This document shows positions 1-64,000 of a stretch of DNA of 64,000 nt, one piece after another. The notes under the pieces are model-generated. The model worked only from the letters and a program-made list of their open reading frames with translations, made no database searches and had not been told where the DNA came from. Each line of letters opens with the position of its first letter. Position 1 is the stretch's first letter. The translations under genes and the position numbers were made by a program. This DNA comes from Mesostigma viride (Eukaryota; Streptophyta; Mesostigmatophyceae; Mesostigmatales; Mesostigmataceae), in NCBI GenBank assembly GCA_009746045.1, contig RPFO01000017.1, positions 2,228,040 to 2,292,039 on the forward strand. Direction: 5' to 3'.

Positions 1-3000
1 GGTGCTGGCATTTGCAACTCAAATACCTAGGGGAGGGTGCTTGGCATGCATAAAATCTACGTCGGTAGGGGGTGCTGGCATGCAATAAATACCTAGGGGG
101 GGGGCTGGCATGCATAAATACCTAGGGGGGTGCTGGCATGCATAAATACCTAGGGGGGGGTGCTGGCATGCATAAATACCTAGGGGGGGTGCTGGCATGC
201 ATAAATACCTAGGGGGGGGCTGGCATGCATAAATACCTAGGGGGGGTGCTGGCATGCATAAATACCTAGGGGGGGTGCTGGCATGCATAAATACCTAGGG
301 GGGTGCTGGCATGCATAAATACCTAGGGGGGGTGCTGGCATGCATAAATACCTAGGGGGGTGCTGGCATGCATAAATACCTAGGGGGGGTGCTGGCATGC
401 ATAAATACCTAGGGGGGGTGCTGGCATGCATAAATACCTAGGGGGGGTGCTGGCATGCATAAATACCTAGGGGGGGTGCTGGCATGCATAAATACCTAGG
501 GGGGGTGCTGGCATGCATAAATACCTAGGGGGGGTGCTGGCATGCATAAATACCTAGGGGGGGTGCTGGCATGCATAAATACCTAGGGGGGGTGCTGGCA
601 TGCATAAATACCTAGGGGGGGTGCTGGCATGCATAAATACCTAGGGGGGGGTGCTGGCATGCATAAATACCTAGGGGGGGTGCTGGCATGCATAAATACC
701 TAGGGGGGGTGCTGGCATGCATAAATACCTAGGGGGGGTGCTGGCATGCATAAATACCTAGGGGGGGTGCTGGCATGCATAAATACCTAGGGGGGGGTGC
801 TGGCATGCATAAATACCTAGGGGGGGTGCTGGCATGCATAAATACCTAGGGGGGGTGCTGGCATGCATAAATACCTAGGGGGGGTGCTGGCATGCATAAA
901 TACCTAGGGGGGTGCTGGCATGCATAAATACCTAGGGGGGTGCTGGCATGCATAAATACCTAGGGGGGGGCTGGCATGCATAAATACCTAGGGGGGGTGC
1001 TGGCATGCATAAATACCTAGGGGGGGTGCTGGCATGCATAAATACCTAGGGGGGGGCTGGCATGCATAAATACCTAGGGGGGGTGCTGGCATGCATAAAT
1101 ACCTAGGGGGGGTGCTGGCATGCATAAATACCTAGGGGGGGTGCTGGCATGCATAAATACCTAGGGGGGGGCTGGCATGCATAAATACCTAGGGGGGGTG
1201 CTGGCATGCATAAATACCTAGGGGGGGTGCTGGCATGCATAAATACCTAGGGGGGGTGCTGGCATGCATAAATACAGGGGGGGTGCTGGCATGCATAAAT
1301 ACCTAGGGGGGGTGCTGGCATGCATAAATACCTAGGGGGGGTGCTGGCATGCATAAATACCTAGGGGGGGGTGCTGGCATGCATAAATACCTAGGGGGGG
1401 TGCTGGCATGCATAAATACCTAGGGGGGGTGCTGGCATGCATAAATACCTAGGGGGGTGCTGGCATGCATAAATACCTAGGGGGGGTGCTGGCATGCATA
1501 AATACCTAGGGGGGTGCTGGCATGCATAAATACCTAGGGGGGGTGCTGGCATGCATAAATACCTAGGGGGGGTGCTGGCATGCATAAATACCTAGGGGGG
1601 GTGCTGGCATGCATAAATACCTAGGGGGGGTGCTGGCATGCATAAATACCTAGGGGGGGTGCTGGCATGCATAAATACCTAGGGGGGGTGCTGGCATGCA
1701 TAAATACCTAGGGGGGGTGCTGGCATGCATAAATACCTAGGGGGGGTGCTGGCATGCATAAATACCTAGGGGGGGTGCTGGCATGCATAAATACCTAGGG
1801 GGGGTGCTGGCATGCATAAATACCTAGGGGGGGTGCTGGCATGCATAAATACCTAGGGGGGGTGCTGGCATGCATAAATACCTAGGGGGGGTGCTGGCAT
1901 GCATAAATACCTAGGGGGGGTGCTGGCATGCATAAATACCTAGGGGGGGTGCTGGCATGCATAAATACCTAGGGGGGGTGCTGGCATGCATAAATACCTA
2001 GGGGGGGTGCTGGCATGCATAAATACCTAGGGGGGGTGCTGGCATGCATAAATACCTAGGGGGGGTGCTGGCATGCATAAATACCTAGGGGGGGTGCTGG
2101 CATGCATAAATACCTAGGGGGGGTGCTGGCATGCATAAATACCTAGGGGGGGTGCTGGCATGCATAAATACCTAGGGGGGGTGCTGGCATGCATAAATAC
2201 CTAGGGGGGGTGCTGGCATGCATAAATACCTAGGGGGGGTGCTGGCATGCATAAATACCTAGGGGGGGTGCTGGCATGCATAAATACCTAGGGGGGTGCT
2301 GGCATGCATAAATACCTAGGGGGGGTGCTGGCATGCATAAATACCTAGGGGGGGTGCTGGCATGCATAAATACCTAGGGGGGGTGCTGGCATGCATAAAT
2401 ACCTAGGGGGGGTGCTGGCATGCATAAATACCTAGGGGGGGTGCTGGCATGCATAAATACCTAGGGGGGGTGCTGGCATGCATAAATACCTAGGGGGGGT
2501 GCTGGCATGCATAAATACCTAGGGGGGGTGCTGGCATGCATAAATACCTAGGGGGGGTGCTGGCATGCATAAATACCTAGGGGGGGTGCTGGCATGCATA
2601 AATACCTAGGGGGGGTGCTGGCATGCATAAATACCTAGGGGGGGTGCTGGCATGCATAAATACCTAGGGGGGGTGCTGGCATGCATAAATACCTAGGGGG
2701 GGTGCTGGCATGCATAAATACCTAGGGGGGGTGCTGGCATGCATAAATACCTAGGGGGGGTGCTGGCATGCATAAATACCTAGGGGGGGTGCTGGCATGC
2801 ATAAATACCTAGGGGGGGTGCTGGCATGCATAAATACCTAGGGGGGGTGCTGGCATGCATAAATACCTAGGGGGGGTGCTGGCATGCATAAATACCTAGG
2901 GGGGGTGCTGGCATGCATAAATACCTAGGGGGGGTGCTGGCATGCATAAATACCTAGGGGGGGTGCTGGCATGCATAAATACCTAGGGGGGGTGCTGGCA

Positions 3001-6000
3001 TGCATAAATACCTAGGGGGGGTGCTGGCATGCATAAATACCTAGGGGGGGTGCTGGCATGCATAAATACCTAGGGGGGGTGCTGGCATGCATAAATACCT
3101 AGGGGGGGTGCTGGCATGCATAAATACCTAGGGGGGGTGCTGGCATGCATAAATACCTAGGGGGGGTGCTGGCATGCATAAATACCTAGGGGGGGTGCTG
3201 GCATGCATAAATACCTAGGGGGGGTGCTGGCATGCATAAATACCTAGGGGGGGTGCTGGCATGCATAAATACCTAGGGGGGGTGCTGGCATGCATAAATA
3301 CCTAGGGGGGGTGCTGGCATGCATAAATACCTAGGGGGGGTGCTGGCATGCATAAATACCTAGGGGGGGTGCTGGCATGCATAAATACCTAGGGGGGGTG
3401 CTGGCATGCATAAATACCTAGGGGGGGTGCTGGCATGCATAAATACCTAGGGGGGGTGCTGGCATGCATAAATACCTAGGGGGGGTGCTGGCATGCATAA
3501 ATACCTAGGGGGGGTGCTGGCATGCATAAATACCTAGGGGGGGTGCTGGCATGCATAAATACCTAGGGGGGGTGCTGGCATGCATAAATACCTAGGGGGG
3601 TGCTGGCATGCATAAATACCTAGGGGGGGTGCTGGCATGCATAAATACCTAGGGGGGGTGCTGGCATGCATAAATACCTAGGGGGGGTGCTGGCATGCAT
3701 AAATACCTAGGGGGGGTGCTGGCATGCATAAATACCTAGGGGGGGTGCTGGCATGCATAAATACCTAGGGGGGGTGCTGGCATGCATAAATACCTAGGGG
3801 GGGTGCTGGCATGCATAAATACCTAGGGGGGGTGCTGGCATGCATAAATACCTAGGGGGGGTGCTGGCATGCATAAATACCTAGGGGGGGTGCTGGCATG
3901 CATAAATACCTAGGGGGGGTGCTGGCATGCATAAATACCTAGGGGGGGTGCTGGCATGCATAAATACCTAGGGGGGGTGCTGGCATGCATAAATACCTAG
4001 GGGGGGTGCTGGCATGCATAAATACCTAGGGGGGGTGCTGGCATGCATAAATACCTAGGGGGGGTGCTGGCATGCATAAATACCTAGGGGGGGTGCTGGC
4101 ATGCATAAATACCTAGGGGGGGTGCTGGCATGCATAAATACCTAGGGGGGGTGCTGGCATGCATAAATACCTAGGGGGGGTGCTGGCATGCATAAATACC
4201 TAGGGGGGGTGCTGGCATGCATAAATACCTAGGGGGGGTGCTGGCATGCATAAATACCTAGGGGGGGTGCTGGCATGCATAAATACCTAGGGGGGGTGCT
4301 GGCATGCATAAATACCTAGGGGGGGTGCTGGCATGCATAAATACCTAGGGGGGGTGCTGGCATGCATAAATACCTAGGGGGGGTGCTGGCATGCATAAAT
4401 ACCTAGGGGGGGTGCTGGCATGCATAAATACCTAGGGGGGGTGCTGGCATGCATAAATACCTAGGGGGGGTGCTGGCATGCATAAATACCTAGGGGGGGT
4501 GCTGGCATGCATAAATACCTAGGGGGGGTGCTGGCATGCATAAATACCTAGGGGGGGTGCTGGCATGCATAAATACCTAGGGGGGGTGCTGGCATGCATA
4601 AATACCTAGGGGGGGTGCTGGCATGCATAAATACCTAGGGGGGGTGCTGGCATGCATAAATACCTAGGGGGGGTGCTGGCATGCATAAATACCTAGGGGG
4701 GGTGCTGGCATGCATAAATACCTAGGGGGGGTGCTGGCATGCATAAATACCTAGGGGGGGTGCTGGCATGCATAAATACCTAGGGGGGGTGCTGGCATGC
4801 ATAAATACCTAGGGGGGGTGCTGGCATGCATAAATACCTAGGGGGGGTGCTGGCATGCATAAATACCTAGGGGGGGTGCTGGCATGCATAAATACCTAGG
4901 GGGGGTGCTGGCATGCATAAATACCTAGGGGGGGTGCTGGCATGCATAAATACCTAGGGGGGGTGCTGGCATGCATAAATACCTAGGGGGGGTGCTGGCA
5001 TGCATAAATACCTAGGGGGGGTGCTGGCATGCATAAATACCTAGGGGGGGTGCTGGCATGCATAAATACCTAGGGGGGGTGCTGGCATGCATAAATACCT
5101 AGGGGGGGTGCTGGCATGCATAAATACCTAGGGGGGGTGCTGGCATGCATAAATACCTAGGGGGGGTGCTGGCATGCATAAATACCTAGGGGGGGTGCTG
5201 GCATGCATAAATACCTAGGGGGGGTGCTGGCATGCATAAATACCTAGGGGGGGTGCTGGCATGCATAAATACCTAGGGGGGGTGCTGGCATGCATAAATA
5301 CCTAGGGGGGGTGCTGGCATGCATAAATACCTAGGGGGGGGTGCTGGCATGCATAAATACCTAGGGGGGTGCTGGCATGCATAAATACCTAGGGGGGGTG
5401 CTGGCATGCATAAATACCTAGGGGGGGTGCTGGCATGCATAAATACCTAGGGGGGTGCTGGCATGCATAAATACCGGGGGGGTGCTGGCATGCATAAATA
5501 CCTAGGGGGGGTGCTGGCATGCATAAATACCTGGGGGGGTGCTGGCATGCATAAATACCTAGGGGGGGTGCTGGCATGCATAAATACCTAGGGGGGGTGC
5601 TGGCATGCATAAATACCTAGGGGGGGTGCTGGCATGCATAAATACCTAGGGGGGGTGCTGGCATGCATAAATACGTCGGGGGGGTGCTGGCATGCATAAA
5701 TACCGAGGGGGGTGCTGGCATGCATAAATACCTAGGGGGGGTGCTGGCATGCATAAATACGTCGGGGGGTGCTGGCATGCATAAATACCTAGGGGGGGTG
5801 CTGGCATGCATAAATACCTAGGGGGGTGCTGGCATGCATAAATACGTCGGGGGGGTGCTGGCATGCATAAATACCTAGGGGGGGGCTGGCATGCATAAAT
5901 ACCTAGAGGGGGTGCTGGCATGCATAAATACCTAGGGGGGGTGCTGGCATGCATAAATACCTAGGGGGGGTGCTGGCATGCATAAATACCTGTGGGGGGT

Positions 6001-6980
6001 GCTGGCATGCATAAATACCTAGGGGGGGTGCTGGCATGCATAAATACCTAGGGGGGGTGCTGGCATGCATAAATACCGAGGGGGGGTGCTGGCATGCATA
6101 AATACCTAGGGGGGGTGCTGGCATGCATAAATACCGAGGGGGGGTGCTGGCATGCATAAATACCGAGGGGGGGATGCTGGCATGCATAAATACCTAGGGG
6201 GGTGCTGGCATGCATAAATACCTAGGGGGGTGCTGGCATGCATAAATACCTAGGGGGGGTGCTGGCATGCATAAATACCTAGGGGGGTGCTGGCATGCAT
6301 AAATACCTAGGGGGGTGCTGGCATGCATAAATACCTAGGGGGGGTGCTGGCATGCATAAATACCTAGGGGGGGTGCTGGCATGCATAAATACCTAGGGGG
6401 GGTGCTGGCATGCATAAATACCTAGGGGGGGTGCTGGCATGCATAAATACCTAGAGGGGGTGCTGGCATGCATAAATACCTAGGGGGGGTGCTGGCATGC
6501 ATAAATACCTAGGGGGGGTGCTGGCATGCATAAATACCTAGGGGGGGTGCTGGCATGCATAAATACCTAGGGGGGGTGCTGGCAAGCATAAATACGTCGG
6601 GGGGGTGCTGGCATGCATAAATACCTAGGGGGGGGCTGGCATGCATAAATACCTAGAGGGGGTGCTGGCATGCATAAATACCGAGGGGGGGTGCTGGCAT
6701 GCATAAATACCTAGGGGGGGTGCTGGCATGCATAAATACATGGGGGGTGCTGGCATGCATAAATACCTAGGGGGGGTGCTGGCATGCATAAATACCGAGG
6801 GGGGGTGCTGGCATGCATAAATACCGAGGGGGGATGCTGGCATGAATAAATACCTAGGGGGGGTGCTGGCATGCATAAATACCTAGGGGGGGTGCTGGCA
6901 TGCATAAATACCTAGGGGGGGTGCTGGCATGCATAAATACCTAGGGGGGGTGCTGGCATGCATAAATACCTAGGGGGGGG
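1..6980. repeat. 29-bp satellite array, block 1
   Basis: About 240 head-to-tail copies of a 29-bp unit: GGCATGCATAAATAC core, then CCTAGG, a run of 5-9 G, and TGCT. Copies between roughly 1,560 and 5,335 are almost all exact 29-mers. The first 110 bases and 5,460-6,850 carry variants (CCGAGG, CGTCGG, ACATGTGG in place of CCTAGG, and G-run length changes). The unit contains the palindromes GCATGC, ATGCAT and CCTAGG. Short minus-strand ORFs in it arise only where units have 28 bp; the 29-bp period brings a TAG every third unit, so it is not coding. The array runs off the left edge of the window. Confidence 0.97.
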
Positions 6981-7003
6981 TGAATGAATTGAATTGAATT
7001 GTA

Positions 7004-7028
7004 ACATAACTCCGTTGGGAGTATATGT
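7004..7028 (-). other. 3'-terminal LINE stem-loop
   Basis: On the minus strand ACATA-t-ACTCC / CAAC loop / GGAGTTATGT forms a 10-bp stem with one bulged T, directly before the AATTG-rich tail. Equivalent hairpins end the copies at 39.7, 44.6 and 45.98 kb. Confidence 0.6.
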
Positions 7029-7426
7029 AGCACATAGCCCTTGAGAGGGGGCATATGGCCTATCATACATCCTAAGCTACTTCCTGCAAGGGTGGGGATG
7101 TAAAGGACCCTTGCTCTAGGTGCACCAGGGCACTTGCATCCCCATGATCTTCAAGCTATGCCCAGCGAAGGGGGAGCCTGTCATGGGGGGGAAGATCAGC
7201 AGAGCTATACAAAAAGGCTAGGGCATGGCGTCTCAGCAGAGAGTTACTCCCTGCATGGGCACAACATAGCTAAATAAAGCTAGGCATCATCTGGAGTGTG
7301 GCACATCATAGGCACACATGTACATGATTAAATAAAGCGTGTGGCTTAGCTAGGATAGTGCCTCTAGGAGGCGTACATGTACATGGCCACGGTCTATCTA
7401 TTCTACACTACTACTGCTGTATTCCC

Positions 7427-8810
7427 CTAAGCTGGGGCGTCTGGAGTCGTTGGGGCCGCGGGGGTCGCCTGCCAGGGCTTGTGGCCGACGTAGATGGCCG
7501 CCCCCTTCCAGTACACCGGCTGCCCCGCCTTGGTCTTCCGGAGCTGGAGGTAGGTGGGCCATAGCTCCCGTCGCCGTTGTTGCTGCGCCAGGGTCAAGTC
7601 GTCGTCAAGGGTGAAGAGAGTCTTCTCGAGCCGCTTGCGGCGTCGGAGAAAAGAAATCTTGTCCGCCGGGGTCTTAAAGGTGAGAAGGAGCGGGGGCGGC
7701 CCTGCCGTACCCCGCGCGCGGGGAAGGCGGTGGGCGACCAGGTCGATCTCACCAGTAAGGCCCATGCGACTAAGAATTTCTCTCTCAAACGCACGTGCAA
7801 GCTTCTCGGAATTCTCACCTTCCTCCATGTCGAGGTTCTTGACAATGACGTTAAGGCTGCGCTTGGCAAGCTCGGCCTCCTCGCGGAGGTCAAGCGTCTG
7901 CCGCTGGAGCTGGGCTGCGACGGCGGAGGTGGTGGAGGTGGTGTGCTGCTTAAGCATGTCCGCCCAGGTCGTGATGGGAGGAGCATCGCCGGCCAGGCCA
8001 GCAGAGGTTGGCTTGGCGGCAATGTCCTTCACCGCCTGGGCGGTGAGGCCCGCGGTGTTCTGCAGGACCTCGATAGCGATGGCATTATCCTTAAGACGTT
8101 GGTCAATGTCGCGGAGCTGGGCGGTGATGGAGTCGGTGGAGGCGGAGGGGGGGGGGTGGAGGCGAGGAGGGTGGCGGTGGCGGTGGGGATGGTGGGGAGC
8201 TCAGCAGCCAGCGTGCGACCCACAGCTGCCACATCTGCAGCTAGGGGCGTCACGTGCTGTGAGATGGTTTCTTGGAGGTGGAGGAGGAAGGTGGATTCGG
8301 TCAAGGGGAGGGGGTCCAGAGGTCCGTGACAGAGCGGTCAAGGATGGAAAAGAGGGCGGCGAGCTGAAGACGGGGGCGAGACCAGCGGGCCAGGTTCTCA
8401 GGTCGGTGAGTAAACCGGCCGTCAGGTCCAGGGCGGAGGCGGTAATGGCTGTGAAGGCGCTGGCACAGGTCGAGAATGGAGGCGTATGACCCATAAAACA
8501 CGAGCTCCAGTATCTTGATGGGTGGCATGTCGAAAAAGCCGGGTCTGGCACCGTCGAAGGTGGAAAATAACCCGTCAACGTCAAAGTCGCGCTCAGACCA
8601 GCTTGGTTCGGTTGGGCGGCTGCGTTTTGGCTCGGGCGAGGCTGAGGGCGAGGCAGGAAGCCCGGGAGGGTGCTGGGCGACAACCAGTGCGCGACTAGGG
8701 TCACCACCGCCTTCCGGCCCTGATGGCGAAGCTGCAGCCGGAGCTGCAGACGTATTTTCATTGCCGAGCGCAGCCGTCAGGCTGCGTTGCGTCGATGGGC
8801 GTTTGCTCAT
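7427..8810 (-). pseudogene. LINE ORF1 (coiled coil, RRM-like, C-terminal domain), frameshifted
   Basis: Three overlapping minus-strand frames together make one L1-type ORF1 protein. The N-terminal part runs 8,810-8,301 (starts MSKRPSTQRS), the middle 8,304-8,029, and the C-terminal 201-residue part 8,032-7,427. The last part has a coiled-coil-like stretch (LQRQTLDLREEAELAKR), then an RRM-like strand VIVKNLD, then the C-terminal-domain signature DDDLT..QQQRRREL followed by QPVYWKGAAIYV. Such proteins are nucleic-acid chaperones that coat LINE RNA. The frame changes near 8,302 and 8,030 coincide with C/G-rich runs, so they may be decay or assembly indels. The same order of segments recurs in the copy at 42,573-44,031. 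Confidence 0.75.
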
Positions 8811-8962
8811 CGTATATTGCGTAATAGCGTCGGAAAATTATATCAGCATGTGCGTCGTAGAAAGACGCGTCGATTGTGATATTCACGGCTAAATTCGGTG
8901 CTCAAACGTGAAAGTTATGAGCTCCGCCGTCAGCCATGGCTACCTCGTGGCTCGTGGCTCGT

Positions 8963-10163
8963 GGGGGGGGTGCTGGCATGCATAAATACCTAGGGGGGGT
9001 GCTGGCATGCATAAATACCTAGGGGGGGTGCTGGCATGCATAAATACCTAGGGGGGGGTGCTGGCATGCATAAATACCTAGGGGGGTGCTGGCATGCATA
9101 AATACCTAGGGGGGGTGCTGGCATGCATAAATACCTAGAGGGGGTGCTGGCATGCATAAATACCGAGGGGGGGGTGCTGGCATGCATAAATACCTAGGGG
9201 GGGGTGCTGGCATGCATAAAAACATGTGGGGGGTGCTGGCATGCATAAATACGTCGGGTGGGGTGCTGGCATGCATAAATACCTAGGGGGGGGGGCTGGC
9301 ATGCATAAATACCTAGAGGGGGTGCTGGCATGCATAAATACCGAGGGGGGATGCTGGCATGCATAAATACCTAGGGGGGGTGCTGGCATGCATAAATACA
9401 TGTGGGGGGTGCTGGCATGCATAAATACCTAGGGGGGGTGCTGGCATGCATAAATACCGAGGGGGGTGCTGGCATGCATAAATACCGAGGGGGGGATGCT
9501 GGCATGAATAAATACCTAGGGGGGGTGCTGGCATGCATAAATACCTAGGGGGGGTGCTGGCATGCATAAATACCTAGGGGGGGTGCTGGCATGCATAAAT
9601 ACCTAGGGGGGTGCTGGCATGCATAAATACCTAGGGGGGGGTGCTGGCATGCATAAATACCTAGGGGGGGTGCTGGCATGCATAAATACCTAGGGGGGGT
9701 GCTGGCATGCATAAATACCTAGGGGGGGTGCTGGCATGCATAAATACCTATGGGGGGGTGCTGGCATGCATAAATACCTAGGGGGGGTGCTGGCATGCAT
9801 AAATACCTAGGGGGGGCTGGCATGCATAAATACCTAGGGGGGTGCTGGCAAGCATAAATACGTCGGGGGGGGTGCTGGCATGCATAAATACCTAGGGGGG
9901 GTGCTGGCATGCATAAATACCGAGGGGGGGTGCTGGCATGCATAAATACCTAGGGGGGGGGCTGGCATGCATAAATACATGTGGGGGGTGCTGGCATGCA
10001 TAAATACCTAGGGGGGGTGCTGGCATGCATAAATACCTAGAGGGGGTGCTGGCATGCATAAATACCTAGGGGGGGTGCTGGCATGCATAAATACCTAGGG
10101 GGGGTGCTGGCATGCATAAATACCTAGGGGGGGTGCTGGCATGCATAAATACATGTGGTGTGG
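8963..10163. repeat. 29-bp satellite array, block 2
   Basis: About 40 more copies of the 29-bp unit, continuing block 1 on the other side of the retroelement insertion. This part is more variable, with CCGAGG, CGTCGG, ACATGTGG and CATGAATAAA variants scattered among standard copies. The last copy (10,134-10,163) ends ACATGTGGTGTGG and leads straight into the 30-bp variant. Confidence 0.95.
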
Positions 10164-10433
10164 TGCTGGCATGCATGGATGGGTGTAGTGGGGTGCTGGC
10201 ATGCGTGGATGGGTGTCATGGGGTGCTGGCATGCATGGATGGGTGTCATGGGGTGCTGGCATGCATGGATGGGTGTCATGGGGTGCTGGCATGCATGGAT
10301 GGGTGTCATGGGGTGCTGGCATGCATGGATGGATGTCATGGGGTGCTGGCATGCATGGATGGGTGTCATGGGGTGCTGGCATGCGTGGATGGGTGTCATG
10401 GGGTGCTGGCATGCATGGATGGGTGTAGTGGGG
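10164..10433. repeat. 30-bp satellite variant, nine units
   Basis: Nine near-identical 30-bp units that keep TGCTGGCATGCATG of the 29-bp satellite, but the A/T and G-run half is replaced by GATGGGTGTCATGGGG. Because 30 is divisible by three, every frame encodes a perfect 10-residue repeat (GVLACMDGCH in one plus frame, HDTHPCMPAP in one minus frame). I see no start context, splice signal or non-repeat extension that would make it a gene. Confidence 0.93.
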
Positions 10434-10436
10434 TGA

Positions 10437-11500
10437 ACCATGAAAAAAAGCACGCAACACACCACGCGTCGTACCTTTTTATAGATGTTTCTTTTTTTTT
10501 TATGGGGCCGGCCGGGGGCGGCGGTGGCGGCAAAACTGAAGCTAGTGACACCGCGCAGATGACGCCGTGAACATGTCGCGTTGTACCGTAGAAGATACGA
10601 ACAAAAAACAAAACACGAAAAAAGAGAGGCGGACCGCATATGACAGGGACAAAAAAAAGTCAGACACACAGCCTGTGATATCTGGCATGCATAAATACAT
10701 GTGGTGTGGTGCCGGCATGCATAAATACATGTGCCAGCAAACCTGAGCTGCAAGGGAGCGAGAAAACCAAGAAAAAAAGCACGCAACACACCACGCGTCG
10801 TACCTTTTATAGATCGATGTTTCTTTTTTTTAATGGGGGCGGCCGGGGGCGGCGGTGGCGGCAAAAATGAAGCTAGTGACACCGCGCAGATGACGCCGTG
10901 AACATGTCGCGTTGTACCGTAGAAGATACGAACAAAAAACAAAACACGAAAAAAGAGAGGCGGACCGCATGTGACAGGGAAGAAAAAAAGTCAGACACAC
11001 AGCCTGTGTTATCTGGCATGCATAAATACATGTGGTGTGGTGCCGGCATGCAAAAATACATGTGCCAGCAAACCTGAGCTGCAAGGGAGCGAGAAAACCA
11101 AGAAAAAAAGCACGCAACACACCACGCTTTGTACCTTTTATAGATAGATGTTTCTTTTTTTTAATGGGGCCGGCCGGGGGCGGCGGTGGCGGCAAAAATG
11201 AAGCTAGTGACACCGCGCAGATGACGCCGTGAACATGTCGCGTTGTACCGTAGAAGATACGAACAAAAAACAAAACACGAAAAAAGAGAGGCGGACCGCA
11301 TATGACAGGGAAGAAAAAAAGTCAGACACACAGCCTGTGTTATCTGGCATGCATAAATACATGTGCCAGCAAACCTGAGCTGCAAGGGAGCGAGAAAACC
11401 AAGAAAAAAAGCACGCAACACACCACGCGTCGTACCTTTTTATAGATGTTTCTTATTTTTTATCCTTGTCCTTCGGGGGCAGCGGTGGCGGCAAAAAGAA
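10437..11500. repeat. Composite tandem repeat, about 332-bp unit, three copies plus a partial
   Basis: Copies start near 10,437, 10,769, 11,101 and 11,400 (partial). Each holds an A-rich start (AAAAAAAGCACGCAACAC), a T-run, a GGCCGGGGGCGGCGGTGGCGG-like G/C block (broken by small changes), GATGACGCCGTGAACATG, and then one or two pieces of the 29-bp satellite (GGCATGCATAAATACATG). The third copy is about 33 bp shorter because one satellite piece is missing. The minus-strand ORFs in it recur with the repeat and look incidental. Confidence 0.9.
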
Positions 11501-11907
11501 AACTGATAGCAAACGAGAACCCTGCAACCAAACGAGAACCACCAAAAAAACCCATTCATTTCCCCGTCAGCGACCGGCACCACGACACCAAAAAAGCGAC
11601 AAAATTATCTGGCCGATTACGCCAATCATAAAACCACTATCTGTCAAAAGCATCCATGTACATCCACCGCCATTGCTCACCTCTTTCTTAACCGTGTGTG
11701 TCGACAATGGCGTTGCTCAGTTGAATATGGCTGTCGGGTTGCTAATATCGTTGTCACTTTCGGCCGATGTCGCGAATACCCGCCGTTGATGCTCGGGTGC
11801 AAGGTGCATCCACGGTGTCGGTCTTCCAGGGAGGCTGGAAAGCGCCAACGCAGCACCAGCAAATTCAAATTCCCTGGTGCTGGTATGCCGACGCGCAAAT
11901 GGAATGG

Positions 11908-12219
11908 CGCGGCGCCTAAAAGGCGCCGCGCGCGGGAAAAAAATTGACGCGCCAAACGATATGGCGCGGCGCCGGGACGGCGCCGCGCTGAAAAATACTT
12001 GCAGTCGCAACTGTGACGTGGCGCTGCAGACCACACGGTAGGGAATTCGCAGCGCCATATATGGCGCCACGCCGACTCCTGACGCCGTGTGGCGCCACAT
12101 GGACGCGGCGCTGCACACAGCTCGAGCCCATTTTTTCACATTCCTGCTACCTGATTGGACGCCTGGCGGAGGAAGCTTTTCACGGCGCGACGCCGAGGGG
12201 CTTCAAAAACGTATATAAG
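11908..12219. promoter_or_regulatory. GGCGCC hairpin cluster with E2F-like sites and a TATA-like box
   Basis: Two perfect 10-bp hairpins, CGCGGCGCCT-AAA-AGGCGCCGCG (11,908-11,930) and GCGCGGCGCC-GGGAC-GGCGCCGCGC (11,964-11,988), flank two E2F-like sequences: GCGCGGGAAA near 11,930 and GCGCCAAA near 11,950. A palindrome GCGCCATATATGGCGC lies near 12,050, and TATATAAG is at 12,212-12,219. The layout resembles a regulated promoter, but I find no convincing gene downstream; the small ORF to 12,351 is unrecognised. Confidence 0.35.
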
Positions 12220-12264
12220 CAGGCAAAATTTCTCCGAAATTTAATGAACGAGCGCGACGCGGAG

Positions 12265-12390
12265 ACCATGCTAGTGTGCGGAACTGGTGAACCACACCGG
12301 TACGGGACAGATTCTTGGCTGATCCTCGTAGTACCTCGTGAACACGTCTAGTAGGCCCGGGTTCAACTCCCGTCGTAACATTTTTTTTTG
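12265..12390 (+). ncRNA. Possible Pol III-type unit (B-box and T-run)
   Basis: GGGTTCAACTCC at about 12,358-12,370 fits a tRNA B-box/T-loop, and a run of nine T follows about 10 bases later, as for a Pol III terminator. I cannot fold a complete tRNA around it: no acceptor strand pairs with CGTAACA. It may be a SINE head or a decayed tRNA. Confidence 0.25.
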
Positions 12391-12884
12391 GGTTGGTGTG
12401 GCAAGCCTATAAAGCAATCCGCAAACCACTACACGGCTGGTAAGATTTAATATAATAAGCAACCTAATAGCTATATCAAAAATGTTTATGGGCATGGAAA
12501 TTTTTAATATGTTGATATTAGACTGCAATGAAACGAATATGCAACCTGCCCCCCTATGTTTAATACAATTATTATTATTATTTGTGGCATGAATATAATA
12601 ATTGTGTGAAATACAATGCTATGTGCAATATATTGCTGGTATGCCATGCAATTGTAACCAACAGGTGCAAGACCAAAAGGCGTCTTCAGGGCCCACCTGC
12701 TGCGAACAAGAGCTATGGCGGCAAGAGGTGCGTGCAGGGTTACGGATTTACGGGGTTGTTGACCACCAAATTTGTTGTTACGTGTGTTATGGAAACATTT
12801 CAGTCGAATTTCTGGGTTCCAACGGTCGTTAAGGTTATAAAAAGTGCGTTGGGATTCGGAAATTCACATCCTGGCGTGTAAAAA
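12391..12884. other. AT-rich spacer, no gene recognised
   Basis: About 490 bases of mostly AT-rich sequence without a recognisable coding region. The short plus-strand ORFs between 12,582 and 12,881 match nothing I know. A decayed version of the following tandem repeat begins near 12,840. Confidence 0.6.
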
Positions 12885-13500
12885 ATGCAGGTGTTGGCGA
12901 GTTTTCGGCCCGCTTTCAGGGGTCCAACGGCCGTTGGGTGTCTAAAATGCATGCGTTAGCGTGTTTCCGGCCCGCTTTCAGGGGCCCAACGGCCGTTGGA
13001 CGTCGAAAATGCATGTGTTGGCGTGTTTTCGGCCCGCTTTCAGGGGTCCAACGGCCGTTGGGTGTCGAAAATGCATGTAAAGGGCGTGTTTCAGGCCCAC
13101 TTTCAGGGGTCCAACGGCCGTTGGGTGTAGAAAATGCATGTGTTGGCGTGTTTTCGGCCCGCTTTCAGGGGTCCAACGGCCGTTGGGTGTCGAAAATGCA
13201 TGTGTTGGCGTGTTTCAGGCGTACTTTCAGGGGTCCAACGGCCGTTGGGTGTCGAAAATGCATGTGTTGGCGTGTTTCAGGCCCACTTTCAGGGGTCCAA
13301 CGGCCGTTGGGTGTCGAAAATGCATGTGTTGGCGTGTTTTCGGCCCGCTTTCAGGGGTCCAACGGCCGTTGGGTGTCGAAAATGCATGTGTTGGCGTGTT
13401 TCAGGCCCACTTTCGGGGGTCCAACGGCCGTTGGGTGTCGAAAATGCATGTGTTGGCGTGTTTCAGGCGTACTTTCAGGGGTCCAACGGCCGTTGGGACC
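12885..13500. repeat. 61-63-bp tandem repeat, ten units, each with CCAACGGCCGTTGG
   Basis: Ten units spaced 61-63 bp. Each has GGCGTGTTT, a CGCTTTCAGGGGT segment, the 14-bp palindrome CCAACGGCCGTTGG and GTGTCGAAAATGCATG. Palindromes start at 12,924, 12,986, 13,048, 13,111, 13,173, 13,235, 13,297, 13,359, 13,421 and 13,483. The three overlapping plus-strand ORFs here are reading-frame shadows of the repeat. The array ends about 65 bp before the transposase-like gene. Confidence 0.95.
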
Positions 13501-13566
13501 TACAAATTGGGTAATTGTTGGAAAGCAATAATTTGATAAAAAGTCAAAACTTCGTCTGGATTCTGT

Positions 13567-16500
13567 ATGCGCGCGGATGCAGGTGAAGCGCACAACAAAG
13601 ACCTAAGTCTCAAGTACGTCGAGATCAAGGGCAACCAACTTGCCCTCGACATGGCCAGCGCAATGGAATACTTGCTGAAGGACAACAATCACAAGACTGA
13701 AAACACGAAAACTGCAGTAGGCTTGAGGGCGCTTGAGCGGCTGCCAGGTGCGGTTGTGAAGGTTATGGGGAAACAGTACCGCCCTGCGCTGAAAAGAAAG
13801 GCGTCGGAGTCCTTCGCTCAGGAGGTTGTCGCTAATATCGTGCAAGGTTTCCAGGAATTGGGCAAGTCGGATGAGCACAGGAACGCGAAGTGCGCTGTGC
13901 TGTCAATGTGCTTGGGAAAGGACGGCATGAACAATCAAGGGCATTGCACTCTCGCGCGGCTGCTTCACGTCACGCCCAAGGATATCCAGACCGCAAGGGG
14001 AATGAGGATGGGGGGCGACCTTCCCGCCCTGAAGGCGCCCCCTCGTGCTTTACGGTCGGACAAGTTTCCGGAGGAGGTCAAAGACATCGTCGGGAGTTAC
14101 TGGTTGTCAGACCTAAACACGAGGGCGTCTCCCAACCATAAGGACGTGGTCAATGAGTTCGAAAGGAAGGGAAACGCCAGGATCCTCATTTCCTCCCAGG
14201 GCGGAAGGTACTATTTGGACTCGCTTGAAACGATTTACAAGCGGTTCTGTTCTGACGCGTCGCCGTACAAGGGAGGTATCGTGACGACTGCGGACGGGAC
14301 AAGGTACAAGGTGGGGTACACGAAGTTCGTGGAGTTCATGCCCAAGTGCGTAAAGGGCGTGTGGAAGGACCGGGACTTGTGCGCATGCGAAAAGCACGTC
14401 GTCTTCGAGTCTCTGCTCTCTGCCTTCGCCAAAGGCGTCAAGGAGTTGAAGAGCACGCTGGAGATCGAGGAGAGGGAGGGTATCCCTTCCGTGCCTGACA
14501 ATGCCCATGATTTCGTTCGACGTTTCACCTGCCACAGGGCTGAGAGGGGGGAGGGGGGGCAAGGAGGGGGGAGGACGGGCGGCCCGTTCGTTAACGTCCC
14601 AATGAACTGCTTGGAAGGGACGTGCAACGAGTGTGGGATTTCCGAGTTCATCGTGACGGACCAGATGAAGGGGTGGACAAAGAAGTACACGTGGTTCGAC
14701 TTCATAAAGGAGGGCACAGCGCCCCGTGGGACGGTAAGCATGTATATTTGCATCGTTGAATATATATATGTAGACTTTCATACTTCCAACGGCCGTTGGC
14801 GTTGGGAAATTCCCAGCTGCTGACTTCCATTCTTCGGTCAATCCATGGTGCGCGGGCATGTATATTTGCATCGTTGAATATATATATGTAGACTTTCATA
14901 CTTCCAACGGCCGTTGGCGTTGGGAAATTCCCAGCTGCTGACTTCCATTCTTCGGTCAATCCATGGTGCGCGGGTGTGTTGTGTTGCAGGAGGAGGATGT
15001 GGCGCCGCAAATGAACCTGCAGCAAAAACTCATCAAGTCAACCCTCTCGGAGCTCCATGAACTCATTACGGCGCGCTTCCCGGAATTCGCCATTCACGTC
15101 CATACATGGGCCTGGCAGCACCACGCTTACAAGGAGTGCATTGACGTGATGCCGCTGGGAACGGTGGTGGTCCTGATGGACTACTCGGAGAACTATTCGG
15201 ACCACCTGCAGAAACAGTTGCAGGCGCAGTACTGGTACCCAAGTAGTTACGTCCTGATGCCGGTGATCGTGATGTACCGTGATCCCGTATCGCTGGAAAT
15301 CAAAAGGGTGAAGCACGATTACATGGGGAAGGACGTACCGAGGAATGCCCAGACCCTGGAGTTCGTGATGAAGAATACCCTTAACGTGCTGAGGGAGGAG
15401 GGGGTGGAGGTGAGGAACTGGATCAGTTGGTCCGACAACTGTAAGGAGCAGTTCCAATCCCGGTATGTGTTGGCGATGGCTGCGGACCTGCTCGAGGCCG
15501 ACCCCGACTTGGAATCATTGGAGTGGAACTACTCGTGTGCAGGACATGGGAAGGGGGAGTCGGACGGGGAGGGGGGACGGTCAAAAGCATCCTCAAAAGA
15601 GCGCAGATGCAGGAGGACAATCGGAACCTGAATACGGTGGAGGCACTGGTGGCCTACCTGAACCGGGATTGGAGAACCGGCAAAGACTCGAGTCGACCAT
15701 CGGCACAATCGGACGTGGTTCGACGGGCATTTCTTCTCGATAACGTAAGTAAAGACAGTTGCTTTCTGGTGGTCAAGTGCAGTTCTATAATTTGTCTCTG
15801 GTTACACTTTACAGAGGACAGCTTCCTTGATGCAGTTTGAAGTTTCATAAGGCCAACGGCCGTTGGAGCTGGAAAATCGTATAATTGTTGAGTGCCAACG
15901 GCCGTTGGAGTTGAGAAATGTACTTATATAAAGTTTCCAAGGGCCAACGGCCGTTGGAGTTGGGAAATCTTATAATTGTTGAGTGCCAACGGCCGTTGGA
16001 GTTGGGAAATGTGCTGTGATGTTGTTTCATGGAATTACAATTGCAGATTCTCACGTCCGGTAAGGAGCGAGGCCCGATCCGAGATATCTCCACGGCACAC
16101 CAGTGGCGACTGGACAAAAAGGGCGAGCGGGTCGAGGTGGTAAAGCTCAGGCGTTTTTCATGCTTCAGTTGTGCGGAGTGCCGAGAGGGCAAGTGGACGA
16201 CATGCCCAAACGATTGGAGCAGCTCGTCGTGGACTGTAAAACTCCAGGCGAGTAAGTCGCGGAACCCCACGCGATATCCGGGAACCCGCCTGAACCACGT
16301 TCAAACGGCAAGAAACGAGTTGGGGCGTGGTTTGCAGGAGGGGGAGGCCGTCGCAGTCGCATCTGAGAGGGGGCACAAGGACCATGTGCCCGACCACCCG
16401 TACTGGTTGGCGAAAGTTGTTCGAGTCGCCCACCAACTCGACAAGGATGAGTGTTTAAACAAACATACAGGGGGGGGGGCGAGGTTTTTAAGAAAGGCAA

Positions 16501-16831
16501 CTGGGTAATGTACGTAAAATACTTCGAGAGGTGCTCCTCCTCCGGATCGGACGCCCGACGCTTCTTCTGGAACCCAGACGACCGAGAACCCTTAACTGCA
16601 ATCGTGTGCTACCTGAGCGTCGCAAAGGTCACGAAGGGCAAGTGGGAAGGACATCCGGACAACACGCGACAGGGCTGGTTCACAATTGCGAAGAAGGTGG
16701 ACGCCGAAATTACGGTACGTCATTCCAAACATTACTGTGTAAAATTGGTGTTTGTATGTCGCATGTGTTTTTTTGTCGACGGTCGTTCACCTTACTAATG
16801 TTACATACAGGGCAATCAGCCTATACTTTAG
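13567..16831 (+). CDS. Transposase-like protein, four exons, frameshifted
   Basis: Exons by GT-AG signals and continuous reading: 13,567-14,733, 14,990-15,744, 16,047-16,714 and 16,811-16,831. All introns are phase 0; donors are GTAAGC, GTAAGT and GTACGT. The last intron has a TACTAAT branch point and the last exon encodes GNQPIL then stop. The product has a Cys motif (CLEGTCNECG, end of exon 1). Exon 2 carries an acidic series like that of a widespread uncharacterised eukaryotic transposase-like family: LMDYSENYS, SWSDNCKEQF and GHGKGESDGEGG. Exon 3 has CFSCAECREGKWTTCPND and an aromatic-rich end. Two frame breaks sit in G-runs (about 15,577 and 16,470-16,480), so it is either a pseudogene or carries homopolymer errors. 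The start is uncertain: an earlier exon joining at the AG near 13,580 is possible. I see no terminal inverted repeats. Confidence 0.6.
14738..14973. repeat. Intronic 118-bp tandem duplication with palindromes
   Basis: Intron 1 of the transposase-like gene consists almost wholly of two near-identical 118-bp copies (14,738-14,855 and 14,856-14,973). Each contains GAATATATATATGTAG and CCAACGGCCGTTGG (14,786 and 14,904). Only the donor and the acceptor GTGTTGCAG lie outside the copies. Confidence 0.9.
15853..15999. repeat. Four CCAACGGCCGTTGG dyads in intron 2
   Basis: Palindromes start at 15,853, 15,895, 15,944 and 15,986. They form two copies of a 91-bp pair (period 91 between first and third, second and fourth), with GGGAAAT or a close variant 7-11 bases to the right. 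Confidence 0.9.
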
Positions 16832-17036
16832 CTTGGCTGCATGGCGCATGTCGCATATCTTAATTTCTCAAAGCCAACGGCCGTTGGACTTACGAAACTG
16901 GACAAGTGCCAAGTGCGGATTAGGTACTAAAATGGGCATTCTTGTTGAGGATGACCAGTTGTGTTTATATATTTTTGCATGGTGGCGGATGACTTGGCGT
17001 GTTGTTGCATTTTTACATACGGGTGTATGGTAGGCC
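16832..17036. other. Short spacer with one palindrome dyad
   Basis: No gene seen. It holds one CCAACGGCCGTTGG at 16,874-16,887 with GAAA at a 6-base distance on both sides. Confidence 0.6.
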
Positions 17037-17070
17037 TTAAACCCTAAACCCCTACACTCCTAAACCATAT
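17037..17070. repeat. Short telomere-like motif (CCCTAAA type)
   Basis: TTAAACCCTAAACCCC followed by CCTAAACC: one to two imperfect copies of the plant-type CCCTAAA telomere unit at the left edge of the GT-rich block. Too short to be a telomere. Confidence 0.45.
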
Positions 17071-18870
17071 TTACCCTTATATGTTGGGTGTGTTGTGTGA
17101 ATGTTGGGTATGTGTGTTGGGGCGTGTGTGTTGGGTGTGTGTGTTGGGTGCATTCATGAAGGTGCGGGGGCGTGTAGGGTGTGTGCAAAGTGTCTTGTGT
17201 GTTGATGTTGGGTGTGGGGGGGGGGAGGTACATGTGTGTTGTGTGTGTGACTTAGTAGGTGTGTTGTGTGTGTGACTTAGGTGTGTGTGTTGTTTGTGTT
17301 GGATATGTGTTGTGTGTGTGTGTGTTGTGTGTGTGTAGGGTGTCTTGTGTGTTGGTTTCTTGTTTTTAGTAGGTGTTGGGTGTGTGTATGTCGGGTGCAA
17401 ACATAGTGTGTGTGTGTGTGTGTTCGGTATGTGTGTTGGGTGTCTTGTGTGTGTGTGTTCGGTATGTGTGTTGAGGCGTGTGTGTGTGCTCTGTGTATGT
17501 ATGTTGTGTGTGTGTGTGTTGGGGCGTGTGCGTGTGTGTGTTGTGTGCATGTTAATTGTCATGTATTGGTGTTGAGTGTGAGGGGGGGATGGACGTGTGT
17601 GTTGTGTGTGACTTAGGTGTGTTATGTGTGTGTTGTGTGTGACTTAAGTGTGTAGTGTGTGTGTTGTGTGTGTTGGATGTGTGGTGTGGGTGTGGGTGTG
17701 GGTGTGTGGGTGGGTGGGGGGGGGCCAAGTGTCTTGTGTGTTGGTATTGGGTTTGTGTGGGGGGGTGTACGTGTGTGTTGTGTGTGACTTAGGTGTGTTT
17801 TGTGTGTGTTGTGTGTGATCGACCTAGGTGTGTGTTGCGTGTGTGTGTTGGGTGTACATGTGTTCATAAAGGGTGTGGGTGTGTGTAGGGTGTGTGCAAA
17901 GTGTCTTGTGTGTTGGTGTTGGGTGTGGGGGGGGGGAAAGTACGTGTGTGTTGTGTGTGTGACTTAGGTGTGTTGTGTGTGTGTTGTTTGCATGTTATTG
18001 TTGGTGTTGTGGGGGGGGGGGATGTACGTGTACGTGTGTTGTGTGTTGGTGTCTTATTTTTAGGTGTTGGTGTGTGTGTCGTGGGTGCAAACATTGTGTG
18101 TGTGTGTGTTGGGTGTGTGTTGGGTGTCTTGTGTGTTTGGTGTTTTTGGTAGGTGTTGTGTGTGCGTGTTTTCGGTATGTGTGTTGGGTGTCTTGTGTGT
18201 GTGTGGTATGTGTTTGGGTGTTGTTGTGTGTGCAGTGTTGGGGCATGTGTGTGTGTGTGTTGGGGCATGTGTGTGTGTTGTGGCATGTTAATTGTCATGT
18301 GTTGGTGTTGTGTGTGGGGGGGGGGGGATGTACGTGTGTGTTGTGTGTTACTTAGGTGTGTTATGTGTGTGTTGGGTGTGGGTGTCGTGGGCCGACCGGT
18401 GCAAACATTGTGTGTGTGTGTGTGTGTTGGGTGTGTGTTGGGTGTCTTGTGTGTTGGTGTCTTGTTTTTAGTAGGTGTTGTGTGTGCGTGTTTTCGGTAT
18501 GTGTGTTGGGTGTCTTTTGTGTGTGTGGTGTGTGTTTGGGTGTTGTTGTGTGTGCAGTGTTGGGGCATGTGTGTGTGTGTTGGGGCATGTGTGTGTGTGT
18601 GTTGGGGCATGTGTGTCAGTGTGTGTGTTGTGGCCTGTTAATTGTCATGTGTTGGTGTTGTGTGTGGGGGGGCGGGATGTACCTATGTGTTGTGTGTTAT
18701 AACAACTATACTTAGGTGTGTTATGTGTGTGTTGCGTGTGTGTGTTGGGTGTGTGTTGCATGGCTGTCTTGTGTGTTGGTGTCTTGTTTTTAGGTGTTGG
18801 TGTGTGTCTTGGGTGCAAACATAGTGTGTGTGTGTGTTGGGTGTGTTGTTCGTGTGTGTATGAAAATATA
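17071..18870. repeat. GT-rich degenerate minisatellite block
   Basis: About 1.8 kb of GTGTGTTGGGTGT- and TGTGACTTAGGTGT-type motifs. Longer internal duplications are visible: the segment with GGGTGCAAACATTGTG near 18,080 recurs near 18,400. ORFs on either strand are low-complexity (Cys/Val or Thr/His) and not credible genes. The strand bias is the reverse of the AC-rich array that follows. Confidence 0.9.
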
Positions 18871-18980
18871 GAAAATTGTTATATTTGACGATAGTCATAG
18901 TGTACTACTAAAAACTTGTACATACATATGCTGGAATGATTTTCTTTTTACTATTTCATTCACTATTGCTTATTTCTTCA

Positions 18981-20052
18981 CACATGTACATGCACGCAAG
19001 GGGCGGCTGCACATACACGTACACACACCGCGCACGCAAGGGGCGGCTGCACACACACGTACATCCACCGCGCACGCAAGGGGCAACTGCACACACACGT
19101 ACATACACCGCGCACGCAAGGGGCGAGTGCGCACACACGTACATACACCGCGCACGCAAGGGGCGGCTGCACACACACGTACACACACCATGCACGCAAG
19201 GGCCGGCTGCACTCACATGTACATACACCATGCACGCAAGGGGCGGCTGCACACACACGTACACACACCATGCACGCAAGGGCCGGCTGCACTCACATGT
19301 ACATCCACCGCGCACGCAAGGGCCGGCTGCACACACACGTACATACACCGCGCACGCAAGGGGCAACTGCACACACATGTACATACACCGCGCAACCACG
19401 GGGCGGCTGCACACACACGTACATACACCGCGCACGCAAGGGGCGGCTGCACACATACGTACCTACACCGCGCACGCAAGGGGCGACTGCACACACATGT
19501 ACATCCACCGCGCACGCAAGGGCCGGCTGCACACACACGTACACACACCATGCACGCAAGGGCCGGCTGCACACACACGTACATACACCGCGCACGCAAG
19601 GGGCGGCTGCACACACACGTACCTACACCGCGCACGCAAGGGGCGGCTGCACACACACGTACACACACCATGCACGCAAGGAGCGACTTCACGCACAGGT
19701 ACACACACCATGCACGCAAGGTTCGGCTGCACACACATGTACATCCACCGCGCACGCAAGGGGCGAGTGCAAACACATGTACATACACCGCGCACGCAAG
19801 GGGCAACTGCCCACACATGTACATCCACCGCGCACGCAAGGGCCGGCTGCACTCACATGTACACACACCGCGCACGCAAGGGCCGGCTGCACACACACGT
19901 ACATACACCGCGCACGCAAGGGGCAACTGCACACACACGTACACACCATGCACGCAAGGGGCTGCTGCACACACACTTACACTCACCATGCACGCGAGGG
20001 GCGGCTGCACACACACGTACACACACCGCGCACGCAAGGGACGGCTGCACAC
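18981..20052. repeat. 40-bp satellite array, part 1
   Basis: About 27 copies of a 40-bp unit: GCACGCAAGGGGCGGCTGC followed by a CA-rich half containing ACGTACATACACC. Variants include GGGGCAACTGC, GGGCCGGCTGC and CCATGCACGC. The consensus contains none of TAA, TAG, TGA, TTA, CTA or TCA, so it is open in all six frames. The array is cut at 20,052 by an LTR element and resumes at 22,197. Confidence 0.97.
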
Positions 20053-20693
20053 TGTCAGAAATATTGAGACTTGTAGGTCGAAAACGATAGTGACAATTAA
20101 AGATTACGCTTTATTATCATTGCATATTAAATCCCGGACTACCACCGTTTGTCCACCAAAACCATGATGTGGCTCCCGGGTGGGGACCATAAGCGTCAGC
20201 CATAACTCATGGCTCAGACCTTAGGTAAGTGCAACGTAGGTTGCGTCTTCCTCTTATGCACAAAGGTGCACAAAGAGTGAGTGCTCGACAGGCTGGCACA
20301 AAGATTGCGTAGCTTATCTGAAATGTGCTGAGAATGCGTTACGCTAGCCAGATTCCGTTAACACTCTCTAGTCGAGTAGTACGACTGAATAGTACGCTAG
20401 CTATAGGTCGTAGGACCCTGAACGTACAAGTCTTGATATAATGTGCCGGTTCTCGTAGCTTCGGCACTAATGTCTTAGTCACTCCGTGACCAAATCATGA
20501 GCCGTAACATGACACGTGCTCACTGTCCCAACACTGCATAATACTTTGCCGATATTAATTATGGCCACAAATACGGCAGGCGGGTGCGATTATTAGGGAC
20601 GCAACCCTAATACCTCCGTTTACAATGGATGGCCTATATGAAATATATTAACGGCAGGCAGTTGGGCACACAGGGTGAACTTCACCCCTGACA
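20053..20693. repeat. Left LTR (641 bp)
   Basis: Begins TGTCAGAAATATTGAG and ends TTCACCCCTGACA. Same length as, and by eye identical to, 21,556-22,196. Confidence 0.93.
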
Positions 20694-21555
20694 CCCCCTT
20701 GCACAATGCCTAAAGTGAAGACACTATGCAGGTACAATAGGGCCAACAGTTTCTCCCCGCTCAATTCAGGCAAGAGCCTAAAAAGCTGGGTGGGCAGCCA
20801 GGTATAAACTGGCTCTCACACACCCCTTGTTCAACTTAAGCCGGTACACGCTCTGGTAAATCCAATGGTATCAAAATGCCCCCCTTGTTTGGTAGTTGGT
20901 AGGACTTGCTAGGTATGATAACCAGCACATTCCCCTTACCCAGGAAGCTTGATCACGATGAACCAATGTACCCATTGGGCATGAACATAAAGGAGAATTA
21001 TGACATGCACAAGCATGCCAACGCGGGGCACAATGCGCCCCCCCCCCATGCTTTCAAAAGGATAAGCAATAACCAAAAAGGGCATCGGAATCAAAAAATT
21101 CCGACCTCTTCATTTCCATAGACAGCGCTGGCTTCTCGGCTCCGGGATCCCCGATGCCGCCGGCTCAATTCGCATAAAGATCGAGCACTTAAAACTCGAG
21201 CGAAACAGCGCCTTCCAACCGCACCCAAAAAAGATAACCACAAAGCTCATTTTCGGCTCACGTTCGCTCCTGGCATGGATTGAACTTGGATCTTCTGTAG
21301 CGCCAGCCTTCAATCGGCATGTCTGCCGCAGCTGCACTCACGAAATCTGGTGCTTTTGCTGGAATCAGGAAATATATGGCCCAGCGGCTCTGTAGGCCGC
21401 GGCCGACTGGCCTCTTCCAGGCCGAGTGTGCGGCTTGCCAACAACAATGCCGCGAACTTCCGGGTAATATTCCATGACGTTACTTGCGTATCTCGCTAAT
21501 TCGTAGCATGTCACGTTCTTCATCTTAACCCTAAGGTTTTTCTGTAATGGTTTTG
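20694..21555. other. Internal region of the LTR element, no gene
   Basis: 862 bases with only short ORFs; the longest on either strand is about 75 codons and unrecognised. I see no conventional primer-binding site next to the left LTR and no clear polypurine tract before the right one. Confidence 0.7.
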
Positions 21556-22196
21556 TGTCAGAAATATTGAGACTTGTAGGTCGAAAACGATAGTGACAAT
21601 TAAAGATTACGCTTTATTATCATTGCATATTAAATCCCGGACTACCACCGTTTGTCCACCAAAACCATGATGTGGCTCCCGGGTGGGGACCATAAGCGTC
21701 AGCCATAACTCATGGCTCAGACCTTAGGTAAGTGCAACGTAGGTTGCGTCTTCCTCTTATGCACAAAGGTGCACAAAGAGTGAGTGCTCGACAGGCTGGC
21801 ACAAAGATTGCGTAGCTTATCTGAAATGTGCTGAGAATGCGTTACGCTAGCCAGATTCCGTTAACACTCTCTAGTCGAGTAGTACGACTGAATAGTACGC
21901 TAGCTATAGGTCGTAGGACCCTGAACGTACAAGTCTTGATATAATGTGCCGGTTCTCGTAGCTTCGGCACTAATGTCTTAGTCACTCCGTGACCAAATCA
22001 TGAGCCGTAACATGACACGTGCTCACTGTCCCAACACTGCATAATACTTTGCCGATATTAATTATGGCCACAAATACGGCAGGCGGGTGCGATTATTAGG
22101 GACGCAACCCTAATACCTCCGTTTACAATGGATGGCCTATATGAAATATATTAACGGCAGGCAGTTGGGCACACAGGGTGAACTTCACCCCTGACA
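21556..22196. repeat. Right LTR (641 bp)
   Basis: Direct copy of the left LTR with the same TGTCAG...CTGACA ends, followed by CACAC and the resumed 40-bp satellite. Confidence 0.93.
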
Positions 22197-25100
22197 CACA
22201 CACACGTACATACACCGCGCACGCAAGGGGCGGCTGCACTTACATGTACACACACCACGCACGCAAGGGGCGGCTGCACACACACGTACATACACCGCGC
22301 ACGCAAGGACCGGCTCCACTCACATGTACATCCACCGCGCAACCACGGGGCGGCTGCACACACACGTACATACACCGCCCACGCAAGGGGCTGCTGCACA
22401 CACACTTACACACAAAATGCACGCTTGGGGCGACGGCACTCACATGTACATACACCGCTCACGAAAGGGGTGGCTGCACACACACGTACATCCACCGCGC
22501 ACGCAAGGGGCGGCTGCACACACACATACATACATGCACCATGCACGCAAGGGGCGAGTGCACACACATGTACATACACCGCGCACGCTTGGGGCGGCTG
22601 CACACACACGTACCTACACCGCGCACGCAAGGGGCGGCTGCACACACACTTACACACAAAATGCACGCTTGGGGCGACGGCACTCACATGTACACACACC
22701 GCGCACGCAAGGGGCTGCTGCACACACACGTACACACACCATGCACGCAATTGCCGGCATGCACACACACGTACATCCACCGCGCACGCAAGGGGCAACT
22801 GCACACACATGTACACACACCGCGCACGCTTGGGGCGGCTGCACACACACGTACCTACACCGCGCACGCAAGGGGCGGCTGCACACACATGTACACACAC
22901 CGCGCACGCAAGGGGCGGCTGCACACACACGTACACACACCATGCACGCAATTGCCGGCATGCACACACACGTACATCCACCGCGCACGCAAGGGGCAAC
23001 TGCACACACACGTACACACACCGCGCACGCTTGGGGCAGCTGCACTCACATGTACACACACCGCGCACGCTTGGGGCGGCTGCACACACACGTACCTACA
23101 CCGCGCACGCAAGGGGCGGCTGCACACACACGTACATACACCGCGCACGCAAGGGGCGGCTGCACACATACGTACACACACCGCGCACGCAAGGGGCGGC
23201 TGCACACACACGTACATACACCATGCACGCAAGGGGCTGCACACACACTTACACACACCATGCACGCAAGGGCCGGCATGCACACACACTGGCATACACC
23301 GCGCACGCAAGGGGCGGCTGCACACACACGTACATACACCGCGCACGCAAGGGGCGAGTGCACACACACGTACACACACCGCGCACGAAAGGGGCGGCTG
23401 CACACACACGTACACACACCATGCATGCAATTGCCGGCATGCACACACACGTACATCCACTGCGCACGCAAGGGGCAACTGCACACACATGTACACACGC
23501 TCGGGGCGGCTGCACACACACTTACACACACCATGCACGCAAGGGCCGGCATGCACACACACTGGCATACACCGCGCACGCAAGGGGCGGCTGCACCCAC
23601 ATGTACATACACCATGCACGCAAGGACAAGGATTCACACACACGTACACACACCGCGCACGCAAGGGGCGGCTGCACACAAACGTACACACACCATGCAC
23701 GCAATTGCCGGCATGCACACACACGTACATCCACCGCGCACGCAAGGGGCAACTGCACACACATGTACACACGCTTGGGGCGGCTCCACTCACATGTACA
23801 TCCACCGCGCAACCACGGGGCGGCTGCACACACACGTACATACACCGCGCACGCAAGGGGCTGCTGCACACACACTTACACACAAAATGCACGCTTGGGG
23901 CGACGGCACTCACATGTACATACACCGCGCACGAAAGGGGTGGCTGCACACACACGTACATCCACCGCGCACGCAAGGGGCGGCTGCACACACACATACA
24001 TACACCATGCACGCAAGGGGCGAGTGCAAAAACATGTACATACGCCGCGCACGCAAGGGGCAACTGCCCACACATGGACATACACCATGCACGCAAGGGG
24101 CGGCTGCACACACATGTACATCCACCGCGCACGCAAGGGGCGAGTGCACACACACGTACACACACCGCGCACGCAAGGGGCGGCTGCACACACACGTACA
24201 CACACCATGCACGCAATTGCCGGCATGCACACACACGTACATCCACCGCGCACGCAAGGGGCAACTGCACACACATGTACACACACCGCGCACGCTTGGG
24301 GCAGCTGCACTCACACGTACACACACCGCGCACGCAAGGGACGGCTGCACACACACGTACATACACCGCGCACGCAAGGGGCGGCTGCACTTACATGTAC
24401 ACACACCACGCACGCAAGGGGCGGCTGCACACACACGTACATACACCGCGCACGCAAGGACCGGCTCCACTCACATGTACATCCACCGCGCAACCACGGG
24501 GCGGCTGCACACACACGTACATACACCGCGCACGCAAGGGGCTGCTGCACACACACTTACACACAAAATGCACGCTTGGGGCGACGGCACTCACATGTAC
24601 ATACACCGCGCACGAAAGGGGTGGCTGCACACACACGTACATCCACCGCGCACGCAAGGGGCGGCTGCACACACACATACATACACCGCGCACGCTTGGG
24701 GCGGCTGCACACACACGTACCTACACCGCGCACGCAAGGGGCGGCTGCACACACACGTACATACACCGCGCACGCAAGGGGCGAGTGCACACACACGTAC
24801 ACACACCGCGCACGCAAGGGGCGGCTGCACACACACGTACACACACCATGCACGCAATTGCCGGCATGCACACACCCGTACATCCACCGCGCACGCAAGG
24901 GGCAACTGCACACACATGTACACACACCGCGCACGCTTGGGGCAGCTGCACTCACATGTACACACACCGCGCACGCTTGGGGCGGCTGCACACACACGTA
25001 CACACACCGCGCACGCTTGGGGCGGCTGCACACACACGTACCTACACCGCGCACGCAAGGGGCGGCTGCACACACACTTACACACAAAATGCACGCTTGG

Positions 25101-28100
25101 GGCGACGGCACTCACATGTACACACACCGCGCACGCAAGGGGCGGCTGCACACACACGTACACACACCATGCACGCAATTGCCGGCATGCACACACACGT
25201 ACATCCACCGCGCACGCAAGGGGCAACTGCACACACATGTACACACACCGCGCACGCTTGGGGCAGCTGCACTCACATGTACACACACCGCGCACGCTTG
25301 GGGCGGCTGCACACACACGTACATACACCGCGCACGCAAGGGGCGGCTGCACACATACGTACCTACACCGCGCACGCAAGGGGCGGCTGCACACACACGT
25401 ACATACACCGCGCACGCAAGGACCGGCTCCACTCACATGTACATCCACCGCGCAACCACGGGGCGGCTGCACACACACGTACATACACCGCGCACGCAAG
25501 GGGCTGCTGCACACACACTTACACACAAAATGCACGCTTGGGGCGACGGCACTCACATGTACATACACCGCGCACGAAAGGGGTGGCTGCACACACACGT
25601 ACACACACCATGCACGCAAGGAGCGACTTCACGCACAGGTACACACACCATGCACGCAAGGTTCGGCTGCACACACATGTACATCCACCGCGCACGCAAG
25701 GGGCGGCTGCACACACATGTACATACACCATGCACGCAAGGGGCGGCTGCACACACCTGTACACACACCGCGCACGCAAGGGGCGAGTGCACACACACGT
25801 ACACACACCGCGCACGCAAGGGGCGGCTGCACACACACGTACACACACCATGCACGCAATTGCCGGCATGCACACACACGTACATCCACCGCGCACGCAA
25901 GGGGCAACTGCACACACATGTACACACACCGCGCACGCTTGGGGCAGCTGCACTCACATGTACACACACCGCGCACGCTTGGGGCGGCTGCACACACACG
26001 TACATACACCGCGCACGCTTGGGGCGGCTGCACACACACGTACCTACACCGCGCACGCAAGGGGCGGCTGCACACACACTTACACACAAAATGCACGCTT
26101 GGGGCGACGGCACTCACATGTACACACACCGCGCACGCAAGGGGCGGCTGCACACACACGTACACACACCATGCACGCAATTGCCGGCATGCACACACAC
26201 GTACATCCACCGCGCACGCAAGGGGCAACTGCACACACATGTACACACACCGCGCACGCTTGGGGCAGCTGCACTCACATGTACACACACCGCGCACGCT
26301 TGGAGCGGCTGCACACACACGTACATACACCGCGCACGCAAGGGGCGGCTGCACACATACGTACCTACACCGCGCACGCAAGGGGCGGCTGCACACACAC
26401 GTACATACACCGCGCACGCAAGGACCGGCTCCACTCACATGTACATCCACCGCGCAACCACGGGGCGGCTGCACACACACGTACATACACCGCGCACGCA
26501 AGGGGCTGCTGCACACACACTTACACACAAAATGCACGCTTGGGGCGACGGCACTCACATGTACATACACCGCGCACGAAAGGGGTGGCTGCACACACAC
26601 GTACATCCACCGCGCACGCAAGGGGCGGCTGCACACACACATACATACACCATGCACGCAAGGGGCGAGTGCAAAAACATGTACATACGCCGCGCACGCA
26701 AGGGGCAACTGCCCACACATGGACATACACCATGCACGCAAGGGGCGGCTGCACACACATGTACATCCACCGCGCACGCAAGGGGCGAGTGCACACACAC
26801 GTACACACACCGCGCACGCAAGGGGCGGCTGCACACACACGTACACACACCATGCACGCAATTGCCGGCATGCACACACACGTACATACACCGCGCACGC
26901 AAGGGGCGAGTGCGCACACACGTACATACACCGCGCACGCAAGGGGGGCTGCACACACACGTACATACACCGCGCACGCAAGGGGCCAGTGCAAGCACAT
27001 GTACATACACCATGCACGCAAGGGCCGGCATGCACAGAAACGTACATACACCGCGCACGCAAGGGGCTGCTGCACACACACGTACACACACCATGCACGC
27101 ACGGGGCGGCTGCACACACACGTACATCCACTGCGCACGCACGGGGCCGGCGACTGCACACACATGTACATAAACCATGCACGCAAGGGGCGGCTGCACA
27201 CACATGTACATCCACCGCGCACGCAAGGGGCGAGTGCAAACACATGTACATACACCGCGCACGCAAGGACAAGGATGCACACACATGTACATACACCGCG
27301 CACGCAAGGGGCGGCTGCACACGCACGTACATACACCGCGCACGCAAGGGGCGGCTGCACACACACGTACATCCACCGCGCACGCAAGGGGCAACTGCAC
27401 ACACATGTACACACACCGCGCACGCTTGGGGCAGCTGCACTCACATGTACACACACCGCGCACGCAAGGGGCGGCTGCACACACACGTACATCCACCGCG
27501 CACGCAAGGGGCAACTGCACACACACGTACATCCACCGCGCACGCAAGGGGCGGCTGCACACACACGTACACACACCGCGCACGCAAGGGGCAACTGCAC
27601 ACACATGTACACACACCGCGCACGCTTGGGGCGGCTGCACACACACGTACCTACACCGCGCACGCAAGGGGCGGCTGCACACACACGTACATACACCGCG
27701 CACGCAAGGGGCAACTGCACACACATGTACATACACCGCGCACGCAAGGGGCAACTGCACACACATGTACACACACCGCGCACGCAAGGGGCAACTGCAC
27801 ACACACGTACACACACCGCGCACGCTTGGGGCGGCTGCACACACACGTAAATACACCGCGCACGCAAGGGGCGGCTGCACACACACGTACATCCACCGCG
27901 CACGCAAGGGGCAACTGCACACACATGTACACACACCGCGCACGCAAGGGGCAACTGCACACACACGTACACACACCGCGCACGCTTGGGGCGGCTGCAC
28001 ACACACGTAAATACACCGCGCACGCAAGGACCGGCTCCACTCACATGTACATCCACCGCGCACCACGGGGCGGCTGCACACACACGTACATACACCGCGC

Positions 28101-31100
28101 ACGCAAGGGGCTGCTGCACACACACTTACACACAAAATGCACGCTTGGGGCGACGGCACTCACATGTACATACACCGCGCACGCAAGGGGCGGCTGCACA
28201 CACACGTACACACACCATGCACGCAAGGGCGACTTCACGCACAGGTACACACACCATGCACGCAAGGTTCGGCTGCACACACATGTACATCACCGCGCAC
28301 GCAAGGGGCGGCTGCACACACATGTACATACACCATGCACGCAAGGGGCGGCTGCACACACCTGTACACACACCGCGCACGCAAGGGGCGAGTGCACACA
28401 CACGTACACACACCGCGCACGCAAGGGGCGGCTGCACACACACGTACACACACCATGCACGCAATTGCCGGCTGCACACACACGTACATCCACCGCGCAC
28501 GCAAGGGGCAACTGCACACACATGTACACACACCGCGCACGCTTGGGGCAGCTGCACACACATGTACACACACCGCGCACGCTTGGGGCGGCTGCACACA
28601 CACGTACATACACCGCGCACGCGGGGCGGCTGCACACACATGTACATCCACCGCGCACGCAAGGGGCGAGTGCAACACATGTACATACACCATGCACGCA
28701 AGGGCGGCTGCACACACATGTACATCCACCGCGCACGCAAGGGGCGAGTGCACACACACGTACACACACCGCGCACGCAAGGGGCGGCTGCACACACACG
28801 TACACACACCATGCACGCAATTGCCGGCATGCACACACACGTACATCCACCGCGCACGCAAGGGGCAACTGCACACACATGTACACACACCGCGCACGCT
28901 TGGGGCAGCTGCACTCACATGTACACACACCGCGCACGCAAGGGCCGGCTGCACACACACGTACACACACCATGCACGCAATTGCCGGCATGCACACACA
29001 CGTACACACACCGCGCACGCAAGGGGCGGCTGCACACACACGTACACACACCATGCACGCAATTGCCGGCATGCACACACACGTACGTCCACCGCGCACG
29101 CAAGGGGCAACTGCACACACATGTACACACACCGCGCACGCTTGGGGCAGCTGCACACACACGTACATACACCGCGCACGCAAGGGCGGCTGCACACACA
29201 CGTACATACACCGCGCACGCAAGGGGCAACTGCACACACATGTACACACACCGCGCACGCAAGGGGCAACTGCACACACACGTACACACACCGCGCACGC
29301 AAGGGGCGGCTGCACACACACGTACCTACACCGCGCACGCAAGGGGCGGCTGCACACACACGTACACCACCGCGCACGCAAGGGGCAACTGCACACACAT
29401 GTACACACACCGCGCACGCAAGGGGCGGCTGCACACACACGTACACACACCGCGCACGCAAGGGCCGGCTGCACACACACGTACATCCACCGCGCACGCA
29501 AGGGGCAACTGCACACACACGTACATCCACCGCGCACGCAAGGGGCGGCTGCACACACACGTACACACACCGCGCACGCAAGGGGCAACTGCACACACAT
29601 GTACACACACCGCGCACGCTTGGGGCGGCTGCACACACACGTACCTACACCGCGCACGCAAGGGGCGGCTGCACACACACGTACATACACCGCGCACGCA
29701 AGGGGCAACTGCACACACATGTACATACACCGCGCACGCAAGGGGCAACTGCACACACATGTACCTACACCGCGCACGCAAGGGGCAACTGCACACACAC
29801 GTACCTACACCGCGCACGCTTGGGGCGGCTGCACACACACGTACCTACACCGCGCACGCAAGGGGCGGCTGCACACACACGTACACACACCATGCACGCA
29901 AGGGCCGGCTGCACACACACGTACATCCCCCGCGCACGCTTGGGGCGGCTGCACACACACGTACCTACACCGCGCACGCAAGGGGCGGCTGCACACACAC
30001 GTACATCCACCGCGCACGCAAGGGGCAACTGCACACACATGTACACACACCGCGCACGCTTGGGGCAGCTGCACTCACATGTACACACACCGCGCACGCA
30101 AGGGGCGGCTGCACACACACGTACATCCACCGCGCACGCAAGGGGCAACTGCACACACACGTACATCCACCGCGCACGCAAGGGGCGGCTGCACACACAC
30201 GTACACACACCGCGCACGCAAGGGGCGACTGCACACACATGTACATCCACCGCGCACGCAAGGGCCGGCTGCACACACACGTACACACACCATGCACGCA
30301 AGGGCCGGCTGCACACACACGTACATCCACCGCGCACGCAAGGGCCGGCTGCACACACACGTACATACACCGCGCACGCAAGGGGCAACTGCACACACAT
30401 GTACACACACCGCGCACGCAAGGGGCAACTGCACACACACGTACACACACCGCGCACGCTTGGGGCGGCTGCACACACACGTACCTACACCGCGCACGCA
30501 AGGGGCGGCTGCACACACACGTACATCCACCGCGCACGCAAGGGGCAACTGCACACACATGTACACACACCGCGCACGCTTGGGGCAGCTGCACTCACAT
30601 GTACACACACCGCGCACGCAAGGGGCGGCTGCACACACACGTACATCCACCGCGCACGCAAGGGGCAACTGCACACACACGTACATCCACCGCGCACGCA
30701 AGGGGCGGCTGCACACACACGTACACACACCGCGCACGCAAGGGGCAACTGCACACACATGTACACACACCGCGCACGCTTGGGGCGGCTGCACACACAC
30801 GTACCTACACCGCGCACGCAAGGGGCGGCTGCACACACACGTACATACACCGCGCACGCAAGGGGCAACTGCACACACATGTACATACACCGCGCACGCA
30901 AGGGGCAACTGCACACACATGTACACACACCGCGCACGCAAGGGGCAACTGCACACACACGTACACACACCGCGCACGCTTGGGGCGGCTGCACACACAC
31001 GTAAATACACCGCGCACGCAAGGGGCGGCTGCACACACACGTACATCCACCGCGCACGCAAGGGGCAACTGCACACACATGTACACACACCGCGCACGCT

Positions 31101-34100
31101 TGGGGCAGCTGCACTCACATGTACACACACCGCGCACGCAAGGGCCGGCTGCACACACACGAAAAACCACCGCGCACGCAAGGGGCAACTGCACACACAC
31201 GTACATACACCGCGCACGCAAGGGGCGGCTGCACACACACGTACACACACCGCGCACGCAAGGGGCAACTGCACACACATGTACACACACCGCGCACGCT
31301 TGGGGCGGCTGCACACACACGTACCTACACCTTGCACGCAAGGGGCGGCTGCACACACACGTACATACACCGCGCACGCAAGGGGCAACTGCACACACAT
31401 GTACATACACCGCGCAACCACGGGGCGGCTGCACACACACGTACATACACCGCGCACGCAAGGGGCAACTGCACACACATGTACACACACCGCGCACGCT
31501 TGGGGCGGCTGCACACACACGTACCTACACCGCGCACGCAAGGGGCGGCTGCACACACACGTACATACACCGCGCACGCAAGGGGCAACTGCACACACAT
31601 GTACATACACCGCGCAACCACGGGGCGGCTGCACACACACGTACACACACCGCGCACGCAAGGGGCAGCTGCACACACACGTACATACACCATGCACGCA
31701 AGGGGCTGCACACACACTTACACACACCTTGCACGCAAGGGCCGGCATGCACACACACTGGCATACACCGCGCACGCAAGGGGCGGCTGCACACACGTAC
31801 ATACACCGCGCACGCAAGGGGCGAGTGCACACACACGTACACACACCGCGCACGCAATTAAGGGACGGCTGCACACACACGTACATACACCGCGCACGCA
31901 AGGGGCAACGGCACTCACATGTACATACACCATGCACGCAAGGGGCGGCTGCACACACACGTACACACACCATGCACGCAAGGAGCGACTTCACGCACAG
32001 GTACACACACCATGCACGCAAGGTTCGGCTGCACACACATGTACATCCACCGCGCACGCAAGGGGCGGCTGCACACACATGTACATACACCATGCACGCA
32101 AGGGGCGGCTGCACACACCTGTACATCCACCGCGCACGCAAGGGGCGAGTGCACACACACGTACACACACCGCGCACGCAAGGGGCGGCTGCACACACAC
32201 GTACACACACCATGCACGCAAGGGCCGGCATGCACACACAGTATACACACACCGCGCACGCAAGGGGCGGCTGCACACACACGTACATACACTGCGCACG
32301 CAAGGGGCTGCTGCACACACACTTACACTCACCATGCACGCAAGGGGCGGCTGCACACACACGTACATACACCGCGCACGCAAGGGACGGCTGCACACAC
32401 ACGTACATACACCGCGCACGCAAGGGGCAACTGCCCGCACATGTACATCCACCGCGCACGCAATTAAGGGACGGCTGCACACACACGTACATACACCGCG
32501 CACGCAAGGGGCAACGGCACTCACATGGACATACACCATGCACGCAAGGGGCGGCTGCACACACACGTACATACACCGCGCACGCAAGGGGCTGCTGCAC
32601 ACACACTTACACACACAATGCACGCAATTAGGGGCGACGGCACTCACATGTACATACTCTTGGGCGGCTGCACTCACATGTACATACACCGCGCATGCAA
32701 GGGGCAACTGCACACACACGTACACACACCATGCACGCAAGGGCCGGCATGCACACACACGTACATACACTGCGCACGCAAGGGGCAACTGCACACACAC
32801 GTACACACACCATGCACGGAAGGGACGGCTGCACTCACATGTACACACACCATGCACGCAAGGGCCGGCTGCACACACACGTACATACACCATGCACGCA
32901 AGGGGCTGCACACACACTTACACACCACCTTGCACGCAAGGGCCGGCATGCACACACACTGGCATACACCGCGCACGCAAGGGGCGGCTGCACACACGTA
33001 CATACACCGCGCACGCAAGGGGCGAGTGCACACACACGTACACACACCGCGCACGCAATTAAGGGACGGCTGCACACACACGTACATACACCGCGCACGC
33101 AAGGGGCAACGGCACTCACATGTACATCCACCATGCACGCAAGGGGCGGCTGCACACACACGTACACACACCATGCACGCAAGGACAAGGATTCACACAC
33201 ATGTACACACACAAAGCACGCAAGGGGCTGCTGCACACACACGTACATACACCGCGCACGCAAGGGGCGGCTGCACTCACATGTACACACACCACGCACG
33301 CAAGGGGCGGCTGCACACACACGTACATACACTGCGCACGCACGGGGCGACTGCACACACATGTACATAAACCATGCACGCAAGGGGCGGCTGCACACAC
33401 ATGTACATACACCGCGCACGCAAGGGGCGAGTGCAAACACATGTACATACACCGCGCACGCAAGGACAAGGATGCACACACATGTACATACACCGCGCAC
33501 GCAAGGGGCGGCTGCACACACACGTACATACACCGCGCACGCAAGGGGCGAGTGCGCACACACGTACATACACCGCGCACGCAAGGGGCGGCTGCACACA
33601 CACGTACATACACCGCGCACGCACGGGGCCAGTGCAAGCACATGTACATACACCATGCACGCAAGGGGCGGCTGCACACACATGTACATACACCGCGCAC
33701 GCAAGGGGCGAGTGCAAACACATGTACATACACCGCGCACGCAAGGGGCAACTGCCCGCACATGTACATCCACCGCACACGCAAGGGGCGGCTGCACACA
33801 CATGTACATACACCGCGCACGCAAGGGGCGGCTGCACACACACGTACATACACCGCGCACGCAAGGGGCGAGTGCGCACACACGTACATACACCGCGCAC
33901 GCAAGGGGGGCTGCACACACACGTACATACACCGCGCACGCAAGGGGCCAGTGCAAGCACATGTACATACACCATGCACGCAAGGGCCGGCATGCACAGA
34001 AACGTACATACACCGCGCACGCAAGGGGCTGCTGCACACACACGTACACACACCATGCACGCACGGGGCGGCTGCACACACACGTACATCCACTGCGCAC

Positions 34101-35150
34101 GCACGGGGCCGGCGACTGCACACACATGTACATAAACCATGCACGCAAGGGGCGGCTGCACACACATGTACATCCACCGCGCACGCAAGGGGCGAGTGCA
34201 AACACATGTACATACACCGCGCACGCAAGGACAAGGATGCACACACATGTACATACACCGCGCACGCAAGGGGCGGCTGCACACGCACGTACATACACCG
34301 CGCACGCAAGGGGCGGCTGCACACACACGTACATACACCGCGCACGCACGGGGCCAGTGCAAGCACATGTACATACACCATGCACGCAAGGGGCGGCTGC
34401 ACACACATGTACATACACCGCGCACGCAAGGGGCGAGTGCAAACACATGTACATACACCGCGCACGCAAGGGGCAACTGCCCGCACATGTACATCCACCG
34501 CGCACGCAAGGGGCGGCTGCACACACATGTACACACACCATGCACGCAAGGACAAGGATGCACACACATGTACACACACCATGCACGCAAGGGGCGGCTG
34601 CACACACACGTACACACACCGCGCACGCAAGGGGCGAGTGCAAACACATGTACATACACCATGCACGCAAGGACAAGGATGCACACACATGTACACACAC
34701 CATGCACGCAAGGGGCGGCTGCACACACACGTACATACACAATGCACGGTTGGGGCGACGGCACTCACATGTACATACACCATGCACGCAAGGACAAGGA
34801 TGCACACACATGTACATACACCGCGCACGCAAGGGGCGGCTGCACACACACGTACATACACCGCGCACGCAAGGGGCGAGTGCGCACACACGTACATCCA
34901 CCGCGCACGCAAGGGGCGGCTGCACACACACGTACATACACCGCGCACGCAATGGGCGAGTGCAAACACATGTACATACACCGCGCACGCAAGGGGCGGC
35001 TGCACACACACGTACACACACCATGCACGCAAGGGCCGGCATGCACACACACGTACATACACCGCGCACGCAAGGGGCGGCTGCACAGAAACGTACACAC
35101 ACCGCGCACGCAAGGGCCGGCTGCACACACATGTACATACACCTTGCACG
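22197..35150. repeat. 40-bp satellite array, part 2, with higher-order structure
   Basis: About 320 further copies of the 40-bp unit. Diagnostic variants recur in blocks. GGACCGGCTCCACTC followed by CGCAACCACGG appears near 22,307, 24,458, 25,420, 26,422 and 28,028 (spacing about 960-1,600 bp). The TTCACGCACAGG variant is near 19,690, 25,630, 28,230 and 31,990. The GCAATTGCCGGCATGC unit is repeated many times. This indicates block duplication. Occasional 39- or 41-bp units shift the frames of the very long ORFs, the largest of which covers 22,324-32,631. Because the consensus is stop-free in six frames, these are not annotated as genes. Confidence 0.97.
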
Positions 35151-35330
35151 TACAACACACAACACACACACACAACAAAAAATTATATACACACACACAC
35201 GCACACGCACACGCACACGCACACGCACACGCACACGCACACGCACACGCACACGCACACGCACAACACACACAACACACACAACACACACACGCACACG
35301 TGAACAACACACACACACAACAATTATAAT
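35151..35330. repeat. CA / CACACG microsatellite
   Basis: The 40-bp array decays into AACACACAACACAC, then about a dozen CACACG hexamers (around 35,197-35,265), then mixed CA repeats. Confidence 0.95.
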
Positions 35331-35430
35331 ATTAGTGTAGTATATCAAACAAAATAGTAATAAAGTATTTGCAAGCGTACTTCGTGTGAATTATGTGTAG
35401 ACGAGAATAGAAGCTAAACAAAACTCTAAT

Positions 35431-35498
35431 GGAGAAAGAGGGATTCGAACCCTTGGGAAAGTTACCCCATACATAGCATTCCACTCGGACATTTCTCC
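35431..35498 (-). pseudogene. tRNA-Ser-like remnant lacking the anticodon arm
   Basis: On the minus strand GGAGAAA and TTTCTCC pair as a 7-bp acceptor stem. AGGGTTCGAATCCCT is a good T-arm and GGGGTAACTTTCCC resembles a class II variable arm. The D-arm side reads TGTCCGAGTGG as in tRNA-Ser. The whole is only 68 nt; the D-arm 3' half and anticodon stem-loop are missing. It is a decayed or truncated tRNA gene, or a SINE head; I see no second copy in the window. Confidence 0.55.
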
Positions 35499-35558
35499 GA
35501 AAAAAAGGTCACGTAAGCTAAGGGTGGAGAGTTAAGGGTGTAGGTTGTAGGATGTATG

Positions 35559-35592
35559 GTGTAGGGTGTAGGGTGTAGGGTGTAGGGTGTCT
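35559..35592. repeat. GTGTAGG tandem, telomere-variant-like
   Basis: Four to five copies of GTGTAGG, preceded by looser relatives (GTTAAGGGTGTAGG). It resembles a T-to-G variant of the TTTAGGG telomere unit. Confidence 0.6.
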
Positions 35593-35935
35593 TGAGCTTT
35601 CTTTTTTGAGATCAATAGAGTCCCCTTCCATGATCATGTGCGTGATCTGGTTATGATTTTCATCTATGGCGTGTGTGGCCACATCGTGTATTTACAACTT
35701 TCTAGCCATGGATAACTAGGTAACCATAAATTGGTTACCATGATAACTAGGTAAAAACGTGTTGGTTTCAGAATACATGTGATCGCTGCATTGTCATCTA
35801 CAATGTACAAATCAATCACGGATTTCGGGGCTACGGATTTCGGGGCTAAGTTTTTGTGGGTAGAGATTGGCAAGGGTGTCTTTATCTTGCCACTTGGTCA
35901 CTTGGTGTGCATTACGTCTGTTCTTGCGTTGGAGT

Positions 35936-36241
35936 CAAAAAACTGTCCGTGTGTGGTGGTGGACTTTTCCTCACGGGCAGTCGCCATATGTCATACAAGC
36001 ACTTGTTCGGCGTACCACTAGCTCATGTATGTCACCATTGTAATTTTGCGTTGTAACAGCATTTCTCGGAGCCAACGGCCGTTGGACTCAAAAAACTGAC
36101 CGTGTGTGGTGGTGGACTTTTCCTCACGGGCAGTCGCCATATGTCATACAAGCACTTGTTCGGCGTACCACTAGCTCGTGGATGTCACCATTGTAATTTT
36201 GAGTTGTAACAGCATTTCTCGGAGCCAACGGCCGTTGGACT
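35936..36241. repeat. 153-bp tandem duplication ending in the palindrome dyad
   Basis: Copies 35,936-36,088 and 36,089-36,241 differ at only a few bases. Each ends with ATTTCTCGGAG and CCAACGGCCGTTGG, so the duplication copied a dyad with its flank. Confidence 0.9.
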
Positions 36242-37053
36242 TCGAAAAACTGATAGCCTTGTCTGAAGGTGTGTGCGTGAATGGCACATGTGCATCGTCG
36301 GGGGGAGTTTTCTCAAGAGCCACATGTGGTAGTGTAAGGTGGGCATGCTTAGTGCGTACGGGTGGGAGGGACAAGAGGTGCAGAAGTTGACGGCTTTTGA
36401 CCTTGGGAAATGACACGGCACACATAAGACAACAAAGTGATAATTTTAATGTCTTTACTGGTGTACTGTCAATTTCTCCGAGCCAACGGCCGTTGGACTC
36501 TCGAAACTCTCCTGTCTACAAAGTGTGTGCGTGCGATGGCACTTGTTCCATGTGCCGGGGGGGGGTGAGAAATCTGTCGTTCATTAATTTGTGCCTCGTC
36601 GGGGTGGGCATGCATGAATTTGTGCCTCGTCGGGGTGGACATGCATGAAAGCATTTTCATTGGTACTCGGGGTTCAATATTTTTGTCTTGCTGTTGAAAC
36701 GTCGACGTGCTCTTCTCCTGCTCTTTTTTTTTCCTACTCAACGGCCGTTGGTGCTTTTAAACTTGCCCAGCGTTATGACTAGGATGCCCTTCTTTACTGC
36801 TAGCCACCGCCCCTTGTGTACAATGCTAGAATTAGGCCGGGGTAATGGTACACGTCCACCGCGTCCCCAGTGCAAGGTTCGTGAATGCGCTGGTTCGTAA
36901 AAAATTCGGCACTTGGAAGGTTCGAACACCTGACCCCACTTTCGTTATTTCAACATGCCCTGAACGAAAAAGCTGCGTAAAGGATACATTAACCGTTCCC
37001 TGTTATTCTTGATTATATTGCGATATCATGGACGTACACACGCGGTTGGTGGT

Positions 37054-37172
37054 CCGTACTTGCCAACTGCACTTGCAAACTGACTGACTGACTGCCTCCG
37101 TTACGCACTTGCGTGTGTTTCCGTACTTGCCAACTGAACTTGCAAACTGACTGAATGACTGCCTCCGTTACG
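37054..37172. repeat. 67-bp-period duplication
   Basis: CCGTACTTGCCAACTG, then CTTGCAAACTGACTGA and GCCTCCGTTACG, occurs at 37,054 and again at 37,121. Confidence 0.85.
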
Positions 37173-38936
37173 ACTAACAAGTGAACGACGAGTGAGCTAC
37201 TAAAGTTTTGTTCAGTTCATTGTGTCTATATGTACATAGCCGTTTCTTCAAAACCGTTGCGTGGATACCTTGATTCTGGGTTCGCTGATACTTGTTTCCC
37301 ATTTTAAATCTCCCGTCCATAATTGGATACATGTAATGTAGGAGGATACCCACTTGCCCGAAATCCGCGTAACGGGTGATTAGTACTGCTGTAAGCGGAA
37401 CCACAGACAAATCTGTCTAACGGGCTAACATTATTGTCCTTCATGTACTGGTTTTTGCACGCAGGACGCCATTCGCAACACCGCCTGACGGAGTCGGATG
37501 GACCGGACGTGCGTGAGGCTGCTGTTCACAGTCGTGAAGTTGGCAGACATTAATATCAACACGGTCACGAGAATTCGTCCAGAGAATAATTGATGCTTGT
37601 GACGTGCTCGACGGCTGCGATGACCGAGATGATGCGTGTAGTGCACAGCGTCCGAGACGTCGCGACACCCGTGGCTGTCCTGTTGATGCGAACGCACGGT
37701 GACGAGACGGAGCCCATTATATAGGTGGATTACAAGTTAGAACGGCCCTCGCGGTTGCACTGTTTAATCGCGAACGTGGATTTTGCGGAGCCGACGGCCG
37801 TTGGGGATTGGAAATCTGATGATATCGGGGCTGCGCACGACATCGAGGAACTGGGGATCGACGTAGGTCTACAGGCTCACTTGTCCGTCAACATGTATGG
37901 CCTCGCTTGACTGTCATCATCTTGACATGTACATAACTAGTTCATATACCATGCATTTGACACTGCCTGCACGTGGATTTTCCAGACATACATTGAGGGT
38001 AATTATAACTCGAAAGCACTACGTACGATTGAGACGTCCGGTCGTAGAGCAGATGCACTGGAGCTTTCTGATCTTCCAATTGATGGGTCTGTAATTATGT
38101 AAGATATTCAGATATCGCGATGACTCGAGCATCGATGCATGGAATGTAATAATGTATTTCATTCAATTATACATCCAATTTAACTCCGCAATTGAGGGGC
38201 ACACATGTCCATCAGCCCGAGACAACATTTCCCAAGTAATTTTCGATTAGTGATTTAGTGTGGGCCTCCCCTAGGGCGCCCTCGATCCTCCTTCTCGCTG
38301 TGTATATAGGGTTAATTGAAGGTTCCTTCACTCCTTGCATGTGCCTTCTACATGTGCTTTATGCCCAATGGCACTAGATTTACAGTAATATATAGCATGA
38401 GCTGCTGTATTATATGCTGGAAATGTGTTGGAGGATGCATGTGTGGCCAGCTATGATGTTTTGTGCCACATGCAATGGGATAGGAAACCAAAACGGTAGT
38501 GCTAGCCAACCACCCTTAAAAAACTTGGTCCTATTTTTAGGACTGAGCTATTTTGGGATTTTGCTAGCTAGCTTGTGCAGTTCTGTAGCATGTCATGTTG
38601 TGAATGCATGTTGATGGCATGCCTGTGATATAAACTAACTGCCTTTGAAATTCCAGGGCCTATATATATTTGCATAAGTGGTCCATATTGCATGATGTAT
38701 GTATGTCTCAAACCCCATTTTTCCGTACCCCCCAGGTGGGGTTGGCGCTATTTATAGCACCCTAAAGTCAAAGATATGGGACCAGTGGCATGTCCGGAGA
38801 AATTCAACATAAAGAAATTCAACATAAATGCATGCTTGGTACCAAGGGGTAGCCAGAAATTGGTTTTAGGCCATGGAGAAACATATGTGCAAAGATGTGC
38901 AACTCAGTCCGATTTTTACGACTGAGTTGCTACCAT

Positions 38937-39410
38937 TTAGGGGTTAATGTGCGCACACTCCTTGCAGATCCTTCTACCAGCAGGGGCACCCCAGCACGTC
39001 AACGCGTCGACGAGCTGATCGCCTTGTGTGCCGACAACCAGATCGCTGTCCTCGGAGTCCAGGAGCATCATTGCATTGCGTCGACCCTATAGCTCAGCAA
39101 GGGGTCAACGGGCTTATGGTCGACGACCTCCGCGCGCCGGCTGCATGGCGATTCCACTACGGCGAAGACGCCGCACCAGCCGGGTCAAGGCGATGTGGGC
39201 CTCCTGTGCTCACCGGCAGCATCGGCTCACCTCCAGTCCATCGTGCTGAGATCCCCGCGTTTGCTAGTGGCCGGCGACTTTTTCGGGCTCTGATGAAGGC
39301 CATTCCCACCATACGCTCACCGTCATCGTGGGCTATGCGCGGGTGGACATCAGGCGGAACGTGAGGCCTTCTTCAGCGCCCTCAAGGAGGAGGTAGTAGT
39401 AGGCAAACAT
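38937..39410 (+). pseudogene. APE-type endonuclease fragment of a LINE
   Basis: The frame ending at 39,092 reads LGVNVRTLLAD, then RVDELIALCADNQIAVLGVQEHH, which fits the start of APE nucleases of LINEs (N...R...L..N.I.v..lQE.). Further matches continue in other frames (GLLCSP, then LTVIVGYARV, then EAFFSALKEEV), corresponding to the central and Y-A-P regions of the fold. At least three frameshifts separate them. Confidence 0.55.
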
Positions 39411-39718
39411 GTCATGACCTACCCACAGCAGTTGCTGGCCGACCTGGTGGTCCCAATCCCGTTATTAATGAACATCGCATTCACTCCCTCTCTCTTGCTT
39501 GGACTGCTATGCAGAACAATAAGAAGTGGAACTTAGACAATTGTCCAGGCTCATACCCCAGCCCCTGTGGGCAAGCCCCCTCCCCCCAAGAGGAAGGGGC
39601 GCTTAATTGCTGAGTAGAATATAGTTAGGGTTTTCTAGATTAGATTAGCTTAGAGTTAGATTAGTTCGGTTTCGCGGCTTTGCCCCCCCTCCATCCATCC
39701 AGCAAGGGAATACGTGCT

Positions 39719-39743
39719 ACATGATCTCCCAACGGAGTCATGT
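39719..39743 (+). other. 3'-terminal LINE stem-loop
   Basis: ACATGA-t-CTCC / CAAC / GGAGTCATGT, directly before the AATTTAATTT-type tail. Confidence 0.6.
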
Positions 39744-39919
39744 TATAATTTAATTTAATTAATTTAATTTAATAATGGGCCTGAACTGAGGCCTCGAGCT
39801 AATCTTGCACGCAAACGTCTATATTGCCTACTACCATGCATGCTTTTTATATTTCCTAGGACCCACAGTTGGGGGGTCGTAGTCTTTGACAATATCCGCC
39901 CAACCCTGCTTAATTTAAA

Positions 39920-40745
39920 ATATGGGACCCGTTGGGGAGTCACGGAGCACCGAAGTGCTTTTAATCCCTGTGTGTGCACAACAGGAGAAAGGGCAGAGAC
40001 CCCCAGTCTCCTTCATGCCAAAGGCATGCCACAGCTGCATTCGGGCGCGCTAGCTAAACGGACACGCTAACGATCCGGCAATCTGTGGGTGCAATAAGAC
40101 CCGTGTGAGCATGGCATAACAAGGGAACGTGTGCAAGGAATCTGGTCATAGCCAGGACGTAGCATGGCTGTACAAGGACTAAGCTAAGGCTATGGCTGGT
40201 TGTATACCGTTCATGAGCGATGCACGTGTCTATGTATGTTGGCACAGCTAGGCAAACATTGCTGCCATGGCGGCAGTGACTACTGAGGGATACAAGCTAG
40301 GGCTATTAGCTAGTCTAGCCCGCGGGGGGCGTCCACATCTTGTGGTTGATCATCAGGTCCCCACCCCTCCAGTACACCTTGGGCTTTTGGGGGTCCTGCT
40401 TGTGGCGTAGGTATGACCGGCCACAGGTCGCGTCGCTGCTGCTGCTGAGCGCCGGGGGTCAGGTCGTCGTCCCGAGCGTCCAGGTGAGGTCGTGCAACCG
40501 CTTGCGACGGGAGAGGAACCGCTGCTTGTCCTCACGGGAGGGGAAGGTGAGCAGGACTGGTGGGGGAGCCGCCTTGTCCCGTGAGTGGGGAAGGCGGTGA
40601 CACCCACGCAGTTCTACCGGCCTCAGCTACCAAGCCCATGAGGGTAAGGAGCTGGTCCTTAAGCTCGTCGGCAAGGGAGGTTGACGTCTCACCTGGCTTC
40701 TGGGGGAAGCGACGCAGCAACGCTGAGCACTTATCCTGCATATCC
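39920..40745 (-). mobile_element. ORF1-type retroelement remnant, minus strand
   Basis: Minus-strand counterpart of the element at 57,390-58,135: the same ORF1 C-terminus, stop and 3' UTR (TAGCTAGTCTAGCCCGCGG at the stop, GTTATGCCATGCTCACACGG and GCACACACAGGG further on), ending in a decayed copy of the GGGAGTCACGGAG hairpin near 39,930-39,955. The 5' part beyond about 40,745 is missing. Confidence 0.65.
40315..40745 (-). pseudogene. LINE ORF1 C-terminal fragment
   Basis: Read on the minus strand, LLRRFPQKPGETSTSLADEL then LKDQLLTLMGL matches the RRM-like region of the 57,227-56,330 ORF1. It is followed, out of frame, by the counterparts of RFLSRRKRLHDLTW, LDDDLT..QQQQRRD and VYWRGG, ending WTPPAG-stop at 40,315. 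At least two frameshifts. Confidence 0.6.
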
Positions 40746-40921
40746 AACCAATACATAACCATAATATATCTGACTGAGTAAGAGGGGTTGAGCGGATGAC
40801 GCCAACAGCGTCTTTGCTCTGCATGCATAATAATATAATGTAAAATCATGTCGCGGTATGTCCAATGTTGGCCACCGCGTTGCCTAACCCTGGCAGGGCC
40901 TGACCATGTATAAGAATGAGA

Positions 40922-41210
40922 ACGCCCCCCAAGAGGAAGGGGCGCTCTGCTGAGTAGAATAGTTAGGGTTTTCCTAGATTAGATTGGCTAAGAGTTAGAT
41001 TAGTTCCCCCCCAAGAGGAAGGGGCGCTTTGCTGAGTGAGTAGAATAGTTGGGGTTTTCCTAGATTAGTTAGATTAGCTAAGAGTTAGATTAGGGTTTCG
41101 CGGCTTCGCCCACCTCCATCCATCTAGCAAGGGAATATGTGCTACATGATCTCCCAACGGAGTCGATCACGGTTTTAATTTAATTTAATTTAATTTAATT
41201 TTAATGTATA
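40922..41210 (+). mobile_element. LINE 3' end with internal duplication
   Basis: Plus-strand copy of the 3' end at 39,590-39,775: CCCCAAGAGGAAGGGGCGC, the Lys/Arg-rich C-terminus and stop, occurs twice in tandem (40,927 and 41,008). It is followed by the 3' UTR, a mutated hairpin (41,144-41,165) and an AATTT tail. Confidence 0.7.
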
Positions 41211-41529
41211 AGAAGATATCTCCGGCCCGGGCTGGCCAGTCCGCAAGGAACCAGCAGGGCCCTCGTCTGTATCAACCTGATTAGTACGGGCTAGATGGCC
41301 AGCAAACTGTCAGTCTTTGCTCCCGAATAATATCAGGTCTACACACGGGGCATGCATAATCGAGCCACGAGCCACGAGGTAGCCATCAGCTGACTGTCAG
41401 CGGGATCGGCTCATAACTTTCACGTTTGGGCACCAAATTCGGCTGTGAATATCACAATCGGCTCCGTCTTTCTAAGACGTACACGCTGATATATTTTTCC
41501 GAAGCTATTACGCAATATATATGACGACT

Positions 41530-42356
41530 GTGCCGACTGGATGGGTCTGCATGCGAGCTTGAACGATCAGGGGAAGGCTTGGCTTCACTCCGTTTCCCTT
41601 GAGGGGAGCGTGGGGTCCGCATTCCTGCGCGCCCTCCCCATGAGCCCTTTGTTCACACTGGTTCCGGCCCTTTACGCCATCGCTCTCCGCCACCAGCTCT
41701 TTGCCCCGCAACCTCTCATCACGGCGGGTGCGTCCTGCGGCAGCTGCGGGCTTGCTCTGGATACTACTGGGACGCACTACATCGCGTGCATGGGTGGCCA
41801 GCAGAACCAGAACTGGTTCCTCTATCTCCATACCGTTCTCCTCCGGGTGGTGTGTGCCATGGTTCGGTCGGTCTTTCCCCACTCCACCATCAAGTGCGAG
41901 GACGCGGATGGGGCCGCCCTCTACTCACCCAACCACCGCCCCGACATTACCGTGCTTGACTACGACGGGCAGGGTTGCCACCTGCTCATCGATGTCTCCG
42001 TGGCTCGGCCGCTTTCCGGTCGCCACATCCTCCGGGCGGCTGTGGATGCCGGCGCTGCTGCCGCTGTGGCTGAGCGCGACAAGTTTGCCTCCTACGGCAA
42101 TGTGGGGCCCCACCGGGTCATCCCCTTTGTCCTTGAGGAGTTCGGGGCCATGGGCCCCAAGACAGCGGAGTTTTTCCACGAGTGCTGCCAGCGCCGTGAA
42201 GACCGCCTCGACCTCGAGGGTCAGACCGCCCCGTGGTCGGCCCGCACGTGGTCCTCGTATTGGCGGCAGCGCCTGTCACTCGCCTTCACTCGCACCGTGG
42301 CTGATGTGTTATTCCGCCGCACCCGGGCCGACTTTGTCGCGACCCATGCGGTCTAG
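41530..42356 (+). pseudogene. LINE ORF2 C-terminal part: CCHC finger and PD..D nuclease-like domain
   Basis: Uninterrupted 271-codon frame (ATG 41,541, homology from 41,530, stop 42,356) closely similar to the end of the ORF2 at 58,478-60,650. It shows a CCHC finger (CGSCGLALD, then GTHYIAC) and NHRPDITVLD followed by HLLIDVSVARPL. The PD-X15-D pattern behind a CCHC finger resembles the restriction-like endonuclease (RLE) of R2-type LINEs. The RT is absent, so this is a truncated copy although the remaining frame is open, which suggests it is young. Confidence 0.7.
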
Positions 42357-42572
42357 ATCCCTTCCAGGCCTGTGATGGTGGGCCGGCAGCGCTGTTGCTG
42401 CGTGTAGTTTTGTGATGTATAGTTAGTTGTACCTTGTGCCGCTGGCGTGATCCTTGGATGTCTGTGTCAGATTACTATTAATTTCTTCAGGGTTATTCTC
42501 CCAGTTATTGGGTTTTTCCTTATGTTGCATGCCTATCTCACCTCCGTAATCTATCATTCTCAATGAATATAT

Positions 42573-44031
42573 ATGACGAGCAAACGCTCCTCGACGCAAC
42601 GCATTACGCAGCCTGGCGGCTGCGCTAAGCCCTGATAATCCGTCTGCAGCTCCGGCTGCAGCTTCGCCCTCAGGTCCGGCAGGCAGGCTGCGGTGACACT
42701 AGTCGTGCACTGGTGGTCGCCTCGCACCCTCCCGGGCTTAATAATGCCTCGCTCTCTGCATCGCTGATCGAGCCCAAACGCAGCCGCCCAGCCGAACCTA
42801 GCTGGGGCTGAGCACGACTTTGACGTTGACAGGTTATTTTCCACCTTTGACGTCCACAGACCCCGCTATTTCGACATGCCACACATCAGGATTACTGGAG
42901 CTCATGTTTTATGGATCGTACGCCTTCCTTCTTGACCTGTGCCAGCGCCTCCAACGCCATAATTGCCTCCGCACCGGATCTGACGGCCAGTTTTCTCACC
43001 GCGGACGTGACCTGCCTGCATGGCTGCATGGTCCCGACCGCGCCTTCAGCTCGCCGCCCTCTTTATTTCCATCCTTCAGCGCTCTGCCGTGGACCTCTGG
43101 GCCACCTCTGACCTCCCCCTTGACCGAATCCACCTTCCTCCTCCACCTCCAAGAAGCCATGTCACAGCACGTGACGCCCCTATAGCTGTGCAAGATGTGG
43201 CAGCTGTCGGCCGCACGCTGGCTGCTGAGCTCCATGCCATCCCCACCGCCACCGCGCGCCACCCTCCTCGCCAGCCCACCCACCCACCCACCCTCCGCCT
43301 CCACCGACTTCATCACCGCCCAGCTCCGCGACATCGACCAGCGCCTCCACGGGACAACGCCATCGCCATCGGATGCCTGCAAAACACCGCAGGCATCACC
43401 GCCCAGGCGGTGAAGGACATTGCCGCCAAGCCAGCCCCTGCTGGCCTGGCTGGTGATGCTCCTCCCATCCCGACCTGGGCAGCACACCACCTCCACCACC
43501 TCCGCCGTCGCAGCACAGCTCCAGCAGCAGAAGCTCGACCTCCGCGAGTCCTGAGGCCGAGCTCGCCACGCGCAGCCTTAACGTCATCGTCAAGAACTTC
43601 GACATGGAGGAATGTGAGAATTCCGAGAAGCTTGCTCATGCGTTTGAGAGCATGCAAAATCCTTGATCGCATGGGCCTTCTTGGTGAGATTAAGCTGGTC
43701 GCCCATCGCCTTCTCCGCGCGCGGGGTAAGGCAGGGGCGCCCCCGCTTCTTCTCATCTTTTGAGAGCCCGCGGCGGACAAGCTTTCGTTTCTCAGACGCC
43801 GCAAGCGACTCGAGAAGACTCCCTTCACCTTGGATGACGACTTGACCCCAGTGGCGCAGCAACAACGGCGACGGGAGCTAATAATGGCCGGCCTATACCT
43901 CCAGCTCCGGCAGACCAAGGCGGGGCAGCCGGTGTACTGGAAGGGGGCGGGCCATCTACGTCGGCCACAAGCCCTGGCACGCGACCCCCGCGACATCCGC
44001 GGCTCCAGCGACTTCAGACGCCCCAGCTTAG
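42573..44031 (+). pseudogene. LINE ORF1, second copy, frameshifted
   Basis: Starts ATGACGAGCAAACGC (compare MSKRPSTQRS at 8,810) and ends at the same GCCCCAGCTTAG stop as the 7,427 copy. Recognisable pieces in shifting frames include LELMFYGSYAFLLDLCQRL, LTESTFLLHLQEAMSQHVTP, KDIAAKPAPAGLAGDAPP, the RRM-like region near 43,590 and SDAASDSRRLPSPWMTT (a shifted version of the DDDLT region). Many small indels make it non-functional. Confidence 0.7.
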
Positions 44032-44611
44032 GGGAATACAGGCTACAGCAGTAGTAGTGTACATAGAATAGTTAGACCGTGGCCTTGTACATGCACGCCT
44101 ACTACAGGCACTATACCAGCTGACTCATGGACATTACCTATAGCCATGTACATGCACATGTGGGCACACATGTGTGCCCATGATGCGCCACACACCAGAT
44201 GATGCCTAGCTTTATCTATTTAGTTATGCTGTGCCAACGCAGAGAGCCACTGTTTGCTGAGACGCCATGCCCTAGCTTCTGTATAGCCATGCTGATCTCC
44301 CCCCCTCTGTCGGTGCCCCCCCTACTAGTCTAGGTGCCTAAATACAGCGGTGGGCAGGTGCACTTTGTGCACCCAGAGTAGGTGGCAGTTTACATTCCCC
44401 CACCTGCAGGAAGTAGCTAAGAGTGTATTAAATGCCATAGGCCCCTTCTCAGGGCTATGTGCTACATATACATACCCCCAACGGAGTTATGTTCCTAATT
44501 AATTAATTAAATAATTAATGCATCCCATCATACAAGGCCACCATAGATAGAATACTTGTCTCACTCAATACAACGCCGCCAAGTGGCGGTGCTCGCCGTA
44601 CTTCACCCCAA

Positions 44612-44940
44612 GATTAAATTACATTAAATTAAATTAAATTATAACATGACTCCGTCGGGAGATAATGTAGCACGTATTCCCTTGCTGGAATCATGGATGG
44701 AGGTGGGCGGAGCCGCGAAACCTAACTAATCTAATCTAGAAAACCCTTACTATTCTACTCAGCAAAGCGCCCCTTCCTCTTGGGGGGAGGTGGCTTGCCC
44801 ACAGGGGCTGGCATGTGAGCCTGGACAATGATCGTCTGCCACCTCTTCTTGTTCTGCATAGCAGTCCAAGCAAGAGAGAGGGAGGAAATGCGGTGTTCAA
44901 ACTTATAGCTGGTGTAGTACTCCTACACACAGATCTCGAG
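44612..44940 (-). mobile_element. LINE 3' end, minus strand, with hairpin and tail
   Basis: Reads on the minus strand KFEHRISSLSLAWTAMQNKK, then a Pro/Lys-rich end (PPPPKRKGRFAE) and stop near 44,757. The 3' UTR, the stem-loop ACATTATCTCC-CGAC-GGAGTCATGT (44,668-44,644) and a TTTAATTTAATG tail follow. The RT fragment at 45,319-45,706 on the same strand may be the same element. Confidence 0.7.
44644..44668 (-). other. 3'-terminal LINE stem-loop
   Basis: ACATTATCTCC / CGAC / GGAGTCATGT; same position before the tail as in the other copies, with a changed loop base. Confidence 0.55.
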
Positions 44941-45047
44941 TGATTTATCTAGTACCAAATCCGAAAGGCTTGCATCACTCCCCGGACAGGAGAACTTTTG
45001 CGGATGACTGTAGGTGTAAGTTGGCGATGCCATGGTAACCGGAGACG

Positions 45048-45106
45048 TCCGTCCTATAGTCAGCAAAATTGGTGCGAGAGGTCCCCAGTTCGATTCCGGT
45101 CGGATT
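45048..45106 (+). pseudogene. tRNA-like fragment
   Basis: GTCCGTC can pair (6 of 7) with GTCGGAT across 59 nt. GGTCCCCAGTTCGATTCCGG is T-arm/B-box-like and CTATAGTCAGC resembles a D-arm start, but the anticodon arm is largely missing. Probably the head of a tRNA-derived SINE or a decayed tRNA. Confidence 0.35.
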
Positions 45107-45318
45107 CATTTGCAGATCGCGTTTTCCGCGTTTTCCGCGGCCCGGCACTGAACGCAAAGGTTTTCACCTTTGCGGAGTGTCTGATCAGATTATAGCTGGG
45201 ACCACGAGGTCGGCCAGCAACTGCTGTGTATATAGTCCGCCCCAAGATAACGTCCTAGTAAAGTTCTGTTCCATTCAATCTGGACTCCAGATGTTCTGTC
45301 CAGGCATTCGCCCCATAG

Positions 45319-45706
45319 CTAGGTCAGAATAGTAAGAACAAGAAGTCCTTGAAAAGACCCCGTTTCCGGCCAGCGCCCAGGCCCTTGGCGTGCCACGTTC
45401 GATCTGTCCAATTTACGCAAAGCCGTCCATGCAAGACCTATGCGTGTGTCGATGTCAACCTTGGTGCTAGGAAGCCAACTGCCCAAGAGTTCAAAACACT
45501 CGGTGTAGGGAACTGCTGTGCCCTCCAGGTGTAAAAGCGGCATGGGGGGCAGCTGTCAAGCCCCAGGGCCAACGCTTCAGTCTTCTTGCTATAGTGATTT
45601 CCAACGTTGTTCGTGCTTCCAGGGCCAGGCAGTCCAACCAGAGATGCATGGACATGCTCGGTATATCCTCGATGAGAGGGGTATCATCGGCGTCTACAGA
45701 TCAATT
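45319..45706 (-). pseudogene. LINE reverse transcriptase fragment (ADD motif)
   Basis: Minus strand: ADDTPLIEDI (45,694 downward) is the catalytic motif C region with D in place of the usual Y/F before ADD. Out-of-frame TKKTEALALGLDSCPP matches the post-catalytic iN..KT motif. FELLGSWLPSTKVDIDTRIG then LAWTALRKLDRSN is typical of the thumb region of APE-type LINE RTs. Frameshifts near 45,545-45,600. It differs from the YLDD element at 58-63 kb. Confidence 0.6.
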
Positions 45707-45754
45707 TGCGGCGATTGAATCGTTAATTAATTAGCGCTGGACTTGGCCTTCAGC

Positions 45755-46025
45755 AAGTAGGTGGCAGTTTACACACAGACCTGCCACCTGCAGGTTGTCG
45801 CCTAGAATGTAATGCCCCTTCTCAGGGATATGTGAAGTTAGACAACTATGCCTGGACGCATGGCGATCCAAGGCCGTGGAAGGACTACGGTAGTTGTCTG
45901 AGAGGAAAGACGCGAAGGCCGCGGGAGCCGCGTGGCTGTCTCCAGGAAGACCTGCATGGAGGGAGACACAGCGCAACATATCCTCCCCACGGAGGTATGT
46001 TCTTAATTAGCTAATTAATTAATTA
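45755..46025 (+). mobile_element. LINE 3' UTR end with hairpin and tail
   Basis: Matches the 3' UTR of the 44,031-44,520 copy (AGTAGGTGGCAGTTTACA, CCACCTGCAGG, CCCCTTCTCAGGG) but carries about 130 extra bases between CTCAGGGATATGTG and the terminal hairpin ACATA-t-CCTCC / CCAC / GGAGGTATGT (45,976-46,000). It ends in a TTAATTAGCTAATTAATT tail. Confidence 0.7.
45976..46000 (+). other. 3'-terminal LINE stem-loop with compensatory pair
   Basis: ACATA-t-CCTCC / CCAC / GGAGGTATGT: here a C-G pair replaces the A-T pair seen at 7,004-7,028, so the stem is kept. Confidence 0.65.
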
Positions 46026-46195
46026 GACTCGTGCTCCCGTTGGGGAGTCACGGAGCATTAACCCCGATGGATGGATGGATGGATGGGTGCAAACAGTCCT
46101 ACCGGTCTAATCTACCTACATCAGCTACCTACAACATCTATCTAAACAATTAGCTAATTAATTGATTAATTAATTTTTATTAATTGGCCTTCAGT
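46026..46195 (-). mobile_element. 3' end fragment of another LINE family, minus strand
   Basis: Minus strand: AGATTAGACCGGTAGGACTG, then CACCCATCCATCCATCC, GGGGTTAATGCTCCGTGAC and a stem-loop (46,055-46,028), then TCTAATTAATTAATT. It shares its sequence with 55,860-55,935 and 58,136-58,210, so it belongs to the YLDD element family or a relative. Confidence 0.6.
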
Positions 46196-46199
46196 TCAT

Positions 46200-46345
46200 G
46201 CCGTTGGGTACCGGACAACCGGTACCGGTAACCGACGGTAACCAGTATCGGTATCGATATTTACCTTGCCCAGTAACCGATACCGGTACCGGTAGCTGAG
46301 AGCAAGTACGGGTTCCGGTACCGATGGGCTAAAACCGATAACCGA
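46200..46345. repeat. ACCGGTAC-rich palindromic stretch
   Basis: Dense overlapping ACCGGT, GGTACC and GATACCGGTACCGG motifs on both strands; no coding sense. Confidence 0.7.
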
Positions 46346-46601
46346 CCTAGGCAACCCTGCATGAAATGGATGTTTGTGTGTGCATCTTTGGACAAACACA
46401 CACAAAGATCTCACTAACCACTCTCAACACAACACACACGTACACACACAAAGATCTCACTATTCATTGGATACTTCAATAACCAAAAGATCCCATTTAT
46501 TTATTATGTAAGAAGGGAAATTTCCATACACGTCCCATAGTGGGTGCACGAAAGGCATTGCCAGCCACAGTATCCTTTAAGGCGACAGATGTAGACCATT
46601 C

Positions 46602-49600
46602 TCACATTGAGCTGGCCGCCAAGGTGGATTCATCACCCTGGGTCCCGTCCCTGGTTTGTCCCTGAAACTTCCATGGTTTGTGAACCTGAAGCCACGCGAT
46701 CCGGCGCGCTTTCCGGCGCTGGTTCTTCTCGCTGGCTGTGCCCGCGGGGCGGTAGTTGTGCCACCGGCGGAATGGGTCGCCATCCGCTTGCAGCGGCCGC
46801 AGCCGCGTGGCCCCCGTGCAGTCCTCGCAGCAACAGCCGCGCATACGCTCGAGGCATGCGGGGCAGACACTGGGGAGGACAGGATGGTCGCCGTTTGAGG
46901 TTCACAAGAGGCGCATTTAGGAGCCAGAAGCCGACAGGTGGCAAAAGGACAGGAAATGAGATTATGAATGACGGGTGAGTTGAAGAAGCGCAGCGTGACT
47001 TGCCGTTAGAAAGGACTGTCAATTCATTATCATTTGCAAGGTTACCTCGTGCAACACCCCGACCCCTCCTGCTTGCTATTTCCGTAACAGTGAGTTTGGG
47101 TCAGCGACTTAAGTCATGCAGATGACTGACACGAGTGTATGACACTCAGATAAAGAGCAAAGGGAGGCCAGAAAAGACGGCACAAAGTCAGATGCCACCC
47201 TTGGAAGGACGGGTCGCATGAGGATGTGCTTAAGTCCCACGCGTTGCCAGCACACACATCGCCTTAACAGCATGGCACCGGGCCACACCAGAAGGCACGA
47301 GCATGCACACATACATCGAGTCGCTGCCGCCATGGCGTGCCCCTGACTCGATCAAGGACACAGGAACACGGCCAGTGCCACATGGCTTTGATGTCCCTTA
47401 TTGTAGATTATATTGTAGATTCTACTGTAGATTCTATTGTATATTCTAAGAAGCTGTTATGGCGAGAAGGCCCACGCACTTCCCACAACCCTGTGTTACA
47501 TGGAGTGAACGCATAACCAGGGCACAACTAATATGCCATGATGTCGCACATGACTCCAGCCCCAAGCCAACGCAGCTTGCCTCCCTGCTGTGCCCAGAGG
47601 AAGGGGAAGCAGGAGACGAGGAAGAAGACAGCGACTCTAGCAGGGCAGATGAGAGACACCTTGCAGCACGGTTGGGGGCCAGGGGACTCCAATAAGGGCT
47701 TCAAGGGGATACGATTTCTGGCCTGCGCTGGTTGTCTCCTTGATATGCGGAGATGCATGCCGGCTCTCAACCACGAGGGCAAAGAGCCACCAGAGCCACT
47801 TCCAAACTGTCTTGTGGAGATGGCTTATGGCCGACACCCAACCATGCGAGGCCGCCCACGCATCAGGCGTTAGACCCATAATACCATCATAGGATGTTAT
47901 GATACAGGCAGGCTTGAGCATTTATGGTACAGACCTTCCAGGTTTCAGGCCTGCACTGGTTGTCTTGTTGATGTAGTGCGCGGTTACACCCGTTATAACA
48001 TTGCGGCTATGCCAATTATGGTACTACAAGATTTACAGACATACTACACAATTAACAGCTATTGGTGCATCATCATGCGGGGCGGTTACTCACAGGAACA
48101 ACTCGTTGCAGTCGATGTTGGCGCAGTTGCGGTGGCGGGGCGGTGCCGGCGCACTGCAGTGAACGCACGTGCTGATCGCCCCCTCCATCGCCAGCGTCGC
48201 CGGCGCCGTCGCGTACTTGCTGGCATCCGCCCCTTGGTCCCCCCCCTCTGGTTTCTTGACCCCTACAGCGACGCGGTCATCGAACACGAACAGGTGGCCC
48301 CGCCACAGATCATTCCCCTGCGTCGCCAGGTAGTTCTGCACCCCGCCCTCGAGCGTGTACAGGTTTGTGTACCCGTCGGCGCGCAGCTTGGCAGACATGA
48401 TGTCGCAGCGGATGCCGCCCGTGCAGTACATGAGCACGTCGGTGTCCTGGCGGGGCGCCCCGACAGTCACCAGAAGCGGCTCGATCTCGACCGAGGGGTC
48501 CGTGTCGCGGAAGTCTCCCGTGTGCGGACGGGGGGCGCCCTGGGATCGCAAGGGGGAGAGGGAGCACATTTTGTTGAAGGGGCGGCGGGTTATTCGAATG
48601 TTGGTGGGGGGAATGGCTAGGAATGGGGTGGAAGGGGTGGAAGGGGAAATGGGCGTGTATATTGGATATAACGTGAGGGTGGAGTGGATATTATTGGAGA
48701 CAGAAGGTATAGATATGAATATTATAGATACGAATATCTTGATATGAATACATTCCATACGATGCATATTAAAAGGAAGCGGGGAAATATGCGAAATACA
48801 GGGCAAATACGCGATGCAAAATACGAGAAAGTTGGGCTCATAATGTTGTATTTATCATGATTCGAGCGTATTTCCAAACACTATGATGGTAACTTGTTTG
48901 CTGATTGTTGCGAGGAAAGGTAACTTGTTCGCTGATTGTTGCGAGGAAAGGTAACTTGTTCACTGGTTGTTGCGAGGAAAGGTAACTTGTTCACTGATTG
49001 TTGCGAGGAAAGGTAACTTGTTCACTGGTTGTTGCGAGGAAAGGTAACTTGTTCACTGATTGTTGCGAGGAAAGGTAACTTGTTCACTGGTTGTTGCGAG
49101 GAATGGTAACTTGTTCACTGGTTGAAGGTAAACTGCTGTTGATTAAACTGGTAATGAGGTAAAGGGCCCAACGGGGGAAAGGCGTGGTTGGGAAAGAGCA
49201 AGGAATTGAAAAAAAAAGGCGGCAATTAAGGCTTTTATACATGCCACAAAGAGTAAAAGTGGTGATGATGACGGTGGCGGGGAGAAGCGCAAGAGGTTCT
49301 GTGGGCATTCTGCCATGCATAAGCAATGGAGCCATGAAGTATGTTGCATCACACAGATGCAGGGTGGATTTGGTGTCGGCAGAAGATATGTCGATGCTGC
49401 TATCAAACTGACGAACCCAAACAGCGCATCAGGGCAGCGTAAGATACCATCTGTGGGCACCCGAACACGCATGCACGCGGCTGGGGAGAAGTTGGCCTGT
49501 CCAAAGGGATCTAGGGTAAAACCCTAGATATGGGACATGCCGACATGGTACCGTGCATACCTGGCACAGGGACCATTGGGCGTCCCACCTGGATAGCACA

Positions 49601-51538
49601 GATGCTGGCCAGGCAGCCAGCACAGCCGGCCAGGGAGCGGTACAAGTTACCAACGCACGTTTGACAGTCCTCACAGCAACGAGAACGGCAATCGTGATGA
49701 CTCTATTGTAAACATGGCATGGCCACGTCGGCGTGAATGAGTAAAACGTGGGTCTGTCATTGTGGGTACTGGGCCTGCAGAGCGGCTGGGCATATTCGCA
49801 TTCAGCGTCAACGGGTAGGTCCTAAGATGCCCTGCCACTCCTCGCCAACCCATCCCACTTCATTCCCTCCTGTTGAATCCCCACCTCCCACCAAAAACCC
49901 ACCGCCGCCCCCGTTCCCGCCCTGAACTCGCCCCCATCCCCACACGCGTCCCCTATCCCTGGGGCCTGTGTGTGTGCTCTCTGTCCTGTACTGGACAGTA
50001 CGGCTTGCTTGCTGCTGCTGTAGCTGCCCGCATCTATCAAGCCTCCCCTCTCGCTCACGCTTGGTCACACTCCCTTGTACCCCAAAGTGTGGTCACCGTC
50101 GCACCAAGGCTGGGGCCAGACGGCATGCACCCAACGGCACGGGTTGCGTGGGGGAGAAAGCGGAGTGGAAGGCATCCCCTGCGCAGCGCAGCAACTGGCC
50201 GAGACGCAACAAACTGACCCTCCGTTCACGAACCTCCAACTACAACGCCTCAATAGTCGCTTGTCCCTCCTTCCTTGAACTGAGTCATCACCACAGCTTG
50301 CTAACATGGCTCAAACCTGCATGCTGCCACTTGTCCCCCCCCCCCCCCCCCCCCTGTGGCTGCCCCCATGCTGCCAGTGTACGCACACACCCAGGCGATT
50401 GGCAGGTGGTTCAGGAACTGTCTGGGTGGACGACAGAAGGCGGCGGCGACCATGACTGCACACCTCCAGAGGAAGCTCTAAACACACTTCCATCAACAGT
50501 AGACAGTTAGTAGTTGCGTTGGGTAGGTGTCCATACTTGCTGTAGGCGATGGTTCCTATTTTGCGCTTCAAACACGTTGCCACTGTAAGTTATCATGTTT
50601 TCAACCAGCAGACACTAGTACTACGATATACTAGTGTACTTAATCTAGTACTACTATATCAATGAGACAATCAGCGCACGCCTGAAATCTATAAAAACTG
50701 CTTGTAGGTAGCAATAATGGGAATACATACTAATATAAACTAGCATATGATGATAATATTATAAGAATACACCACTCACCTCAAAGTGGCCCACATCCCA
50801 CTCGTAGTTGTTCCTCAGGTCCACCAGCACCGTCTTGCGTGGCCCACTGCCCCGATTAGCCAGCCGCTCCCGCCACTGGGCGGGCGTGAGTGGCGTGGCG
50901 CGCGCGGACGGGTCCGTCAGTGGCAGGTGCTGCGTGCCGCCAGGCAGGGAGATCAGGTTGGGTTTGTAGCGCAGCTTGAGGCGGGGGAACGCGTGCTTCT
51001 GCAGGCCGCCGGAGGTCTGCACGCGCATGCCAGCATAACGAGGGTCCGCCAGCAGCCATTCGGTGTATGCCCGTGCGTGGTCCATCCGCCCGCTCAGCTG
51101 CGCGTTGATGCCTTGCTCGTTGATGTAGATGCGGCCGCAGATGGGCATCCCCTGCTCGTCGCCGCCACCCAGCGCCGTGACGAAGTCGAGGTGGCGCGCG
51201 ACCTCCGCGTGCGGGTCTTCGATTCTAACTAAATGGTAGAAAGTCGAGACGGCGTATTCAGGACTATCTACCGATTCCTCGCGAGAAGTCTCGGCGAGGG
51301 TGCAGACCACCCGCCTCGAAATGCACGAGTCCCGCTGCCAAACTACCGGACGGACAAGGCTTTGACGTGGCTCGGAAAAGCTCACCCTGAAGCTCAGCCC
51401 TTGGCAAGCTCGGAAAGGAGCTCTGTGAAACTTTGGAAATGTAGCTGCTTCGATTCTAGCCAAAGCGGTAAATGCTAGCGCTGCTTGCGGAAGCGCGGGG
51501 CGGCTTTGAACCAGCATTGCGACCCGTGGCAACGCCAT
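46602..51538 (-). CDS. Rhodanese-domain protein of the TrhO/YceA family, three exons
   Basis: Exons 51,538-50,780, 48,539-48,094 and 46,869-46,602 join in frame to 490 residues. Both donors read GTGAGT and the acceptors CCCAG; intron phases are 0 and 2. An in-frame TAG just upstream fixes the first Met. Residues 1-95 form a basic, Ser/Arg-rich, probably plastid-targeting extension. Residues 98-195 are the N-terminal domain with INEQGIN. The rhodanese domain starts near 236 (LVDLRNNYEWDVGHFEGA). Its active-site loop is YCTGGIRCD with the catalytic Cys near 292. The C-terminus has the family's Cys pattern (CVHC, NCANIDCNELFL, VCPACLERMRGCCCEDC). Bacterial TrhO hydroxylates uridine-34 of tRNAs; plants have plastid relatives. 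Introns are 2.24 and 1.22 kb. Divergent from the kinesin. Confidence 0.9.
46870..48093 (-). other. Intron 2 of the TrhO-like gene
   Basis: 1.22 kb, GTGAGT to CCCAG. It holds unrecognised ORFs on both strands (for example plus 47,538-47,873), none with family motifs. Confidence 0.75.
48540..50779 (-). other. Intron 1 of the TrhO-like gene
   Basis: 2.24 kb, GTGAGT to CCCAG. Contains a 31-bp minisatellite (48,888-49,128), a run of about 22 C near 50,334-50,355, and a short Cys-rich minus frame near 49,565-49,690 of unknown meaning. Confidence 0.75.
48888..49128. repeat. 31-bp minisatellite, seven units plus a partial
   Basis: Units start every 31 bp from 48,888: GGTAACTTGTTCACTG, then GTTGTTGCGAGGAAA. 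From the third unit CTGGTTG and CTGATTG forms alternate, suggesting 62-bp dimers. Confidence 0.93.
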
Positions 51539-52697
51539 TGCGAATTCGGTGCTACAAAACCGCTAATTTGCCCAAAAAAAGAGTAAGAGCAAACTCTTAG
51601 TTCATGAGAATACTTAATATTAGAGCGTATATATATATATATTCCCCTAACTAATGCCCAAGACTTGGGGGCCGAGCATAAAATTAGAGCAGCGTCGTAT
51701 CGTCCTGCAAATACCTGCAGCCCAAAACTGAGGGCCACGGTCCAGATAAAGCTGGAGGCAGGAAACCAGGGGCCTGCCTTTTAACCTCGAAAGGCGATGC
51801 CTACTTATTATCGTTATGCGGAGGTTGGCTGGAAGGAGATTATCACGGCTAGGCGGCTGCGCTTGCCTCGTGAGGACATTATTATCCGTGACGTAAGAAT
51901 TGCGGTACATAACACTATCTTGACCCCACTTACGGCATGGCCGACGTACGACCCCTAGAGGTGCAATCACGTGACACGTAAACACTAAACATAAAACAGT
52001 GGGGTGACCAGTGGGTGACAGCATTAACTTCACAAATGTGCAGCCGGACCAGGCGTCCGTCACTCGTCAGCCAGTTGGATCCCACGCCACACATTGAGCA
52101 GCACAAAACAAGGCAAAATCCTAAGGGTTTCGTAACTGTTGTACGATGGCATACGGTAATCTCGACTACGCAATAGATAAAATGAGCCCGACAATTGGCC
52201 TGACAACCACAGTAATATAGATTCTGCAATAGTAATATAGATTCTGGGGTGAGGAATCCCCATTTTTGGTCGCTGGAAATACTTCATCCGGCAATGCGCG
52301 CGCATGGCGGACTGGGACACCTCCGTGGGTTGGCTCGAGACTGGAAAGCAATGTAGTTGCAGCCGTCGAAGAGAAAATGCAACGAATGCCACATTTTGTT
52401 TCACAACATAATGCCATTTATGGCCTACCTCGTGATAAAAAGGGCGAAGCCAACAAATGCTCTGCATTACCAAGGCGGGCAAATTTGTAGTCTGACATGA
52501 TTGGGGACGCTGCCTGCTAGTTCTGCCGGTGCGGTGCCTGGTATTTATGGATATGACGGATTTCTCATGGAGGGAATATGAATTTCATGTATTTGTTTCA
52601 TTCACGACCCTTGCATGTGTAACCCCGTGAGCCGCTAAAGATTTGGGGAGGGCATCCTCCGTTGATGTCCTCAGTTGTACGATAACTGACATTTTTC
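51539..52697. other. Divergent intergenic region between TrhO-like and kinesin genes
   Basis: 1.16 kb with the two genes transcribed away from it, so both promoters should lie here. I see no clear TATA box at either start. It contains a TATATATATATA stretch near 51,633 and a duplicated GTAATATAGATTCTG (52,211-52,245). Confidence 0.6.
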
Positions 52698-55475
52698 ATG
52701 GGGAACAACAAGGCACAGCTGGCTGACGATGACGACGACGAGCTCGCCAGAGGAGACAAGAGCTCGGCGGTGCGCGTGGTCATGCGCATTCGCCCCCTGC
52801 TCAAGCGCGAGTATGGCTACGACATCTGCGTGGAATTGCCCGACGACGAGACCATCGTGGTCCGGCGGGGCGACTCGCAGCTGCGGACGAAGATGGACCG
52901 GGTGCTAGACCAGGAAGCCTCCCAGGAAGACCTGTACCGGCTGGCGCGCGGTCACGTGATGCCCGCGACGCGCGGGGTCAACTGCACCATCTTCGCGTAC
53001 GGTCAGACCGGGTCGGGCAAGACGTTCAGCATGCTGGGCTCCGAGTGCGAGCAGCGGGACGGGTCGCTCAAGTACGACTTCGCGGGCAAGATGGGCGGCA
53101 TCACGCCGCGCGCGATCCGCGACATCTTTGCCTGGCGGGACACCCAGGCGGGGCCCCAGGGCGAGTGGGAGACCGTCATCACGTGCTCCTTCCTCCAGAT
53201 CTACGGCGACCGGCTCTTCGACCTGCTGGAGCCACACCGGCGGCTGCAGCCGTGGGACATGGACTCCCGTGACAGCCGCAAGAAGCACATCACAGGGATG
53301 GAGATCCGCGAGGACCCTGCGTGGGGCATGCGCGTGCCCCAGCTGTCGGAGCACGTGGTGACGTCTGCGGAAGCAGCGCTTGAGCTGGTGGAGAAGGGGG
53401 CGGCCAACCGCACACAGCGGCAGACCGAGTACAATGAGCACAGTAGCCGCAGCCACAGCATCTTCACACTGTGGATCGAGCAGCGACCGAAAGGGGAGGG
53501 CGGCGGCGGGGATGCTGCCAGCAAGGCGCTGCTGCGGCGCTCCAAGCTGCACCTGGTGGACCTGGCCGGGTCAGAGAAGTGGGTCAAGGAGAACGACTCT
53601 AATTATAGTGCGGAGCGCATCAGCGAGATGACCGCGATTAACAAGTCGCTGTCGTGCCTCGGCAAGTGCATCATGGCGCTCACGCAGGGGGTGAAACGCG
53701 AGTTCATTCCCTTCCGCGAGTCCAAGCTCACGCGGCTGCTGGCCGACTCCCTCGGGGGCAACGCCAAGACTCTGATTCTGGCGACCGCGTCGCCCAGCGC
53801 CCAGTACGCGGATGACACCCGCTCGACTGCCAAGTTTGCGGACGCGGCGCGCCAAGTGCTGGTGTCGGCGCGCGTGAATGATGAGATGGACGAGGGTGCG
53901 ATGATCAGCCGACAGGAGAAAGAGATTGCTCGGCTCAAGCAGCTGCTGCGGTCGCTCACCGAGGAGGAGTCGGCCCTCAAGGGGCTGAACGACACCAACA
54001 GGAGCCTGAGCCGGGAGCTGGAGCAGGCGCAGGCGAACCTGCGTGCCGTGCAGCAGCAGATAAAGGAGGTGGAGGAGGAGCTCAACAGGGAGCGCGCGAG
54101 GCGGCAGTTGTTCGAGTCCACGTTCCGCCAGACGACGTTGCTGAGACAAGATGAGTCCTCGGCCAGCGTGGAGGTGCGCTTGCCCCACAGCCTGTTCAGC
54201 CAGGCGATCGCGCTCACCGATGACGAGGGGCTGTCCGATACAGGGACCAGCAGGAGGGGGGGGGACCGCTCGCTGATGGGCACGATGCAGGGCGGATGGG
54301 GCTCGGACATGGGGCCCCTGGCGACGCCAAGTGGCGGCTCCCCGAGCGACGATAGCCCAACGAGGGGGTCCCTGAGGCGGCCACGGATGGGGGGACCTAG
54401 CCGGCTGAGTCACGAGTTCGAGGATGACGAGACGGACTGGATCTCGGGTGCGCTCGCGGCCACGCCCGATATCTCCCGCAAGGGGGGGGCTCGCAAGGCT
54501 GGGGGTGGCGTCCGGCTCACGCACACGCAGTCCGGGTACTACTCGCATGGGGCACCTGAGGAGAGGCCCCGGCGGCGCGAAGGGCTGGACGCCACCCGGG
54601 TGGTTAATGGTGGTGGGGAGGACCTCAAGGGCCATGCGGACAAGGGGGCCAAGAAGACCAAGGCCAGCAAGCCAGCCAAGAAGGTGGCGGAATGGAACGA
54701 TCGGTTCTTCCTACCCGACGAGCCGTCGCCACGGGGGTCCCACTCCTCTCCCGCAGGGCCACTCTCCCCGCCGTCACCGTCACCCGCAGGGCTGAGGGGT
54801 GGGTCGAAGGGGCGCCTTGCGAGCGCGCGCACCAGCCCGACCAAGTCCCGTGCAGGCGCCAAGCCGACGGGGGACCTGCGGGCCGGCCATGGCTATTTAA
54901 AGCACAGCCCCTCCATGCAGTCGCCCACGAACCGTAGAGCGGAGGAAGCGGAGGAGGGCCCGCGGCGGCCACATTCAGCGAACGGGACGGGGTCGCCAGC
55001 ATCTCCACCACGCTCGCGCCAGGATGCACCGGGGGGGGGCGGTTCCCCCCTGCCAGGGCCTCGGTCACCCAAGCCTCCGCTGGCCAACGGAAGCCCCACA
55101 GGAATACCGAGGGCCCGCGGTGCATCGAGCGGATTTGTCTCGCCTGGCAGGGACAGCAGCCGTACCAGCCGCCTGTCAGGGTCGGCTGCGATCTCCCGGT
55201 CAGTGTCGTCAGTGGAGCGGGGGTCGGAGCGTACCCCCCCTAGAGACCAGCGGGGGCGCCAGGCGTGGATGGACGGGGGTGCGACCGCGCAGGACGTGGA
55301 CACGGACAATTTGTTGGCGGCGGTGGAGGCAGTGGAGAGTGTGGGGACGGATGCTAGGTCGTCCCGCTCGCTCAAAGGGAGGAGCAACACACCGCAGAAG
55401 CAGCGGCTGTCAAGAGTGTATCTGTCGTCAAGCTCAAGAGGTGCCTCGCCCACATCAAGGCGAGGCCCCAGTTGA
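52698..55475 (+). CDS. Kinesin, N-terminal motor, single exon
   Basis: 925 residues without an intron. The motor domain spans about 24-392: RVVMRIRPL near 26; P-loop GQTGSGKT at 102-109; switch I NEHSSRSH at 246-253; switch II DLAGSE at 288-293; and IPFRESKLTRLLADSLGGN at about 337-355, the conserved microtubule-binding/alpha-helical part. The residue after DLAGSE is K followed by W, where most kinesins have R. A coiled coil follows (about 403-475), then a long Ser/Pro/Gly/Arg-rich tail (480-925), probably disordered. Such proteins are ATP-driven plus-end microtubule motors. I cannot place it in a named subfamily; no second globular domain is visible. The acidic N-terminus (DDDDDE) precedes the motor. 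The start is the first Met of the frame. Confidence 0.93.
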   Translation: MGNNKAQLADDDDDELARGDKSSAVRVVMRIRPLLKREYGYDICVELPDDETIVVRRGDSQLRTKMDRVLDQEASQEDLYRLARGHVMPATRGVNCTIFAYGQTGSGKTFSMLGSECEQRDGSLKYDFAGKMGGITPRAIRDIFAWRDTQAGPQGEWETVITCSFLQIYGDRLFDLLEPHRRLQPWDMDSRDSRKKHITGMEIREDPAWGMRVPQLSEHVVTSAEAALELVEKGAANRTQRQTEYNEHSSRSHSIFTLWIEQRPKGEGGGGDAASKALLRRSKLHLVDLAGSEKWVKENDSNYSAERISEMTAINKSLSCLGKCIMALTQGVKREFIPFRESKLTRLLADSLGGNAKTLILATASPSAQYADDTRSTAKFADAARQVLVSARVNDEMDEGAMISRQEKEIARLKQLLRSLTEEESALKGLNDTNRSLSRELEQAQANLRAVQQQIKEVEEELNRERARRQLFESTFRQTTLLRQDESSASVEVRLPHSLFSQAIALTDDEGLSDTGTSRRGGDRSLMGTMQGGWGSDMGPLATPSGGSPSDDSPTRGSLRRPRMGGPSRLSHEFEDDETDWISGALAATPDISRKGGARKAGGGVRLTHTQSGYYSHGAPEERPRRREGLDATRVVNGGGEDLKGHADKGAKKTKASKPAKKVAEWNDRFFLPDEPSPRGSHSSPAGPLSPPSPSPAGLRGGSKGRLASARTSPTKSRAGAKPTGDLRAGHGYLKHSPSMQSPTNRRAEEAEEGPRRPHSANGTGSPASPPRSRQDAPGGGGSPLPGPRSPKPPLANGSPTGIPRARGASSGFVSPGRDSSRTSRLSGSAAISRSVSSVERGSERTPPRDQRGRQAWMDGGATAQDVDTDNLLAAVEAVESVGTDARSSRSLKGRSNTPQKQRLSRVYLSSSSRGASPTSRRGPS

Positions 55476-55856
55476 TACAGGGGGTGGGGGGTGGGTAGGT
55501 TGAGATGGCAGTGGGATACCCTGCTTTTGGCTTGGCTTGCTGTATGTAGCTTACGCTCTTTGTGCTCTTGTATATAGAGGTGTCAAAAAGTGAGGCATGC
55601 AACCAGGTTGTGTCTTGCGCATTATTGATTTAGGTGCTGTACATAGGTGGTTGAAGTTGACATGCCATGCCCAGCGCATTGGTTGTCTCTCCTTTCAGAA
55701 TTGTTATCGATGTCAGTCTATCGGCGATTCTGCGTGTACGGCTTTGGACGAACGGTTGCTGTATGAAGTCGTTGTGATCGGCCCTTTGAAGAGCGCCAGA
55801 TTGCGCCTGATTGGGCTATCTGCTGCGCTAGCGGCTAGACTAGATAGTAGATCCAT
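55476..55856. other. Kinesin 3' flank
   Basis: 380 bases with no gene; should include the kinesin 3' UTR. No classical polyadenylation signal stands out. Confidence 0.6.
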
Positions 55857-55875
55857 AATGAATTAATTAATTAGA

Positions 55876-55903
55876 CTCGTGCTCCCGCTGGGGAGTCACG
55901 GAG
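55876..55903 (-). other. 3'-terminal LINE stem-loop, second type
   Basis: CTCcGTG-a-CTCCC / CAGC / GGGAGCACGAG followed by TCTAATTAATTAA; same design as 46,028-46,055 and 58,084-58,111. Confidence 0.5.
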
Positions 55904-55951
55904 CATTAACCCCGATGGATGGATGGATTAATTAATTAATTAATTAATAAG

Positions 55952-55970
55952 CACGTGACTGCGTCACGTG
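55952..55970 (-). other. 3'-terminal hairpin, third type
   Basis: Perfect 8-bp stem CACGTGAC / GCA / GTCACGTG directly before a TTAAT-rich tail. Confidence 0.55.
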
Positions 55971-56329
55971 GGTGCCAATACAGAGTAAAGGAACCTTCAA
56001 CCCTATATACACAGCAAGAAGGAGGGAGGGCACCCTAGCTTCTCTCACTGCCGCAAGTGGACAGGCCACAGAGCGCTCTCTCCACGGCATGGTGCATCAT
56101 GCCGGGGCGCAACACTGTGGGTGCAATACCATAGGTAGGCTGACGCATTGCTTATGCTACAAATGTGAGGTGGGCTCAAGACGTCGGCTAATTAAGGCGC
56201 AAGCTGATGGCCACAAGGTGCCAGAGCTAATTGAAGGTACTATAACGCTATGCGCTAATATCGTTTCAATTGCTGTAATGCCTAAGCTATCCCATCATCG
56301 ATTGCCCCCATCTAGACAACTAGCTAGAG

Positions 56330-57227
56330 TGCTGTATCCCGGGGAAGCCCGGGGGGGCTTCCACAGTTTCTTGTTGACATAGAGGTCCCCGCCCCGCCAG
56401 TACACTTGGGGCTTCTCGGGGTTGGTCTTGATGGGAAGGGGGCCGGGCCACTGATCGCGGCGTTGCTGCACTGCTGGGCTGGCGTCAGGTCGTCGTCAAG
56501 CGACCAGGAGGTGTCCACCAGCTTCTTGCGCCGAGAGAGGAACCGAACTCGGGCTGTGATGTCGCTGAAGGTGAGGACCACTGGAGGGCGCCCATGCAGC
56601 CTTGGCCCGTGGATGGGGCAGGCGGTTGGCGCCCTGCAGTGCCGCACCTGGCAGCTCCATGCACGCCAAGAGCTGTTTCTTCAGCTCGTCGAGAAGAGAG
56701 TCTGGGGTCTCCTCCGGCGGCATGTCGAAGCGCCTGAGGATGACCCGGCAGCGGCGACGGTCGCGGTCAGCGGCCTCGCGGCGCGTGTCTTCCAGCTCCT
56801 GGAGCTTGGTGGTGATGGCAGTCGTGGTGGTAGAGGATGCCTGGCTCTTGAGCAGGTCCGCCCAGGAGGCGCGAGTCGAGGGGTCATCGCCAGCCCTACC
56901 AGCAGGTTGGGCGGCGATAGTGGCCGTTCGCTCGGCGATCTCGGGGACCTGCGTGGCCAGGGCGTCTACCTTGGTAGCAACTGCCTCAAGTTTCACGGTA
57001 CCTTGGCCGACTCGGCCTTCCACCTGGTTAAGGCGGGTGGTCACAGTGGCTGTGGCCTCGAAAACTTTGGTGGCAATGTGCTCTTGCGTAGCAGTAAACT
57101 GAGGCTGGAGCTTAAGTGCGACTCTGGCTTCAATGTTGTTGACCTTGGCCGAGAGAGTGTTGAGTGGGCCGTCAGGCGCGTTCAGGGCGGCGAGCTGCTC
57201 AGCCATCGGCGCCAGCTGCTCCGCCAC
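56330..57227 (-). pseudogene. LINE ORF1 (coiled coil, RRM-like, C-terminal domain)
   Basis: The 243-codon minus frame starting at 57,227 begins MAEQLAPMAEQLAALNAP, continues with a long heptad-like segment (VNNIEARVALKLQ, VTTRLNQVEGRV, VDALATQVPEIAE), then CRVILRRFDMPPEET and LLDELKKQLLACMEL (RRM-like). After a frameshift near 56,600 the C-terminal domain follows (RFLSRRKKLVD, SLDDDLTPAQQ, and out of frame QVYWRGGDLYVNKK). It is a chaperone-like LINE ORF1 of a different family from that at 7-9 kb. Confidence 0.7.
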
Positions 57228-57420
57228 TGCAGCTCGGATGGAGTCCGTGCTCGGGGGGAGGTGCCGCTCTGCGGGGACGCTGTGGCTGCCCGTCTGCGCT
57301 CATGCAGGAGGCTCCTGAGGCCAGCGTAGCCAATCTGGGCGATCGATGTCCTGGGCGTCGCAGCGCAGGTAGCTGCACATGATTACTGCCTTCAAGTACG
57401 CCTCCGGTTCTTGAAGCAGC

Positions 57421-57713
57421 CATTCCCAGTCACCGCCTTCCCCACTCACGGGACAAGGCGGCTCCCCCACCAGTTCTGCTCACCTTCCCCTGAGTCCCGT
57501 GAGGACAAGCAGCGGTTCCTCTCTCGTCGCAAGCGGTTGCACGACCTCACCTGGACGCTGGACGACGACCTGACCACCGCTCAGCAGCAGCAGCGACGCG
57601 ACCTGTGGCCGGAGTACCTCCGCCACAAGCAGGACCCCCAGAAGCCCAAGGTGTACTGGAGGGGCGGGGACCTTATGATCAACCACAATATGTGGACGCC
57701 CCCCGCGGGCTAG
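57421..57713 (+). pseudogene. LINE ORF1 C-terminal domain fragment
   Basis: The 100-codon plus frame contains DKQRFLSRRKRLHDLTW, LDDDLTTAQQQQRRDLWPEY, KPKVYWRGGDLMINHN and WTPPAG-stop. The preceding RRM end is in another frame. Same family as 40,315-40,745. Confidence 0.65.
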
Positions 57714-58083
57714 ACTAGCTAATAGCCCTAGCTTGTATCGGCATTGGTAGTCACTGCCGCCATGGCAGCCATGCTTAGAACGTTTGCCTACTAGCCGTGC
57801 CAACATACCTAGTCACGTGCACCGCTAATGCACGGTACACAACCAGCCATGTAGCCTTAGCTTAGTCCTTGTTGTACAGCCATGCTACGTCTTGGCTATG
57901 ATCAGTTTACTCGCCCACGCTCCATGTTATGCCATGCTCACATGGGTCTTATTGCACCCACAGATTGCCGGATCGTTAGCGTGTCCGTTTAGCTAACATG
58001 CCCGAATGCAGCTGTGGCATGCCTGTGGCATATGAAGGAGACTGGGGGTCTCTGCCCTTTCTCCTGTTGTGCACACTTCGGTG

Positions 58084-58111
58084 CTCCGTGACTCCCCAAC
58101 GGGAGCACGAG
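58084..58111 (+). other. 3'-terminal LINE stem-loop, second type
   Basis: CTCcGTG-a-CTCCC / CAAC / GGGAGCACGAG, directly before the TTAATTAATT tail. Confidence 0.5.
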
Positions 58112-58135
58112 TTTAATTAATTAATTAATTTATTA

Positions 58136-61100
58136 ATTAATTCCCAGTCGGGCTTGCCTGGTGACCTGGATGGATGGATGGGTGCAACAGTCCTACTGGT
58201 CTAATCTATCTACAACAGCTATCTACAACATATATCTACTACAAAGTCTATCAACATCAACTCTACCCTAGGGGATCGGTGCCTCAGCGGGTTTGCACAC
58301 GCGGGCGCTTCCCCACGGGGGGGGGCTCGTTGTCCTCTATATATTAAAAATATAATTACTTACAGCAGAGTGAAATCACTCAAACCAAAGCAAACGCCCA
58401 GCTATAAACCTATATACAGAGCCATGTCAAAGCTCTATACGACGATAAGACCAATGGAAACGCCTAACGGGAGGAACCTAATAGCCCTGCTGCACCGCGA
58501 AATCAGCCCGCGTACGGCGGAGCATGATGTCAGCCATGGCCCGAGTCAGCGCCACCGACAAGCGCTGACGCCAATATGACGTCCAGGTCCGCGCCGACCA
58601 TGGGGCCCGCTGGCCCTCCAGGTCCAGCCGGTCCTCCCGGAGCCGGCAACACTCCTTGAAGAAGGCGGAGGTCAGGGGCCCCATGGCCCCAAACTCCTCC
58701 AGGACAAAGGGCACCACACGATGGTGCCCGACGTCGCCGTAGGCCAGGAGCTTGGCCCGCTCCGCCCGGTCCGCCGTGTAACCTGCCGTGAGGGAGGCCC
58801 CAGCCACGTGGCTAAGAGCCAAGGGCCGCGCCACCGAAACGTCAATAAGCAGATGCCGGCCACCCCCCTCAAAGTCCAGCACCACGATGTCAGGCCGGTG
58901 GTTGGGGGAATAGAAGGCAGCGCCATCCGCATCCTCGGACCGGATGTTCGCGTGGGGGAAAACCGACCGAATCATGGCGAGCACCACCGTCAGGAGGACA
59001 GTGTGCAAATACAAATACCAATTCTGATTCTGTTGGCCCCCCATGCAGGCAAGGTAGTGAGTCCCCGTGGGATCCAGCGGCTGCCCACAGCTACCACAAG
59101 GCCGCCCGGCCGGAACAAGAGGCTGCGGGGCAAATAGCTGGTGCCGGAGCGCCACCGAGTAGTGGCTGGGAGCCAAGGCGAATGGGGGGGCCATGGGAAG
59201 AGCACGAAGGTACGCCGAGCCCACACTCCGCAAGGAAAGCGAGAACAGCCACGCACGTCCCTGGGCGTTGAGGTCCGCGAAAAGAGCAATCCAATCAGCC
59301 GTGTGCAGAATACCCGCGTAGGTTTTCTGGTGTTTATCGATGACGCGAGCAGGGAATGCGGCGGGAGATTGAACGGAGGCGACCGAGGGAGTGCCGCGAG
59401 GGAGGTGGCGCTGTACCGCCTGAGCGGCACGGACGGGAGAACAGGCCTGCTGGATCTCAGCATAGGCCTCCTGGATGGCGGTGACGAAGGGCAAAGGGCT
59501 GCTGGGGTCCAGGAGGTCAGGCGCTGCCGTTGCCAAAAGGGGCAGGAGCCGGCAGCTTTCCGCCCACGACTGAGCGACGGAGCCCAAAAATGCTGCTGGG
59601 GCCAGCCGGGCGGCACGAGTCAGACCACAGCCACCCATCCGTGCAGGCAGGGAGGCAATGCGAATAGCATGTGGCGGGAGGTCGGGGCCCGGGACCAGCT
59701 GCGCCAAGGCCGACTGGATGCGTTCGTCGTGGCCCTCGGCGGCCAGCCGGACCTGAGCCGGAAGAGCGCCCCGGAGCCAGTGAACGACGCGAGGGTGAGC
59801 GCAAAACCACAGAAGCAGACCCTTGGTCTGCGAATCATGAAGGCGCGCAATCAAGGGCAGTACCTCAGTGCGTGCCTCGAGGGCGGCCCGCAGAGCATCG
59901 ATGACAAACGCGGGGTCGCCAACCGGAACGCCGAGGACATCCAACCCATGGAGGCGCTCGTCCCGGCCCAAGAGCTGGGGCGGAAAGCCGGAGCAATCAC
60001 CTTGGGGCGAGTACACCGCGCACTTGGCCAGGGTCAACTGGAGGTTGATGTCGGCCACCGCGGTCTGCAGTGCCAGCAGAGCCGCGGTGGTGTCCGGCAC
60101 AGGGCCCAGAAGGTAGATATCATCCAAGTAGGCCTGAATAGCGACCGCCGGGTGGGCAGCATGGACCGCTTGGAGGCAACCCTGGAGGGGGGCGGCAAAG
60201 TACAGGGGTCCCAGGGGGTCCCCTTGCTGGGTGCCCGACCGCGACAGCAGGCCGCCGCGAGTGCCGTCCTCCATGATGTGAACCAGTTGGCCGGGCTGGC
60301 CGTAGCACACGGCTGTCCAAGCGTACAAGTCCTCGAAGGACTCCATGACGGCCGCAAACATGCTGGCGCGGGACAGACTGTTGAACGCGTTGTGGCAGTC
60401 GACCTTGACGACAGCGTGGGTGGGGTGGGCCTCGAGGTAGGCCTGCACCGAATGGATGAGGATATCCGCCCCGCCTGGAGTCGTCACCCCCAGCTGGGCC
60501 GCCACCGAGGTCTCACCCGCTGCGAGGGGCGGGCAGAAAAAGGCACGGAGCTCGGGCGCCTTTTGGCGGCAGATCACTTTGCCCACGAGCTTGCGGAGCA
60601 CCTCACCGCAGGCGATCGGGCGCACCTTGCCCTCGGGGGGGGCAAGACACCCTTGAGCAGAGCGAGGAGGCGAGCGCCCGCTAACCACTCGCGCGCAGCG
60701 CGGGAGGAACGCGACCAGCCGCCAGGTCAATGAGGGTGTCAAAGAGAATGTCCTCGCCCCCATGCCCCACCAGGACCTCCAAGTGCTCGTAGCGCCAGCC
60801 CGACGGCCCGGTAGAGGAAGCCCGCGGGACCGCACGCATCACCTCCAGGAAGCAGTCGCGGTCCAGCCGGAGGGGGGCCGGCAGGGGGTCCGGCACGGGC
60901 AGCTGGAATCCGGGCTCCGCAGGGTGAAGAGCCTCCAAGGCCGCCAGGGTAGCCGCATTGGCGGGGGCCAGCTTGGCCATTTCCAAGCGGGTCATGGCCC
61001 GGCTGAGCTGCCCCTCGCGGACGAGGCGGATGACGTCGGCGGCCACCCGCTCGAAGTTGACCTCCCCCGACAGCCGGGCCGTGCGCGGGGGCGGCACGCC

Positions 61101-61465
61101 AAACAGCCCCTCCCAGTCCCCCTGCAGAAAGCGTCGGCAACGGGCAATAACCGCACCCTGGAGGCCGCGCACACCACGCCCGAGAGGGGTGAGGAGCAGG
61201 CGGGGGGTCACCATGTGCAGTTTAAAGCCCAGCGGGTCGTCCGGAGCGGCGTGCATGCGCCGGAGAGAAACGATTGCACATTGCGCGAAAAGGCTACGCG
61301 CGCGGTGGGGGAGGTCGGTCAGGGTAGACGTCGGGTTGATGGCGCATGCATCCCAGGGAACCGTGTCAAGCCAACGCCAACTGGCCGAGTAGTCGGGCGG
61401 CGGGGGCTGGGAGCCGGTGGGAGCCGAGGCGGGAGGGGGGAGGGGGGGAGGGGGGGAGGGGGCCG
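58136..61465 (-). mobile_element. YLDD-type LINE with RLE-like C-terminus, minus strand
   Basis: About 3.3 kb: a pyrimidine-rich 5' region near 61,440, ORF2 (61,257-58,478), a 340-bp 3' UTR (ending AGATTAGACCAGTAGGACTG, CCATCCATCCATCC) and an AATTAATT tail. It forms the left arm of an inverted duplication with 61,533-63,640. No APE domain and no separate ORF1 are found in this copy. Confidence 0.75.
58478..61257 (-). CDS. LINE ORF2: reverse transcriptase with CCHC and PD..D nuclease-like domain
   Basis: The frame is open from about 60,650 to the stop at 58,478 (roughly 720 codons). The N-terminal part (61,257-60,681; HMVTPRLLL, SSTGPSGWRYEHLEVL) is in another frame, with breaks near 60,690 and in a C-run near 60,645. 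RT motifs: GKVRPIACGEVLRKLVGK, VVKVDCHNAFN (motif A), GTQQGDPLGPLYF (motif B) and AYLDDI (motif C, 60,130-60,116). Downstream: a CCHC finger CGSCGQPLDPTGTHYLAC (about 59,098-59,045), then NHRPDIVVLDF and LLIDVSV, which fit the restriction-like nuclease of R2-type LINEs. The catalytic residues are all present, so the core could be active if the frame breaks are sequencing errors. Confidence 0.75.
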
Positions 61466-63640
61466 GGCATATATATAGAGGGATCAGCACGCGCGCGCCT
61501 GTGTTGCTCAACGGCCCCTCAACCGGCCAGCCGTCCCGGCCCCCCCCCCCCCTCCCGATTCGGCTCCCACCGGCTCCCAGCCCCCGCCGCCCGATCCTAC
61601 TCGGCCAGTTGGCGTTGGCTTGACACGGTTCCCTGGCCGGGATGCATGCGCCATCAACCCGACGTCTACCCTGACCGACCTCCCCCACCGCGCGCGTAGC
61701 CTTTTCGCGCAATGTGCAATCGTTTCTCTCCGGCGCATGCACGCCGCTCCGGACGACCCGCTGGGCTTTAAACTGCATGCACATGGTGACCCCCCGCCTG
61801 CTCCTCACCCCTCTCGGGCGTGGTGTGCGCGGCCTCCAGGGTGCGGTTATTGCCACTCGCCGACGCTTTCTGCAGGGGGACTGGGAGGGGCTGTTTGGCG
61901 TGCCGCCCCCGCGCACGGCCCGGCTGTCGGGGGAGGTCAACTTCGAGCGGGTGGCCGCCGACGTCATCCGCCTCGTCCGCGAGGGGCAGCTCAGCCGGGC
62001 CATGACCCGCTTGGAAATGGCCAAGCTGGCCCCCGCCAATGCGGCTACCCTGGCGGCCTTGGAGGCTCTTCACCCTGCGGAGCCCGGATTCCAGCTGCCC
62101 GTGCCGGACCCCCTGCCGGCCCCCCTCCGGCTGGACCGCGACTGCTTCCTGGAGGTGATGCGTGCGGTCCCGCGGGCTTCCTCTACCGGGCCGTCGGGCT
62201 GGCGCTACGAGCACTTGGAGGTCCTGGTGGGGCATGGGGGCGAGGACATTCTCTTTGACACCCTCCTTGACCTGGCGGCTGGTCGCGTTCCTCCCGCTAG
62301 CTGCGCGCGAGTGGTTAGCGGGCGCTCGCCTCCTCGCTCTGCTCAAGGGTGTCTTGCCCCCCCCCGAGGGCAAGGTACGTGCGCCCGATCGCCTGCGGTG
62401 AGGTGCTCCGCAAGCTCGTGGGCAAAGTGATCTGCCGCCAAAAGGCGCCCGAGCTCCGTGCCTTTTTCTGCCCGCCCCTCGCAGCGGGTGAGACCTCGGT
62501 GGCGGCCCAGCTGGGGGTGACGCCGGACTCCAGGCGGGGCGGATATCCTCATCCATTCGGTGCAGGCCTACCTCGAGGCCCATGCACCCCACCCACGCTG
62601 TCGTCAAGGTCGACTGCCACAACGCGTTCAACAGTCTGTCCCGCGCCAGCATGTTTGCGGCCGTCATGGAGTCCTTCGAGGACTTGTACGCTTGGACAGC
62701 CGTGTGCTACGGCCAGCCCGGCCAACTGGTTCACATCATGGAGGAGGGCACTCGCGGCGGCCTGCTGTCGCGGTCGGGCACCCAGCAAGGGGACCCCCTG
62801 GGACCCCTGTACTTTGCCGCCCCCCTCCAGGGTTGCCTCCAAGCGGTCCATGCTGCCCACCCGGCGGTCGCTATTCCGGCCTACTTGGATGATATCTAGC
62901 TTCTGGGCCCTGTGCCGGACACCACCGCGGCTCTGCTGGCACTGCAGACCGCGGTGGCCGACATCAACCTCCAGTTGACCCTGGCCAAGTGCGCGGTGTA
63001 CTCGCCCCAAGGTGATTGCTCCGGCTTTCCGCCCCAGCTCTTGGGCCGGGACGAGCGCCTCCATGGGTTGGATGTCCTCCGGGCGTTCCGGTTGGCGACC
63101 CCGCGTTTGTCATCGATGCTCTGCGGGCCGCCCTCGAGGCACGCACTGAGGTACTGCCCTTGATTGCGCGCCTTCATGATTCGCAGACCAAGGGTCTGCT
63201 TCTGTGGTTTTGCGCTCACCCTCGCGTCGTTCACTGGCTCCGGGGCGCTCTTCGGGCTCAGGTCCGGCTGGCCGCCGAGGGCCACGACGAACGCATCCAG
63301 TCGGCCTTGGCGCAGCTGGTCCCGGGCCCCGACCTCCCGCCACATGCTATTCGCATTGCCTCCCTGCCTGCACGGATGGGTGGCTGTGGTCTGACTCGTG
63401 CCGCCCGGCTGGCCCCAGCAGCATTTTTGGGCTCCGTCGCTCAGTCGTGGGCGGAAAGCTGCCGGCTCCTGCCCCTTTTGGCAACGGCAGCGCCTGACCT
63501 CCTGGACCCCAGCAGCCCTCTGCCCTTCGTCACCGCCATCCAGGAGGCCTATGCTGAGATCCAGCAGGCCTGTTCTCCCGTCCGTGCCGCTCAGGCGGTA
63601 CAGCGCCACCTCCCTCGCGGCACTCCCTCGGTCGCCGGGT
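59385..63640. repeat. Large inverted repeat, arms about 2.1 kb, short spacer
   Basis: 59,385-61,465 (minus) and 61,533-63,640 (plus) are near-identical copies of the same LINE segment in opposite orientation, separated by about 65 bp (ATATATATAGAGGG and flanks). Differences are scattered substitutions and small indels in C/G runs. The right arm stops at the equivalent of 59,385 and lacks the ORF2 C-terminus and 3' UTR. Confidence 0.88.
61533..63640 (+). pseudogene. LINE ORF2, inverted 3'-truncated copy with stop after YLDD
   Basis: Plus-strand copy of the ORF2 N-terminal and RT parts: MVTPRLLLTPLGRG at about 61,783, SSTGPSGWRYEHLEVL, HAVVKVDCHNAFN (about 62,600), GTQQGDPLGPLYF (about 62,790), and AYLDDI ending at 62,896, followed at once by TAG (62,897-62,899) where the minus copy has TAC. 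Frameshifts occur near 62,290, 62,370, 62,530 and 63,080. Homology ends at 63,640, before the CCHC and nuclease-like domains. Non-functional. Confidence 0.8.
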
Positions 63641-64000
63641 TGGTCAGTACGCCGTACGGAGCCGCAAAAATACGGGAAAACGTACACTGAAGGCCTCCGC
63701 CGTATATACGCGTACTTTACTTCAGAATACGCGGTTTGGACCAAGGTTTGGACTTAGAATTTTTCGGGGGTACCAGCGGGCAGCGGGCACTGGCGCGGTG
63801 CCCAGGTTCTGGGCGCGGCGCGTTCACTGCACATTTGAGATTTTTACTACTAGAAGTAGATGCGTACAGTTCTTTCCATAAAGCGCAAGCCTTGCAAAAT
63901 CTTTGGCCGGTAGGAGACAGCTAGGACTAGGTACATACATAACGCATAATGCCAGCAAATGCCAGCTGTGCTACTGACGGTGTAATGCAATATAGCGACG
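63641..64000. other. Window end, nothing recognised
   Basis: 360 bases after the truncated LINE arm; no ORF or repeat that I can assign. Confidence 0.6.

Follow-up and report, generated by a model that had tools for sequence, protein, structure and literature searches.

Why does one short, perfect palindrome, CCAACGGCCGTTGG, recur again and again in a stretch of Mesostigma viride DNA? The window analyzed here (the whole stretch, 64,000 nucleotides) contains 22 copies in a search allowing up to two mismatches, 20 of them exact and two with one mismatch (at 36738 and 37791). All lie within 12924–37804, confirming an earlier note that had counted about 22 at 12.9–16.9 and 36.0–37.8 kb, whereas 100 shuffled windows searched with the same tolerance gave a mean of 0.46 copies and at most 4. 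The note had also called for a genome-wide scan and a comparison with control palindromes. In the 440-Mb assembly we found 9,685 exact copies of CCAACGGCCGTTGG and none of its reversed-letter pattern, as compared to one copy of the single equal-composition control used, CCAAGCGCGCTTGG. The earlier observation stands, and its scale exceeds what the note had described. A chlorophyll a/b protein of green type points to a green plastid in the source of this DNA.

The note had further claimed that GAAA or AAAA recurs exactly six bases outside the palindrome on most sides. Of the 44 sides in the window, 40 have GAAA or AAAA at offset 6 and 42 have AAA at offset 7. Because many of these sites are tandem or otherwise duplicated copies, we repeated the offset test on one composite element with related flanks grouped. 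Its 65 sites fall into 17 families whose flanks are unrelated, the number of families depending on the similarity cut-off, and across their 34 sides RAAA occurs 26 times at offset 6 versus 7 and 6 times at offsets 5 and 7. On 28 of these sides AAA follows the palindrome after a spacer of exactly 7 bases, and the first letter of GAAA is A or G on 31. The pattern is better stated as TTT-N7-CCAACGGCCGTTGG-N7-AAA, a 34-bp dyad. All 22 window sites fit the 34-bp pattern with up to three mismatches, and it has 800 exact matches genome-wide (0 for the reversed-letter pattern). The 17 families have the core and the A-tracts in common, and likeness between their flanks ends about 12 bases out; since the 7-bp spacers vary between families, insertion of a fixed 34-bp cassette is a poor fit and was rejected. 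A fixed spacing in non-homologous flanks would resemble a bound site, as the note had argued, and the 17 families support this reading.

Genomic context was inspected for 50 of the 9,685 palindrome places, and all 50 of these distinct listed places fall within stretches of one large mobile element (L005–L009). Three copies measure 35.3, 36.6 and 65 kb. The right end is common to 22 of 22 copies read and the left end to 10 of 10, with flanking DNA that by eye is unrelated between copies. The terminal inverted repeats are imperfect and begin GGGGNGGCCCACA (left, GGGGGGGCCCACAATCAATC; right, reversed, GGGGAGGCCCACACTAAATC), a left-end G-run varies in length by one, and 4-bp target duplications (TGTG, TAGC and ATGA) flank all three copies for which both ends were read. 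With defined ends, inverted repeats and a duplication of constant length, the element is a DNA transposon with terminal inverted repeats. It is also giant, young and high-copy: copies are 94–100% identical where compared, and its RNase-H-like exon 2 is present at 131 of 150 scored places. The note's link to transposons was right in kind, but we saw no sign of the resolution or target site that it had suggested, as insertions lie in unrelated flanks with 4-bp duplications. It had also held that the case for a site would fall if the flanks of all copies proved to be one homologous repeat family; the inspected genomic copies are indeed one transposon, but because the 17 flank families inside that one element are unrelated, the argument for a site holds.

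In the window the element ends at position 38,271, with its right terminal inverted repeat on the minus strand at 38246–38271 and flanking DNA starting to the right. Its main gene lies on the plus strand. Exon 1 (13567–14733), with an inferred start codon, is an open frame followed by a GT donor at 14734, and exon 2 (14990–15744) encodes an RNase-H-like domain of putative DDE type, with shared residues D64, D149 and E190/D192. Fold lists for this exon were filled by Argonaute, and transposase families missing from those lists may still be relatives. Exon 3 (16047–16714) precedes a short inferred exon 4 (16811–16831). The window copy has a frame change in a G-run of exon 2, which many other copies read through, and another in a second G-run in exon 3. 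A stretch of exon 3 (DHPYWLA...KGxWV...RY) has a similar counterpart in a sister family. Besides the RNase-H-like protein, the element has proteins of MYND-finger and C-x4-C...C-x2-H types. A Pfam search with exon 1 gave no family above the cut-off, and weak or spurious rows (DUF5773, ADH_N and TASOR) were set aside, as were MerT, lci and others, which arise on the translated 62-bp array described below, though lci passes the cut-off.

The dyads are arranged around this gene. Ten sites occupy a 62-bp tandem array just upstream of it (12914–13506), two lie in a 118-bp tandem pair (14786 and 14904) in inferred intron 1 (14734–14989), and four (15853, 15895, 15944 and 15986) in inferred intron 2 (15745–16046); the intron 1 sites are kept in three of three further copies (L056–L058), and the intron 2 sites are kept in these copies as well. 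Another site (16864–16897) follows the gene's inferred stop codon. Toward the right end are three sites within 36062–36506 (36072, 36225 and 36483, of which two belong to a 153-bp tandem repeat) and one-mismatch sites at 36728–36761 and 37781–37814, the latter about 460 bp from the element's end. As judged from our splice-site reading of the sequence, the inferred introns of the main gene total about 0.66 kb and carry six sites, whereas its exons, about 2.6 kb, carry none. Against a purely non-coding placement, a site with one mismatch, at position 2285 of the element, falls in a possibly coding open frame. Dyads thus occur in introns, beside the gene and in tandem arrays, matching the contexts that the note had listed. 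A 40-bp satellite fills two blocks (18992–20052 and 22197–35150) with other sequence between them, and varies in length among copies, as the spacing of fixed sites differs. An interrupted 29/30-bp satellite (21–10435), with variable spacing to the left of the gene, would also belong inside the element, judging by how the parts are arranged in other copies. Neither a tRNA nor a known RNA family turned up in the window by Rfam gathering scores or by ARAGORN (bacterial code).

Is the core itself constrained? In three tandem arrays it carries 0 of 140, 2 of 308 and 0 of 56 variant letters versus 33 of 340, 66 of 660 and 19 of 96 outside it (the first being the 62-bp array upstream of the gene), a comparison favored by the choice of array units for their likeness to the core. 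In aligned element copies we counted no core substitutions in 546 bases, as compared to 43 in 12,686 bases away from sites. Compared with all other aligned sequence, this between-copy conservation reaches only P = 0.05, because the copies are so young; against 30-bp flanks it gives P = 1.2e-6, a figure made too strong by out-of-register alignment of array units. Three places whose proteins showed low identity (C943, C762 and C599) are nonetheless 98.6–99.4% identical in DNA and thus are not old copies usable for a constraint test.

Based on its sequence and setting, the palindrome looks like a constrained, protein-bound site, placed mainly in the element's non-coding parts as if the element were labeling itself. 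We consider it fairly probable that the dyads are two-fold-symmetric duplex binding sites of one giant transposon, read by a probably element-encoded dimeric protein that acts on its copies. Such a dimer would read the full 34-bp dyad, which among the places inspected has so far been seen only inside the element; the gene for this protein more likely belongs to the element than to the host. Dense dyads across non-coding DNA would let it find element copies and act on them, either keeping them transcribed and unsilenced or assembling them for transposition. A stronger version is possible but doubtful: a transposon of 35–65 kb or longer might possess its own address code, in which the dimeric element protein reads thousands of dyads and gathers, opens or protects copies in trans. 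If true, this would help explain how so long an element stands, near-identical, at more than 100 places.

The proposed mechanism is modeled on TnpA at Spm and VANC at VANDAL elements. In Spm, element-specific short sites in many copies are bound by an element protein and cluster near the element ends. Our sites are likewise element-specific, short and many times repeated, with protein binding known for Spm and putative here, but they extend through introns and the interior. VANDALs are Mutator-like and duplicate about 9 bp of target sequence, and the 4-bp duplication rules out filing our element among them. VANC is an anti-silencing protein, encoded by its element, that binds the motif and removes methylation from the DNA; no VANC-like protein was found in the present element. 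In Arabidopsis VANDALs, which have degenerate terminal inverted repeats, one family carries short VANC motifs densely in its terminal, intronic and intergenic non-coding DNA, and the motifs often form tandem arrays that vary in copy number (PMC5735166; PMC10398659). Across 50 places and one gene inspected, the present element shares with this account a motif dense in the non-coding DNA of a single element family, and the arrays. The VANC21 motif is YAGTATTAY (PMC5735166; PMC10398659), with no mention of "palindrome" in the main text searched, whereas here the site is 34 bp and two-fold symmetric.

The same sites might instead serve transposition directly, the RNase-H-like protein or a partner binding dyads so that the two ends of this giant element are brought together. 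This is unlikely, although the dyads are seen only in the element, its exon 2 carries the shared acidic residues, and some sites are near the right end (36.0–37.8 kb). TnpA probably brings ends together through the subterminal repeats of Spm, but here the dyads span the whole element including mid-element introns, and the first 2.2 kb of the left end contains none at up to two mismatches. The palindrome is also absent, at up to three mismatches, from 3.5 kb of one copy belonging to a related family with the same gene type and 46% identity.

It is quite improbable that a host MYB protein (3R-MYB/MSA type) recognizes the AACGG cores, which stand back to back, and couples element expression to the cell cycle. 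Each palindrome half, with its CAACGG/CCGTTG, fits a YAACKG-type MYB consensus by sequence resemblance, and the dyad-reading element protein is itself putative. However, all 50 listed palindromes are in the element, so use of the full dyad at host genes is unsupported, and a MYB domain alone would leave the A-tracts at a fixed 7 bases unexplained. No MYB domain was seen in the element frames scanned, a part of all its frames.

We give very little credence to a passive repeat, spread within the element by tandem or segmental duplication and retained by recency alone. It would suit the high identity of copies, the many sites in arrays and a core whose conservation between copies does not significantly exceed that of the remaining element, but not array cores that are nearly invariant beside variable spacers, nor the 17 families without common flanks. 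Least credible is a role as folded RNA in introns or UTRs, perhaps affecting splicing or RNA stability, which we reject despite the perfect palindrome and the many sites in inferred introns, as spacer arms outside the core pair no better than shuffled ones (26 of 102 positions versus a mean of 28.8; 40 versus 42.7 with G-U allowed) and further sites precede the gene or form arrays.

Returning to the transposon that these putative binding sites would mark, CACTA (En/Spm) elements end in CACTA and make 3-bp duplications; GGGG... ends and a 4-bp duplication exclude our element. The element resembles Sola in its 4-bp duplications and short imperfect terminal inverted repeats, although Sola2 duplications are AT-rich (PMC3627910) and those here are TGTG, TAGC and ATGA. 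Like Teratorn and Starships it is larger than 35 kb and carries passenger genes, and like Teratorn (about 40 copies) it is numerous (PMC10175614). It differs from both in its RNase-H-like gene, with exon 2 at 131 places, and in its dispersed dyad, which the available portion of that source does not mention for those elements (PMC10175614). No herpesvirus or tyrosine recombinase parts were noticed in its scanned frames. Viral contigs gave no match to the 34-bp pattern or to the exon-2 protein, in the latter case with a single-protein query that finds close relatives only. The CCAACGGCCGTTGG string does not occur in the literature searched, which comprised 5.39 million papers, and in the portions available of work on giant or palindrome-bearing transposons no element was recognized as this one.

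Transposons above 50 kb have been called exceptional, with Teratorn a high-copy case (PMC10175614). As far as that partial account goes, the present element joins giant size with more copies than Teratorn and a dense dyad seen only inside it. One motif with thousands of sites in one element family offers a test case for transposon self-recognition outside Arabidopsis.

The window contains the 14-bp palindrome CCAACGGCCGTTGG 20 times exactly and twice with one mismatch, where shuffled sequence averages 0.46, bearing out the roughly 22 copies reported in the earlier note, and all 22 fit the 34-bp dyad pattern with at most three mismatches. The excess extends to the 440-Mb assembly, in which the window is part of contig C1546: there are 9,685 exact palindromes and 800 matches to the full 34-bp pattern, compared with no occurrence of the palindrome read backward and one of the single equal-composition control palindrome counted. 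We did not find the palindrome in the literature searched.

On many contigs the 34-mers listed recur as a small set of identical sequences with similar relative spacing, indicating that large blocks are repeated. A query with window 36,300-40,300 had 8,989 candidates, of which 40 were scored, yielding 66 matches; apart from the window itself all 39 long matches from these scored candidates stop at about window 38,271, the right end of a giant DNA transposon (hereafter the element). At 22 of 22 right junctions (20 matches, the window and stretch L005, which differs by one base) the common end gives way to unrelated DNA, and the terminal 26-mer occurs 59 times. A left-part query from stretch L009 matched with 94-100% identity at 40 scored places of 312 candidates, and all ten left junctions read carry GGGGGGCCCACAATCAATC, with 6 or 7 G, preceded by unrelated DNA. 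The three copies with both ends read are each bounded by identical 4 bases on both sides: TGTG, TAGC and ATGA. The copy on contig C2133 spans 35,295 bases end to end, including a 10,437-N run, and those on C1989 and C1391, measured by their ends, span about 36.6 kb and 65.3 kb; a copy on C1573 would reach about 95 kb, assuming that its left end lies at the expected position. Distances between fixed sites vary among copies, and large satellites are located there. Within the element a 6-bp AAGGAC satellite extends over several kilobases (C2133 copy 6261-9623; L009:1285-4151; L013:2-3616). The element also contains a bacterial-type rpoB fragment, probably of plastid origin (L013:5084-5609 and L008:9211-9537).

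All 50 distinct palindrome places listed fall within element stretches (L005-L009). Among ten arbitrary 10-kb stretches (L010-L019), eight lack the palindrome, L014 is all N, and L013, with seven, proved to be an element copy; context was read for the 50 listed places, out of 9,685 in total, and for these ten stretches. L054 (C1:1363200-1366700) and 18 other places hold a related second transposon family, which has long open frames (466 to 1,064 aa) and shows 46% identity in the RNase-H-like part; the palindrome is absent from the single copy read.

Sites with at most two mismatches number 65 (53 exact; 9 and 3 with one and two mismatches) in a composite built from the C2133 copy, the C1 copy's L007 region and the window gene region, and they group by flank into 17 families. 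Among the 34 sides of these families, counting outward from the palindrome, A is found at position 8 on 30, at position 9 on 32 and at position 10 on 32; 31 sides have A or G at position 7, and base preference is no longer clear from position 13 on. AAA begins at offset 7 on 28 sides, compared with 13 at offset 6, 7 at offset 8 and at most 5 elsewhere; on this basis the dyad is better written TTT-N7-palindrome-N7-AAA than with the GAAA (or AAAA) 6 bases out of the earlier note. The outer A-tracts lie 31 bp apart center to center, which would correspond to about three helical turns. Left and right spacers show no complementarity beyond shuffles, and by eye the flanking bias is present in both orientations. 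Together with the symmetry of the site, these features suggest that a dimeric protein reads the dyad as double-stranded DNA.

Across array units in three groups, variant letters make up 2 of 504 in the core and 118 of 1,096 in the remainder, although selecting units by core likeness favors low core variation. Between copies we counted 0 substitutions in 546 core positions, 52 in 1,808 of the 30-bp flanks, a figure inflated by out-of-register array units, and 43 in 12,686 of the remainder; core versus everything else reaches only P = 0.05.

Within the main gene, six sites fall in inferred intron sequence totaling ~0.66 kb and none in the ~2.6 kb of exon sequence, counted with intervals that miss some junctions by one or two bases; all six are kept in three other copies. 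Ten further sites lie upstream and one downstream. In the window copy the main-gene frame changes in two G-runs (window 15557-15577 and 16470-16479); exon 2 reads through in many other copies. In L007, exact sites precede a MYND frame and follow an F-box frame, and a one-mismatch site at 6757 sits within the F-box protein's stop-to-stop frame, ahead of its first ATG. The first 2.2 kb of the element has no sites. Elsewhere in the left part, 45/46-bp arrays of sites, perhaps introns, flank a long open frame on either side, and one site with a single mismatch, at element position 2285 inside an open frame, may be coding.

This placement resembles that of VANC21 motifs of the Arabidopsis transposon VANDAL21, described in two reports as lying in introns, gene flanks and tandem arrays (PMC5735166, PMC10398659). 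Because the dyad was seen only in the element, its reader is probably element-encoded; this occurrence and the VANC21-like placement make self-recognition, leading to anti-silencing or activation, our best reading of the sequence. The main rival is use of the dyad in transposition. A self-recognition site of this sort would belong to a kind already known, the dispersed self-marking motif; what would be new is a two-fold dyad spanning 34 bp and carried by an element this large and high-copy, with 4-bp duplications and GGGG ends. Several frames at L013:5846-9819 (minus strand) carry repeated C-x4-C-x9/12-C-x2-H motifs with no Pfam match and are candidates for a predicted DNA-binding protein.

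At window 35430-35500, a stretch ending GGATTCGAACCC resembles by eye part of a minus-strand tRNA gene; ARAGORN reported no tRNA there. Outside the element, the window encodes a kinesin motor gene (52698-55475; Pfam 6.7e-87). Window 58338-63636, L011 and L015 share a different dispersed repeat, which carries a reverse transcriptase frame and has copies ~98-99% identical. Yet another dispersed repeat (L007:878-4812 and L019:5510-9442; 99.6% identical) ends at most 5 bases from a dyad site.
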